DNA from: Bolinopsis microptera
Lineage: Eukaryota; Ctenophora; Tentaculata; Lobata; Bolinopsidae
Assembly (NCBI RefSeq): GCF_026151205.1
Contig: NC_087078.1
Coordinates: 8,820,675 to 8,884,674, forward strand
Length of the DNA: 64,000 nt
Direction: 5' to 3'
The notes under the pieces are model-generated. The model ran no database searches. It was not told the origin of the DNA and saw nothing but the letters and a program-made list of their open reading frames with translations. Below, in pieces: positions 1 to 64,000 of this stretch (positions are counted from its first letter, which is position 1; each line of letters begins with the position of its first letter). The position numbers were made by a program, and so were the translations under genes.

Positions 1-59
1 GGGTTGGACACCCCCTTTAGTACCATGTACTAACTGTTTTTCTGGGAAATGAGCAGCAG

Positions 60-180
60 ACCCACCACCTAGCAGACCCACCACCTAGTACAAAAGTAAT
101 AACTGCGTTTTGGAAGAAAATATGACCCACCCCCCAACGTCACGTACGATTCTGACCTTAAGATCCCCCCCCCCGCTTAA
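60..180. repeat. Dispersed repeat fragment
   Basis: This stretch shares a degenerate block (ATATGACCCACC, then an AACGTCACGT core, then a C-rich run) with about 47590-47680. A short CAGACCCACCACCTAG unit is also tandemly doubled at 59-88. No protein is apparent. The remaining bases from 1 to 640 show only AT-rich sequence and short TAATTAGTTAATTAAAG-type repeats. Confidence 0.4.
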
Positions 181-910
181 ACTTGAACAGACGAAAACTT
201 CGTGTTCGTCAGAAATGTTATTTACAATAATAGCTTTGCCATGAATAATAGCTTTGCCATGAACAAATATCTTACGTTTCATTTATAAATGAAACGTAAA
301 ATATTTGTTCCGAATGAGTGGTTTTACAAATAATTTTCTAAAAGGTACACGACCTATACGCGAGGCAACACGTGACATATTGAGAAAATCATCACTTAGT
401 ACTTCCCCCAGGTAACTAAACACAATCTAATGTTTCTAAAACCTACCGACTGGAAGGAGTTTTAAAGGGTAAGCACAGCCTGGATTCAAACTACCGAGCT
501 TAGTTCTGCTAGCTTCAATCACGTCCCCAACATTTAGCCCTTCAGGCTGGGTTATGTACCTGGGTAAAATAAATAGTTAATAAAAGTAATAAGTTAATAA
601 AAGTAAATAGTTGATTAAAGTAATTAGTTAATTAAAGTAAGGCAGAATGGAACAATCCCGACCCACCTTAAGTGGGAAGCTTAGGTGGGAAGTTTAGGTG
701 GGAAGTTTAGGTGGGAAGTTTAGGTGGGACTTTGGATCACATCACTCTTAACTTAGAAGTTCACCTTATGGCTGAGTTCAGTGTCAGAGCGTTTAGGTGG
801 GAAGTTTAAGTGGGACTCTTAGAGGATCGTGTGATTGGTCCGTGAATATTGTCAAGGACAGATTGTGGTGATAATCACTTCACTTCGCACGTCATTAAAT
901 CACACTATGG

Positions 911-918
911 TATAAATA
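911..918 (+). promoter_or_regulatory. TATA box of the transposon gene
   Basis: TATAAATA lies 50 bases upstream of the ATG at 968 inside the inverted-repeat element. The spacing suits a short 5' leader. This is a prediction from motif and position only. Confidence 0.45.
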
Positions 919-967
919 CCGTTAAGATCATCATTTTCATCCTACCCCGCAACCACAATCTATCAAC

Positions 968-1129
968 ATGCCTTTCCAACCAGCTAGACTTGGACTTCAC
1001 TTTGAGATAATGACCCTAGCAGCAACCGAAGACAGTTCCAGATCGTTCCTGATGACCAAACAGATTCTAAAACCCACCCAGAACTGCGATGCTTGCAACA
1101 GTCCCATGGTTCTCTCACTTCTAAGTTAA
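968..1129 (+). pseudogene. Truncated transposase N-terminus, 53 aa
   Basis: This short frame starts MPFQPARLGLHF and ends by running into the right inverted repeat, where a TAA occurs. Its last third contains CDACNSPMVLS, a CxxC knuckle followed by a small-residue/MVL stretch. ISXO2/Merlin-type transposases carry such a zinc-binding motif (CxxCG followed by a similar run) near their N-terminus. The catalytic domain is absent, so the product cannot be an active transposase. Assignment to the Merlin family rests on this motif plus the 8-bp target duplication. It could alternatively be an unrelated short frame. Confidence 0.45.
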
Positions 1130-1460
1130 GAGTGATGTGATCCAAAGTCCCACCTAAGCTTCCCACCTAAACTTCCCACCTAAACTTCCCACCTAAGCTT
1201 CCCACCTAAGCTTCCCACTTAAGGTGGGTCGGGATTGTTCCATTCTGCCTAAAGTAATTAGTTAATTACAGCTAGTTGGATTGCGTCAATTTGATGGAAA
1301 GTTATTCTGGCGTACTGAATTGAAAATGGTATTAATTCCGAAATCTTTTCGCTGTTTCTGACATTCTATTGACGGCCTAAATGACGAAAATTTCTGTAAT
1401 CTTCCGGAATTTTTACCATCTTCCATTATAGAGGGGATGTGTTAAGATGGAGGGGTAAAA

Positions 1461-1486
1461 GGGGGGGGGGGGGGGGGGGGGGGGGG
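1461..1486 (+). repeat. Poly-G run (26 bases)
   Basis: An uninterrupted G tract sits only a few bases beyond the 5' splice site of the minus-strand exon 1494-1594. On the transcribed strand it reads as poly-C at the start of the intron. Confidence 0.9.
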
Positions 1487-1493
1487 AACTCAC

Positions 1494-1845
1494 GTGATAT
1501 GAGGACCAGCTACCAAAGCTAAATCAGCGTTGTTAACCTCACACTCCTGTATTTGTAGCACTCTGTACTTTATAGTACCGCTACCTGCGTCTTCCTGAAA
1601 CATAACAACACATATTATCCAATATGGTGCGATCAGTGGCGTGACGTTACCATACTTGCGTCACTGTACGATTTTAACTGAATCTCAACCGTGTCTTTTA
1701 CAGAGGTCTCCACTGACTGCAACTGTTCCCCGTTGCAGTTATTTATTGTTTCCTGAAATCTGATGACCCATATCTGATTCTCAATCAACTGATTCTTGGT
1801 TGATCTTAGAGTGTTTTTCAGCTGCTTTAACTTGCCATCCAAGCC
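1494..1845 (-). CDS. Unidentified coiled-coil protein, internal exons (partial)
   Basis: Two minus-strand exons can be read. The first, about 1651-1845, encodes a charged, helical stretch beginning LDGKLKQLKNTLRSTKN and ending with SYSDASM. The second, 1494-1594, follows a TTTCAG acceptor, reads EDAGSGTIKYRVLQIQE and continues to VAGPHIT, where a GTGAGT donor interrupts it. Joining them at a GTAACG donor keeps the frame open. The gene would continue off the left edge of the window. I do not recognise the family. The exact start of the upstream exon is uncertain, because an in-frame TGA lies just 5' of the helical stretch. Confidence 0.4.
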
Positions 1846-2263
1846 TCATCTTTAAATATAATACCGTCGATTCTTTGGCGTCCACAGCTGTCATGATGTA
1901 AGGTGAGAGGCACAATATCTCGCCGTTAAACAAGGCGAGATAAGAAAGCAGATAAGAGACCAAATTAAACAAACATATAATGCAATAGGCGTAGGGCTGA
2001 ACTGAAAATCATTGTACATATAATAAGCTGACGATGCTTATTGTATTTATAAGTAAGTAAATATTACAAATATATTTTAAAACTAATTACAACACTACAT
2101 ATCTATTACATTTATTGAGAATTATGTAATGTAACGTGATGGAAATATTTTAGACGGGCATGTCCTGTCCAAACCCGGCCCAGGATGCACTACATGAAGA
2201 ATTCGTTGTAACTTTGTTTTAAAAGTATTAATAAAAGTATTGAAAAGTTTGTAATTAAGTAAG

Positions 2264-2997
2264 TTAACTGACGGGTAGGCGGTGTTTGTTGACGTGTCTC
2301 TCCTGTTTATCAGAACCTCCACCTCTAGCTCTGAAGATCTTAATTCCCGTCTCCGGGTCCCGTCCTCCTGTTCTCTTCAGCTTACTTTGTGGACCTGAGA
2401 TATCGACGTAATATATTGCGAACAATCACTGCAAAATCAACAATCGCGTCGGTCAAAATGGGATTATTACTGACATTAATACATTTAGGTTGTACATCAA
2501 GAATATAATGAGGAATAAACACGTGATGCCCATATAAGGGAATATGAGGATGAACAAACTAAAGTTTACCGAAGATAAGTTTCACATCATCACGTGTAGT
2601 AGCCATGGCAGGGTCAGCTCTAATAGGACAGGGAGGGTGTATAGAGGCTGGTTCTGGGGGCAGGTAGAACTTAGCTCCTCCTCTGTGTACGTGGTTAGGG
2701 TCTCGTGGGGCGTGGTGGACACCTGAGTAACCATAGTAACCATGACTTTTAGATAACAACTATCATAACCATGTTAACTATCATAAGTTATAACCATGAT
2801 AACTATCGAAACAAAATAGTTATAAGTCGCAAAGATTAATGAATAACCATTTTTTTAGGCTCAATATCATTCTGACGAAATTGGTTCTCTCTAGAGAAGA
2901 TTTGAGACCAACCTCTGGAGAGGACTTGAGACACATTGAGACATCTCGAGACAGAGAGGTTTCTCAACAAGGAGGATAGCTGAGTAAGGGACGTCAT
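2264..2997 (-). CDS. Unidentified small protein, possibly mitochondrial
   Basis: Two minus-strand exons are well supported: 2570-2722 (TACTCAG acceptor, GTAAAC donor) and 2264-2394 (ATCTCAG acceptor, ending VNKHRLPVS then stop). They join in phase through a split Gly codon, giving a basic C-terminal region with KLIFGPQSKLKRTGGRD and FRARGGGSDKQERHVNK. A possible first exon begins at the ATG at 2995-2997. It encodes MTSLTQLSSLLRNLSVSRC, rich in Arg, Ser and Leu and nearly free of acidic residues, which is the look of a mitochondrial targeting peptide. It would have to use a weak GTCAGA donor to stay in phase, so this exon is tentative. No family is recognised. Confidence 0.4.
2520..2539. promoter_or_regulatory. 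Single E-box plus CArG-box module
   Basis: CACGTG and, four bases on, CCATATAAGG form the same 20-base module that is tandemly repeated in EXOSC2 intron 1 and RAD54L intron 15. Here it lies in the intron just downstream of the donor of exon 2570-2722. CC(A/T)6GG is the SRF/MADS binding consensus and CACGTG the bHLH E-box. Any function is inferred. Confidence 0.4.
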
Positions 2998-3426
2998 GAG
3001 TAGTGGTCTAGTCCCACTGAGTTGTACTTCACATTAAGTTGTACATGTCATCATCAGCTATTAAAGGGAAATAGAGGGTATATTATTGTGATGTTTGCGC
3101 TAATATTATTAAAATGAAACATTTAATTATCAGAGAGTTCGAGTAGCAGTAAGAGAATTCGATTATTTTGTATTTTGTACTAAATTAGACACAGTAAGTT
3201 GATTAAAAGGAATTATACTCAAAAACCAAATTGAAAAACTTCAAATTCCCGAATTGAAGTTTCTAAATAAAAGGATTTGACAAATATATCAACTTAAAAA
3301 CCACTGCAGTTAATGACATATTCAGTACATTCCCCAGTGAACGTAGTGCATTAAAAGAATAAATTAATAGTGATCCAGCTTAATTTGGACAGAGGTTTAA
3401 ATTATTTTAAAAATTAATTTTGAAAA

Positions 3427-6400
3427 CTACAAATTCTGATGTAGAGAATGTTCATAACTCTCCTGGGCCACATGCTCCATAACCTCCGCATTAAGCAGCT
3501 CCTTCACCTTATACTTCATAGAGATATCATAGGCAGTTAAGATAATAGTGTCGAATAGTTGCACTCCGTACGCAGCTAGAGCTCTGATCACGTTACTAAG
3601 ACGCGCAATTGTTTCTCTGGAGTTTATCGTGAACGCCTCAATCTGAAGTAGGGAGGCTTTGTATCAGATTGATTTGGAGTACAAGATTAAGAATGTCTAA
3701 ACTGTTGGATTTGTGTACGAGCTGATCTTGATCGATGAAAAAAAGTGAAAGCGAAAGCGAAAGTAAATTTATTTACCGGCTGATCTGGTGAGAAATGTGG
3801 TCCGACCCACACGAACCCATTGTTCCCAAGTATCACAGTAGCGTTACATGGTAATCTGTGGAAATGGAGCTTGCTTCTTTTTATTAGCACGCTGGGGACC
3901 TGGCATTTTGTTAATACAAGAGTTACTTAGTGCAAAAATATCACATAAACGTGTACGTGGAACTTTGATGCAATGAAAATGTTGAATAATATGTTCTTAT
4001 ACGAATACGAATATTATGTCTTAATACAATTAATTTAAAACAGTTTATTCATTTATTTTACCTTGATGAGAACCCCCTCAGGTAGTTTCCCGTACTTGTT
4101 GGACCTCATGTGTAACTTTAACATACCGTCTATATTCCCTACATCTGATACCTGTGTGTTACTATGGTTACTAGCAGTTACTATGGTTACTATCGTAGGT
4201 AACTATATTATCTACATTACACTTACAGTTACTACAGTTACTACTGTACATGTAAGTAACTCTGACATCACACATACCTCAGCACAGACGAGGTCCCCCT
4301 CAGTGAAATACTCCCTCATCATCAGCTCATCATTAAGGGTCTTCCTCCGCAGAACGTTTCCAGGTAAGTACACTGAACTCAGCTGTAGTTGGCAGTCTAA
4401 TCTGGAACCACAGTCCACCTGAACAAAAATAGGTCACAAAAATACTTGGCAAAAACAGAACGCTCCAACCAAACACTCGAAATATGTCTAGTTTGTTACC
4501 TAAATCGATTTCAGAACTTTTCCCTCCTAACACACCCAAACAAGGAACGACACACGAACAAAACTTAGACTGGTTATCAATTTACTCACAGACTGACCTG
4601 AGATCTAGCATCTTTTATAAAGGCCCAATGCTCGCTATTTCAGAGCATAACACTCGCATTACATGCCCATCCAGTATATTTTCTATCAACATATATAAGA
4701 ATTCGTCAAAAAAAGTACTACTAGACTTGCAAAGTATTGGCTGCAACGACGAATGGCCACCATTTTTACTCCACAACCTACCTGGATTACGTAAATCACA
4801 AAGAACATAGTCAATAATCACTCAAAACCAAACTCATACAGCTCAAATTAAACAATCTGAATCAGGACAACATTTCAAACCACCTGCCATTCTAACAGCA
4901 CATTCCTTATTTCACTGCCACATAGCGCATATCTACACTGATAACACACCTAATTGCGGTGAGGCAGCATCATAAAGTTACCAATATCAAATATGTTTGC
5001 AGATCAGGGCCAGTCGACTCGACCAATAAAATTTTAATCGAATAGTTTTAATAAATAACATCACAATTATAATCTGCGTGCCCCTCGGGGATGAATATTT
5101 AACTTATTTCAATTATATATTACTTTTGAGTAAACATTGGCTGGTACTACGGACCAGTCCCCCAATCAATCAATCAATCAATCAATCCACCTACTGATCC
5201 TAACCACCCTAACAACTCTCTAGCTCTCTCTTCAACCCTCATTCCCTCACTCCTCTTGGTGCACAAAACCATTCCAACCTATGTATGTCCCCCCTACGGA
5301 TTCCACAAGCCCAACGGTACATAGTTAGACGAAAAACAGAAAACCTTGATTGCCAGATCAAGGACTGCATCAGTAGCAGCGAAATACGGATATACCTTCT
5401 CCCTTACAGTCAGCGAGCTGACAACTATCTGACTGTGTCTTTTAGGCCTTGCCACACCACCTTCGCTATTGCATCCGCTCGCCCGTATTCACTGACACAT
5501 GCCACACCTGGGTTTAGTATGAAGATGTACGCATATTCACCCAAGATGCGGAGATGCCTCAGTTTAGCGAAATGAGATACAACAGCAAACTCACAGGAGC
5601 ATGGATCAGAATCATCAGTTACCAACCTGACACCGTTTCGGGGCTTTAATCGCAATACGGTTTCCTGCAGGCGCCCCAGCAGTCCACCCTTGAACCACCA
5701 TATTATCCGAGAGTCACTTGAGGAGACCCGTTAGAGCTCGCAATTGGCGACGAGATAACGTTTATGGTACCTCTAGATGTTATAGTGAACTCTCAAGCTC
5801 CAACCTTCCTGAACTCCCACTCCCTCTTTCTCGATAACAAGTAAATCCATCTGGAACAGTGGGCTGCCTCTTTCCCACTGTCCCGTACCAGCTTCTTCAG
5901 CTCTCTTCCCCTAAAACCAATCCTCCTCGCAGCTCTCTCCAAACTCTGCGCAACCACTCCCCTAGCTCCAACTTCGACTGCGGCATTATAACAGCACCAA
6001 CCTTTCGCCCGAATCTCAGCCTGCAGACCGCTGTATCGGTCGAGTTTGTACTCGTGCGATTCAGCGATCCGCTCTTCAGATGGTACTGTTAGCTCCCACC
6101 AAATAACTGTCTTTGCCGACCTTGAGAATATCACAAGGTCCGGCCTCAGCCGTGTTTCCACAATCTCACTGGGAAACTTAAGCTGCCCCTCAAGGTCTGA
6201 CAGCACTATCCAATCCCGATACCCACTCAGGATCCCAAAACCACGACACAAGATCAGAACAAAGATGGGTCAAAATAGGTTTGGACTCGTTATTGCAGAT
6301 CAAAAAAACAAACGCATGGGCCAAAGTCTAAATAAAAATGTAAAATATGATAATTAAATATAACGAGTCCCATATCCATTTCATTTCAAAACTGTAAAAT

Positions 6401-9400
6401 CTATTATAAAAACCTTCCACTTTTTCTGCTGAACTTCAGTTATCCTCCCCACCACCACATCTCCTATCTCTCCTCTGTATCTGTTATTTACTCCTTTCAC
6501 ACTCACCAGCTTATCTACCTGAAGGGTGTTGCTGTGGTTAATAGCAGTTACTATGGTTACTAGCAGTTACTATAGTAACTAGCAGTTACTATAGTGACTA
6601 GCAGTTACTATGGTAACTAGCAGTTACTATGGTTACTAGCAGTTACTGTGGTAACTAGGAGTTACTATGGTTACTAGCAGTTACTATGGTTACTATTGTT
6701 ATTTACTCCTTACACACTAACCAACTTATCTACCTGATAGTGCAATCAATTTTTTTTAAATCAAATAATGAGAAATATATAGTTTAATCTACTATTTTTA
6801 AACTGTTATGTCTCACTACTATATCATCACTACTATACTAAAGTAGCTGATATTTAGCCAGGTTCCCCAACACAACATCCTCTTAAGTACGCGACATTGT
6901 ATAACTACGTGATAATTATGTGATATTTTCGGGTGACACATTATGCAATTACATAAATTAGTATCCTTTTGATTCGTCTATGATCTTGGATTTGATCAGC
7001 AACTGAATCACAAATTAGGAACCTTCCTTCAAACATTTGTGGGATTCTTAGAGGTAAGGAATAAGAACTTACCCCAACTTATACTCCTAAAATATAAAAA
7101 TGTCGAGCATTCAGCTTTTTCAGGTCAGCTGTCCATCTGGAACTAGATAAATACGTGAACAGCACGACTACCCCCCCCCCCCGCCCCCACATTTGTAACT
7201 AGATAAATACGCGAACAGAAAGACTACCCGCCCCCCGCCCCCACATCTGGAACTAGATAAATACGTGAAAAGAAAGACTACCCGCCCCCGCCCCCACATC
7301 TGTAACTAGATAAATACGTGAACTGAAAGACTACCCGCCCCGCCCCCACTTGAGTCTGAACTATATTGTCGACAGGAGATGAGTCGAGGTACTATGGTAA
7401 CTATGGTAACTATGGTAACAAGGCAGGTAACTATGGCAACAAGGCAGTACAGACTTACACCTTCAACTGTAAGGGAAGTAGAGGGGACAGTGTGTTGATT
7501 AAGGATCTGGATAGGGGCTGGACTGGGCACTCTATATCAGAGGTCAAGATCTTCGGAGAACCTTACTCTAGTGAGTTAACTGGTAAACAGTAAAGATCAC
7601 CATAAATTATCAGCTTCTCATAAATTGTAACTCCATTCTGCGCGCGCCACGCAGTTTATATTTTGAACATATTTTAACGTAGATATTAACGTTTTTTTTT
7701 CACATAATGTGTGGACTGTAGACTTTAATAGTGGTAAATATTATACTTCTTCTTGGGTATCATCCAACTCCCATGATTTAGTGAAAAGTTACAAAAACTC
7801 TCATATCTTTTATAGACATTGCAGTTCTAAATTATGCTTAATAACCTCGCAGCTGTTATTACGGTCAGCACCACATGCTCAACAACTTAATAGTCTTAAG
7901 GGGGCAGGGGGGGTCTTTATGAAATTTCTCTCGAAATTGATTTTATAGTTGTTTCTGATAGAGGGGAGTAATATCTATCTGCTGCTTTTGGTCCCATGGA
8001 AAAATATTGTTCCTAGCCGAATTGATTGTCGGTCAAAGGTCAGCGCTGATGTGTAATTGTATTGCGCGAGCGATTTTCAATCGCGTGCCCTGAAGATCGA
8101 GTCTAAAATTCTATCTTCTCCTACATTTTTTGAGCAATCACCTTGAAACTTTCAGGATATGTTCTAAGGACCATTTAAAAGATTCAATTAGATCAGAATT
8201 TTAAGATAGGCCTAAGAGAATGTTTCATTCGATTTTGAAAATCTTGGACCTCTTTTTTTGACGATTTTTCCAGCTATAAGTCAATCATTTCTTGTAATAT
8301 CGAGCTGAAATGTTGCACGAAGTTTATTCATATCTAGTTCAAAATGTGTGTAAAAATGCTTCCTTTTAAAGTAATGGTAGAAAATGTGATTTTTGTATCT
8401 GTGAAGCTAAAAAATCACTATTTCTACCATAACTTTAAAAGGAAGCATTTTCGGTTGTTTTGTTATACATAACTCATATGTAAATGTGCTAGTTGCAGTT
8501 ATTTTGCACTATTCTAAAAGTCTCTAGCACATTCCTATCGAAATTTTAGAAAAATCTGTAAATATGAAAAACGAAAAATATGCCTAAGGGGACGTCTGCC
8601 AAAATCGCAAATGTTCAGACCACCCCCCTCTACTCCCGCTGTTCAGGTGAGTCCGAATTTTCAAAACCAACCCCCCTCCCCCTGTCCGGATTTGTCCGAA
8701 ATTCCAAAACCACCCCCTCCCTATTTGCCGGACGTCCTAAGTAGATGGCCCCTAATATGAAGCATCGTCCCATATTTATTAAAGTATTAAACACCTACGG
8801 CTGCATATTTTCAAACTTGTTTAACCATTTTTTTAAACGATAAAAACCAACGACCTTGAACTCCTAAATCTCTGTTAAAACGGCAAATTGTTCTATAATG
8901 CAGAAAATTCAGAAATATAACGACTTAAATGCGGGAAAGTTATATATTTCATTAGTCGTAAAAGTCACGGTAACTACTACTATAAAAATTATACTATGTT
9001 TAAAATACAGAATATTGTGTAATAACAGCCTCAAAAAAACTTCTGTTCAAAGCATTGGGCTAATGCTGTGGTCTTAATTCGAAATTGCTTTTAAACGGTT
9101 GAGAATTGTTCTAAGAAACTGTTTTTTGCTAGCTCAACTATTCAGCAAATTATTTACCCTTGGTGTGCACTGTGCATTTCGATTAAATTATACTGTTTGT
9201 AATAAGCGCGCTTTCCAGATCATCTGCTTATCCAAGGTTGGGTTGTAGCCCATTTAAGAGAAGCACCAGAAACAAACGGCCATTCACTCGCATTTCTTGT
9301 TGTTTATTTTTATTATGTAAATATGTAAATACTAATAGCTGTCAACTTGATTGATAATGGCCCAGTGCCCATCAGTTTAATTTCGTTAATTCTGCAAAAT

Positions 9401-10327
9401 TTCCGGACGTCCAGATTTTCAGAAACCACCCCCCCCCCCCCCAGCCCCGGCCCCCTCCCCCTGTCCGGATTTGTCCGAAATTCCAAAACCCCCCTGCCCC
9501 CTCCCTATTTGCCGGACGTCCTAAGTAGATGGCCCCTAAATTCGTTGTTTGACTTTGAGATCCAAAAGATTAACTTTCCAGTTGAATAAACACATTTTTG
9601 AGGGCATCAAAAACTGCACCAGACTTCAGAGAACAATTTCATGTCAAGCATCAAAACAATCCGATGTTCCTTGACGGCCCATATCCAAAAACCCGCATTC
9701 TCGCATTCTAAGAATGTAGGAAATTTTTAAAAGTAGGAAATTTTTGACAAAAAGTAGGAAATTCGAGAGCCAACTCTGAGAATTTTCGATAATATTTCAG
9801 TAGGAATTTAAGTGAAAGAGCAGACTAAAAGTTGCTTGACCGTTATTTAAATGTCCTCAGTCAGGGATCCACTGATCCAGTCTATCAAATTTCGTTTCAC
9901 AGACCAAAGTTTGTTGCTATTAGCTACAAAATCTGTGCATCAAGTAACCACTAACCAGATGCTAATTATTGGGGCATTTTCGCGTACACGACATAAATAG
10001 TTGTCATTATTACTTTATTAACATTTTACTATCTACTTATCTAGTCTATGAAACGGGCTTGAAAGCAGAAAGTGATGGTAGTAGATGAGAAAACATTTTT
10101 GCCAAAATTATAAACTCTTGATACTTCATGCTGTCTCCTATTTCGTGCTTTAGTTAAGCCAAGTGTTAAGGGATTATAGAATCCAGACAATTTATCCCAA
10201 TAAAAATTGAAATCAGAAAATAGTATGCTAAAATCGTTCTCCATTGTCAGATTCGTTCCAGGAGGCCAAATCTAGTTTAAATTTCCAAAATTTTCGGGGG
10301 CTTCAGGGGGGGGGGGGGGGGGGGGGG

Positions 10328-10362
<35 letters not shown>

Positions 10363-13300
10363 CCCCCCCGGAAAAAATCGAACCCCAGAAAAAAGATAAG
10401 CCCCCTAGTCCCCATGGTCGCCTGGTAACTGGGCTGTGTTTATGACTGCAGTCAGTCAAAGATTTGAACTGTGGATTAGTAAATATCTGTCATTAAATCC
10501 AAGCAAACATTCTAGAAGACTTCTATAAATAGTCAATAGTGTCCCCTAGACCGTAGGAAATGTAAAAATCTTAAGACGATGAGGCCTGAGTAAGTCGTAA
10601 ATTCTGATTGGAGAATGCAGATTGCTGTTGTGAAGTTACCAAATTTACGTGAGTACTTGATTCTTTTCAATCCCAGTTTATTGCTGTCCTACAAATTTCT
10701 TTAATGCCAAATGTCGTCTAAAACACCCTGTTTCGAAAAAATTTTCCGGGGGGCTGCGCCCCCCTAGCCCCCGCCAAGGGGCTCCGCCAAGGGGCTCCGC
10801 CAAGGGGCTCCGCCCCTGGACACCGCTGGGGGCTGCGCCCCCAGACCCCTGCCACAGCTTGCTCGCTTCGCTCGCTGCGCAGCTGGATTGGACGCGTCGG
10901 CTCGCTTCGCTCGCCAACAGCCCCCCTCAAAGAAAAATCCTGGCTACGTCCCTGTTCCGGGCCCTAAAAAAGTAAAATTGAGAATCTGGAATCTGCCATG
11001 AAAAATCTTTGAACCGCGCGAATACAAAGACTTTTTATGCGAGCGAAGCGAGCGGGCCACAGAAAACGAAAAAATTGAGAATGTAGGAAATTTAAATTTT
11101 TTTGGATATGGGCTTGACGGATATTTTGGTACAGAAAGCCTGAAAACAAAAATTACCACTTTTTGACTTTCAAAATTTATAAAAACGCAGCTTTTAAAGA
11201 TACGATATCAAGATTTTACACACATCTTGAACAAGATATGAATAAACTTCGTGCAACATTTCAGCTCGATATCACAAGAAATGATTGACTTATAGCCTCT
11301 CAACAAAACAAATTGTGCTTTTCCGAAAAATGCACGTTAACCAGGAAATGTTTGATTACAGAAATTTGGATTTGTTCGCTTTAAGATGTAACCTTAATGC
11401 CGAAACTTATTCTACATATTGTATACTGTATAGGCTATAGCTTATCAACTTAACATTTATTTTTATTTTTAGCTCACAATAATGGAATAAAACATTTAAT
11501 TTGTATATTTATACTGAAACAACACACACATCAAATGGAAGGAGTGCTACTTCCAATTCAAGGACGGATGGTTCCAGCATGACGGAGGCTGGGCAAAGCC
11601 TACGGGACCCCAGTCGCCTGATGAGAAGAGGGGGTACTCGTCATCCGACCAGATTTATTAGTCAACAGATCATCCATGTTGACCCTGCTTCCAACAAATC
11701 CAATCCAGTAAATTATTGCAAACAGTTTTTACGTTTTGGAACATGGAACGTTCTATCTCTTGTCAGCTCATCTACACAGCTCTACCAACTTAGTAAAAAC
11801 ATTGACCAGTACAGATTGGATCTTTTGGGGATCACCGAGAATCACATGCCTGGATCTGGCACCACTCTACTGGACAATGGCAGTCTACTCATCCATTCCG
11901 GTAGAGTCGACGGGATCAAGAGACAGGGAGTCGGTCTCAGTCTTTCAAAACGAATCAGAAACTCCCTGATATCGTTCACTCCCACATCGGAGCGGGTTTT
12001 AACTGCTAGGCTGCATAGTAAGCAAATCAACATCTCTGTTGTTGTGGCCTATGCTCCAACTGAGGGTGCAGAGGAGAGTGAGAAAGATAAGTTTTATAGG
12101 ACACTCACAGATACATTTGATGGGCTACCTCGTCACGATATCAAGTTACTGCTCGGCGATTTTAATGCAAAAGTAACATCAGGCAGATATGGAAGTGAAG
12201 CGGTCATCGGTGGGGAATCACTCCATAGCTCATCAAATGACAACGGGACAAGACTTGTGGATTTCTGTGCGACGAACCAGCTTGTCATCGGGGGAACTCT
12301 CTTCGAGCACAAGAACATTCACAAGGGAACATGGCGGTCCCCCCAACGGGCTCACCGTCAATCAGATAGATCATATCTGCATCGGAAAGCGGTTTCGTCA
12401 GTCACTTTTTGATGTTAGGGTATGTCGCGGGGCAGACATCGGCTCCGATCATTATCTGGTTCTAGGACTGCTGAAAATCAAACTTCAGTCAGTGACAAAG
12501 ATCAACGCCAACAGGCCCAATGTGCCTGCCATTGAGCGCCTGAGGGATAGTACTACGGTTTTAGAGTACAATGTGGCTCTTCAAAACCGATTTGCAAGTC
12601 TGGATAGTGAGGTCGACCTCGAGGATATGTGGCGTAATCTCAGTCAGACCGTCACTGATGTCTCACTGGAGGTACTAGGCAAAAGACCCCGGAAGGCAAA
12701 GGAGCAACACCTGTCACGGAAGACCAAGGATTTATTGACTCAGCGGGCACAGTTTAAGCGCAAAGACCCAAACTCGGACACTAACAGGTCAGAGTATTCT
12801 AAACTTAATAAGTTAGTCAAGAAAAGCAGCAAGCTAGACGACAATAACTGGGCAGTTAGAGTAGCTACTGATCTTGAGGAAGCAGCGAGCAAAGGTCAGC
12901 AGCGTGAGGTATGGGCAAAGATCAAGAAGATCTCTGGTAAGAACAAGAAGCCTCAAGCATCTTGTGTCCGGGACAAGGACGGTAGGAAGATCACGGATCC
13001 CCAACAGCAGAGGGATAGGTGGAAGGAGCACTTTACTGAACTTCTGAACCCCCCATCATCAAGTGTCAACCTTGCCGACCTTGATACAGTACCACCCCAA
13101 CCCCACTTTAACTCTCTCTCTTGTTCGGATGGACCACCCACCAGAGACGAGATTAGTTATTCCCTGACAAAGCTTAAGAACAACAAAAGCCCAGGAGTGG
13201 ACGGGATAACTAACGAGCAACTGAAGTATGGTGCGAGTGCTCTAGTTGATCAACTAGAGTGTCTATTCAAGAAAGTGTGGGAAGAAGAGACTGTTCCTGA

Positions 13301-16300
13301 AGATTGGTTTAAAGGGTGTGATCATTGTTATTGGGAAGAAAGGAGACACTTCAGTCTGCGGGAACAACAGAGGGATCACCTTAAGGTCTACAGCATCCAA
13401 GCTTTTTCAGATGATTCTTCTTAAGCGGTTACATGCTGGTATGGAGTGTCTCCTCAGGGAGAATCAGTGCGGATTTAGACAGAACCGCTCATGTATTGAT
13501 CAGATTTATTCTCTCCGAACTATTATTCATAACTGTCTTGAGTTTAACATTCCTCTTTACATTAATTTTGTGGATTTCAAGGCAGCGTTCGATTCTATCA
13601 GAAGGGACTTTATTTGGTGCAGTATGAGACACTATGGGCTGCCTGAAAAATATGTCAGAATATTTCAGTCATTTTTTGGGGGTACCATGAGTGCCGTGAG
13701 GGTTAATGGGGAGCTGACAGACTGGTTTGATGTTAACTCAGGCACAGGTCAGGGTGACATTCAAGCACCTCCTGTCTTTAATTTCTGCCTAAACTTTTCT
13801 GCATTTCTGGCTGAGAACAACAAGATCATCAGTCAAGGCGCAGTGCTGCAGAAAGAGATGAAGACGGTCGAGGAAAAGGTCATTCTGGACACCGATTATG
13901 CTGATGACATGGCTATTATGGACAACTCAGGGGAAGGCCTACAGGAATCAACTGATCTATTAGTTCATTACAGCTCCTACGCTGGGCTCAGAATAAATGC
14001 AAAGAAGACCCAATGCATGGCTGTAAGCAAGTGCGCCTCCCAGCGACCTTTCATCAAGGATGATTGTATTGAGCTGTCGGTTGAGGGTGAACCCGTCGAG
14101 CAGGTTAGCAACTTTGTCTACCTGGGTGCAACTATTAGTGGGGATGGGACAATCAACAGAGACCTGGATGTCCGTATCCAGAAGGCTAATGGCGCCTTTC
14201 ATCAGCTCTGGAACATTTGGAATAGCAGAACTATAAAGACTCCAACCAAGATCAGGATCTATAGGGCTGCTGTCCTCACCATCTTGTTGTATGGAGCTGA
14301 AGTCTGGAACACCACCAAAAAGCAGATGAAACGTTTCGAGGTTTTCCATCAAACCTCCTTGAGAAGGATCCTTAGGATTAAATGGTTCTTTCATGTAACC
14401 AACGACGAAGTTCTTAGGAGGGCTGGCATCAAGTCAGTTGAGACTTTCATCAGTGCTGCCAGGCTACGTTGGTATGGACATGTAGTTAGAATGCCAGACT
14501 CTAGACTACCGAGGTTTCTGTTGAACTGGAAGCCAAACTATGGAAAGAGGTCAAGGGGCAGACCCCCGTAAGAACTGGAAGTCCTGCGTACTCGAAGATG
14601 CTGCTAAGTTTACAGGTGTTGAAAACATCGACAACGACACAACAGAAGCTTTGGCTACCAACCGAGTACAGTGGAGACATATGTTACGCCGCCAACGCGA
14701 TGTGTGTGATGCAGGCCACTCCAACGACTAGGAGGAGACCTTACCATGTAACATGTAACATGTATGTATTTATATTTTAGAAAAACACAGAAGTGTCAGC
14801 GTTCCCGATGATGTTAACCCTGGTTTTAGCATTACTTTTCCATTATGGTAAGTTGAACTTAAAGTCTAATGTTACAGTTCAAATATTTAAAAATTCTGAC
14901 CCAAAAGTCCAATATAGGTTATTGCAAAACTTGTATAAAAATTATTCGTAATTGTGGACTTGTCTCAGGACCTCCGGCAGTGAGAGCAGAAAACACGCAG
15001 ATTAATATAAAGAGTTCAGAAGCTAAGAGTCACTATAACAACAGACCGCCCTCTAACGCACATGATGGGGACTACAGTACGTACTACAGCGTGAAAAGTA
15101 ATGCTGCAGGGATTACAGGGAACTTTCTGAAACTCTATCTGGACGGTCTCTACACCATCTCAACAGTGAATGTAACGAATAGACTTGATGGCAGTTCTGA
15201 GACCATTTATAGATTCGGAAATACGATGGTTATGGTTATAACAACAGATGCTACAAGGTCAAGGGCTTCGGGAGAGGTGACGGACTGTGGAACTGTGACA
15301 GGTAGATAAATATCAAACTGAGATTTGGGCTGATTAGTAGATTTCTTTACTTCATAAACGCTTAACGTGGCGTATGTTAACTGACTAAAAATATACAATG
15401 ATCTTTCTACATACAAAATCTATAACTCAATGTATTCACAGCAAATGATTTGCGTTCTGGCAGCAGCCAAGAGAAGCAGACTTACCCGTTCGACTGTAAA
15501 GGTGGTAAAGGCGACACTATCATGATTACGGACACGGACTCCGGGACAACTGGGCACGGAATTTCAGAAGTGAAGGTCTACGGAACATCTTTCCCGAGTA
15601 AGTTAATAATAATAATTCAATTTTAGTACAGGAAAATCCGTCTGAAAAAATCGATCTGCTGACACACGAAGCTTTCAGAGGATTTTTGACGTTTTTGAGT
15701 CTCATTAGGTGCCCTTTGTGGCTGACCAACTTTTCCAAACTTTTCCACGTGGCTTAAGGCCACTTTTTGCCACTTTACCACTTTTTACCACATTTCTTGT
15801 TTGTCGAATATCTTTAGTTGTGAACATCGTAAAAGGTTGCGAATCAATCGAGTGTGTTCATATTATCAGGAAGAAAACTTTTGTTCTAACAATTTTTACG
15901 TCAGATAATAAGTTAATTGGATAAATGTTAAGGAATATGTTTACTCCTTAACCAAGATATCTAATGGGAGAGGGGTGACTATGGGAACTTCTTGTGTCAC
16001 GAAAACTGGACCCTCCTACTCAAGCACTAAATTAAAAGGGTTAGCTTCAGGTAAAAGTAGTTGAACTTACCTTGTATACAGCACCAGCAACTGTAGCACA
16101 GATGTGATCATGACTCAGAGCAGTTCCGTGAGACTTCATAAAATCCAGATTCTGTGTTATGACGTCACCTGGAGGAAACAAATATTAAAGACAAAAGCAT
16201 TATATTGCTGTCTTTGTTATTTAATTATCAATGGTTATTGTTACTATCTTACAGTACTACTAGCTGTTTTTTGTAGTACATGCCCTGCTTCCTTCCATTC

Positions 16301-16935
16301 CTAAACTACCTTACAAGCTCTTCCTCTTTTACACCCTTTTCACTCAGTTCATTTCACTCATTCACTTCATATCTTATTACCACAGTATCTGCCAAAACCA
16401 ACATGGCCCATGTGGAAGGGGGCCTTGACGTTGTTTACCACTTGGCCCTGCATCCCAAGCTGACGGTCGGCCTCCACTCTCTAAAAACATACCTTCAGTG
16501 AAGGCAGATGGTCAACAAATAGCGATGCTAGAGCTTGGTGTGAACAAATCTTGACCTACTTTCACACCTTTGGGACCACTCTCGCAAATGCGAGAGTAAT
16601 GACCCCGGGGAGGCCCCATTGGTTTTAGAAGGTTGCATATTTTAAATTAAAAAAAAAAATTTAAAATCAATAGAAAAAAAAACGGACGTCTTGAAACATT
16701 TATCTTGAAACGCACAATGCCCATATAAGGACCTAACCAGGAATAACACGTAACGCCCATATAAGGACCCAACCAGGAATTGAATAACACGTGATGCCCA
16801 TATAAGGACCTAACCAGGAATAACACGTGATGCCCGTATAAGGACCTAACCAGGAGTAACGATGTGTTGCTCCAACTCTTCTCCCTGTGAAGCTATCACT
16901 CTAGTCCTCTTGTACGGAGCTCGTATTATCTCCAT
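3427..16935 (-). CDS. EXOSC2: Exosome complex subunit RRP4 (EXOSC2)
   Basis: This is a cap subunit of the RNA exosome that binds RNA and helps feed it to the 3'-5' degradation core in nucleus and cytoplasm. Seven exons join in phase to 285 aa (the human protein is 293): 16851-16935, 16071-16168, 6414-6518, 4278-4418, 4062-4151, 3777-3899 and 3427-3642. Family landmarks are the N-terminal HIVTPGD, GEIGDVVVGRITEVQQKKW at the start of the S1 domain, LSSVYLPGNVLRR, RSNKYGKL, and the KH-domain signature VILGNNGFVWVG. The start ATG at 16933-16935 begins MEIIRAPYKRTR. Intron 2 is about 9.5 kb and carries the lectin-like genes and mobile elements. The 5' splice site of exon 1 lies inside a minisatellite. 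A second intact copy of exons 1-2 lies at 24394-24792. Confidence 0.93.
4140..4255. repeat. GTTACTATGGTTAC-type degenerate tandem repeat
   Basis: Repeats of GTTACTATGGTTACTAGCA fill the EXOSC2 intron between exons 4062-4151 and 4278-4418. The same near-palindromic core recurs at 6530-6700, 7390-7445, 19040-19075, 27130-27335 and 34800-35065. Confidence 0.75.
4480..5187 (+). mobile_element. 5'-truncated LINE, ORF2 C-terminus and 3' end
   Basis: The frame 4484-4810 encodes the C-terminal end of a non-LTR retrotransposon ORF2, with FYKGPMLAI, SINIYKN, LLDLQS and the final GLRKSQRT. The same order of motifs occurs in the fragment at 30830-31765. Both share a 3' end containing a CCCCTCGGGG-type hairpin and TGAGTAAACATTGGCTGGTA followed by a GGACCAGTCCCC-type block. 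This copy ends in an (AATC)n tail at 5162-5187. It lies on the plus strand, opposite to EXOSC2, in intron 3. Confidence 0.75.
5793..6260 (-). pseudogene. PD-(D/E)XK-like endonuclease fragment of a retroelement
   Basis: An open minus-strand stretch of about 150 codons contains TRLRPDLVIFSRSAK, then, 14 residues after the RPD, ELTVPSEERI, and later QAEIRAKGWCC, VEVGARGVVAQSL and RKLVRDSGKEAAH-like basic sequence. The RPD-spacer-E/D-TVP pattern is typical of restriction-like endonuclease domains found in some non-LTR retrotransposons and in repetitive gene families of cnidarians and fish. There is no reverse transcriptase next to it, and no start codon or intron can be defended. About 5285-5790 on the same strand holds no recognisable continuation. 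It is probably transposon debris in EXOSC2 intron 3. Confidence 0.5.
6530..6740. repeat. Minisatellite plus duplicated start of EXOSC2 exon 3
   Basis: About nine units of a GTTACTATGGTTACTAGCA type lie immediately before EXOSC2 exon 3. Beyond them, 6698-6740 repeats the first roughly 40 bases of that exon together with its acceptor, with changes that create an in-frame stop. The array therefore lies between a real and a broken copy of the same exon edge. Confidence 0.7.
7131..7350 (+). repeat. Four-unit minisatellite (about 55 bp)
   Basis: Four units of CATCTGGAACTAGATAAATA followed by CGTGAACAGAAAGACTACCC and a C-rich tract precede the orphan lectin-like exon. Confidence 0.85.
7376..7593 (+). 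pseudogene. Orphan F5/8C-like lectin exon
   Basis: This exon is homologous to the third exon of the two lectin-like genes at 14.8 and 23.3 kb: FNCKGSRGDSVLIKD and HSISEVKIFGEPY match FDCKGGKGDTIMITD and HGISEVKVYGTSF. The GACAG acceptor, the split codon phase and a GTGAGT donor at 7571 all agree with the paralogues. No upstream signal-peptide or N-terminal exon is present; a minisatellite occupies that place. The start of the exon is extended by an in-frame minisatellite encoding repeated YGN. If the donor is not used the frame stops at 7593. It is best read as a relic of a third gene in this family. Confidence 0.55.
7600..8267. other. Non-coding interval in EXOSC2 intron 2
   Basis: I see no gene, RNA or clear repeat here. 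AT-rich sequence and short open frames without homology only. Confidence 0.5.
8368..8452. repeat. Long hairpin
   Basis: AATGCTTCCTTTTAAAGTAA plus TGGTAGAAA is followed, after a spacer of about 25 bases, by its near-perfect complement ending TTTAAAAGGAAGCATTTT. The stem is roughly 35-40 bp. Confidence 0.7.
8655..9539 (+). repeat. Pair of direct repeats (about 90 bp)
   Basis: 8655-8752 and about 9439-9539 are nearly identical, both containing TGTCCGGATTTGTCCGAAAT, then CCCTCCCTATTTGCCGGACG and GTAGATGGCCCCTAA. Each is preceded by a C-rich run. They lie within the foldback element. Confidence 0.75.
10302..10930. repeat. Poly-G tract and GC-rich palindromes
   Basis: 10302-10361 is almost pure G, broken only by CC and flanked by a CCCCCCCGG return. 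10742-10930 consists of GGGGGCTGCGCCCCC-type palindromes, three tandem CAAGGGGCTCCGC units and two GCTCGCTTCGCTCGC palindromes. The base composition is completely unlike the surrounding AT-rich intron and suggests inserted DNA. The long proline/arginine frames across it are composition artefacts. Confidence 0.7.
11510..14775 (+). mobile_element. Near-full-length RTE-clade non-LTR retrotransposon
   Basis: The element is about 3.26 kb, typical for RTE. It has one long coding region (endonuclease then reverse transcriptase, no RNase H), a very short 3' UTR, and ends in CATGTAACATGTAACATGTA instead of poly-A. Comparison with copy B shows exactly where it interrupts the lectin gene's 5' flank: copy B reads continuously across the site. 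TATTTATA flanks both ends and may be the target duplication. Confidence 0.85.
11579..14731 (+). pseudogene. RTE endonuclease-reverse transcriptase polyprotein, three frameshifts
   Basis: The apurinic-type endonuclease comes first, with FGTWNVLSL, GITENHM, VVAYAPTEGAE, LLLGDFNAKV, NQIDHICIG and SDHYLVLG in order. The reverse transcriptase follows with KSPGVDGITNE, INFVDFKAAFDSI (motif A), SGTGQGDIQAPP (motif B), DTDYADDMA (catalytic motif C, about 13897-13923) and VSNFVYLGATIS. The C-terminus has the RLRWYGHVVRM box and stops at 14731. The frame is broken at about 12341, 13315 and 14567. Each break is explained by one extra base, and two of the three lie in C runs. Apart from these the coding sequence is open, so the copy is young or the breaks are sequencing errors. 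Confidence 0.85.
14808..15626 (+). CDS. Secreted F5/8C (discoidin/fucolectin)-like lectin, copy A
   Basis: Three exons are seen: 14808-14847 (signal peptide MMLTLVLALLFHY), 14969-15301 and 15442-15597, all with GT-AG introns and split Gly/Ala codons. The mature protein has the galactose-binding-like pattern of F5/8 type C and fucolectin domains: SNAHDGDYSTYYSVK, NFLKLYLDGLYTIS, then FDCKGGKGDTIMIT and GHGISEVKVYG. Such proteins usually bind sugars outside the cell. A GTAAGT follows 15597; if it is not used the protein ends at the TAG at 15624-15626, otherwise a further exon is needed. In this copy the upstream ATG of copy B is a GTG, so translation would start at the second Met. The gene is nested, antisense, in EXOSC2 intron 2, and the RTE element sits just upstream of it. 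Confidence 0.75.
16188..16655. mobile_element. Insertion of about 470 bp specific to copy A
   Basis: Copy B runs straight from ACAAATATTAAAGAC into AAATTTAAAATCAATAG. Copy A has about 470 extra bases here, including a CTCTCGCAAATGCGAGAG hairpin, a CCCCGGGGAGGCCCC block and a 3' A-rich end. It behaves like a short retroposed insertion (SINE or LINE end). It lies in EXOSC2 intron 1. The family is unknown. Confidence 0.6.
16700..16860. repeat. 36-bp minisatellite across the EXOSC2 exon 1 donor, copy A
   Basis: About four units contain, on the gene strand, the last bases of exon 1 plus the donor (CCTG/GTTAGG), then CCTTATATGG, GCAT and CACGTG. Each unit therefore repeats both a 5' splice site and an E-box plus CArG pair, some degenerate. 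The functional junction is at 16851/16850. Confidence 0.8.
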
Positions 16936-17144
16936 GTTTACTTAAATCTAGTGAAGTAGAGGGGATTATACAAGAAACCTTTAGAAGAATAAGCGTTTTA
17001 TTAAACTAATTTAAGTGTAAATAATTTAGTCAAAGGCAATACTTGTAATGCTACTTGGGGGTAGTAAGCTCGGTTTCAATTTTGGTCCTTCTTTGGTTTA
17101 CAACTTATAATCTCAGTTGATAACATGGCTGATGTTTGACTACA

Positions 17145-17172
17145 ATAAACACGTGATGCCCATATAAGGATG
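17145..17172. promoter_or_regulatory. E-box plus CArG module between RAD54L end and EXOSC2 start
   Basis: One copy of CACGTG-4-CCATATAAGG lies about 210-230 bases upstream of the EXOSC2 start codon. The equivalent site in copy B (about 25005) has lost the AAGG end. Confidence 0.4.
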
Positions 17173-17661
17173 AGTTTGTGTTTGACTACCGGAGAATCAA
17201 ACGAGTGAACGTTTTAAAAATATGTTCCGTTTTTAATGTTACAAAATACATAATATTACTTCAAATAATTGCCAGGTTATTCAACGAAATTGCATCTGAA
17301 ATTCAGTCTTCTGAGTTCTGAGGTCAATATTTACAATTAAATAATATCAAATATTTTGGTTTAGAACTCATTAATGATGTCACTCCGGAATAAGTTCATC
17401 AAACAATTTGATGCCAACAAAGACATTTAACATTGGTTGATTGGTTCTATTAAGTCAGCGATAATAATTAATATCTTTAGTCAGCAGTATGATCTATTAA
17501 TTTAATAATTGTTAAAAACAACTTGATAAAATATTTCAAGTCATACTAATAACGTCATACTAATAATAAGTCATACTAATAACGAGGCAAACAACTGAAG
17601 GCTCAACAAAATACAATTAATTATCAACAACAATTTATAAATTAACGTATAAAATAAAACA

Positions 17662-19247
17662 TCAGTTTTTCTCGTGAGATCGCTGATAGAAGACGAAGGA
17701 GACGGCTGTATCCCAGGCTGAGTGTAAAGCAAAGTCCTTTATTTTGTGTTTACTTGTAGTGTGATTCCACTGTGCCACCTGAAATATACCGTTATTTGTA
17801 AGGTAAGTTAAAGCCAATATACCCTGAATATTGGCTTTAATCTGACTGGATATGGTATTATCAATTCACAAAAGCCAGATTATTGTTAATTCCCATAATT
17901 CTTTTTTTTCTGACTTAAGTGAATAATAATTTAAACAAGAGCAGTTCTACAATAAACACGTGATGCCCATATAAGGGTATATGACTAACCGAGCAGTACT
18001 ACACTAAACACGTGATGCCCATATTAGGGTATATATGACTAACCGAGCAGTACTACAATAAACAGTAAACACGTGTTGCCCACATTAGGGTATCGGATAT
18101 GACTAACCGAGCAGTACTACAATAAACACGTGATGCCCATATAAGGGTATATATCTAACCGAGCAGTACTACAATAAACACGTGATGCCCATATAAGGGT
18201 ATATGACTATCCGAGCAGTACTACAATAAACACGTGTTGCCAATATAAGGGTGTAAGACTAACCGAGCAGTACTACAATAAACACGTGATGCCAATATAA
18301 GGGTGTAAGACTAACCGAGCAGTACTACAATAAACACGTGAAGCCCATATAAGTGTGTAAGACTAACCGAGCAGGTGGTGTCAGCTTCCTCAGGAGGTGC
18401 TTTAGTCTGGATATATTGTTAATACACCTCTTACATTGCAGTCTGGAGGGAATGGTATTAGAAACATAGAGTGAGTGATATAAAAAGGAATTATTGATAC
18501 AAATTAAGATGGAAAAGAACACATAGCTAGTAACTGCATAGTGCATACCATTACTGTGTGGCAATGATGAGTTCGAATAATCAATTGTGTTTTAAAATTA
18601 ACAATTTAGATAAAAGATGTTATTATTGATTCTACTGTTGAACTTTTGCGGAGATATAACAACTAACTTATCGTGAGTATCGCTGAGAGTATCTGTCTTG
18701 AGGTTGAACAGTTCCCTAAGTTCCGAGAGAGAAAAGTGTCGCTCCACATTCTCTTCACAGTCCACCACCGCACTGCTCAAACTCTGTAACACAAGGTCAG
18801 CATTCAGCAGCGTGAATTTTCCCCGTGTTTATGTTGTATTTGACAATTAACATTTATTTGGTATTTTATTCAATTGTTCACATGTATGATGTGGTGTTCA
18901 CGTAAAAAGTGTCGTAATTGAGTTTTGAGGTTGAAGTCAGATGCCAATCAAAAGAATCTAAAATACAATCGAAAAGCTGAGATTGCCCTTCAGTCGCACT
19001 GTAAATCCAGGAACAATACTGATCGTTAAGTAACGATTAAAGTAACCATAGTAATTAGTAACCATAGTAACGACCCTAACCTTCTTATGAGTCTGTCTCT
19101 GAAATATCTTCTCCTCGATAGTTCCCGTAGTCAGCAGTCTGTATATAAATACAGGTTTCTTCTGTCCGTCCCTCCAGACTCGTGCCATAGCCTGCTCATC
19201 ATTGGCTGGGTTCCAGTCAGGGTCAAACATCACCAGTCTGTTAGCTC
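17662..19247 (-). pseudogene. Orphan duplicate of the last four RAD54L exons
   Basis: Exons 19081-19247, 18668-18783, 18368-18442 and 17662-17778 match the RAD54L exons of copy B in order, phase and splice sites. The third has two extra bases (ATATATCC against ATATCC), which shifts the frame after CKRCINNI. No upstream RAD54L exons precede this set; the 3.3-kb inverted-repeat element and copy B lie there instead. It is a 3'-end duplicate without a promoter or a start codon. The last exon, ending [10 protein letters not shown], is unchanged. Confidence 0.88.
17945..18375. repeat. 52-bp minisatellite across the RAD54L exon 15 donor, copy A
   Basis: About eight units each contain CACGTGATGCCCATATAAGG and GACTAACCGAGCAG. 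The latter is the complement of the exon 15 end and donor (CTGCTCG/GTTAGTC). Copy B has only two units (about 25765-25875), so the array length differs between duplicates. Confidence 0.88.
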
Positions 19248-19719
19248 CTGTTAGTTATATAATTAGTCAAACATCACCAGTCTGTTAGCTCCTGTTAAAA
19301 TCAGATTTATTTTATTTGTTGTTATCATATAACTGTAGATTAGGCAGTAGTAGGGTTTACTACTTACAGAATTAAATTCTGGCTTGTTTAGTCCTTCACA
19401 GCGAAGGTGGTGCCTTACTCTTGATCAGATTGAGTGACGAGATCAATGATTGAGTGCAGAGATCACTGATTGAGTGCAGAGATCACGTATCCGATGGATT
19501 TTGAAATGGTCATATTGTCATAACTCACCAAAATTTAGAACACTTTTCTTATTCCTGTCATCTTTGAAATTGAATTAGAATGTTTTAAACTTAAGATATG
19601 CCTGCTGAACTACTTTCGGTGAGTCTTAATGCCTGAAAACAGTAAAAGGGGTATAATAGTATCTGTATAGTATAGTATCTGTATAGTATAGAGGGTAAAT
19701 AGTAATGTGAGTATAAGGG

Positions 19720-22700
19720 CTACGATCGTGCTTGCCAGCACTGTGATATACGTTTCAATTCCATTTTTTACTTTCCATACTGATCTTATAATTTAGCTAG
19801 AATGTAAGGTAAATGTTAAAACGAATTAGCCCTAGCACTTAGCAACATCCCCGAGGAGTTTATGACACAAAACGCCTGCACGCTTAAAGTTATATTGAAA
19901 TAACCCCTCGTGCTAAAGCAAGTCAGCGTTATTTTCATATAAACAATCCCTCGTGCTTCGCACTCGTCGCGGGAAATAAAAATGTAATCCTTGTGCGTGT
20001 CTGCGTTATGTGTGTTATAGTTATACAGGGTGGCCCAAAAGTTACTACCCACACGCAACCCTTTAATAACTCACGTAATTCTTCTTAGAATTGCACAGAA
20101 ATTTCAGAGATTATAGATATGGGTCAAACTTAGATTTCCTGAAAGTTTCGGCAAATTTAATCAATTACAGTGGGTGTTGCACGCCCATCCCTCTTTTCTT
20201 GTCGTACGTTGTATGACCCGCCGCGCACGAGTGCCCGGCTCCCCCTGTATCGTAGATACTCTACAGGGGTAGAGTTTCACCATAGTGAAACGACCGTGGG
20301 GGTCACGACGTGATACAACTCTTTTCCACTATTGTCACCATAAAGTGTATATTGACCTGTTATTCTCGGCACAGTTTTTAGTTTTAAAGAACATCATTAT
20401 CCTCCAGTCAAGGGTTTAGTTCAGTAATCTGCGTCGAGCAGGCTGCAACCAACAATTCTACCACTTCAATAATTCACGGTATTACGTTGCTTAATACATA
20501 AGCCCTAAGACTAAACTGTCAACATGGAGTCTCATGTTAATAAACAGAGTTTATCCTGATTTAATTGGCAGTACTTACCATTACATTCATTTTAGCATAT
20601 ACAGATTTTCTCATGACGTCTCTCAACTTATGTTATGCCAGGACCCAGAACTAACCGGAGTTATTTTAGAGTTGTGCCTCACCTTTGGCTTTAACTCCTG
20701 ATTTCTGAAAATCTAGATTTACTGCGGACGTTTTTCCCGTTTAAAATTGCTAAAAACTTATTTTTGGTCTAATAATTGTGTTTTCGAGCCACACGCAAAA
20801 ATTCTCTGCTACTCTCTGTAATTACATAAGTCTTCATAAATCTTAAAGTTAAACATTAGCATTGGGCAACAAGGAAATTACACTATCTGTAATTACATAA
20901 GTCTTCATAAATCTTAAAGTTAAACATTAGCATTGGGCTACAAGGAAATGACACTATCTGTAATTACATATGTCTTAATAAATCTTAAAGTTAAACAGTA
21001 GCATTGGGCTAAAAGGAAATGACACTATCTGTAATTACATAATTCTTCATAAACTTAAAGTTAAAGTTAAACATTCGCATTGGGCTAGAAGGAAATGACA
21101 CAAAATGAGTACCTATAAGTATAATAACATATAATAATTCGACGAATCTTGCAAGCTTGCCTCTCCCATTGCACACCTTTCCTGTCTTTACTAACTGGCT
21201 CGTTTATAGAATCTTAATGTTCAGATTATTTTCTTTCACTTTAAAAGAGAAATTAAGATTTTGTGACAATAAGCACGTAGAATTGTAGGTATATTATCAT
21301 TTTTTCATTATCTTTTCTTACGATAATAAGATCAAGAAAAGATAATGAATAAATAATATTAGGTGTGTAGGATTTCAGAAATTTCACAACTCAGATAATC
21401 ATTGTGCATTAAATTTCTATTCCGTTAACATTGGTTAGCACTTTTTGGCCAGTCCCAATCAACAATCAAAATAACCTTCATAACTGCCAACTGGACCATA
21501 GTTAGATATATACCGTTTGGACTGTGGTCTCTGCATATCATAGAGTGACCTGCAATTCTACAGGATCACCCGAACTCTTAAAGGACACAATTATCTTCCA
21601 TATCAAGGATTTAGTACAATAAGCTGCGTCTTGTAGACTGGGTCGGCAATTCCACCACTTCAATAATTCAAGTTTCTTAGTAAAGCAGCTCTTAAAGTTA
21701 ACCGTCCGTCAGACAAGGAGTCTTATGTGGATGAGCATAGTTTATCCTAATTTAATGGGTGCTTACCATTAGTTTAGCATATTAGGATTTGTCCCGCTCT
21801 GCTCTCCCAATGCCTTGTATCACGTCGTGACCCCCAATGTCGTTTCACTATAGATCCTGTACTTGTAGAGTTTCTACGATACAGGGGGAGCCGCGCACTC
21901 AAAATTCAGGGCGAGCTGCGCACTCGTGCGCGGCGGGTCATACAACGTATGACAACCAATGCCCCAGCCCGAAACCAACCACTTTCGGAAAAATCTCCAA
22001 GTTGGCAATGCAAATCAGCTCTAAACGGTCAACGTTTGGACAAGGAATCCCATGTGGATGAGCATAGTTTATCCTATTTTAATGGGTGCTTACCATTAGT
22101 TTAGCATATTAAAATTTGTCCCTCTCCCAATGTCCGGACACAAACCTGGCCAGAGTTCTCTTGGAGAGTTAGAGTTGTGCCTGACGTTTGGTTTTAACTC
22201 CCGCTCTCTGGAAATCTAAATTTATCGCGGACGTTTTCTCTCGGGTAAAATCGATAACAGCTGATTTTGGTAACGAACACTGCAAAGACGCAGCGAGCAG
22301 GATGATGCCATTAGGCCCACTGGTCGGCGCCCCTCCTAAAATTGAACAAATTAGGTGATTTTAGAGGATACGCCGGTAGAAAATTTCTAAAAAGTGTGTT
22401 TCTAGAGCAAAACGCGCAGTTTTGCTAGTACTTCAGTTAAGTTTTTCAAAATTATCCCACATTCAAACGACAATTTGGCCAAGGATGTTAAGTACGTAGC
22501 GTTTCTTATAAACGTACGGCATACGAGCGTATTCGGACAAAATTTAACATCAAACTTTTTTTCTAAAGTTCTAAAGCTGCAAAATGTGCCGTATTTCACG
22601 TATGTCTTAGAATTTAGACAAACAGCGTATTTTCGACTGGTTTTTCGGCGTACTTAACATCAATGATTTTTGAGCCCCCCTAAGATGCAAGATGAAATTT

Positions 22701-23062
22701 GTGATAGAGCCGAACCATTTTTTCTTTTGAATGCACCTTTTTGTTGCCTCTATATCTTACTTATAATTCAGAGAATTATCTTTGTTTGTCGTTTGTACGA
22801 CCGCCCACGTGAAAATCAGACGAGAAATAGGTAGTTGCGTAGTTACCATGGTAACGAGGATTATTGATCAGTTTTATTGATATTACGCTGTGTTTAGTAC
22901 GAGAAACATTTTAATTGGCTGTATCTTCAGTTCATGTGTAGGCTATTTTTTGACGCCACTTAAACTTACCAACAAAGAATACTATTAGCTTCATCCCTGT
23001 GACCACGGGTTTTCTAGTCATATAATCCATCACAGTGCTGGCAAGCACGACCGTTGCCTTTA
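19720..23062. mobile_element. 3.3-kb terminal-inverted-repeat element between the duplicates
   Basis: The ends are inverted: GATCGTGCTTGCCAGCACTG at about 19730 and its counterpart CAGTGCTGGCAAGCACGACC at about 23035. The arms are roughly 30 bp and begin AAGGG/AAAGG. Inside, 20197-20310 and about 21815-21955 form a second inverted pair (GTATGACCCGCCGCGCACGA and complement), and several 150-220 bp segments recur directly (for example GCATAGTTTATCC...TTAGCATAT at 20540, 21735 and 22060). No transposase is recognisable, so it would be non-autonomous. Target duplications are not clear. Confidence 0.5.
20815..21100 (+). repeat. Four tandem units of about 65-70 bp
   Basis: Four units of CTGTAATTACATAAGTCTTC followed by AATCTTAAAGTTAAACATTA and GCATTGGGCTA-GGAAATGACAC lie inside the 3.3-kb element. 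Confidence 0.85.
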
Positions 23063-23344
23063 TTCTTAAGTATAAGTATAACTAACAGCCGTTGTTGCTC
23101 ATATGTTCTATATTCGGGTTTCTATAAGTATAACTACCAGCCGTTGTTGCTCATTATATTTTATATTCGGGTTTCTGTAAGTATTAATTTTGCTAACTAA
23201 GATATTTACTGTTACCTTAATGTTGAAACTTATTCTACATGTATGGCTATACCTTATCAACTTAGCATTTATTTTTGATTTTCACCTCACAATAATGAAA
23301 TAAAACATTTAATTTGTATACTTCTATTTTAGGAAGACACAAAA

Positions 23345-24274
23345 ATGTCAGCATTTCCAATGATGTTAACCCTGGCTTTAGCATCACTTCTCCACTATAG
23401 TAAGTTGAAATTAAAGTCTTATGTTACATTTCAAATAATAAAAAGACCCAAACGTCCAACATAGGTAATTGCAAACCTTGTATCAAGATTATTCGTAAAT
23501 TGTAGACATAAAACCTGTCTCTCCCTCAGGACCTCTGGCAGTGGGAGCAGAAAACACGCAGATCGATATAAAGAGTTCAGAAGCTAAGAGCCACAATAAC
23601 AACAGACCGCCCTCTAACGCACATGATGGGAACTACAGTACGTTCTACAGCGTGAAAAATGGCGATACAGCCGGGAACTTTCTGAAACTCTATCTGGACG
23701 GTCTATACACCATCTCAACAGTGAACGTAACGACTAGACATACTAATAGATTCATAAATACGGTGGTTATGGTTATAACAACAGATGCTGCAAGGTTAGG
23801 GGCTGATAACACAGAGACGGACTGCGGCACTGTGACAGGTAGTTTATAAAACTGAGATTTGGGCTATTAATAGATTTCTGTACTTCATAAACGCTTAACG
23901 TGGCGACTGGCGTATGTTAACTGACTAAAAATATACAATGATCTTTCTACATCCAAAATCTATAACTCCATGTATCCACAGCAAATGATTTGCGGACTGG
24001 CAACAGCCAAGAGGAGCAGACTTACCCGTTCGACTGTAAAGGTGGTAAAGGCGACACTATCATGATTACGGACAAGGACTCCGGGACAACTGGGCACGGA
24101 ATTTCAGAAGTGAAGGTCTACGGAACATCTTTTCCGAGTAAGTTAATAATATTAATACAATTTAACAACATTAACGTAGGAGATAACACGCGCACAGGCC
24201 ACAGCGCGACCACTTTTATCAAAGTAAAGAGCACCACGTGCTCAGCAGACAGTAGGAATATGTTTACTCCTTAA
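23345..24274 (+). CDS. Secreted F5/8C (discoidin/fucolectin)-like lectin, copy B
   Basis: Exons 23345-23399, 23530-23838 and 23982-24137 encode the signal peptide MSAFPMMLTLALASLLHY and an F5/8C-like domain closely related to copy A (SNAHDGNYSTFYSVK, LYLDGLYTIS, FDCKGGKGDTIMIT, GHGISEVKVYG). It lacks a few residues in the middle loop relative to copy A. Reading through the GTAAGT at 24138 adds a tail unlike copy A and stops at 24274; use of the donor would need an exon I cannot identify. Unlike copy A, its ATG and 5' flank are intact, so it is the better candidate for the active gene. Function is inferred from the fold signature only. Confidence 0.75.
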
Positions 24275-24393
24275 CCAAGATATCTAATGGGAGAGGGGTG
24301 ACTATGGGAACTTCTTGTGTCACGAATACTGGACCCTCCTACTCAAGCACTAAATTAAAAGGGTTAGCTTCAGGTAAAAGTAGTTGAACTTAC

Positions 24394-24792
24394 CTTGTAT
24401 ACAGCACCAGCAACTGTAGCACAGATGTGATCGTGACTCAGAGCAGTTCCGTGAGACTTCATAAAATCCAGATTCTGTGTTATGACGTCACCTGGAGGAA
24501 ACAAATATTAAAGACCAAATTTAAAATCAATAGAAAAAAAAACAGACGTCTTGAAACATTTATCTTGAAACGCACAATGCCCATATAAGGACCTAACCAG
24601 GAATAATACGTGATGCCCATAAATAAGGACCTAACCAGGAATAACACGTGATGCCCATATAAGGACGTAACCAGAAATAACACGTGATGCCCATAAAAGG
24701 ACCTAACCAGGAGTAACGATGTGTTGCTCCAACTCTTCTCCCTGTGAAGCTATCACTCTAGTCCTCTTGTACGGAGCTCGTATTATCTCCAT
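24394..24792 (-). pseudogene. Duplicate EXOSC2 exons 1 and 2 (copy B)
   Basis: 24708-24792 and 24394-24491 have the same lengths, phases and splice sites as EXOSC2 exons 1 and 2 in copy A, with the start ATG at 24790-24792. The frame is open through both. No EXOSC2 exon 3 follows nearby. It is either a dead duplicate or an alternative distal promoter whose transcripts could splice across copy A to exon 3 at 6518. Confidence 0.85.
24575..24715. repeat. 36-bp minisatellite across the duplicate EXOSC2 exon 1 donor
   Basis: Same array as at 16700-16860, with about four units and slightly different variants (one unit has AAATAAGG instead of ATATAAGG). Confidence 0.85.
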
Positions 24793-25487
24793 GTTTACTT
24801 AAATCTAGTGAAGTAGAGGGGATTATACAAGAAACCTTTAGAAGAATAAGCGTTTTATTAAACTAATTTAAGTGTAAATAATTTAGTCGAAGGCCAAGAC
24901 TTGTAATGCTACTTGGGGGTAGTAAGCTCGGTTTAAATTTTGGTCCTTCTTTGTCTTACAACTTATAATCTCAGTTGACAACATGGCTGATGTTTGACTA
25001 CAATAAACACGTGATGCCCATATGGATGAGCTTGTGTTTGACTACCGGAGAATCAAACGAGTGAACGTTTTAAAAATATGTTCCGTTTTTAATGTTACAA
25101 AATACATGATATTACTTCAAACAATTGCCAGGTTATTCAACGAAATTGCATCTGAAATTCAGTCTTCTGAGTTCTGAGGTCAATATTTACAATTAAATAA
25201 TATCAAATATTTTGGTTTAGAACTCATTAATGATGTCACTCCGGAATAAGTTCATCAAACAATGTGATGCCAACAAAGACATTTAACATTGGTTGATTGG
25301 TTCTATTAAGTCAGCGATAATAATTAATATCTTTAGTCAGCAGTATGAACTATGAATTTAATAATTGTTAAAAACAACTTGATAAAATATTTTAAGTCAT
25401 ACTAATAACGAGGCAAACAACTGAAGGCTCAACAAAATACAATTAATTATCAACAACAATTTATAAATTAACGTATAAAATAAAACA

Positions 25488-28400
25488 TCAGTTTTTCTCG
25501 TGAGATCGCTGATAGAAGACGAAGGAGACGGCTGTATCCCAGGCTGAGTGTAAAGCAAAGTCCTTTATTTTGTGTTTACTTGTAGTGTGATTCCACTGTG
25601 CCACCTGAAATGTACCGTTATTTGTAAGTTAAGTTAAAGCCCATATACCCTGAATATTGGCTTTAATCTTACTGGATATGGTATTATCCATTCACACAAG
25701 CCAGATTATTGTTAATTCCCATAATTCTTTTTTTCTGAAGTAAGTGAATAATAATTTAAAGAGCAGTACTACAATAAACACGTGATGCCAATATAAGGGT
25801 ATATGACTATCCGAGCAGTACTACAATAAACACGTGATGCCCATATAAGGGTATATGACTAACCGAGCAGGTGGTGTCAGCTTCCTCAGGAGGTGCTTTA
25901 GTCTGGATATTGTTAATACACCTCTTACATTGCAGTCTGGAGGGAATGGTATTAGAAACATAGAGAGAGTGATATAAAGAGGAATTGATACAAATTAAGA
26001 CGGAAAAGAACACATAGCTAGTAACTGCATTATACCACTACTGTGTGGCAATGATGAGCGAATAATCAATTGTGTTTTAACATTAACAATTTAGATAAAG
26101 GATGTTATCATTGATTCTATTGTTGAACTTTTGCGGAGATATTATAACAACTAACTTATCGTGAGTATCGCTGAGAGTATCTGTCTTGAGGTTGAACAGT
26201 TCCCTGAGTTCCGAGAGAGAAAAGTGTCGCTCAACATTCTCTTCACAGTCCACCACCGCACTGCTCAAACTCTGTAACACAAGGTCAGCATTCAACAGCG
26301 TGAATTTTCCCCGTTTTTATTTTGTAGTTGACAATTAACATTTATTTAGTTATTTGGTATTTTATTTAATTGTTCATGTAATCGGATGTGGTGTTCACGA
26401 AAAAAGTGTCTTAATTGAGTTTCGAGCTGAGATTGCCCTTCAGTTGCGCTATAAATCCAGGAACAACACTGATCGTTAAGCAACGATTAAAGTAACCAAA
26501 GTAATTAGTAACCATAGTAACGACCCTAACCTTCTTATGAGTCTGTCTCTGAAATATCTTCTCCTCGATAGTTCCCGTAGTCAGCAGTCTGTATATAAAT
26601 ACAGGTTTCTTCTGTCCGTCCCTCCAGACCCGTGCCATAGCCTGCTCATCATTGGCTGGGTTCCAGTCAGGGTCAAACATCACCAGTCTGTTAGCTCCTG
26701 TTAGTTATATAATTAGTCTAACATCACCAGTCTGTTAGCTCCTGTTAGTTATATAATTAGTCAAACATCACCAGTCTGTTAGCTCCTGTTAGTTATATAA
26801 TTAGTCAAACATCACCAGTCTGTTAGCTCCTGTTAGTTATATAATTAGTCAAACATCACCAGTCTGTTAGCTCCTGTTAGTTATATAATTAGTCAAACAT
26901 CACCAGTCTGTTAGCTCCTGTGTTTTGGTTAAAATCAGATTTATTCTACTTGCTGTTATCATATAACTGTAGATTAGGCAGTAGTAGGGTTTACTACTTA
27001 CAGAATTAAATTCTGGCTTGTTTAGTCCTTCACAGCGAAGGTGGTTCAATCAATTATTTATTAGGTTTATATTGTGTTTTGCCACAGTATGTAGAATTCT
27101 ATTCTATACCTATCAGGTCCAACCCACACGTAACCTAGTAACCTAGTAACCTAGTTACCTAGTAGCCTAGTAGCCTAGCAACCTAGTAACATAGTAACCT
27201 AGTTACCTAGTAACATAGTACATAGTAACCTAGTAACCTAGTAACCTAGTAACCTAGTAACCTAGTAACATAGTAACATAGTAACCTAGTAAACCAGTAA
27301 CCTAGTAGCCTAGTAACCATAATAACTTAGTAACCATACCTATTAGGTTGAGACCACACCCTCCTGCTTTGCTGCTCAACATGAACAGGAAGTCCTTACT
27401 GTCAGGGTCATTGAACTTGTCTACTATCTTCATACGCTTCTTAGCGGTCATTGAGCCGTCCAGACGTACAAACTGGTACCTGTAGGAGTGTGTAATATTA
27501 AGAGGTGGATGAAGTGTTATTGTAGATCTCACAATATTATAAATATATCAATAAAGTGTTATATAGCGTTGGAACAGAGTCAATATATTTAATGTTGCCA
27601 TAGGATGAAAAGTCCCCATTCATCGCAGCCCGCTAGTTTCACTGCCTTCTAATACTGAAGAGCCATAATATTAAACGTGTAGTGAGGGATAATTTAGTAA
27701 ACATAGTAGCGTACCCTCGGAGACGAGCCAGATGTTCGAACACGTCCAGAGTTTGGGTATAGTTGGAGACCAGGACAAACCTATCATCAGTCCGGGACTT
27801 GGTGGACGCTAAAATACAGTCCAGCACTGCCAGCTTACCTGAAATAAGGACGTTAAAATACAGTCCAGCACTGCCAGCTTACCTGAAATTAGGACGTTAC
27901 AATACAGTCCAGCACAGTTTTGAGTTGCTCCCGTTGTTTTACTCGCCGTACAGTCTCTCAATCCTCCAAAGACCAAGAGCCGCGGTAGTGATGTTATAAA
28001 ACAGTATAAACAATATAAACAACATGTCATGTTCACATCTCAGTAATACTGAACAAAAACTTAATGTCATTTGTCGCATAGTTGTTTGAGGTTGAATCTC
28101 TCAATATAAACAAGAAACTAAAACCGACAAATAATAGGACTGATATAGAAATAACTCATCGGTCTATTCACCTTCTCTCAATATATAAAATGATAAAATA
28201 TTAACGTTCTGTTCAACTTCAAAGGAGTGTTCCTCTATCACTGGAGACAGCAACAGTTGACTCCCACCAACAGGTGCCCCATTAACTGTTACTTCAAAGA
28301 CATTACAGAGGAACACAATGGGGAAGCTAGTCCAGAAACTGGGGTCACGTTGAAGAATGACAGAGTGAGTAAATAGAAACCACCTGCTTAGTGCTTACAA

Positions 28401-31400
28401 CAAACCACCCCGTACGATAAAGTAGACGTCTCTAAGTTAACATCCCCAAACAGTTACCTTTCATTTCTACTATATACTGCGATCAGTAATCTCTCATTTC
28501 GTCTATATAAATTGCAATCAGTAACCTCTCATTTCTACTATACTGCAATAATGTTGCCGCTCAGTTTGCTACTCGTACTACTACCACTAGTGTCAGGGGA
28601 TCTACAAGATCTACCAGTGTGGCCTAAACAGTTCAGATGGTCCTACTCTGGTGTCCCTGCTGGTTACAGCTGTGTTAAGATAACAGAACCCTCCGATCCG
28701 GATACCTGGGAGGACAACTACTTCTGCTGGGAGAAACACTGTGCCAACCCAGGTAGAGTCCAATACTGATTAACTACGGAGTTTGGGAGAAAGGAAACAG
28801 CTGTATTACCGAAATATTCACTTAATGATTTCCTGTCTTTCAACTTTATCTACCTTACCTTGGAAGTTCTTTTCGCCTGCTTTATTTTCTGTAATACTTC
28901 AAATAAACCCTTCATTTTGAATGAAATGTTCCCTGACTTTATCTGCCTTACCTTGGAAGTTCCTGTCAATTTCCTTAATTTTAACCCTTCATTTTACATC
29001 AGGTTTCCAGTGGAGCTACTCCGGGAAGATAAGCGGAATGCGCTGCACCCAAATAGTGGAACCCTCAGATCCCCACACGTGGGCGGACAACTACCTGTGT
29101 GTACCTAGCAACACTAACTATCACTTCACCTGGGCTCACAGTGGGGGTATGATGCAGAGTGGGAGCAGTTGTGTGCAGTGGCTGGAACCTAGTGATAAGC
29201 ATACTTGGGAGGATAACTACCTGTGTGGTAATACAGGGGCTGGACCGAGTTATGATGATATATCCGAGTAATGACGGGGCCTACTTAGTAACCATAGTAA
29301 CGACCCTAAAATTTACTGTCCTACTTAGTACTTATTAGACTTGCTAGTTTAACATTTAGGATTTTTGCTGGGAAATGGTTCATTCTTTCACTTGTTTCTC
29401 TGATCGATATTACGGTTATCTCATACGTTCATTGGGACAATAACGCAGTAACATTTTTGATTTTTAAATAAAATAATATCGAAATCTAATGAAAATGCAA
29501 AACTACATAAGTCTTTATCGATAGATTACGACCAACCTCAGTACAGTAGTGAACGTGAAGTCAGGTATAGTGGTCAGAAAATGATAAGAGAGAAATGAAC
29601 GATGAAAAATAAATACATCAACAAACAAACAAACATACAAACAGCAGCACAAACCAGATAGTATAGGTTGGAGTTTTCTGATGGTACAGTTTCCAAGGTG
29701 ATCCAGAGCATCTTCCCACCCGGGAGCCCGTTCTTCGGCCTTCTCTCTGATTAGCGCTGGGTCTGGGGTTTATAGTAGTTATAGTAGAGTCAAACTATGT
29801 GAAATAATTCATTGAGTAGTCGAAATAAAATCGGTTAGTAGGCTAAATCTAAATGAAGTGAATTGACTTGGTAAGAATGATAAACCAACTTTTCAAACTT
29901 AGGTGAAAAGTTATCAACATCTACATTCTCAACAATGGACCCAACAACTACTAGTACAAGTGCTAACTCACAGTGCTAAGTGCTAAGTGCTAAGTGCTAA
30001 GTGCTAAGTGCTAAGTGCTGAGTGCTAAGTGCTAAGTGCTAAGTGCTAAGTGCTTAGTGCTAAGTGCTAAGTACTAAGTGTTAAGTGCTAAGTGCTAAGT
30101 GCTGAGTGCTAAGTGATAAGTGCTAATTGCTGAGTGATAAGTACTAAGTGCTAAGTGCAAAGTGCAAAGTGCAAAGTGCAAAGTGCTAAGTGCTAAGTGC
30201 TAAGTACTAAGTGCTAAGTGCTAAGTGCTAAGTGCTAAGTGCTGAGTGCTAAGTGCTAAGTGCTAAGTGCTAAGTGCTAAGTACTGAGTGTTAAGTGCTA
30301 AGTGCTAAGTGCTAAGTGCTAAGTGCTAAGTGCTAATTGCTGAGTGATAAGTACTAAGTGCTAAGTGCAAAGTGCAAAGTGCAAAGTGCAAAGTGCAAAG
30401 TGCTAAGGGCTAAGTGCTAAGTGCTAAGTACTAAGTACTGAGTGTTAAGTGCTAAGTGCTAAGTGCTAAGTGCTAAGTGCTAATTGCTGAGTGATAAGTA
30501 CTAAGTGCTAAGTGCAAAGTGCAAAGTGCAAAGTGCTAAGTGCTAAGTGCTAACTCACAGTTACAAAGCTTCTTGAGATTAGTGATAGAAGAGAGAGCCC
30601 CAACTGCTGCCTTCTTGTTATCAGCCAGAGCTGCTCGAGTAGTTTTAGAGTTAACAAAGGATGTGTAGATAGCTGATTGTAGGGGAGAGGGCCGACAGCA
30701 TACTACTTGTTCTATTTTTATTGGGAGGTACTTTGATAGGATAGCTGCTGTTCTTCTGATGATACACCTGTGTGGATATATGATATTGTTGATATAGTAA
30801 ATTAAACATGAATATCTCTCTAACATTCTGTGAAAATTATGGTTTTTGTAAAACAGAAAATGGGCCTTCGTGCAGTATTACCTGGTTTCGTCAATTACTG
30901 GTACAAGGACGGTATCCCCCCAGCAAGTACTAAGTCTGGCTTTTATTTACATAAAATATTGACAGTACACAGTATCATTGTAAAGAACGCACTCATTTTA
31001 ATGCATAAATTGAAAAACTTTCCTAATCTAGTACCATTGTCTCTCAAGAAAACAATTCCCAAAAGCGCACCATTATTTAATACTAACACGGATTCTATCC
31101 TCACTACACAATGGTCAGAAAAGTATGGTCAACACCCCTACAACAACTCAGTATTTTTTAAAGGTCCATTATTAGCAATAAACCGATATAATGTTGCAGC
31201 AACTTCCCCGCCTAGTCTATTTAACCTGAACATTTACAAAACTTGTATAAAAACTATGCTCATCGATCAGCAAAATGAAAACATCGAAGACGAATGGCCT
31301 AATTTCATGTTATTTTGTATAACAGGACTAAGAAAATCAAAGCGTAACATAAACCAAAATGCCGATAATAACCTTGTCTCTACATCTTAGATTATATGCA

Positions 31401-34028
31401 CACACTTGCATCACTCAATAAACGTCGCATATCTCATCATTTACACTGCCAACATTGGACATTCTTTTTTATCGCCGCGTATTTCAAATCAAGTTACAAA
31501 TTCTACAAATTTTGAAGTGCTCAGTCTTGTTTTACTGTTTTTAATCTTTACCTATTAACCATTAGAAAATTAAACTTTAAGTTATAAACCTTCATTGCAT
31601 ACTTTACCGGTAGAGTCTAAATTGAATAGTTTGAGATTTCCTTAACATTTTATATTTATGCATGTGCCCCACGGGGATGATTTTCTTATTACCATTGATA
31701 TTATATATATTTTTTGAGTAAACATTGGCTGGTACCACGGGCCAGTCCCCAACAACAAAAAATGGTCCCATTTATTTTGTTCCTGACTTAAAAACATTTT
31801 TTTTTTTAAATTTTCATATTTACTACATAAATATGAAAATTTGAAAAATAACGAAGTTGAAGACGTTTAAAAAAGACCGATCATAATAATCTCAGAATAA
31901 TAACCTGTTTACTAGAGCGAGCAGCTCTTTCAGCATCGCCTCCCCCCTCTCCTTTTCCTTGTCAGACGCAAACGAGTCACGTGACTTTAAGATGGGGTTC
32001 TCGAACTTCCTCCTGAAGTCTGCTATAGACCCCAACATTCCTTCGTTGACAAAGTGCACTAGACTGAAGTACTCAAGCAGGTCGTTCTGTATAGGGGTGC
32101 CGGAGAGGAGGACTCTACGTTTGCAGTTCAGCTTGTTCAGAGCTACGTAGGTTTGGGAGTCACAGTTCTTTAGACGGTGCCCTTCGTCACAGATTATCAG
32201 ACCGATTGGACCTGAAGTTGGGAGAAGTAAATAATAAAGTTGGTTCGGACAACTTAATTACATGTATGGTACTAGGAAGTTGTACAGGTACGTAAGGAGT
32301 GCGTTTACCTTTGAGCAGGGCAGTGATGTGAAGTCTGAGAGTCTCATAAGACAGGATCAGTATCGGATACACAACTCTCCGAGAGGTGACAAAGTTAGCC
32401 AAGTCATCATCTATCTTCTGTTTGGAACCGGAGTCAATGGCGAGGGGGGTGATGCGCCCTTTCAGCCATTTGTAGTACTCGTTATACCAATTCTGTAATT
32501 ATATCAGACTATTAACAACTCAAATGTAAGTATTGGAATTTTGAACTTAAAATTCGTGCTAAGTATGCTATGATTGATATGCTATGATATCTATTAACAA
32601 TGATTTTACAAAGAATAACGTACCTTTACAAGAGAGGAAGGACACACAATAACAACCCTATCAATAACAGGTTTACATTCCGGTCCCTGTTTCAAGAGAG
32701 TCCACGAGAGGGCGACACACTGCAGTGTCTTACCCAGTCCCATCTCATCAGCCATTATACAACCGTAATTATCAGGTGCTGTAATACCGGTCACACAGCG
32801 GTACATAAACCGTACTCCCTGGGTTAAACAGTTTCATGGACTAAAAGCCTACCCTGGTGAGCAAGTCTGAAATATCTATCTGAGAAACAAAATTAAAAAT
32901 AGCAGAGTGGTTTATAACCAACCTCCCGTTGATGAGGTCTCAGAATGTCTCCCAAAATCGGATCTACAACAACATGGACCTCGTCTTTAGCATCTTCTGG
33001 AGGTTTGTAGAGGACTAGAGCATTTGGGGCATCAGGGTCGTGCAAAGAGACCTTCACGCCAGCCTTACGGAGCCCTAGAGATTTGCGGTACCCGCCTAAA
33101 AAGCAAGCATGTGATATTAATGTTTCAAATCTTCAAATGAAGGATATAAATGGTTGTGCGCGCTTTTGACATTGACTAACGTCACGCAACTTTGTCTCTG
33201 CGCGTTACAAAAACAACAAATTCATGGCAAACTTTCACGTGTCGCACACGTTACACAAAATAAGCAAGTCTTGTTCCTCGACTTACTTGCAACGTAGTTT
33301 GGTATTGGGATTTGAAATGGCTTTGAAAGCAGATTCTTGATAAGGTCCTCCTGAAGATGTTTTAAAGTAGATGGTTATCGTATCAGGGATATTGAGAACA
33401 CTAACTATAAAATCAAGAACGGCAAGCGGCAGTGTTAATTCAGTAACCGCAACAGAATAATAATTAATATGTGAATACAAAATATGTGAATACAGAATAC
33501 ACAACTTACATGAGCAGAGTAAGATTCATTATTCTCTTTGTCCTCCAGAAACTCTCCTTTACACCTCTGGAGACAATAATGATGTTGAATATTGTTGAAA
33601 CCTCCAGCCTTAAATTATTGGATACCTCTGTAACCTAATTATTAGGATACTGGAATGACTCTACCACAGCGGGCTACAGTGTAAAGAAAGTATTTAATAT
33701 CCTAGTTGTAACCTTGTAGACTTGAGATGAACATATTGTGTCGCTGTTGTTCCTCTTTACTGATTGGCTCGGCGCCAGACTCCGCCGCTAGTGAAGTAAT
33801 ATATATATAACAACATGTTAACAAACTTAAATAACAAAACAATATCCTGAGCAAAGACTGCAGTGTTTCTATTGAAATAAAAGATCTCAAATCTCATGTT
33901 AACAAACTTAAATAACAAAACGATAAAGTGAGTAGATAATTTCTCTATATTATATCTAAATACGGGATCTAAAATCTGAAGGAATAGGAAGAAGAAGTTA
34001 GAAGAGACCACGTAAACAAACTTACCAT
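25488..34028 (-). CDS. RAD54L: RAD54-like DNA repair translocase
   Basis: This is a Swi2/Snf2 family ATPase that works with RAD51 in homologous recombination in the nucleus. Sixteen exons join in phase to 703 aa (human 747): 34026-34028, 33713-33787, 33510-33566, 33287-33350, 32923-33095, 32624-32818, 32309-32492, 31905-32211, 30559-30767, 29655-29762, 27715-27838, 27340-27479, 26531-26697, 26156-26271, 25864-25936, 25488-25604. Landmarks are the N-terminal [20 protein letters not shown], Walker [32 protein letters not shown], the motif [14 protein letters not shown], motif [15 protein letters not shown] and the C-terminal [10 protein letters not shown]. Exon 1 codes only for the initiator Met. 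Several splice sites are embedded in minisatellites, one intron holds a LINE fragment and another holds an antisense gene. Confidence 0.95.
26670..26930. repeat. 44-bp minisatellite across the RAD54L exon 13 acceptor
   Basis: About six units each carry, on the gene strand, an AACAG acceptor followed by the exon start GAGCTAACAGACTGGTGATG. The real exon starts at 26697. Copy A has only two units (about 19225-19295). Confidence 0.88.
27130..27335. repeat. ACCTAGTAACCTAGTA minisatellite
   Basis: About 20 short units of ACCTAGTA/ACATAGTA type fill the RAD54L intron next to the exon 12 donor at 27340. Confidence 0.9.
27805..27915. repeat. 44-bp repeat across the RAD54L exon 11 acceptor
   Basis: About 2.5 units of ATACAGTCCAGCACTGCCAG followed by CTTACCTGAAAT. 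On the gene strand each full unit contains the acceptor TTTCAG and the first 20-odd bases of exon 11 (true start 27838). Confidence 0.85.
28164..28364 (-). other. Open reading stretch of unknown status in a RAD54L intron
   Basis: A minus-strand stretch of about 66 codons without stop ends at 28164. It includes [17 protein letters not shown] and [17 protein letters not shown], which read like a beta-sandwich protein. There is no ATG at its start and no clear donor, and RAD54L splices across it. It may be an exon relic. Confidence 0.2.
28502..28509 (+). promoter_or_regulatory. TATA box of the nested secreted-protein gene
   Basis: TCTATATAAAT at 28502-28511 lies about 45 bases upstream of the ATG at 28551. 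The preceding 100 bases carry degenerate repeats of CTCATTTCTACTATA. Confidence 0.45.
28551..29271 (+). CDS. Small secreted protein with three Trp/Cys modules
   Basis: Exons 28551-28752 and 29003-29271 join through a split Gly codon to 156 aa. A signal peptide ([16 protein letters not shown]) precedes three modules of about 35-40 residues with the pattern W-(S/A)-x-SG, a single Cys, then EPSD-x-x-TW-x-DNY-(L/F)-C. Examples are [28 protein letters not shown] and [14 protein letters not shown]. The two conserved Cys per module suggest one disulphide each. I do not know a name for this module. The gene is nested antisense in RAD54L intron 10 and has its own TATA box. Extracellular binding or defence roles are only a guess. 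Confidence 0.7.
29967..30553. repeat. (AAGTGCT)n heptanucleotide array
   Basis: About 80 copies of a 7-base unit with variants (AAGTGCA, AAGTACT, GAGTGAT). Larger blocks with the same run of variants recur at about 200-bp spacing, showing higher-order duplication. The array ends within a few bases of the RAD54L exon 9 donor at 30559. Confidence 0.95.
30800..31765 (+). mobile_element. 5'-truncated LINE, ORF2 C-terminus and 3' end
   Basis: Frame 30830-31390 has ORF2 C-terminal motifs: [49 protein letters not shown] and the final GLRKSKR. It is the same family as 4480-5187, with the shared 3' end TGAGTAAACATTGGCTGGTA and GGGCCAGTCCCC and a short AACAACAAAAAA tail. It is inserted antisense into RAD54L intron 8. 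About 31766-31900 is intron sequence containing a 20-base inverted repeat around TTTTTTTTAAA. Confidence 0.8.
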
Positions 34029-34593
34029 AACTTAAGAAGATAACAGCCGGTACTACATGACTGGATCTCTTTCAGCTCCCACTTCAGTTCTATTAGACTT
34101 GTTAGATTTACATCAGTTCATGGGCTATTCTGTGGAGGATAACTTTGTTAATCTGAACACTGAGTAGGGAAATCATGGAGGACATATAATACTTGAAACC
34201 GATGATTGTTTGAATTGAATAAAAGGGTTTTGTGTTCTAAGTAATAACAGAGTTCGAATATAAGGGTTAATTTCTGCTTCTTTACAGTCTGAACGGAGAA
34301 ATCAAACAAGTGGATATAAAAATCAAATCTGTCAATCTATAAAACATCAAATAAGTATAAACTGAAATCAAGGACCATAAAACATTAATAAGTTAATCTA
34401 TTTGCGTTTTAACATTCATAAATCATAAAGATATAAATGTAATTCATTTTATAATTGAAGCTTTGAAAAATCAAAACTCTGAGCAAAGTAGCCATTTCAA
34501 AACCCAATCACTACTAACGATCAAGACATTAAGCACAATCTCCAACTCTAAAAACCATAGGTCACTATCTCCGGAGGTATCTAACAGATACAC

Positions 34594-36920
34594 TCAATCA
34601 AGATCATCAATTTTAACTTTACCCGTCATCATCCCATGAACAACATTCCACCAGGCTAGTGTCCCCAGGGAGGAACCCCCGTCCACAACTAGTGAGTGTC
34701 CGGTAATGTAGGGGGCAGTTAACATAAACACTACCGCTACTGCTACATCTTCTGGGGTTCCTAGCCGTCCTTGTGGTACCTGCAGAGTGGGGTTTAGTTA
34801 CCAGGCACGTTACCATGGCAACAGGGGGGTTAGCATGGCAACACGGGGGTTACCATGGTAACACGGGGGTTTACCATGGCAACACGGGGGTTTACAATGG
34901 TAACACGGGGTTAGCATGGTAACAGGGGGGTTAGCATGGTAATAGGGGGGTTAGCATGGTAACAGGGGGGTTAGCATGGTAACAGGGGGGTTAGCATGGT
35001 AACAGGGGGGTTAGCATGGTAACAGGGGGGTAAGCATGGTAACAGGGGGGTTACCATGGTAACACGGGGGGTTAGCGGATCATTGAACTCATTGATCACG
35101 TGACATGTCACACATTTTGCATGTAAGATAATTGTTCTCTGATAAGAAAACATCCAGATGTTACAATTTTCTATTTTTCACCTGTTTCATAGCCTCTTTA
35201 AACATCTTGGGACCGAAAGGACCGTAGTTCTGAACTGCGGTATCAGAGTATATAATCCCGGGTATCACATTATTTACACTGATCCCATACTCGCCTGATG
35301 AAATGGTGGGAAGAGTTTTTAAGTTTGAGGAGGAAACCAAGAAAATAAGAAATTTTACAGTTCCAGGGAAAAAAACGATGAAAATATCACACAGAAGACA
35401 GATCATCAGTTAAAACAGAAATTTCTAAATCTCCAAACCGCCTGACTAGCGACTACTACCACCCCAACTAACCCCATTCAACAGCAAGTGTTTTAGCTAG
35501 AGCCTCTACTCCAGCTCTTGCAGAAACACTATGAGCAAACCCCGGCCAGCCCCCGTGTAGTTCCATCAGGATGTTAACAATAGATCCTCCGTTCTCTTTC
35601 ATACACTGTTTAAATACGGACTGAGTGAGGAAGAAGGTACCCCGGAGGTTCGTGTTTACAACTGAAATTAAAATGAGTTAGCTCAAAATAATAACACCCT
35701 AGTAACACCCTAGTAACACCCTAGTAACACCCTAGTAACACCATAGTAACACCCTAGTAACACCCTAGTAATACGGACTGAGTGAGGAAGAAGGTACCCC
35801 GGAGGTTCGTGTTTACAACTGAAATTAAGAGGAGTTAGCTCAAAATAATAACACCCTAGTAACACCCTAGTAACACCATAGTAACACCCTAGCAACACCA
35901 TAGTAACACCCTAGTAACACCCTAGTAATACGGACTGGGTGAGGAAGAAGGTACCCCGGAGGTTCGTGTTTACAACTGAAATTAAGAGAGTAGCTCACAG
36001 TAAGTCACTCTCACAATAGATTTGTCTTACAGATGAACAAGGAAGGTAAACAACAAACATTTAATCAGTCAAGGTATCTAAAACCTATCGCGAGAATACA
36101 ACAATCACCAATATAAAACTGGATTCACACTAAGACAATAACGCTGTTTTCAGTTAAACCGAACACCATTCCCTCTCACCTGCATCCCAGCCGTTAGGAG
36201 AGATCATCTCAGCAGGCATTACAAACTGTCCTCCTCCGTTATTAACCAGATAGTCCACATTACCGTGAGATGTGATAAAGGAGTCTAACATTGCCTCTAT
36301 CTGCTCATTCTTCCTAATGTCACATTGGTATGGGATCACTCTTCCTTCACTCTCCTGTTGTGAGTGATAAAATGAGGTTTTCTATAGCTGATATTCAGAA
36401 ATGTCTGAGCTACTAACTATTTTTTGACATATAAACATATAATCATATAATCACATAATCACCAAATGATCAGTTACCATCGTTTAAATTAACTTTAACA
36501 ATCTGAACATATAAATTCTAAACAGGGAGTCAGGGTATTTAAACCTTCTTACCTTGTACTTCTCGTTAAATTCCTGTGCAGCTGTTTCTACTTTCTGAAG
36601 TGACCGGGAGGCTATAGCAACTTTACAGCCTTTCTGTACTAACAGTTCCGTGATACCTTTACCAATACCTGCAACAGAAAATATTATACAGTGCTTAAGA
36701 AATAATATGTTCAACTAAAACAGACGTTATTCATACTGAATAGTAGAAATAAAAGAAATTCTAAAATTAATTACAGCTGCAGAATCTAACAAAAGATAGA
36801 AATGAAGTGATAGAGTCAGAGAGATAAAACGTTAAATGTTATCAAATAAAAAATAACTTAATTACCTGTACCACCTCCAGTCACAATAGCAGTTTTACCA
36901 ACTAATGAAGAAAGTAACAT
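34594..36920 (-). CDS. PECR: Peroxisomal trans-2-enoyl-CoA reductase-like SDR
   Basis: This NADPH-dependent short-chain dehydrogenase saturates trans-2-enoyl-CoA in fatty-acid chain elongation. Six exons join in phase to 277 aa: 36866-36920, 36553-36668, 36180-36354, 35473-35661, 35182-35294, 34594-34779. Landmarks are the nucleotide-binding KTAIVTGGGTGIGKGIT, VDYLVNNGGGQFVMPAE, NTNLRGTFFLTQSVFK, then VNNVIPGIIYSDTAVQNYG and LVVDGGSSL. At the active site, where most SDRs have Tyr-x-x-x-Lys, this protein reads HSVSARAGVEAL, and human PECR also has an Ala-Arg variant there. The C-terminus is VKIDDLD, so the SKL-type peroxisomal signal of the human enzyme (AKL) is absent. Location is therefore uncertain. 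Confidence 0.88.
34800..35065. repeat. GTTAGCATGGTAACAGGGGG minisatellite
   Basis: About 14 units of roughly 19 bp, drifting between GTTACCATGGTAACACGGGG and GTTAGCATGGTAACAGGGGG, in PECR intron 5. The core GTTACCATGGTAAC is a perfect palindrome. Confidence 0.92.
35690..35990. repeat. Duplicated PECR exon 4 edge within an AACACCCTAGT array
   Basis: Blocks of AACACCCTAGT alternate with two copies (about 35770-35830 and 35930-35990) of the acceptor and first 50 or so bases of PECR exon 4 (GTACCCCGGAGGTTCGTGTT and surroundings). The functional copy is at 35473-35661. Confidence 0.85.
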
Positions 36921-37294
36921 GTTGCTCGGTTTTACTTCACCTTTACTTTAACGTTACTAGGAACAGGCAGATCTATTAGCTTTTGGCACATATTATTATG
37001 ATATTAAGTGAGATTGCAGAGTTCGGTATTGGCGATCATGATGTGTGTTTAATGTCATGAACTGGTGAGTAAAGTGATAGTAAAGATTTGGAGTCAATAA
37101 TTTTTGATATAATCTTTAGACATGTTGTTTTTGTAATGTTATAATTTTTAGTACGCACGGAAAAAAACGAGGATTGTAAATCTGAGCATAATTTAGTAAA
37201 CCAAAAACTCAAATAATAAAAAACTGCATAAATCAATAAATTAAACTCAGAATGTCCGGACTACAACGTTAGGAAAGTCCTCAATTAGACCCTC

Positions 37295-38964
37295 TCAACT
37301 CCAGGCCTGGAGACGACCCCCATCTAGAGACCGTATCTCGTTAACAAGTAACACAGCTGCTGCTACATCGGCACTTTGTCTGGCCTTGTCTATTGTGTGT
37401 CCCCACTCTACCTCGCCCCACCTGACAGGGAGATGGTCGGAGTTACAATTGTGTGAAGAGGAGAGGGGGGAGAGGGGCATGATTGTTTTGTGATTGATAA
37501 AACTGACTGATTATGAAGTTAAATCAGCTGATGGAAAGTTGAAGAGATTTAAAAGTTGAACCAACTTAAGAAGTTAAATAACTCCACTTCAAAACAGTGA
37601 AATATAACTCACCGATCCATCTGATAATCGCTCTCCAGATAAGCACAAGCAATAGCCTCCTCAGCACTGAGTCCCCCGTCCAACATAGCCATAGAAATGA
37701 CCAGGCTCTTAAGAGAAGTAGTAGAGTGGTGGTAAGCAGGCAGGGTCCAGGGGTGTTGTTTAAGGAGGTGGGAGCGGATAGTGGAGATAGTCTGCTCAGG
37801 TTGTGGGGTCAGCATGATATCTGTTGTTAGCGCTAGGTGCACGTGGTAGTGCTCTGAGAACCAGTCTGTTAGGGGGTTCCATCTGGGGTAAAATAGTCTG
37901 TTAGGGGGTTCCATCTGGGGTAAAATAGTTTGTTAGGGGGTTCCATCTGGGGCAAAATAGTTTGTTAGGGGGTTCCATCTGGGGTAAAATAGTTTGTTAG
38001 GGGGTTCCATCTGGGGCAAAATAGTTTGTTAGGGGGTTCCATCTGGGGCAAAATAGTTTGTTAGGGGGTTCCATCTGGGGCAAAATAGTTTGTTAGAGGG
38101 TTCCATCTGGGGCAAAATAGTTTGTTAGGGGGTTGTATCTGGGGCAAAATAGTTTATTAGGGGGTTCCATCTGGGGTAAAATAGTTTGTTAGGGGGTTCC
38201 ATCTGGGGTAAAATAGTTTGTTAGGGGGTTCCATCTGGGGTAAAATAGTTTGTTAGGGGGTTCCATCTGGGGTAAAATAGTTTGTTAGGGGGTTCCATCT
38301 GGGGTAAAGGTTTACTTTAAGAGGCAATTGAACATTGAAGACAGATAATCATTGCACTAGTTTAGGATTGCACAGTTAATAGATCTCTTTTTAGTAATCT
38401 TATTCATTTTTAATGATTAACAGAAAAATACTATACAGTTTCCCGAATCTATCAGGAGAGTGATAATATAACTTGTATCTAAAAGAGTAATAGTACGTAT
38501 AATATATAAGTTGTCTCTAAAATAGTACTTATATTTAATTTGTATCTGATAGAGTACCTGCTCTTCTCCAGACTGTGAAGTTGCTGGTCCTCCTTAGGAC
38601 CAGCCCTGTAACATACTGTATCAGTTCTCAGGAACTCTGTCATGTGCTCCACTAAAGCCGCTCCTTCATGGGGCTTATCTGTTGCTTTAAAACATAGTGT
38701 TGTCAGGGGCATCAGGGCAAAGATAATGCTATCTCTTTGCAAGTCCCATTCAACTGCTACAGCGTTAGCTAGTGCCTCCGTGGGGAGGACTAACAGGTTC
38801 CTGAGGGGAGTTTTAACGTTGGACTTGTTGTCAAGGGTTACCTGGTAACCTGCATCTGTTGTTATGACATCCACTTCTTTGTAGAACTTGTTGTTGTCTT
38901 TGGAGAAGGTGGCAAGGGAGCGGAGGGAGGGAGAGCAGTTGCGGATTATTCTTGATAGTAGCAT
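37295..38964 (-). CDS. ATPAF2: ATP synthase F1 assembly factor 2 (ATP12)
   Basis: This mitochondrial chaperone binds the F1 alpha subunit during ATP synthase assembly. Three exons join in phase to 267 aa (human 289): 38558-38964, 37613-37882, 37295-37421. The N-terminus MLLSRIIRNCSPSLRSLATF is a typical matrix-targeting sequence. Family landmarks are KFYKEVDV, YQVTLDNKSNVKTPLRN, VLPTEALANAVAVEWD, TDTVCYRAGP, RWNPLTDWFSEHYHV, LKSLVISMAMLDGGLS and RWGEVEWGHTIDKARQ. I chose the ATG at 38962-38964. The intron 1 acceptor lies at the end of a 32-bp minisatellite. PECR lies downstream on the same strand. Confidence 0.92.
37866..38310. repeat. 32-bp minisatellite across the ATPAF2 exon 2 acceptor
   Basis: About 14 units of TTAGGGGGTTCCATCTGGGG plus TAAAATAGTTTG. 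On the gene strand each unit contains an ACCCCAG acceptor followed by the exon's first bases ATGGAACCCCCTAACA. The functional acceptor is the one at 37882/37883. Confidence 0.95.
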
Positions 38965-38989
38965 TCTGCTTAACAAATTCTAAGTCATA

Positions 38990-39470
38990 CTCTGGAGGGT
39001 TTTTAGTTAGGAAATAGGACTACATAATATCACATTGTTTCAAATATTTATGGATTTGTTCTATTACATTGAATAATGGGTCAACACACTTTCAGACTTT
39101 CGTGACTTCATAAAGGCATAAGTTTTTACAGCCAGGTGCACTTGGCTATTCGAGAAACAGTGAAAAACATTTTAAAAATACAAATCATATATAATCTTCT
39201 TAATACAATATTATGTCGAAAATAATAAATTCCAGTAATATACATGCCATAATTATACAAGTATACAAATTTTAAAGCAAACAAAAGTGAACTATAATTA
39301 TTAATGAAATAATGTCAGTTAAAAATAAAACTCTAAGTCAAAATTAAAGGTTGCATACAATAACCACAAACCAAAGGTGGCAAAAAGCCAGAATTTTCGG
39401 AACTTCAGAAGAAATATACAGCATTCCTCCAGTTAAGTTGTTTAGCAAGATGCAAAAGTACATTTTGCAT
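38990..39470. other. Intergenic, no gene seen
   Basis: AT-rich sequence between the ATPAF2 start and the end of exonuclease gene 1. No coding signal. Confidence 0.5.
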
Positions 39471-39477
39471 TCTTTGT

Positions 39478-40683
39478 TTAAGTTTGTTTGATAACGTTTC
39501 CGTTTTTAGATGTTTCCATGTATATACCAATTACAGCTACCACACATAGGGCCAGGAAGGAGAATATCATGATTTTATCAATTTTATCTATTAGGTAAAA
39601 CAAGCTTCTAAACAATCCCTTGATAAGCAAAACTAAGTTCCTGAAAAATCTCTTAATAGCATCTTCACCAAGGGTTTCAAAGTTTCGTCTTTGAGCCTCT
39701 TTTGTAGCTTCACTTCCAGAAGATTTTAGTTTTTGGTGCACCAAAGCTGTCTCACGTGGCCCAGTAATAATAGTGTCCGGTGGAACAGGGGAGGTGGAGA
39801 CAGGTTTGTTTGACGTCTCAATCTTCCTGCGACGAGAACGTCCGTAGTAGTCAGTTAAGATGGACTGCTGTGCTGGAATGATATGTTCAGCCAACATGTC
39901 AAGGCATGTTTGCCTAATCTCCTTTTGGTGGTAGGGTTTTTCAATAACCGATCTCCAAGTTACGTCACTTGAACTTTCAGAGAGACAATCAAGATTGTAA
40001 TCCGAGTCTCTCAAACTACGGTGTCTTTCTTCATCTAATCCAAGAAAAACATCTAGCGAGGCAGCTCCATCTGCTGCAGCGTAAGTCTTCATTTCCTGGG
40101 AGAGCTGAAATATCTCCCAATCAACTTGTAATTCAGATTGCTTAACCAGGCGTCGATGCAGAATATCTTCAACCAACTGTTGAAGGCTTAACTTTGGCAT
40201 GAACCCACTGCGCTTAACTTTTAACTCAGGTTCAGAGAGAGCAGCTTCCTCCAAACAATATTCAAAGTATTGTAGTTGTTGGATTAGTAATGGGGAGAAG
40301 GATTCTTTGCCAACAGCAAGGCACCTCAGATCCAACCAGCTTTTAACAGATATTTGAAACTGACGACGGATTCTCACTACCACCTCCTCAATATCAACAC
40401 CAACCTTCACAACACCTTCATTCAGGAGAATGGAAGACAACTGATCAGGAAGCCAATATTCAGTTTCAAATCTGCGCACTTGGAACAGGATGACATGTTC
40501 TGCTGTTGCTATTTGGATCACGGCTACATCGTAGACACCTTTAGTCTCCCATTTACAATCTAGTCCTATCACAGAGTGCTCTCCATCGATGACGTACCAT
40601 TGTAGGGCTAGGTTAGCCTCTTTGTCGTTCCTGGGGATTATTATAGTCCGAGTCTCTTCAATGTGGTACTCCTCTAATGTCAT
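39478..40683 (-). CDS. EXD2-like 3'-5' exonuclease paralogue 1, probably inactive
   Basis: An uninterrupted 401-aa frame has the DnaQ/EXD2-type fold: RTIIIPRNDKEAN, IGLDCKWETK, VAVIQIATAEHVILFQ, KVGVDIEEVV, KSWLDLRCLAV, MPKLSLQQLVEDIL and YAAADGAASLDVFLG. A conserved tail follows (KPYHQKEIRQTCLDML, DYYGRSRRR) and a C-terminal membrane helix (IMIFSFLALCVVAVIGIYM). DEDD exonucleases need Asp-x-Glu in motif I; here it is Asp-Cys-Lys (residue 44). The motif II Asp present in the paralogues (EED) is Val. Motif III is intact. The protein is therefore predicted to be catalytically dead. A splice acceptor (TTTCCAG) lies two bases before the ATG, as in paralogues 2 and 3. Confidence 0.82.
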   Translation of the reverse strand: MTLEEYHIEETRTIIIPRNDKEANLALQWYVIDGEHSVIGLDCKWETKGVYDVAVIQIATAEHVILFQVRRFETEYWLPDQLSSILLNEGVVKVGVDIEEVVVRIRRQFQISVKSWLDLRCLAVGKESFSPLLIQQLQYFEYCLEEAALSEPELKVKRSGFMPKLSLQQLVEDILHRRLVKQSELQVDWEIFQLSQEMKTYAAADGAASLDVFLGLDEERHRSLRDSDYNLDCLSESSSDVTWRSVIEKPYHQKEIRQTCLDMLAEHIIPAQQSILTDYYGRSRRRKIETSNKPVSTSPVPPDTIITGPRETALVHQKLKSSGSEATKEAQRRNFETLGEDAIKRFFRNLVLLIKGLFRSLFYLIDKIDKIMIFSFLALCVVAVIGIYMETSKNGNVIKQT

Positions 40684-40732
40684 TCCTGGAAAGAGGAGAT
40701 TTGTTCATCGTATTTTACTGAATTTGAATTTG

Positions 40733-42963
40733 ATATATGGACACGTTCATTTGAGTTTGAGGATATTGGTAAATATAAGTGACCCTATTAAAAGGCACAG
40801 TGTAGTTGACTTTGTCACACTATGAAATTACATAAACCCTTGATGGTTAGGATAATCGTCTCATCCTTCAGGCTAACTTTGTCACATAACGATATCTTAA
40901 TCAGGTGATAAGATATCGCTTAAATACGGCCGGCACGGAAATGGTTACATTGTCACACTATAAACATGTGACGGAGTAAATATGGACCCCTTGCCGCCGT
41001 TTATGACCAAATTTTTGGGTGTCCAGTTGATTGGATGGGTACATATGACCATTACCTACATATTTGACGAGTTTTTTCGTTAGATGGTGCACTCAGGTTT
41101 ACTCTGTCACACATTAAAGAAAATATGTGATGAATGTTTAGGGCACCCTCATAAAGTCATAAGCAATGCTGAGTAATGTAGGTTTATTTGATGGCCTGGA
41201 AGTGCTGGGAATTGTTATTATATCATATTGTCGTAAAGAATTAAAACACAGAAGGCACAACCAAGTTTACTTTGTCACATAATCTTTATGATATCTGAAC
41301 ATGTGTGAAATTGAACAAATAATGATATACCAGCTTAAACCCCTTATATTGCGTACTATCGATCAAACAACACTGCTAGTACCATGCACCAGTCACATAA
41401 ATCATTATCAGGTGGTAATATGTACAGTGTCACAATTAAACTACCGCAACATGGTCAAAAATAGGGTAATTTCGTCACAACAAAATTATTATAACTCTGT
41501 TACTCTGTTAGCTCCTTGGTGGCAAAATAACTAGTTTATCGAAATTTTTTTGATGATAAAGTTACATAGTATTCTAATAGAGGTATAGATCTTCAAAATA
41601 GGGTCAAGACATGTTTACTTTGTCACATTAGTTATTATAAGAGTTAGGTAATCGTCATCAGATTAACAGATCTTTTTCGTAGTTTGGATCGATTAATATC
41701 GGCAATAAAGCATCATATGCCAATTTTAACACACTATCTTGATATTGTTGGGGCAGGGAAAGTTAATTTTGTCACATTTTCAGTTTCTTTGACAATTTAA
41801 TCTAAAATTGTTAAAATTGAGCTCTGATGTTCTGGACAATATTCTTCCAATCGTTTTTGAAAGAATGTTGAATTCTAATGGAGTTATAGATCTTCAAAAT
41901 AGGGGCAAGACATGTTCACTTTGTCACATCAGTTATTATAAGAGTTAGGTAATCGTCATCACATTAACATATATTTTTTTGTAGTTTGGATTGATCTATA
42001 TAGATAATAAAGCAGCCTATGCTAATTTTTACACTATCTTGAAATTGTTAGGGCAGGAAAAGTTAATTTTGACACATTTTTAGTGACTTTGACGAATTTA
42101 ACCTAAAATTGTCAAACTTAAGCTCTGATATTCTGGACAATATTCTACCAATTTTTTCTGAAAGAATGTTGAATTCTAATAGAGTTATAGAATATAGATC
42201 TTCAAAATAGGGGCAAGACATGTTTACTTTGTCACATCAGTTATTATAAGAGTTATTATAAGAGACTGTTTTATTCTATATTCATTGTTTTTTTAACTTA
42301 TTTACGATTTCGTATCAATTTTGTGACAATGTAAACATCAACTGATCTTAACTTGCATAAACTACATTGTCATCATATAAAGTTTTCCCGCCTTTCAAAC
42401 CAAAATCAGATATAAATAATTCGCAAAAAATGTAAAATTCCATATATTGTGACAGAATTAACCTCATTTTCCAATAACCAAGTGCCTATATTAGCTAACT
42501 ATTCAAAACAACATATTTTAGGGCTATGATTGGTAGATCAACCATCAGATAATGAGTTTAAAGGGTTTTTAGGACACCTCACAGTAGAATAGAGGTATAT
42601 TATTCTGAGTGTGACAAAGTTACCCAAATATTGCCTTGTAACCGTTCGATCCGTGCCCTTTAACCAATGTTGTATCATAATTGTTAAATTGACCTAATCT
42701 ACTATATTTTAGACCAAGGAATGATAATTAGACAACTGCAGTTAAATAAGTCACACAAAATGTGACATTTGAAGCATTATAGTACCTAACAACAATAGAT
42801 TTTCTTTCTGAGCAGTGCATATGGGAGTATGGGTTACGTGGCTAATGTTCAGAACTTCTGAACGTGCTAGGTTAATAGATGTCAAAATTAAGCCACTATC
42901 GTCGAAAACGCTATTATTTTTGTTTACCAATATCCTCAAACTCAAATGAACGTGTCCATATAC
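40733..42963. mobile_element. 2.2-kb inverted-repeat element rich in TTTGTCACA motifs
   Basis: Its ends are inverted 40-base copies: GGACACGTTCATTTGAGTTT at 40738 and AAACTCAAATGAACGTGTCC at about 42939. Between them about 12 copies of TTTGTCACA-type motifs lie in direct orientation in the left part, and several TGTGACAAA-type copies lie in the right part. A 305-bp unit (AGATCTTCAAAATAGGGGCA, ..., GAAAGAATGTTGAATTCTAA) is repeated about 2.3 times at 41560-42260. No transposase is visible. Symmetric subterminal motifs are typical of DNA transposons. It separates exonuclease genes 1 and 2. Confidence 0.55.
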
Positions 42964-43849
42964 AATACACATAATATTATGAAAGCTATTGGTTCCCGTG
43001 GTTAGACTGGCACTAGAAAGTGACCAATTAGTGACCAATTAGCTAATTAGTGACCAATTAGCTTGAGCTACAACCAATTATATAAATCACTATTCTTTCT
43101 GACAAAGAGCAATTTGAAATTGTACCACAATTTTTTACTTGAAAATCTATTAGATAATTTCAAATTTTATAGTACGAAAATATAATAAATATCATTTTAT
43201 CAACTCAGCTGATGGCAAATTAAAAACATTGACCAATCAGCTCCCAGGAACAACCACTCAAATAAAATACATTTTTTGACAAACGCCATTTAAATTTTAG
43301 CCCAACAAAATAATTATATAGTATATTTTGAATTTTAACTCAACTTATGGCACATTTAAAGGACAGCACTGAAGTTTCTCGTAGGTTTATTAAGCAATCA
43401 TATTATACTATATTAGTATCATGAGCACATACAAAAAATATTAATATTCAAATGAAAATATCAAAATTAAAAAGATTAAGTCGTATAAAAACCAGTTAGA
43501 AATCATCAAAACATTATTATTGACTGATTAAACTAATAGCACGTCTTACAGGTAAATAACGTAATTAACATCTTGACATGTGCGAATCATTTCAAGATTT
43601 AAAAGTTAAGAATAATTTTGAATAAGTAATATAATTAGATCAAAATGAGTAGGAAATCAAAAAATCTAGAAAACATCAAAATAATCATTTTCATTATTGT
43701 CGACATGTTAACCGAGTTGTCAGATAGATACAGTAAAAACTATTTTAGTAACGACTATACTAATATATTGCTGATCAAAGTAAAACATTCTTTCCCCGAT
43801 CGTAATTCTAGTTAATTTAATCGACGTTCCACGTCTAATAATTGTGCTT

Positions 43850-45151
43850 TCAAGGTCGACTACAATTTTCTTCAAGCTTTCGTTTGAACTCACTAAAATT
43901 AAATGTTTCAATAATACTTTTTCGAATTTCTTCAAGCTTTGGTTCTAACTCTCTCAACAATACTTCTAATTTATCTATATAGATATTAAAAGAGAAATCC
44001 TCATTTATAATTCTTTTAAGAGCCTGTTCTAAACTCTGTGTTATCGCTCTCAGAAATGATACGAATGTTTCTATATAAAAACCAAAAGTGAAATCTTTAT
44101 GCGTTGTAACAGTGACAAAATAGTAAAGCCCTATCACTGTAAGACCGAATGCGAAAATTTCTATAAAGGTTTTCATGGTGACGAGGCACGTGTTTTGCCC
44201 ACTTTTTTGTGGAGGTACAGGAGGCCTGACATTGTTCACGTCTTCGGAACATTCGTACGTAGTTTGAACTTTTTCCACAACGTTTCTGCGATTAGAGCGT
44301 CCATAGTAGTCCGGTAGGATTTGCCACAATTCAGGGGCCAACTTGGCAATACGATCGAGGCAGTCCAATCTGATCTCTTTGTGATCATATGGTTTTTCAA
44401 CTAATAACTCACGAATTAAACTATCATCAGGATAATATCTAAGAAAGATTTTAATCACCTTAGGATATCTCCGTACGTTATCCTTATACATAAGATCTAA
44501 TATAACATCAAGAGAGGCAGCAGCGTCCGCAGCAGCATAGAGTTTCAGTTCACGAGATAAATTAAATGCTTCCCAATCACCATAAACTTGTAAAGATTTT
44601 GGTTTTGGGAGAGTTTGATGGAGAACACTTAGTACCAGCGCTTCCAAACCTAATTTTACCATGAAATTCCTGCGCTTTGTCGTTACATGGTCGTCATCAT
44701 TATAGTTAAAAAGCTCGGCTTCGTAATTTTTAAATTGCTGTAGAATATGTTCATCTAGGAAGGAAAACCGCCTAACAACAAGGCAGCGCAAGTCTAGCCA
44801 TTGTCTCACAGTTACACCAAATTGAAGATTGATCCGTTCGACATCTTCTTCAATATTGACACCAACTTTGACTTGGTGTTTAATGCCCAGGGTATAAGAC
44901 AACATACTAGGAAGAACACGTTCGTTTTCAAACCTACAAGTTTGAAACAACATAACATGTTCTTTCGTAGCAATCTGGATAACTGCAACACGATACTCAG
45001 CCGATCTAGTCGATACCCACTCACAATCAAGTCCAAGATATTGCACAACTCTAATTTTATTGATTATAAATTGTTGTACAGCATAGTTAGCTTCTGAGTT
45101 ATTTTTCGGAATAATGATCGTTCGTCCTTCTGTGACATCGTACAAACCCAT
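43850..45151 (-). CDS. EXD2-like 3'-5' exonuclease paralogue 2
   Basis: From the ATG at 45149-45151 the frame gives 433 aa. Motifs are RTIIIPKNNSEAN, YLGLDCEWVST (motif I Asp-x-Glu intact), VAVIQIATKEHVMLFQ, VGVNIEEDVERI (motif II), RQWLDLRCLVVRR, VKLGLEALVLSVLH and YAAADAAASLDVILD (motif III). Then come KPYDHKEIRLDCLDR and DYYGRSNRR, a membrane helix (FIEIFAFGLTVIGLYYF), and a charged, probably coiled-coil tail ending ENCSRP. An in-frame ATG upstream at 45230-45232 would add a hydrophobic stretch, but an ATTCAG acceptor sits just before the chosen ATG, as in the paralogues, so I prefer the shorter form. Confidence 0.82.
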   Translation of the reverse strand: MGLYDVTEGRTIIIPKNNSEANYAVQQFIINKIRVVQYLGLDCEWVSTRSAEYRVAVIQIATKEHVMLFQTCRFENERVLPSMLSYTLGIKHQVKVGVNIEEDVERINLQFGVTVRQWLDLRCLVVRRFSFLDEHILQQFKNYEAELFNYNDDDHVTTKRRNFMVKLGLEALVLSVLHQTLPKPKSLQVYGDWEAFNLSRELKLYAAADAAASLDVILDLMYKDNVRRYPKVIKIFLRYYPDDSLIRELLVEKPYDHKEIRLDCLDRIAKLAPELWQILPDYYGRSNRRNVVEKVQTTYECSEDVNNVRPPVPPQKSGQNTCLVTMKTFIEIFAFGLTVIGLYYFVTVTTHKDFTFGFYIETFVSFLRAITQSLEQALKRIINEDFSFNIYIDKLEVLLRELEPKLEEIRKSIIETFNFSEFKRKLEENCSRP

Positions 45152-45829
45152 ACCTGAATTGTAAAATGTATATACAAAATGATAATTACTGTACAAGAAA
45201 AATATAGCTCCAAGATAGGATGCATAATTCATAAATATTTCGAGCACTTGGAAATATTTATGAATTAAAACTTATAGTTTCTTTGATGTACACTCGCCCG
45301 GTTAGACAACATATAAGCCAAAATAGGCAGAATAATTATATGAAAAACGTTAATGGATTTCATGTTTCAAACTTCTTATTACACGCAGTGCAGTCTAAAC
45401 TAAAATTTTACGAAAGTAAATTATAATTTGATACTTATATTCGTTTTTAATTTTACATCCAAGTAACACGCTACTTAGTTTGCTTGAATAATCAATAATC
45501 AATAATCAATAAAACTTAAACAGAAATACGTTTGATTAAACCCTTAAACTACTAAATCGAACTTAAACAACATTTACATCAATAGGCACTCGATAGCTGA
45601 ATAAAATGTGTAACAAACTTCCCAACATGAATGAAATTTACGTTATAATATAAAAATAACGGTATGAGGCAAAACCATTTAAAACTAACATTATAAACAT
45701 CAAATGAACAATTTCGATAAAAATGTAAACAAAATAAATAACTAAAGAAAACGTAATAACAAAAAACTTAAAAAAAAACAACTTAAAACTATTATTTTAT
45801 TTCTCGCAATTTCTTACATGATTACTCCA

Positions 45830-46880
45830 TCAAAACATTAATTTGAGAGTAATTGTACCGATAACAATCAGTATGAAAATATAAGCAAGCACCATGATAT
45901 GACAAGTTCTAATAACAAATTCAAACAATTCAAACAATTGTCTGATTATATATAAAAACATTCCCTCCTCAACAAAAGTGTCATCGTCTCCACTAGTTGC
46001 ACTTGATACTTCAACAACAAGATTTTCTTCTAGATTTTGAGTGCATTTCAAGGCGATATTAGATCTTTTGCTGTATGAACGTCCATAGTAGTCAGGTAAA
46101 ATAGGTTGAATCCAACTCGGGGCTACCTCCGATATCATGTCAAGGCAAGATAATCTGATCTGTTTATGATTATAGGGCTTTTCAAGAACTGATAACCAAG
46201 ACTTAGAGTCCTTTGTAGTTTTAGGATTGTGACCTATCTTGACATCTAGTGCATAAAATATGTCTAGTGACGACGCAGCATCTGCTGCAGCATACAACTT
46301 TAGTTCTTGAGTTAGTTCACAGGCCTCCCATTCACCCAACACTTGGCAGGGCTTTACCCAAACAACTTCCAACTAGTGTTTCTAGCCCTAGTTTTGGCAT
46401 GAAATTTACACGCTTGGCCTTGACATCAACAGAAGATTTAAGGTTTTTAGTCCGTTTTAATTCGTATTCCTCCAGTTGCAGAAGCAGATTTTCACTTAGC
46501 AGCATATTTTCAATTGCAAAACATCTCAAATCTAACCAGCTTAGGACAGACTCTCCAAATTTGAAACGGATCCGTCTAATATCTTCTTGAATGTTTACTC
46601 CAACTTGTATGATACTTTTGTCTCGCAGTATTTTAGCCAATTGTAGAGGAAGGACACGTTCGTTTTCAAACCTACATACTTGAAACAAGAGTACGTGTTT
46701 TTCAGTCGCAATTTGGATCAATGCTACAAGAGACCTAGCACGCCCGGTCTTCCATTCACAATCCAGTCCTAACACATTGATATCTTTATCAATGATGTAT
46801 TTTTGCACAGCAGCATTTGCTTCGTCGTTATTTCTGGGGATTATAATAGATCGACATTCTTCAACATCATACAGATTCAT
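45830..46880 (-). pseudogene. EXD2-like exonuclease paralogue 3, one frameshift
   Basis: It starts MNLYDVEECRSIIIPRNN, with intact VLGLDCEWKTG, VALIQIATEKHVLLFQ, VGVNIQEDIRRI and LSWLDLRCFAIEN. The frame breaks at about 46350-46370, after LVGSCLGKALP, and resumes with VLGEWEACELTQELKLY, YAAADAASSLDIF, KPYNHKQIRLSCLDM and DYYGRSYSKR. It ends in a tail-anchor-like helix (MVLAYIFILIVIGTITLKL). All catalytic residues are present across the two frames. Compared with the paralogues, a few residues are also missing at the break, so a real small deletion is more likely than a single miscalled base. Both halves are otherwise open, so the lesion is recent. Confidence 0.8.
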
Positions 46881-47589
46881 TCCTGAAAAGTATACAATAG
46901 ATTAAAAAACCAAATGTTTCGGCACCATGAATAATGAATATGACAGCTGACAGAGGGCGAAAAAATTCTTTCAGCTAATTTGTTAGCTGTGTATAATATG
47001 ATCTAAATCAAAATAGGATTTTAAATTAGTACGCATTGGATACATTTATCAGTGACGCATGCAAGATGTTTTTACAAGAACTTGAATGAATAGACTCAGA
47101 TGGTCACAAACCGTAAAAAAAAGCTTATCATACAATATAATTTTGTAATGCTATGTACAATTCCAAAACAACAATTTAAATCTTTTTATAGGGTTTTATA
47201 CCAGAGTAAGTCCCTCAAATAACGTCAGATAATAGGCTTTGACTGAAAAACATAACTAGAAATTACAGAAAATCATAAAAATCATACATCAGACATTAAT
47301 CAAAGTGATAAATAACGAATGGGAATAGTGCATCACTGCGAATAAATAGAATTTTGCAAATAAGGTTTATATATATACATAATACACTATACAGTATACA
47401 CCCTTCGTGTCTAAATTCATTCTATACTATACATTAAATACATTATACAGTATACAGTTAAAAAACAAAGTTCTGTCATAAATTTGACACAGAATGAAAT
47501 GATCAAAAATCCCTTTTACATGGGGACAGAAAACGAAAGTAACGATTTGCCTTCAGAACAGGGACGATCAGGTACTAAGTTGTGGACAT

Positions 47590-47690
47590 GACGTCGAAAA
47601 TATGACCCACCACCTGCACCCAAACGTCACGTCCAGTACTAACTACTAAGTGCATGGTCCCCCCGCTCAGAATGAGGTATAATTGAGGGT
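47590..47690. repeat. Dispersed repeat related to 60-180
   Basis: AAAATATGACCCACCACCTG and CCAAACGTCACGT followed by a C-rich run match the block near the left end of the window. About 46900-47580 and 47700-47810 are otherwise AT-rich intergenic sequence with no gene seen. Confidence 0.4.
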
Positions 47691-47814
47691 TGTAGGATTT
47701 CGGTGAGAACAATCAACTCTATTAAGTGAGTATTCCTTGGTATTTTCTTCCTGAACCATTGAAATTATACCCAATCTGGTGCACTTTCCTGCACCTGGTC
47801 CATGAACTAGTGTT

Positions 47815-49369
47815 TTAAGTGTATGAATGAGGAGTGAAGCTAATCTCTGGTGGCATCTGAACTAGAAATTGAGGCTGAGGGAGTCCTGGCAATCCGAACT
47901 GGGGATGGAACATGACATTGTCTCGGTGGTATTGGCTCATAGGAACGCCTGGTGGTGGAGGTGGTAGTCCAAATGTAGGGTACGGTTGCTGGTAACTGTG
48001 GGGAACAAAGCTTACGTCTTGGTATAAATTTGGCTGCATAATCTCGGCTGGCCCTCTCAATTGTAAATGAGGGTCTGACGAACCAGGGTGAGAACCATTA
48101 GCTTCCTTGTGAAGGTGTGCATCATGTGAATCGATATAAATCGTTCTAGTCAGAGCAACGTTACGTGATCGGGCTGTGCTAAGTTTGTGAGACATTTTAA
48201 CCTTTTTGTGACAAGGAGGTCTGTAGTTTAGGTTAATTGTAACACTTGACGGTGGTTGTGGTAAATATCTGGGGGAATCTTGCTGGTAGTTGTGGGGAAC
48301 AAAGCTAACGTCTTGGAGGAACCCTGGCTGCATGGTCTTTGCGAGCTGTAAACGATGGTATGATGAACTTGGATGAGTACTATTAGCTTCCTTGTGAAGT
48401 TGTGAATCTTGTAAATAGTTCGGAATTTGGTTATTCAAAGCTTTTTCAAGTGGACTAGGTGAAACTGAAATGCGATCGTGAGATTTTTTGGACCTTTTAA
48501 CCTTTTTACTAGGATAACGTTTGTAGTGATCAGCTAAAATTGGTCTCCACTGACGCAGAACCTTATGGGAGATAATGTCAAGACATGATTGTCGGACATC
48601 TCCGTCAATATAAGGCATTTCAATGACCAATCTCCAAGTGAGATCGTTTGAAGGAACTGAAAGCCATCTGAGATTGTAATTGGTATTCACCAAAGTACAA
48701 TGTCTGGCTTCATCAAGCCCGAGGAATATGTCTAATGAAGCAGCAGCATCTGCTGCAGCATAAATCTTCATATCCTGGGATAGTTCAAATGCTTCCCAAT
48801 TACCTAACACTTGTATTTTAAATAGCTTAGGCAGGCTCCGATGCAAAATATCTGCAACCAACTTTTCAAGGCCTAACTTCGGCATGAAACTGCTTCGTCT
48901 ACCCTTAACAATTGAGTCGGTAAGAGGAGCATCATGTGACAATTTTAATTCGAAGTTTTGAAATTGTTGAACCAGAAATAACGAGAAAAAGTCTTTTCGA
49001 ACAGCAAGGCATCTCAAATCTAACCAGCCCCTAACAGGAATTTGAAACTGAAGTAGAATTCTTCTAACATCTTCCTCAATACCAACTCCAACCTTAGTAA
49101 TTCTTTCATCCAGAAGGATTGAAGATAACAGTTTGGGGAGCCTATGTTTGCTCTCAAACCTACATATTTGAAACAAGATTGATTGTTCTTCTGTAGCAAT
49201 TTGGATTAATGCTACAGGACAACTAGCAAATTTGCTCTTCCATTCACAGTCTAGTCCTAAATACAGGGGAGCCTTTGTCAATGATGCACTTTTTTACAGC
49301 TGAATTGGCTTCTATTACGTCTCTGGGAATTATTATGGCTCGATTTTCTTCAACGTCATAAAGATTCAT
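47815..49369 (-). pseudogene. EXD2-like exonuclease paralogue 4, Pro-rich tail, one frameshift
   Basis: The N-terminus begins at the ATG at 49367-49369 (MNLYDVEENRAIIIPRDV) and shifts frame at a GGGG run at 49266-49269. The main frame then reads YLGLDCEWKS, VALIQIATEEQSILFQ, VGVGIEEDVRRIL, RGWLDLRCLAVRK, MPKLGLEKLVADILH and YAAADAAASLDIFLG. Unlike its neighbours it has no membrane helix. It carries a Pro/His/Gln-rich tail of about 200 residues containing an internal duplication: HLHKEANGSHPGSSDPHLQL and QLHKEANSTHPSSSYHRLQL, each followed by LYQDVSFVPHSYQQ or similar. One extra C on the coding strand explains the shift, so it may be a sequencing error and the gene functional. Confidence 0.78.
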
Positions 49370-50181
49370 CACTGAAAAGTTTTTAATAGTTTGACATAAG
49401 AGCATAAGTGCTCTGTGGATACAAAAAATAAATAATAATTATTATAATATTATATAATGATGTGTTCACTATTCATACCTGATACTTACGATTGATTTAA
49501 TTTTTGCATAAACATAATTTCCATACGGTCCTTGGCGTGTTTGTGCAATTTAAAAAGTGATGGTGGTCAGTTACAACTGGTCACAAAACCAAACATAAAT
49601 TATTGTACAGTCATTAATACTAAATTTGATCACAAGAAACAGTTCAACCTGTTAAAGTTTTTTGGGCAGATTTAAACACAATATAATCAACACCATCTTG
49701 ACATGATACGGTTAGCTGAATTCACATAATTAACAGTAATAAAGGGAAAACTCGACAAATGAAATCGCATACCACTTCAGAGTCCCCCCCCCCCCCTGCG
49801 ACCTTGCATAAGACCACAACACGGCTAAATTTCTATCAGGTTGTTGTTAGGACGTTTCCCTCCCAATTGTCACATCACATATTCATATTTTAGAGGGTTG
49901 ATCATAGTCTAAAACTACAAAATATACTTGATAAAAATAACACAAAGATAGTTTTTTATTTGAAAATTATATTATATTATTATATATAAATCAAGCGTTA
50001 CATTTCAGCCATGCAAAATTACAATGACATATTTCGATATACTAATTGATAAATGGGGCTGCAATATAAGTTGATTATTGTGTGGCCGGATGACAACTAA
50101 CTAAAAAAGAAAAATAAACTTGATTAAATATAATTTAATAATAAATTATTCGGCTGAACCAACACATAGTAAGAGCCACAT

Positions 50182-51345
50182 TCACGTTGGGGCCGTCTCC
50201 CAAATTTTAATGACAAACAAAAACAATAAATTAAAAAATAAAGTGGCGATTAAAAATTTTAAAATCTTTATAAAAGCCTCTTCAACTCGAACATGAAATT
50301 TTTTCCTGCGAGGAATCATATCGAGGACTTTCTCAAATTCATCGTCCATAATGTGATTAAAACGAACACTTGATACGACCCTTCTACCATTAAAATACTT
50401 ACCAAAGTATGCACTTAAATCAGCAACAGGGTTCCAAAAGCTGATTATGTCTAGGCAAAAGATTCGTATCCATTTATGATCATACTTGACTTCAACAGCA
50501 GAATTCCACTTTACATTCGGATTAAGGTCATGTTGGGGTAATAAATCCCCATACACTATAACAACTCCAGGTGGGAATACATTTTTAGAATGCCACTTGT
50601 CATCTAACATATTTAAAGCATGGAATACTTCAAGAGAAGTAGATGCATCGGCAGCAGCATATAACTTTTGATCTTCAGATAAATCTGTTAGCTCCCAATC
50701 TACGCTGAAACATCTCATAGAAGTTGTATCTAATTTCTTTCTTAAGCAATTTGAAGTTAGTGTTTCTAATCCTAATTTTGGCATAAAACTAGCACGTTTT
50801 TCATCGGTATTTCTTTCGATTCCATAAAATTCTTGAGACAGAAACTCTCCATAGAACATTTTAGTAACCAAAAGGCAGCGAAGATCCAACCATCCCCTAC
50901 AACATGTATATCTACCATCACCATGGCTGGTCATCTTGCTATTATAAAACTGACTGTCCAAGCGTCCTATATCCTTCTCAATATCAACTCCAACCTTGAC
51001 GATATATCTGTCAATTAAAACATCACACAATCTTTTTGGTAAAGTGTTAGCACACTCAAATAATGTAGTCTGGAGCAAGATAACACATTCATTGGTTGCA
51101 ATTTGTATCACCGCTACATCAAACACATCCTCTCGTTCACTATAACTGTCACAGTTAAACCGATAACCCTGGTAATAATTCCCGCGAGAATTCCATTCAC
51201 AGTCAAACCCGACCACAGTGACATTATCTTTCTGGATGTATTTCTTAACAGCATTGTTAGCTTCACGTTCATTAGCAGGTACAACAATAAGTCTTCTTTC
51301 TTCTACGTCATACTTTTTCTCCATCCTTTGGCATGTACTAGTCAT
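50182..51345 (-). CDS. EXD2-like 3'-5' exonuclease paralogue 5
   Basis: An intact 387-aa frame begins at the ATG at 51343-51345, with a TGA two codons upstream. It is the most divergent member: VVGFDCEWNSRGNYYQGY has an insertion after motif I, followed by VAVIQIATNECVILLQ, VGVDIEKDIGRL, CCRGWLDLRCLLV, MPKLGLETLTSNCL and YAAADASTSLEVFHAL, so all DEDD positions are present. The DYYGRS box has become YFGKYFNGRR. It ends in a hydrophobic helix (FLIATLFFNLLFLFVIKIW), so it is probably tail-anchored. Gene order and orientation suggest it arose with the other four by tandem duplication. Human EXD2 acts at mitochondria and in DNA end resection; the role here is unknown. Confidence 0.85.
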   Translation of the reverse strand: MTSTCQRMEKKYDVEERRLIVVPANEREANNAVKKYIQKDNVTVVGFDCEWNSRGNYYQGYRFNCDSYSEREDVFDVAVIQIATNECVILLQTTLFECANTLPKRLCDVLIDRYIVKVGVDIEKDIGRLDSQFYNSKMTSHGDGRYTCCRGWLDLRCLLVTKMFYGEFLSQEFYGIERNTDEKRASFMPKLGLETLTSNCLRKKLDTTSMRCFSVDWELTDLSEDQKLYAAADASTSLEVFHALNMLDDKWHSKNVFPPGVVIVYGDLLPQHDLNPNVKWNSAVEVKYDHKWIRIFCLDIISFWNPVADLSAYFGKYFNGRRVVSSVRFNHIMDDEFEKVLDMIPRRKKFHVRVEEAFIKILKFLIATLFFNLLFLFVIKIWETAPT

Positions 51346-51349
51346 TAAT

Positions 51350-52005
51350 CATTGCATTGATCAAACATTGGAATACAAATTACATTTTATTGAAATCATA
51401 TCTAAAGTGTTCCTGTTGTTGAGATAACCTTGAGCCTTGCGATACCAGTGTCACACTGTCAAAACACGACACCAAACTCTCTTAAAACTCTTAAACGTGA
51501 TTGTAATGCAGTTACAATTTTCATATCGCAATTTCAATGCTTGATTAAATAAATGTCATGTGAATTTACTTATAGCTGATTCGATCACCGCTTATTATGT
51601 TATTATTATATTCACACATAATGGTATATATAATATATAATATCGGGAGAGAGTAATACTCAAACACATCAACATCACAAGCATTATCAATAAATCACAA
51701 TAAAACATGCTTTAAATAATAATAAGTAAAAACCCCTCACAGTTACAATAAAATTGCACCGTTAACAATACAATTCTGAAAATAGATGTATGCCTCTGCA
51801 GAACTTAATCGCAATTTAAAGAGCGATAGTATTTTAGTATGAATAAAACATATAAAAATAAAAATCTTCATGCATTGCAGAACTGTTAAGTAATCCAGTC
51901 ATAACTTGATTCAGCTATATAATATTCAATTGTATAGCCGCTGCTAAATCAAAATATCAAATTCATTCCCAAAATTATCGTAAATTGCTACCTATATTTC
52001 AAAGC
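51350..52005. other. Intergenic, no gene seen
   Basis: AT-rich 5' flank of exonuclease gene 5 leading into the ribokinase minisatellite. A palindromic TATATAATATATAATAT stretch lies near 51630. No gene or RNA recognised. Confidence 0.5.
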
Positions 52006-52009
52006 TTGA

Positions 52010-53150
52010 ATAACTGTTGGTATGAAGTAGGATAAGCTTGAAGTACTGTTAGTATGAAGTAGGATAAGCTTGAAGCACTGTTAGTATGAAGTAGGATAAG
52101 CTTGAAGTACTGTTAGTATGAAGTAGGATGAGCTTGAAGTACTGTTAGTATGAAGTAGGATAAGCTTGAAGCACTGTTAGTATGAAGTAGGATAAGCTTG
52201 AAGCACTGTTAATATGAAGTAGGATAAGCTTCAAGCACTGTTAGTATGAAGTAGGATAAGCTTGAAGCACTGTTAATATGAAGTAGGATAAGCTTCAAGC
52301 ACTGTTAGTATGAAGTAGGATAAGCTTGAAGCACTGTTAGTATGAAGTAGGATAAGCTTGAAGTACTGTTAGTATGAAGTAGGATAAGCTTGAAGCACTG
52401 TTAGTATGAAGTAGGATAAGCTTGAAGCACTGTTAGTATGAAGTAGGATAAGCTTGAAGCACTGTTAGTATGAAGTAGGATAAGCTTGAAGCACTGTTAG
52501 TATGAAGTAGGATAAGCTTGAAGCACTGTTAGTATGAAGTAGGATAAGCTTGAAGCACTGTTAGTATGAAGTAGGATAAGCTTGAAGTACTGTTAGTATG
52601 AAGTAGGATAAGCTTGAAGCACTGTTAATATGAAGTAGGATAAGCTTCAAGCACTGTTAGTATGAAGTAGGATAAGCTTGAAGCACTGTTAGTATGAAGT
52701 AGGATAAGCTTGAAGTACTGTTAGTATGAAGTAGGATAAGCTTGAAGCACTGTTAGTATGAAGTAGGATAAGCTTGAAGTACTGTTAGTATGAAGTAGGA
52801 TAAGCTTGAAGCACTGTTAGTATGAAGTAGGATAAGCTTGAAGCACTGTTAGTATGAAGTAGGATAAGCTTGAAGCACTGTTAGTATGAAGTAGGATAAG
52901 CTTGAAGCACTGTTAGTATGAAGTAGGATAAGCTTGAAGCACTGTTAGTATGAAGTAGGATAAGCTTGAAGCACTGTTAGTATGAAGTAGGATAAGCTTG
53001 AAGCACTGTTAGTATGAAGTAGAATAAGCTTGAAGCACTGTTAGTATGAAGTAGGATAAGCTTGAAGCACTGTTAGTATGAAGTAGGATAAGCTTGAAGC
53101 ACTGTTAGTATGAAGTAGGATAAGCTTGAAGTTAGTATGAAGTAGGATAA
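52010..53150. repeat. 32-bp minisatellite from the ribokinase stop codon (about 35 units)
   Basis: The unit is TGAAGTAGGATAAGCTTGAA followed by GCACTGTTAGTA. On the ribokinase strand each unit contains TATCCTACTTCATACTAA, the last five codons plus the stop of that gene. The array therefore forms the 3' UTR and grew from the coding end. Confidence 0.95.
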
Positions 53151-54052
53151 GAACTCTGAGTACCTAGTTTAGTGACACTCTGAGAAGCAACACTACAAGC
53201 AACCTCAACCTTTCTTTGAAACGACCTTCCTTTCAACGACTCATCAGCCAACAGACAAGCAAGCGATCCGATAAATGCATCTCCAGCACCAGTGGTATCA
53301 ACAGCTTTAACCTTCGGACAGGGAACATGGACATTTTCACCAGAGCCGTCTTGATAAATCACACCATTGGCTCCAAGAGTTACCATTCCCATCTTGCAAC
53401 CTTTCTTTCTTAACAGACCCGCTGCATTAGAAGCCTCTTCCACTGAGTTAACAGATTCTAATCCAAGGAGCTTCTCTGCCTCAGATTCGTTAACACAGAA
53501 GATATCAACTAGCTTGTACAGTTCGTCAGGGAGGCTATCAGTTGCCGGAGCAGCGTTGTAGATTGTGGTAATGTCCTTGTTTAGACTCTTGATAAGCTTC
53601 AGAGCAGTCAAGTTGGTGGATAAAGGTATTTCCTGTTGGAACACCACAACTTTGCCGCTTGCCAGAAGACTCTTGGCTTGATTAACGGCCTCGTCATCAA
53701 GCTCGTTGTTTGCTCCTCCGACTATAACAATACAATTCTCAGCCTGATTGTCCACTGTAATGGTAGCCACACCAGAAGCTGCAGACTCCACCCTCCCAAC
53801 GTGGGTGATGTCTACTCCGACATTCTTCAAATTCTCTATGTAATTATCTCCGAATGTGTCTGTGCCCAACTTGGCTACAAGAGCCGTCTTTGCACCTAGT
53901 TTTGCAGCCATTACAGCTTGGTTGGCTCCTTTTCCGCCAAAACCCACCATGAACTTAGTTCCATGGACAGTTTCTCCGCCCTTTGGTAGAACTGGAACGT
54001 AACTGATCAGATCAGTCATACAAGATCCCACAACAACAACAGAGGCAGTCAT
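53132..54052 (-). CDS. RBKS: Ribokinase
   Basis: This PfkB-family kinase phosphorylates ribose to ribose-5-phosphate in the cytosol. A single exon of 306 aa starts at the ATG at 54050-54052 (MTASVVVVGSCMTDLISYVP). The first signature is VGFGGKGANQAVMAAKLGA and the second, with the catalytic Asp, is DTTGAGDAFIGSLACLL; NAAPA and CVNESEAEKLLG are also typical. The C-terminus is GTQSSYPTSY, ending about where other ribokinases end (human continues a few residues past SSYP). It lacks introns while neighbouring genes have them. Reading further 5' to a GTG codon at 54076 is possible but has no support. Confidence 0.95.
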   Translation of the reverse strand: MTASVVVVGSCMTDLISYVPVLPKGGETVHGTKFMVGFGGKGANQAVMAAKLGAKTALVAKLGTDTFGDNYIENLKNVGVDITHVGRVESAASGVATITVDNQAENCIVIVGGANNELDDEAVNQAKSLLASGKVVVFQQEIPLSTNLTALKLIKSLNKDITTIYNAAPATDSLPDELYKLVDIFCVNESEAEKLLGLESVNSVEEASNAAGLLRKKGCKMGMVTLGANGVIYQDGSGENVHVPCPKVKAVDTTGAGDAFIGSLACLLADESLKGRSFQRKVEVACSVASQSVTKLGTQSSYPTSY

Positions 54053-54059
54053 TCTCAAC

Positions 54060-54920
54060 TCTGGTCTGCAGAACACCTTTTAAATAAATTATTTCAGTTT
54101 AATTTTGACTATAACTTTCATGCATTATGTAGTCGAAGTTTAAATAAAATCAGGGAACATGGTGGCTTACTAATTCCCAACTTCAATGTACTTTACATAA
54201 AGAAGCAAATTACAATTTATGGCCTACATAATTTGGAGAACTATACCTTAACAATTCAAATGACTACACATGCCTTCTTTAACAAAAAATAATAGCTTAA
54301 TTGATAAATCAAAATGTTTCATACATAATTTAAAATCTGATACTCATCTCATAACGACTGTTCAGTGATGCAGCTTGTATAAAAGTATTTTTTAATGAAA
54401 AATTTATTAAAAATAAAGAATTGTTATAGGCTTTAAAATGAATGTATCACAACTTAATCCTCCCTTGACAAAAAATCTTTAACTTATTGAAACTAGAAGA
54501 CATAATACTGTTAAATCTAATCAAAAACTTTCCATGAACGGTTTTTTTTCAAATGCAACATTACTGCTTCATTGGCCAAAGTTACAATTTATGCTTTGAT
54601 GCGATGCGGAAGTTGTTTAGTTTAAAAAATGTTAAATTATCAGAGAGATCAATTAGTGACAATAGTCTCTAGAGCTTATCAATTAATAATCTTGTAATCT
54701 TAGTAATCTTGCATGGCTGAAATGTAACGCTTGATTTATGTATGTAATAATTAATTGAATTTTCAAATAAGAAATTAAAAAATATGAAAAATAACGTAAA
54801 TCGAATCAACAAAATAATAAAGCATTTAATCAGACTATCTAATCTAAGGGTAGCTACAAGGGGAGATAAATAATATAAATATTTGCATTAAGGTCTGTCT
54901 TCTGAATAAAATAACAAAAT
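54060..54920. other. Intergenic, no gene seen
   Basis: AT-rich sequence between ribokinase and the first receptor. The block about 54715-54775 (CATGGCTGAAATGTAACGCT and onwards) is an inverted, diverged match to about 49955-50015, suggesting a dispersed repeat. Confidence 0.4.
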
Positions 54921-54922
54921 AA

Positions 54923-56156
54923 TCAAGTAGATGATGAGTTTCCCACAATAGCCACTCTATCCTGGAACTGAGGAAGACCTCTGTCTCTAATTACTGAGTC
55001 CGTCATGGTGGTAGTGCCACTGCCGATATCAGTGAACGATTTAGGCTCCACAACTCTAGCTGGCTCTGAATAACTCGGCTGAGCCTCAGAATCTTCACCA
55101 CAGCAGCAATCTGAACAACCTTCCCGGAAAATATCACATTTGTACATCAGGAAACCGTAAATTATAGGATTAGTAACGATAGAGAGGTAGAAGAATATGT
55201 ACACAAGTGCTTTGGGTCCAGAGGGAGTGTATCTTAAGATACCGTAGATAATCCCATACGGTAACCAGGTTACCAGAGCAGTAGTAACAACCAGTGCTCC
55301 AGAAAGACGCTTACCACGTGACATACGAGGTTCCTTACAGCAGAGAGAGATCCAGATACCAGAGTGGATGAAGAGAGGCAGGATGTTGAAGATGACCATG
55401 TTGAAGTAATCAACCAGACCTTCCCAGTTAAAAGACGTTTCTGCAGCATTGTGGATAGAACACTTACGGTACGTGTCAGTGTATCTAGAGTCGAGGTAGT
55501 GCTCCTCTATCCCTACAATAAGAAGTATTGCCTCTATGATAGGGAGGACCCAGCAGATAGCAATGATCACTCTCAACACTCTCTTTGTAGGGAGGAAGAC
55601 ACAGATGCAGGATATAGGTATGATAGCCAACATGTTCAGATCACTGAGGAGCCAGGAGGAGATGATACTGAGGACTTTGCACCTCACAGTACCCACATCA
55701 GACGAAGTAGCCTCCCCGTAGATAACACTGGGCCAGATGAAGCCAGGTCCTCTGATAGTAGCAGCAGCTATGGAGAGGAGGATGTCAACTACACTCATGT
55801 TAACTAGTACTGTCTTGAACCTCTTCCGGTGGGCCTCTCCTCTGTGGTTGTATTTGAGGAAGAAGAGGAGAGTGTTTGAGTTCAGGAACAGCCCAACCAC
55901 ACCTGAAATTAAAATCAAGTTCTATATATTTCCAGTAAGAAGACAAGAAGTAAACCTTACAGTTTCAACTATAAAGACTAAGTTCTTACTTAATATGGAC
56001 CATTTTGAGTTAACAATTTCCATAAAATGTTTATTTTAGTATCTAGTTTGACTAGCAACTGAACTCACCAAGAAAGATGACACAAATCCCTGTAACAAGA
56101 GTATACAAGTCATGTTCTGCACCATTTTCTGGCTCTCCTACTACCACCACTACCAT
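54923..56156 (-). CDS. Rhodopsin-like seven-transmembrane receptor, copy 1
   Basis: Exons 56069-56156 and 54923-55902 join through a split Gly to 355 aa. Seven hydrophobic helices can be traced, starting DLYTLVTGICVIFLGVVGLF and including NMSVVDILLSIAAAT (TM2), SSWLLSDLNMLAIIPISCI (TM3), VVTTALVTWLPYGIIYGIL (TM6) and SIVTNPIIYGFLMYK (TM7, NPxxY-like). The usual DRY box after TM3 is replaced by SCICVFLPTKR. Cys-rich CDIFREGCSDCCCGED follows TM7 and may be palmitoylated. There is no Lys in TM7, so it is not an opsin. The ligand is unknown. It is a tandem duplicate of the next gene. Confidence 0.82.
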
Positions 56157-56794
56157 CGCTGGTAAGAGAGCGTGATTTTACAGTTGTTAGCTGTATAAAT
56201 ATAATATTATATTTGTGAGCAGTATAGACACAATATACCTATATAAATAAGTACTACCCCATATTTTAATATGAACAATAAACATAATATGATATGAAAA
56301 GTACAATGTATTCGATAAAACTCAGTAAATCAAAGACAAAAATACACAATAAGTATACATAATATAACAGAGAAAACATTCAAGATAAATAAACTAACAT
56401 ACAATACTGGATGCTTTTTAAACCCCAAAAAATTATCACTTAAAAGTTAGAATAGTAGGTAAAATGGAAACATTCAATAATTAGAATAGATTACAAATAT
56501 AATATTATGAACAAATTAATCACAGGAAATAAATGAAATTAAAATGTCTAAAATACGATAATATCCCCAAACTTGTAAAAATATCTAGCTAATTAAGAAC
56601 TTATTAACAGTTTAAAATTAGATACAACTAAGTACAAGATTTATTTTATGCTTAAAAAGAGTTAATTACTTTAAATGTAAATTCAACAACTGGACCTTCT
56701 TTTCTTCAGTTTTTCTTGCACATAGTTTATTTTATCTTTTGTTTGAATGATTGTGCTTTAGATACCTTCAGTACAGGGGCAGATTACAGAGTAG

Positions 56795-58360
56795 CTAAAC
56801 ATTTAGCTTATCAGGTTTCACCTTGGTGGTTGTTGCACTAGCTGTATTCGGAGTGGAGGAATTGTCAGCAACAACAGCAGAAGATGAGGATCCCATAATA
56901 GCAACTCTGCCCTGACACAGAGGGCTAGTAACAGTGTCCGTCATGGTGGCAGTGCCACTGACGATATCAGTGAACGATTTAGGCTCCACAACTCTAGTTG
57001 GCTCTGAATAACTCGGCTGAGCCTCAGAATCTTCACCACAGCAGCAATCTGAGCAACCTTCCCGGAAAATATCACATTTGTACATCAGGAAACCGTAAAT
57101 TATAGGATTAGTAACGATAGAAAGGTAGAAGAATATGTACACAAGTGACTTTTCTTCAGAAGTGTCGTAGCGTAAGATACCATGGACTATCCCATACGGT
57201 AACCAGGTTACCAGAGCAGTAGTCACAACCAGCGCTCCAGAAAGACGCTTACCACGTGTCATGCGGGGTTCCTTAAAACACAGCGCGCTCCAGATACCAA
57301 CATGTATGAGTAGAGGCAAGATATTGAAGATGATCATGTTGAAGTAGTCCACCAAGTTCTCCCAGTTGAACATCTTCCCATCAGCCAGATGAATAGAACA
57401 CTTGTGGTAACTAGTGGTGTAGTGAGAGTTCAAGTACCCTCCCTCTATTCCTATGATGAGGAGGATTAGCTCAATCAGAGGAAGACACCACACAGCCGCT
57501 ATAATCCCTCTCATCTGCTTTTCAGAGGGGAGAAAGACGCATATGCAGGATATAGGTATGATAGCCAAGGTGTTGAGATCACTAAGGAGCCAGGAGGAGA
57601 TGACACTGAAGAAAGTGCATCTGACAGTGCCTGTACCTAGGGTAGTAGCCTCCCCGTAGATAACACTGGGCCAGATGAAGCCAGGTCCTCTGATAGTAGC
57701 AGCAGCTAGGGAGAGGAGGATGTCAACTACACTCATGTTGACTAGAACGGTCCTGAACCTCTTCCGGTGCTTCTCTCCTCGGTGGTTGTATTTGAGGAAG
57801 AAGAGGAGTGTACTGAGGTTGAGGACAAGTCCAGTGATACCTGGGAGGATATTGGTATTAAGAAGAGGAGTGTACTGAGGCTGAGGACTAGTCCAGTGAT
57901 ACCTGGGAGGATATTGGTATTAAGAAGAGGAGTGTACTGAGGTTGAGGACTAGTCCAGTGATAGTTGATACCTGGGAGGATATTGGTATTAAGAAGAGGA
58001 GTGTACTGAGGTTGAGGACTAGTCCAGTGATACCTGGGAGGATATTGGTATTAATAGTTGATCACTTACATTGATGTAAAGTTTATTTGAATTTTGAAAT
58101 AAAAACATGGTGTTCACGAAACATTGGTACGGCTTTAGTTAATTCACGAAGGAGCAACCAGGTCCCTTTTGCGCTTACAATTTTTTTCGTAAATCGGGAA
58201 AGATTTTGTTAAAACCCTAGTCCAGATTTCAAAACGTTGACATAGTTCTATAAATTTTGTATACTTTACTCTGGTGGTCGGAAATGGTCTTACCGAGGAA
58301 GATAACACACAGGCCTGTAACTAGAGCAAACTTTTCTGGATCTGTTGAATGCCATGTCAT
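56795..58360 (-). CDS. Rhodopsin-like seven-transmembrane receptor, copy 2
   Basis: Exons 58294-58360 and 56795-57840 join through a split Gly to 370 aa, starting MTWHSTDPEKFALVTGL. It is closely related to copy 1 over all seven helices (NMSVVDILLSLAAATIRGPG, SSWLLSDLNTLAIIPISCI, VTWLPYGIVHGILRY, TNPIIYGFLMYK). It shares the tail CDIFREGCSDCCCGEDSEAQ then PSYSEP and VVEPKSFTDI, but ends differently. The DRY motif is missing here too. The exon 2 acceptor is part of a 62-bp minisatellite. 56160-56790, between the two genes, is AT-rich with no gene seen. Confidence 0.82.
57800..58050. repeat. 62-bp minisatellite across the receptor 2 exon 2 acceptor
   Basis: About four units of TACCTGGGAGGATATTGGTA, TTAAGAAGAGGAGTGTACTG and AGGTTGAGGACTAGTCCAGTGA-type sequence. 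On the gene strand each unit holds a CCTCCCAG acceptor and the first 40 or so coding bases of exon 2. The functional acceptor is at 57840/57841. Confidence 0.92.
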
Positions 58361-58603
58361 CCCTGGCAAATAAAGCAACATAATTTGTGTGATTAGTATA
58401 AATAAATTATTGCATCTTAAAAGTTAGAAATTTAAACATTGTACAAAAATCACGTTTATCAAAAATTGTAAAAATCAATTAATTAATCGCGAGTATCTAA
58501 AAACGAATACTTAGGGGAATTGAAAGAAATTTAATCAACATTAATAATAGTAATATAATATGATTGATGAATACGAAACAAAGTTTTGAAAGTGTAAATT
58601 ACT

Positions 58604-60223
58604 CTATTTAAACCAGGATAGTGACCGGATCTGGTCACCAGATCCTACAACTTGGAGAAACTTTGGAGCAACTTTTTCGTAAAAAAGTGGATAATCTCTG
58701 GAACATGAGCAGTTTCGGTCATCCTTTTTGCAGGAGTTTCTGTGTAAAGAAAACAGTCCGTCCACAACCAACTTAATTGAGTGTTCCTCTTTGTTAAGAC
58801 CTTGACACTTTTCTAAAGCTTCTTCGATGAAATTGTGGAACCAGTTGTTGAGTTCTTTACTGTCCGGAGATAAGGTGATATCACCGGCTAGAGTTGATAT
58901 TCTCAGTTCTTTGAAGTTGGGACTGGTGTTCTTGATAAACAACACAATATCGTCCGCAGGGAGAACGTTTCTTTTATCTGTCATGGACAGATATGCTAGT
59001 TTATCAAGGAGTGGCAACACTCGAGCAGCTATTATTTTGAAACAGCTAACTATATCATAGTCATGGTTTATTTTTATGTGCCCTGGACAGTCATTATAGT
59101 CAAGAATGAGCTTCTTGAGGCTGGTAAGCTTATTAAGCTTGATGAGGTGCTCTGCGGAAATCAAACATTCGGATAAATTCAGTTCTTCTAAGAAAAGGCA
59201 GTGACGTGATAAAACATCAAAGAACACGTCATCGTTCGTTTGATCATGAAGTTGTCGGGAAATATCTAGTTTTACAAGATTAGGTGACAGCTTCAAAATA
59301 GAAATTAGTTTGCTACATTTGATAGGAAAGGGATGACGATAACCACACTGGACATCATTCCTTCTAGCTGCTAAAAATGTATTCATGTTCTCAAAAGGGG
59401 GAAATGAAATTGTATTGATATCGAGAACATCAAGGTGTGCTTCAGAAACATTCAGATGTTGCAATGTGGAAGAAAAATTCCTCAAAATGTATTCGGTACA
59501 ACAAGGTTGCAGGCTGGCGAATTCATGGCATGTAAATGAAGACAGCGGATTGATGGAGGAAAGAGATTCCCCGATGCATAAAGGAGGACCCCTGTTCGCA
59601 TAACTAACAGTAGCTGTGATAGCAAACGATTTCAGCTTCCTGGTAAAACTTAGCATGTATTGAACCTCTTTGCTCGTAAAATATATGTTGGTAGCATCCA
59701 ATGAGAGGCTTTCCAAGTTGGGACAAAACTTTTCTCCAATAACTTTAGCCACACGTGGAGTAAGAGCAAAGGTCTTTCCAATGTATAACTTAGTCAAGTT
59801 AGGCATCAAATCTGCCATAACAGAAAAGAGTGAAGCTGTCAAGTTTTTAATTCCGAACAGTGATAAAGAAGTCAAAGCTCCGTTGTTTAGGGATAACACT
59901 GACAGCATCCTCTCCACACTTATTACTCTAATATTTTTTAAATATAACGGACTGTCACATAAGGCTGTGGTACGCAGCCGTTTAATTCTTGATATTCTCG
60001 ATAAGCAAAGATTGTACCATCTTTTACAGGTAATGCTCATCCGAAAATATTCACGAATCCCGAAAAAGGAGAGAATGATATCCAAACATTCGTCATTCAA
60101 AGCAAGGATAGTGGGTAATGTATCATCTGCAGCGGAAGAATTTGAAGTGTCGTAGTATGCTAAGTTATGAACAGGTAAACATCTTCGCTTGGCGGGATGT
60201 TCTTCTTCAAGTGGAACATCCAT
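58604..60223 (-). CDS. F-box and leucine-rich-repeat protein
   Basis: A 539-aa frame starts at the ATG at 60221-60223, directly after a TTTTACAG acceptor, so an upstream non-coding exon is likely. An F-box occupies about residues 37-82 (LNDECLDIILSFFGI, FRMSITCKRWYNLCLSRI). It would bind SKP1 and link the protein to a ubiquitin ligase. The rest is irregular leucine-rich repeats: LTSLSLFGIKNLTASLF, LTKLYIGKTFALTPRVA, LESLSLDATNIYFTS, LEELNLSECLISAEHL, LKKLILDYNDC. The C-terminus has a Cys-rich stretch (CKKDDRNCSCSRDY). Substrate unknown; I cannot assign it to a named FBXL family. Confidence 0.82.
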   Translation of the reverse strand: MDVPLEEEHPAKRRCLPVHNLAYYDTSNSSAADDTLPTILALNDECLDIILSFFGIREYFRMSITCKRWYNLCLSRISRIKRLRTTALCDSPLYLKNIRVISVERMLSVLSLNNGALTSLSLFGIKNLTASLFSVMADLMPNLTKLYIGKTFALTPRVAKVIGEKFCPNLESLSLDATNIYFTSKEVQYMLSFTRKLKSFAITATVSYANRGPPLCIGESLSSINPLSSFTCHEFASLQPCCTEYILRNFSSTLQHLNVSEAHLDVLDINTISFPPFENMNTFLAARRNDVQCGYRHPFPIKCSKLISILKLSPNLVKLDISRQLHDQTNDDVFFDVLSRHCLFLEELNLSECLISAEHLIKLNKLTSLKKLILDYNDCPGHIKINHDYDIVSCFKIIAARVLPLLDKLAYLSMTDKRNVLPADDIVLFIKNTSPNFKELRISTLAGDITLSPDSKELNNWFHNFIEEALEKCQGLNKEEHSIKLVVDGLFSLHRNSCKKDDRNCSCSRDYPLFYEKVAPKFLQVVGSGDQIRSLSWFK

Positions 60224-60269
60224 CCTGTAAAATAATGTTACTTGAGAGGATTGTATCAAAAGGAATATG

Positions 60270-61870
60270 CTCGTTAATCAACAATTTTGTATAATTTGAA
60301 TTGTTGATTGTTTTTACTTTATTTCATTTAATCAGGCTGCATTTCACTGGATCTGGATAGTATATTATTATGAAAAAGAGAAATATCGGATTAAAATTCA
60401 TTACTGAATAGTACAATGATTTAAATAATGTGTTATCCGATATCACATAGGGTCAGCACGCGAAGTAATGGACAATTTGGATCTAGTCAGAAAAGTATAT
60501 AAGTTGCAGAAATTAAATAGAAACTACAAATTTTTCTGAACTGAAGCTGAATTTAGATATTTTAGAACTTGAAATAGGTGATAATCAATAATTATTTTGT
60601 TTCTCGGATTTACAAATTTTTGGTATCATGGTATAGTTCTAACGATGATGAGATCAGAACACACGGCCATAATTCTGGGAAAACTTGCATTGTTGGAATA
60701 TCGTGATTTTAAAACGGCATTGAATCAAAAAAAGTGTTACGAAAAAACGGCGTTATTTTGCTGAAATTTGGGCTCAGCGTCGGACTGTTTTCAAAAGCTC
60801 ATGATAAATTGTAATAAAATGATGCAATCATGAAAATTTCTGGAATCTATGTACAAATAACTTTTCCAAACGGTGGCATAAAGTATGATAAGTTTACAAA
60901 TATCCGTGTATTTGATAAACGCAATAATATAAGTCAAGTCAGAAACACGCCTACTCGCACACATTTTGAAATATAACTCCAGCTAGCAACGGCGCAAAAC
61001 AACCAAAGTTTCAGTGAAATGGTGCCCACATGTCTGTGGAACGCGCAGTAGAGCTATCGCACGTGAGAAATGTCTCAGTCAGTCTACCTTGTTTGGCGCG
61101 CTGTTTCGTTTCCGTTACAAATTTTGACCTTGTACGCCATTTTGTCGCCATTTTGTCAATTTATACGTAATTTCGTAAATTTCGTCAATACCACGTTTAG
61201 CCAAATTCCACAGAGAGCTTATAATTTACTTCCAACACGAAATAAACATTGCTAAGGCCATGAAGTTACCTAATGGCTACTTTTAACGGAAAATCAAGTC
61301 ATTCTGTGACATGTAGCGTCCTTTTGTCACTTAAATGGATGACGTTGACTCTAGAACATCGTGAAACTTTCCATCAGTAAAGCTAAAAGTATTTCCATTC
61401 TAAAAAACTTTACTTCAAGATAATTGCACGATTGAACTTGTCTTCAACTTTTAAGCTGTATTACGTCTCGAAATAAGCGATCGACCGCGCAGGATTACCA
61501 CCTACTTGAAATCATTGGACTTCAGGTATTGAAAGTTTATATTGATAATTAATTCCAGATTATCAGCAACTTCACACTCAATAAATAAGAAGACGGGCAT
61601 ACCATACGCAGCAAAATGATAAAATATTGAAATTCAGTGAATTTAATGCCCCTCGGGCCTCGATATAACAGTATCTCTGATGATGGTGGAGTATTTAAAC
61701 ACATCATAACATTCAAGTATGTTCTTTGTATAAGAGGATCAAATAAATTTTAAGTTTAATTCAAATACTTTATACTATAAAGAATGCTACCCCAATGTAA
61801 CGGTATCTGTATCATCGCAACGGTATGTGGTAGTGAGTATTTAATATATCATTCATGTAAATTATAAAAC
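60270..61870. other. Intergenic, no gene seen
   Basis: AT-rich sequence between the F-box gene start and the PPIH end. A slightly more GC-rich patch at 61000-61130 has only short frames without homology. No RNA gene recognised. Confidence 0.5.
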
Positions 61871-61883
61871 TGAAAACTAATAA

Positions 61884-63434
61884 TCACATTTCACCGCATT
61901 GTTCAATAAGAACTGGGAATTTAGGTCTATTATTAGCAGCGGTTGGAACATTCTCGATCTTCCTCAAGACCAACATTCCATCACTGACTTTACCAAAAGC
62001 CACGTGCTTGTTGTCCAGGAAGTCACAGGGCTGGCAGGTGATGAAGAACTGGCATCCGTTAGTGTCTTTACCGCTGTTAGCCATCGACATTATACCGGGT
62101 CCTTTGTGCTGCAGGGAGGAATGGTAATCATCATAATGTTAATAGAATACCTTATACCCCCCCCCCCCCCCCCTTATAATCTGGGTTGGAATTTTCTTAT
62201 TTTTGTTAGGGTACTATCTTCTAATAAATAAGGTACTTAGCAAAATATAAGTAAGTATAATATATAAGTATGTATAATATAAGTAAGTATAATATAAGTA
62301 TGTATGTAAGTATAGGTACAGCAGAAAATCGAATCTTGATATCATCCAAGAAGCAAAGTTTGTTCCTAAACTATCTAAAAACACTACTAATATAATATAA
62401 GGTGTTTTTTATGGAGTTAAGACCTAGTTTAGTTTACAGTACACAAGGAGTGAGTAACAGTAAACATAGGTGTTACGGTAACCATGGTAATATAACCTAG
62501 CCTTAAAACTTAATCGGACAATTCTAAAGATTACTAAACAGCAGTTCTACCTTGACAGAGAAGTTCTCATCTTCAAAATGTTTGCCGTAAATACTCTGAC
62601 TTCCCGTACCGTCGTTATTCAAGAAATCTCCTCCTTGAACCATGAAATCCTTGATAACTCGGTGAAAATGACATCCTTTAAACCTGAAAATATTAAGTTT
62701 ATTACATTTTACCATTATAGTATGTAAATAATCTATAACATAAAATTGTCCTGAACGTTTTGGTTTCAGAGTTAAAATCATTTGGGGAAAGAAAATGGCT
62801 GCTTGACTACACTAAACTAACCCAGTAATGGCTGCTTGACTACACTAAACTAACCCAGTAATGGCTGCTTGACTACACTAAACTAACCCAGTAGATGGCT
62901 GCTTGAAGCTTGACTACACTAAACTAACCCAGTAATGGCTGCTTGAGTACACTAAACTAACCCAGTAATGGCTGCTTGACTACACTAAACTAACCCAGTA
63001 ATGGCTGCTTGACTACACTAAACTAACCCAGTAGATGGCTGCTTGAAGCTTGACTACACTAAACTAACCCAGTAGATGGCTGCTTGATTACACTAAACTA
63101 ACCCAGTAGATGGCTGCTTGATTACACTAAACTAACCCAGTAATGGCTGCTTGACTACACTAAACTAACCCAGTAATGGCTGCTTGACTACACTAAATTA
63201 ACCCAGTAATGGCTGCTTGAAGCTTGACTACACTAAACTAACCCAGTAGATGGCTGCTTGACTACACTAAACTAACCCAGTAGGCACACCGTCCCTCCTG
63301 AACTCCCCAGTACACAGCTGTCTAAAATTCTCTGCAGTTCTTGGCACGTGGTCCGAGAACAGCTCCATCTTTATACGTCCTGCAGGATGACCTCCAATAC
63401 TGATGTCGAAGAATACCACTGGGTTCACTGTCAT
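61884..63434 (-). CDS. PPIH: Peptidyl-prolyl isomerase H (cyclophilin H)
   Basis: This cyclophilin binds the U4/U6.U5 tri-snRNP in the spliceosome and isomerises proline bonds. Three exons join in phase to 171 aa (human 177): 63277-63434, 62551-62683, 61884-62108. Landmarks are [37 protein letters not shown] (the RRDG-type insert is a PPIH feature), [15 protein letters not shown] with the catalytic Arg, [29 protein letters not shown] and [15 protein letters not shown], ending QCGEM. An acceptor (TTTCACAG) lies four bases before the ATG, so a 5' exon may exist. The exon 1 donor lies in a 33-bp minisatellite. Confidence 0.94.
62785..63285. repeat. 33-bp minisatellite across the PPIH exon 1 donor
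   Basis: About 15 units of ATGGCTGCTTGACTACACTA plus AACTAACCCAGTA, with 44-bp variants. On the gene strand each unit holds TACTGG/GTTAGT, the exon 1 end and donor. The functional donor is at 63277/63276. Confidence 0.93.
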
Positions 63435-63439
63435 CTTGC

Positions 63440-64000
63440 TGTGAAACTTGGGAGATGAGCGGTTAGTTTAACAAACTTGGGAGATGAGCGGTTAGTTTAA
63501 CAAACTTGGGAGATGTACGGTTAGTTTAACGTGGCAGTAATATTATGGGCTGTTTTGTAGTTCAGGTGCATACCCAGCAATGTGATAATATATAGCCGCA
63601 GGTAATATTATGATTACGTAATAATAATATGTGAACGACCCCTAAATCAATTATTTATGTACATTATTGTAGAGAATTATCACTAAGATGTGGTTCACAA
63701 CATTACAATAATAATGTTAACTGTCTGATCAAGCTCTAGATCATAAAAAAGATTCAAGGAAAACTCTCAACTCAAAAGTGAATAAATTATGATAATATTA
63801 TAAAATATTTATACTCTTGAACACACGGTATAATTCATAAACTGTCACGAGAAGGAGTTCAAAAATCAAATAATTAAAATATTAAGAGTAAATATTATAC
63901 CTTAACACAAGTTATTAAACTTATCTTGTTGCAATAATATTTCTAAATTAAGAAATAGTGACAAAAATTCAACATGATATATCCGAACTTCATTAAAAGG
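63440..64000. other. PPIH 5' flank
   Basis: 63440-63525 holds three copies of a 32-base unit (AAACTTGGGAGATGAGCGGT then TAGTTTAACA). The rest is very AT-rich with no gene seen. Confidence 0.5.

Follow-up and report, generated by a model that had tools for sequence, protein, structure and literature searches.

Tandem arrays that span exon-intron junctions are present in the genome of the ctenophore Bolinopsis microptera. Eight were found in the window (the whole stretch of 64,000 nucleotides analyzed here) and three more, in CTDP1, CDC23 and a SCAPER-like gene, in two unread 100-kb flanks, giving eleven mirage-type arrays in about 264 kb. These arrays are probably 'mirage' minisatellites, products of ordinary tandem duplication in short introns, in which crossings of an exon edge are tolerated and the exon-proximal splice site keeps the exon whole. 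The ctenophore host and the local clustering of the mirages are new. An earlier note on this DNA had placed nine arrays over splice junctions, of which eight are supported by the gene models. The ninth, a diverged repeat copy at EXOSC2 exon 3, was not found: in the 700 bp around each edge of this exon, no sequence matched at 20 or more of 24 bases.

All arrays of the window described here lie on the minus strand. The EXOSC2 exon 1 donor array (36-bp unit, 3.9 copies; 16717..16860) includes the intron start at 16850 and 10 bp of exon, and the functional copy of the RAD54L exon 15 donor array (52-bp unit, 2.1 copies; 25761..25870) includes the intron start at 25863 and 7 bp of exon. Both occur twice because they sit in a duplicated segment. 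Copy A of this segment (14750..19297) holds a RAD54L 3' relic and the functional EXOSC2 5' end, and copy B (23304-26747) is the same segment, with aligned pieces 84-99% alike. The second EXOSC2 array is located at 24577..24717 (donor at 24707), and the relic RAD54L exon 15 array, with 8.1 copies of the 52-bp unit, at 17939..18374 (donor at 18367, 7 bp of exon inside). Variation in unit number was compared between the two copies of this one segment, within a single assembly: about 6 vs 2 units at RAD54L exon 13, 2 vs 8 at exon 15 and 4 vs 4 at EXOSC2.

Two further arrays are found at RAD54L acceptors. One, at exon 13 (44-bp unit, 5.7 copies; 26672..26921), has the first exon base at 26697 and 26 bp of exon inside; its relic counterpart comprises about 2 units. 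The other, at exon 11 (44-bp unit, 2.5 copies; 27804..27915), contains 35 bp of exon if the acceptor is taken as 27838; this was the second-ranked choice, since the preceding exon is incompletely modelled, and the first-ranked site falls within the adjacent unit of this array. The PECR exon 4 acceptor array (157-bp unit with an inner 11-bp repeat, 2.5 copies; 35613..35997) covers the acceptor at 35661 and 49 bp of exon, while the ATPAF2 exon 2 acceptor array (32-bp unit, 13.9 copies; 37863..38308) covers the acceptor at 37882 and 20 bp of exon. The presumed exon 2 acceptor array of a second receptor-like gene, receptor 2 (62-bp unit, 4 copies; 57798..58054), has its acceptor at 57840 and 43 bp of exon inside, an edge placed by comparison with the adjacent gene, which is 81% alike (54926-55873 vs 56876-57811); Pfam assigned no family to the receptor 2 protein. 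The PPIH exon 1 donor array (33-bp unit, about 15 copies; 62794..63282) includes the intron start at 63276 and 6 bp of exon. The crossings at PPIH and RAD54L exon 15 are shallow (6 and 7 bp). In line with the earlier note, a stop codon also lies in a minisatellite: a PfkB-family (ribokinase-like) ORF ends inside an array of 36 32-bp units (52002..53151), which contains the stop and the last codons.

The arrays leave many decoy splice sites, as had been proposed, and 64 of the 65 decoys examined across the 11 arrays retain their GT or AG. All matched decoys do so at the ATPAF2 exon 2 acceptor (12/12 with AG) and the PPIH exon 1 donor (13/13 with GT), and in the RAD54L relic copy the dinucleotide is retained in 6/7. 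In CTDP1, one donor adjoins 19 decoys, 18 of them identical across 15 bases. In CDC23, each additional unit, if included in the mRNA, would lengthen the protein in frame by 14 residues. The proposal that the arrays enlarge introns also holds: the CTDP1 intron has 961 bp and would have about 179 bp minus the extra units, and the PPIH intron has 593 bp compared with about 143 bp. In the gene models, the exon-proximal site yields an intact protein, in agreement with the claim that the functional site is in the unit next to the exon, and the spliced models of RAD54L, CDC23 and PECR align with solved homologues across the array-bearing junctions. We infer from these models that the exon-proximal site is the one used.

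A simple sequence of events probably accounts for these structures. Through slippage or end-joining repair, a short stretch of DNA that by chance contains an exon edge would be copied in tandem; the resulting array would afterwards grow and shrink, probably via unequal exchange. Such duplications would survive because the exon-proximal splice site still bounds the whole exon and the remaining copies fall within the intron, leaving the mRNA unchanged, whereas the protein would in most cases be disrupted if the duplication lay entirely in an exon. The duplication mechanism itself is put forward from the structure of the arrays. The median intron length is 193 bp (47 unlinked introns) and array units are mostly 27-62 bp; with introns this short, random landing of such units would place about one in six intronic arrays across an edge (2.19/14).

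The frequency of crossings was compared with chance, counting arrays with a unit of 20 bp or more and a TRF score of 100 or more, relic copies included in the window. An edge is crossed by 10 of the window's 20 arrays, vs 2.98 expected from circular shifts (P=0.002); this excess is what drew attention to this stretch, where the pattern was spotted. The comparison with shuffled junction overlap that the earlier note had suggested was applied to the unread flanks, which adjoin the window and are not fully independent of it. There, the result was about that expected by chance, with crossings in 3 of 48 arrays vs 2.26 expected (P=0.40, circular shift / independent placement), or 3 vs 3.7 when restricted to gene spans. 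Under a null based on intron geometry, the window gave 8/10 vs 2.50 (P=0.0001), with lengths assumed for two of its introns (RAD54L before exon 11, and receptor 2), while the held-out sequence, flanks plus unlinked genes, gave 3/14 vs 2.19 (P=0.37). Pooling window, flanks and unlinked genes gave 11/24 vs 4.69 (P=0.0012), and this excess stems from the selected window. Thus, in unread and unlinked sequence crossings are about as frequent as random placement predicts, in a held-out sample small enough (14-22 arrays) to be compatible with a two- to three-fold edge preference. The agreement of the held-out rates with shuffling and with intron geometry was counted in favor of random landing followed by tolerance.

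The unlinked introns were selected as follows. The first set of unlinked genes comprised 50 exon pairs; three had an exon missing between them and were dropped, leaving 47 introns. In place of one myosin exon gap, a single intron was taken by visual reading. In the flanks, the acceptors of two CTDP1 introns were likewise corrected by eye. One locus had no exon pair (L050) and the actin loci (L001-L008) were unused, so that neither contributed. The test of array ends near edges described below omitted 2 of the 47 introns, which had a splice score below 4, as well as 4 of 8 kinase introns on account of implausible models.

The clustering of the crossings suggests another explanation, which is possible although we consider it rather unlikely, namely that this chromosomal neighbourhood is unusually prone to tandem duplication, with edges struck as all non-coding sequence there is struck. 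Introns with a crossing array number 8/23 in the window, 3/27 in the flanks and 0/57 in unlinked genes (Fisher P=1.7e-5 for the window and 0.031 for the flanks, each against the unlinked set), and the density of strong arrays is 2.5 per 10 kb for the window vs 1.3 for the flanks. However, the window was selected for the pattern, its difference from the flanks is not significant (P=0.084), and the unlinked set consists of five conserved gene families, mainly gene bodies, which may be array-poor for that reason. A more extensive scenario, in which an active tandem-duplication process in one chromosome neighbourhood seeds arrays at intron ends, turning a sizeable part of the introns there into mirages and almost none in other regions, with independent origins in a ctenophore and in lancelets as a recurrent route of intron growth, is improbable.

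Exon edges might instead be the target of local duplication, for example through breaks or slippage provoked there by transcription or splicing, but such a process seems quite improbable. The window does show an excess of crossings under every null used, and its array units contain splice-like sequence in 12/16 cases vs 7.8 expected (P=0.025). A sign contrary to random placement also comes from the held-out introns: array ends are no more than 10 bp from an edge, or beyond it, in 11/22 cases vs 5.2 (P=0.0015), about twice the expectation, and within 30 bp in 14/22 vs 7.9, with cut-offs picked after the distances had been seen. However, neither the flanks nor the flanks plus unlinked genes have an excess of crossings, and splice-like sequence is not enriched in the units of the flank arrays (12/40 vs 17.3 for random segments). 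A base-wise profile of local duplication around 168 edges has no peak at the junction: the frequency falls from intron to exon, from 11/90 at 100 bp and 10-12/168 at 18-48 bp on the intron side to 3/168 at the junction and 0/168 at 24-60 bp into the exon. The process favouring exon edges that the earlier note had proposed is therefore not borne out by the flanks, the held-out geometry or this profile.

Arrays might also be seeded by a dispersed, introner-like element inserting near splice sites, rather than by duplication of exon edges. A 20-bp core is indeed common to the EXOSC2 and RAD54L exon 15 donor arrays, and it is dispersed genome-wide, with 846 and 879 occurrences at up to 2 mismatches and 0 for a reversed control. 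It is also present in nearby arrays of other periods, and the 264-kb stretch contains 29 matches at up to 3 mismatches, which have about 24 bp in common and diverge beyond. Rfam gave no match within the window. Across the assembly, a repeat named for Mnemiopsis occurs at chance level, with 19 matches vs 30 for its control (PMC11797021), and the Pfam COX1 model has no hit. Although the core is real and dispersed, it is confined to these two of the eight arrays of the window, both within the one duplicated segment, and in the other arrays the units contain exon sequence from the gene in which they lie; such an origin seems very improbable. We give hardly any credence to an assembly artefact, with repeats collapsed or expanded or two haplotypes set in tandem, for although the RAD54L/EXOSC2 segment occurs twice with the likeness that a misjoined haplotype might show, the gene order keeps RAD54L intact in one copy and EXOSC2 in the other, as a true tandem duplication would, and the PPIH, PECR, ATPAF2, receptor 2, CTDP1, CDC23 and SCAPER-like arrays are independent of this segment.

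The presence of eleven mirages in about 264 kb of an animal other than a lancelet suggests that mirages arise as a side effect of minisatellites in short introns, wherever such minisatellites are common. Mirages also offer natural constructs, such as the CTDP1 donor with its decoys, for testing how the spliceosome chooses the exon-proximal site. In addition, the intron-geometry null sets the bar for any claim of an edge preference.

The earlier note knew of no named mechanism, but the structure has already been named in lancelets. According to two reports, lancelet mirage minisatellites occur in Adh3, globins and troponin C, with similar repeats in PGBD5, and normal splicing has been reported from RT-PCR (PMC3087553, PMC3902484); the first of these describes them as possibly general in cephalochordates (PMC3087553). 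No mirages outside lancelets were found among the matches listed in the open-licence literature. Two related processes share some of these features. Variable internal tandem repeats of human segmental duplications have units of about 30 bp, alter gene structure and can sit at an exon-intron boundary; however, they often alter coding sequence or make new introns, while the Bolinopsis arrays lengthen introns beside an intact exon (PMC2812944). Intron gain via tandem duplication of AGGT-type sites likewise copies a splice signal by local duplication, but the new intron arises within an exon, whereas in Bolinopsis a presumably pre-existing intron grows (PMC4974935, PMC3087553). The closest likeness is to the lancelet mirages, which share with the Bolinopsis arrays tandem repeats that run across the boundary at a donor or acceptor, AG or GT signals in many units, inferred use of the exon-proximal site, and even a 157-bp unit, found in lancelet BflGb9 and likewise here in PECR (PMC3087553, PMC3902484). 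The lancelet mirages also have a variable unit number, and in Bolinopsis the unit number differs between the two copies of the one duplicated segment. The Bolinopsis microptera arrays differ from them in their host, in the occurrence of eleven cases in 264 kb, and in that their splicing is predicted from gene models.

Tandem arrays cross splice junctions in eight of the nine places where the earlier note had put them, and only the diverged copy at EXOSC2 exon 3 was looked for and not found. One of the eight, at RAD54L exon 11, depends on an acceptor ranked second because the preceding exon is unmodelled. The ribokinase-like ORF terminates within a 36-unit array that includes its stop codon. 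Three more crossings were found in the flanks, the 100 kb on either side of the window: at a donor of CTDP1 (19.7 units of 43 bp), an acceptor of CDC23 (5.4 units of 42 bp) and a donor of the SCAPER-like gene (5.3 units of 27 bp). This gives 11 independent arrays, eight in the window and three in the flanks, at five donors and six acceptors.

The exons of EXOSC2, RAD54L, PPIH, PECR and ATPAF2 were modelled on the minus strand under GT-AG and phase constraints, and their junctions were then compared with the tandem arrays; the exon structure of a second receptor-like gene comes from direct reading. The window covers 64 kb of contig C7, in an assembly of 264.65 Mb. The flank sample comprises 27 introns of four genes, which we take to be CTDP1, ADHFE1, a SCAPER-like gene and CDC23, the last named from solved homologues. 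The unlinked sample comprises 57 introns of chaperonin, proteasome, SNF2, kinase and myosin genes. Eight of ten proteins scanned matched Pfam families in line with their genes (cyclophilin, short-chain dehydrogenase, ATP12, RRP4 N-terminal and S1 domains, Helicase_C, NIF phosphatase, TPR and PfkB), the NIF domain being that of the flank CTDP1 protein; the scan gave no family for the receptor-like protein or the SCAPER-like piece. Alignments of RAD54L and PECR with their solved homologues (1z3i and 1yxm) run through the array-bearing junctions.

The arrays do leave decoy splice sites, as had been proposed: GT or AG is kept in 64 of 65 matched copies (11 arrays), and in CTDP1 18 of 19 decoy donors are identical to the functional donor across the 15 bases compared. 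Unit length is not divisible by three in seven of the 11 arrays, and one retained unit would bring a stop codon into PPIH, EXOSC2 and the SCAPER-like gene, where units are multiples of three; therefore use of the exon-nearest decoy would break the protein in 10 of 11 cases. The remaining unit, that of CDC23 (42 bp), contains no stop codon when read in the frame of the exon, and its retention once would lengthen the protein by 14 residues. From the intact coding of the models we infer that the exon-proximal site is used. Translation of extra units of the CDC23 array (C7:8938267-8938493, right flank) could in principle yield repeats of 14 residues.

Positions 14750-19297 and 23304-26747 are two copies of one segment carrying the RAD54L 3' end and the EXOSC2 5' end, so part of the claimed list of arrays occurs twice. 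RAD54L and EXOSC2 are both intact in this tandem segmental duplication, each at a different copy, and both genes also have a relic there. Unit numbers in the two copies are about six against two for the RAD54L exon 13 array, two against eight for the exon 15 array, and four in each for the EXOSC2 exon 1 array; these differences indicate that arrays change length.

The window, the flanks and the genome hold other repeated features. A dispersed core of about 20-24 bp, CCTTATATGGGCATCACGTG, has 846 + 879 genome occurrences (up to two mismatches; reversed control, 0), as single copies and within tandem arrays of several periods; in the window it lies at 16717-18374, 24577-25870, 17169 and 2539, and its sequence reads like a CArG-box-like stretch plus an E-box. 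On the minus strand, 39481-51348 holds clustered, related long ORFs, pairs of which are about 70% alike in DNA, and their translations look like those of 3'-5' exonuclease-domain genes. The left flank (C7) carries ten tRNA-Ser genes (anticodon cga) in tandem on the plus strand, in 345-bp steps (1938-5117 of sequence piece L018), and an eleventh on the opposite strand (1606-1680). In the right flank two adjoining arrays of a 331-bp repeat (C7:8904153-8908454, pieces L012 and L013) have consensus starts that, judged by eye, resemble mutual reverse complements.

The expectation that arrays overlap junctions more often than shuffled positions was not borne out in the unread flanks, where circular shifts of 48 arrays over 200 kb gave 2.26 expected crossings against 3 observed (P=0.40); inside gene spans the expectation was 3.7, again against 3 observed. 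The same procedure in the window gave 10 observed against 2.98 expected (P=0.002), duplicate copies counted. Under a geometric null, with the unit placed uniformly over the intron as it was before expansion, 3/12 arrays cross in the flanks (2.07 expected), 3/14 in the flanks plus the first unlinked set (2.19) and 8/10 in the window (2.50, P=0.0001). The pooled excess (11/24 against 4.69, P=0.0012) is due to the window, where the pattern was first spotted. Splice-like content of the units is raised in the window (12/16 against 7.8 expected, P=0.025) and not enriched in the flanks (12/40 against 17.3). Introns bearing a crossing array number 8/23 in the window, 3/27 in the flanks and 0/57 in the unlinked genes, where one myosin array begins at intron base 2 and does not enter the exon. 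Against the unlinked set, Fisher tests give P=1.7e-5 for the window and P=0.031 for the flanks; window against flanks gives P=0.084. This clustering reflects either an array-rich region or array-poor unlinked gene families.

The base-wise profile of local duplication at junctions is a shoulder rather than a peak. Among 84 held-out introns (flanks and unlinked genes), duplication covers 0/168 edges at 24-60 bp into the exon; the junction itself has 3/168, positions 18-48 bp on the intron side have 10-12/168, and those at 100 bp have 11/90. The corresponding values in the window are 3/42 for the junction and 6-8/42 for 6-48 bp. Running counter to this, 11/22 held-out arrays either end no more than 10 bp from an edge or extend across it, against 5.2 expected (P=0.0015); a stricter array set gives 8/15 against 4.3 (P=0.017), both with cut-offs chosen post hoc. 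The held-out crossing counts need no edge-seeking process, although a moderate one may be compatible with a sample of this size. A tandem duplication within a short intron would often include an edge, and could persist at that position, since the whole exon remains delimited by the exon-proximal site; unequal exchange may later multiply the unit into the intron.

The remark that no named mechanism is known to predict such structures overlooked a name already in use. According to excerpts of two papers (PMC3087553, PMC3902484), tandem repeats over exon-intron boundaries of lancelet Adh3, globin, troponin C and PGBD5 are termed 'mirages'; they have decoy signals and unstable copy number, and normal splicing is reported for those of Adh3, the globins and troponin C. 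The Bolinopsis microptera arrays have the structure that defines the lancelet mirages.
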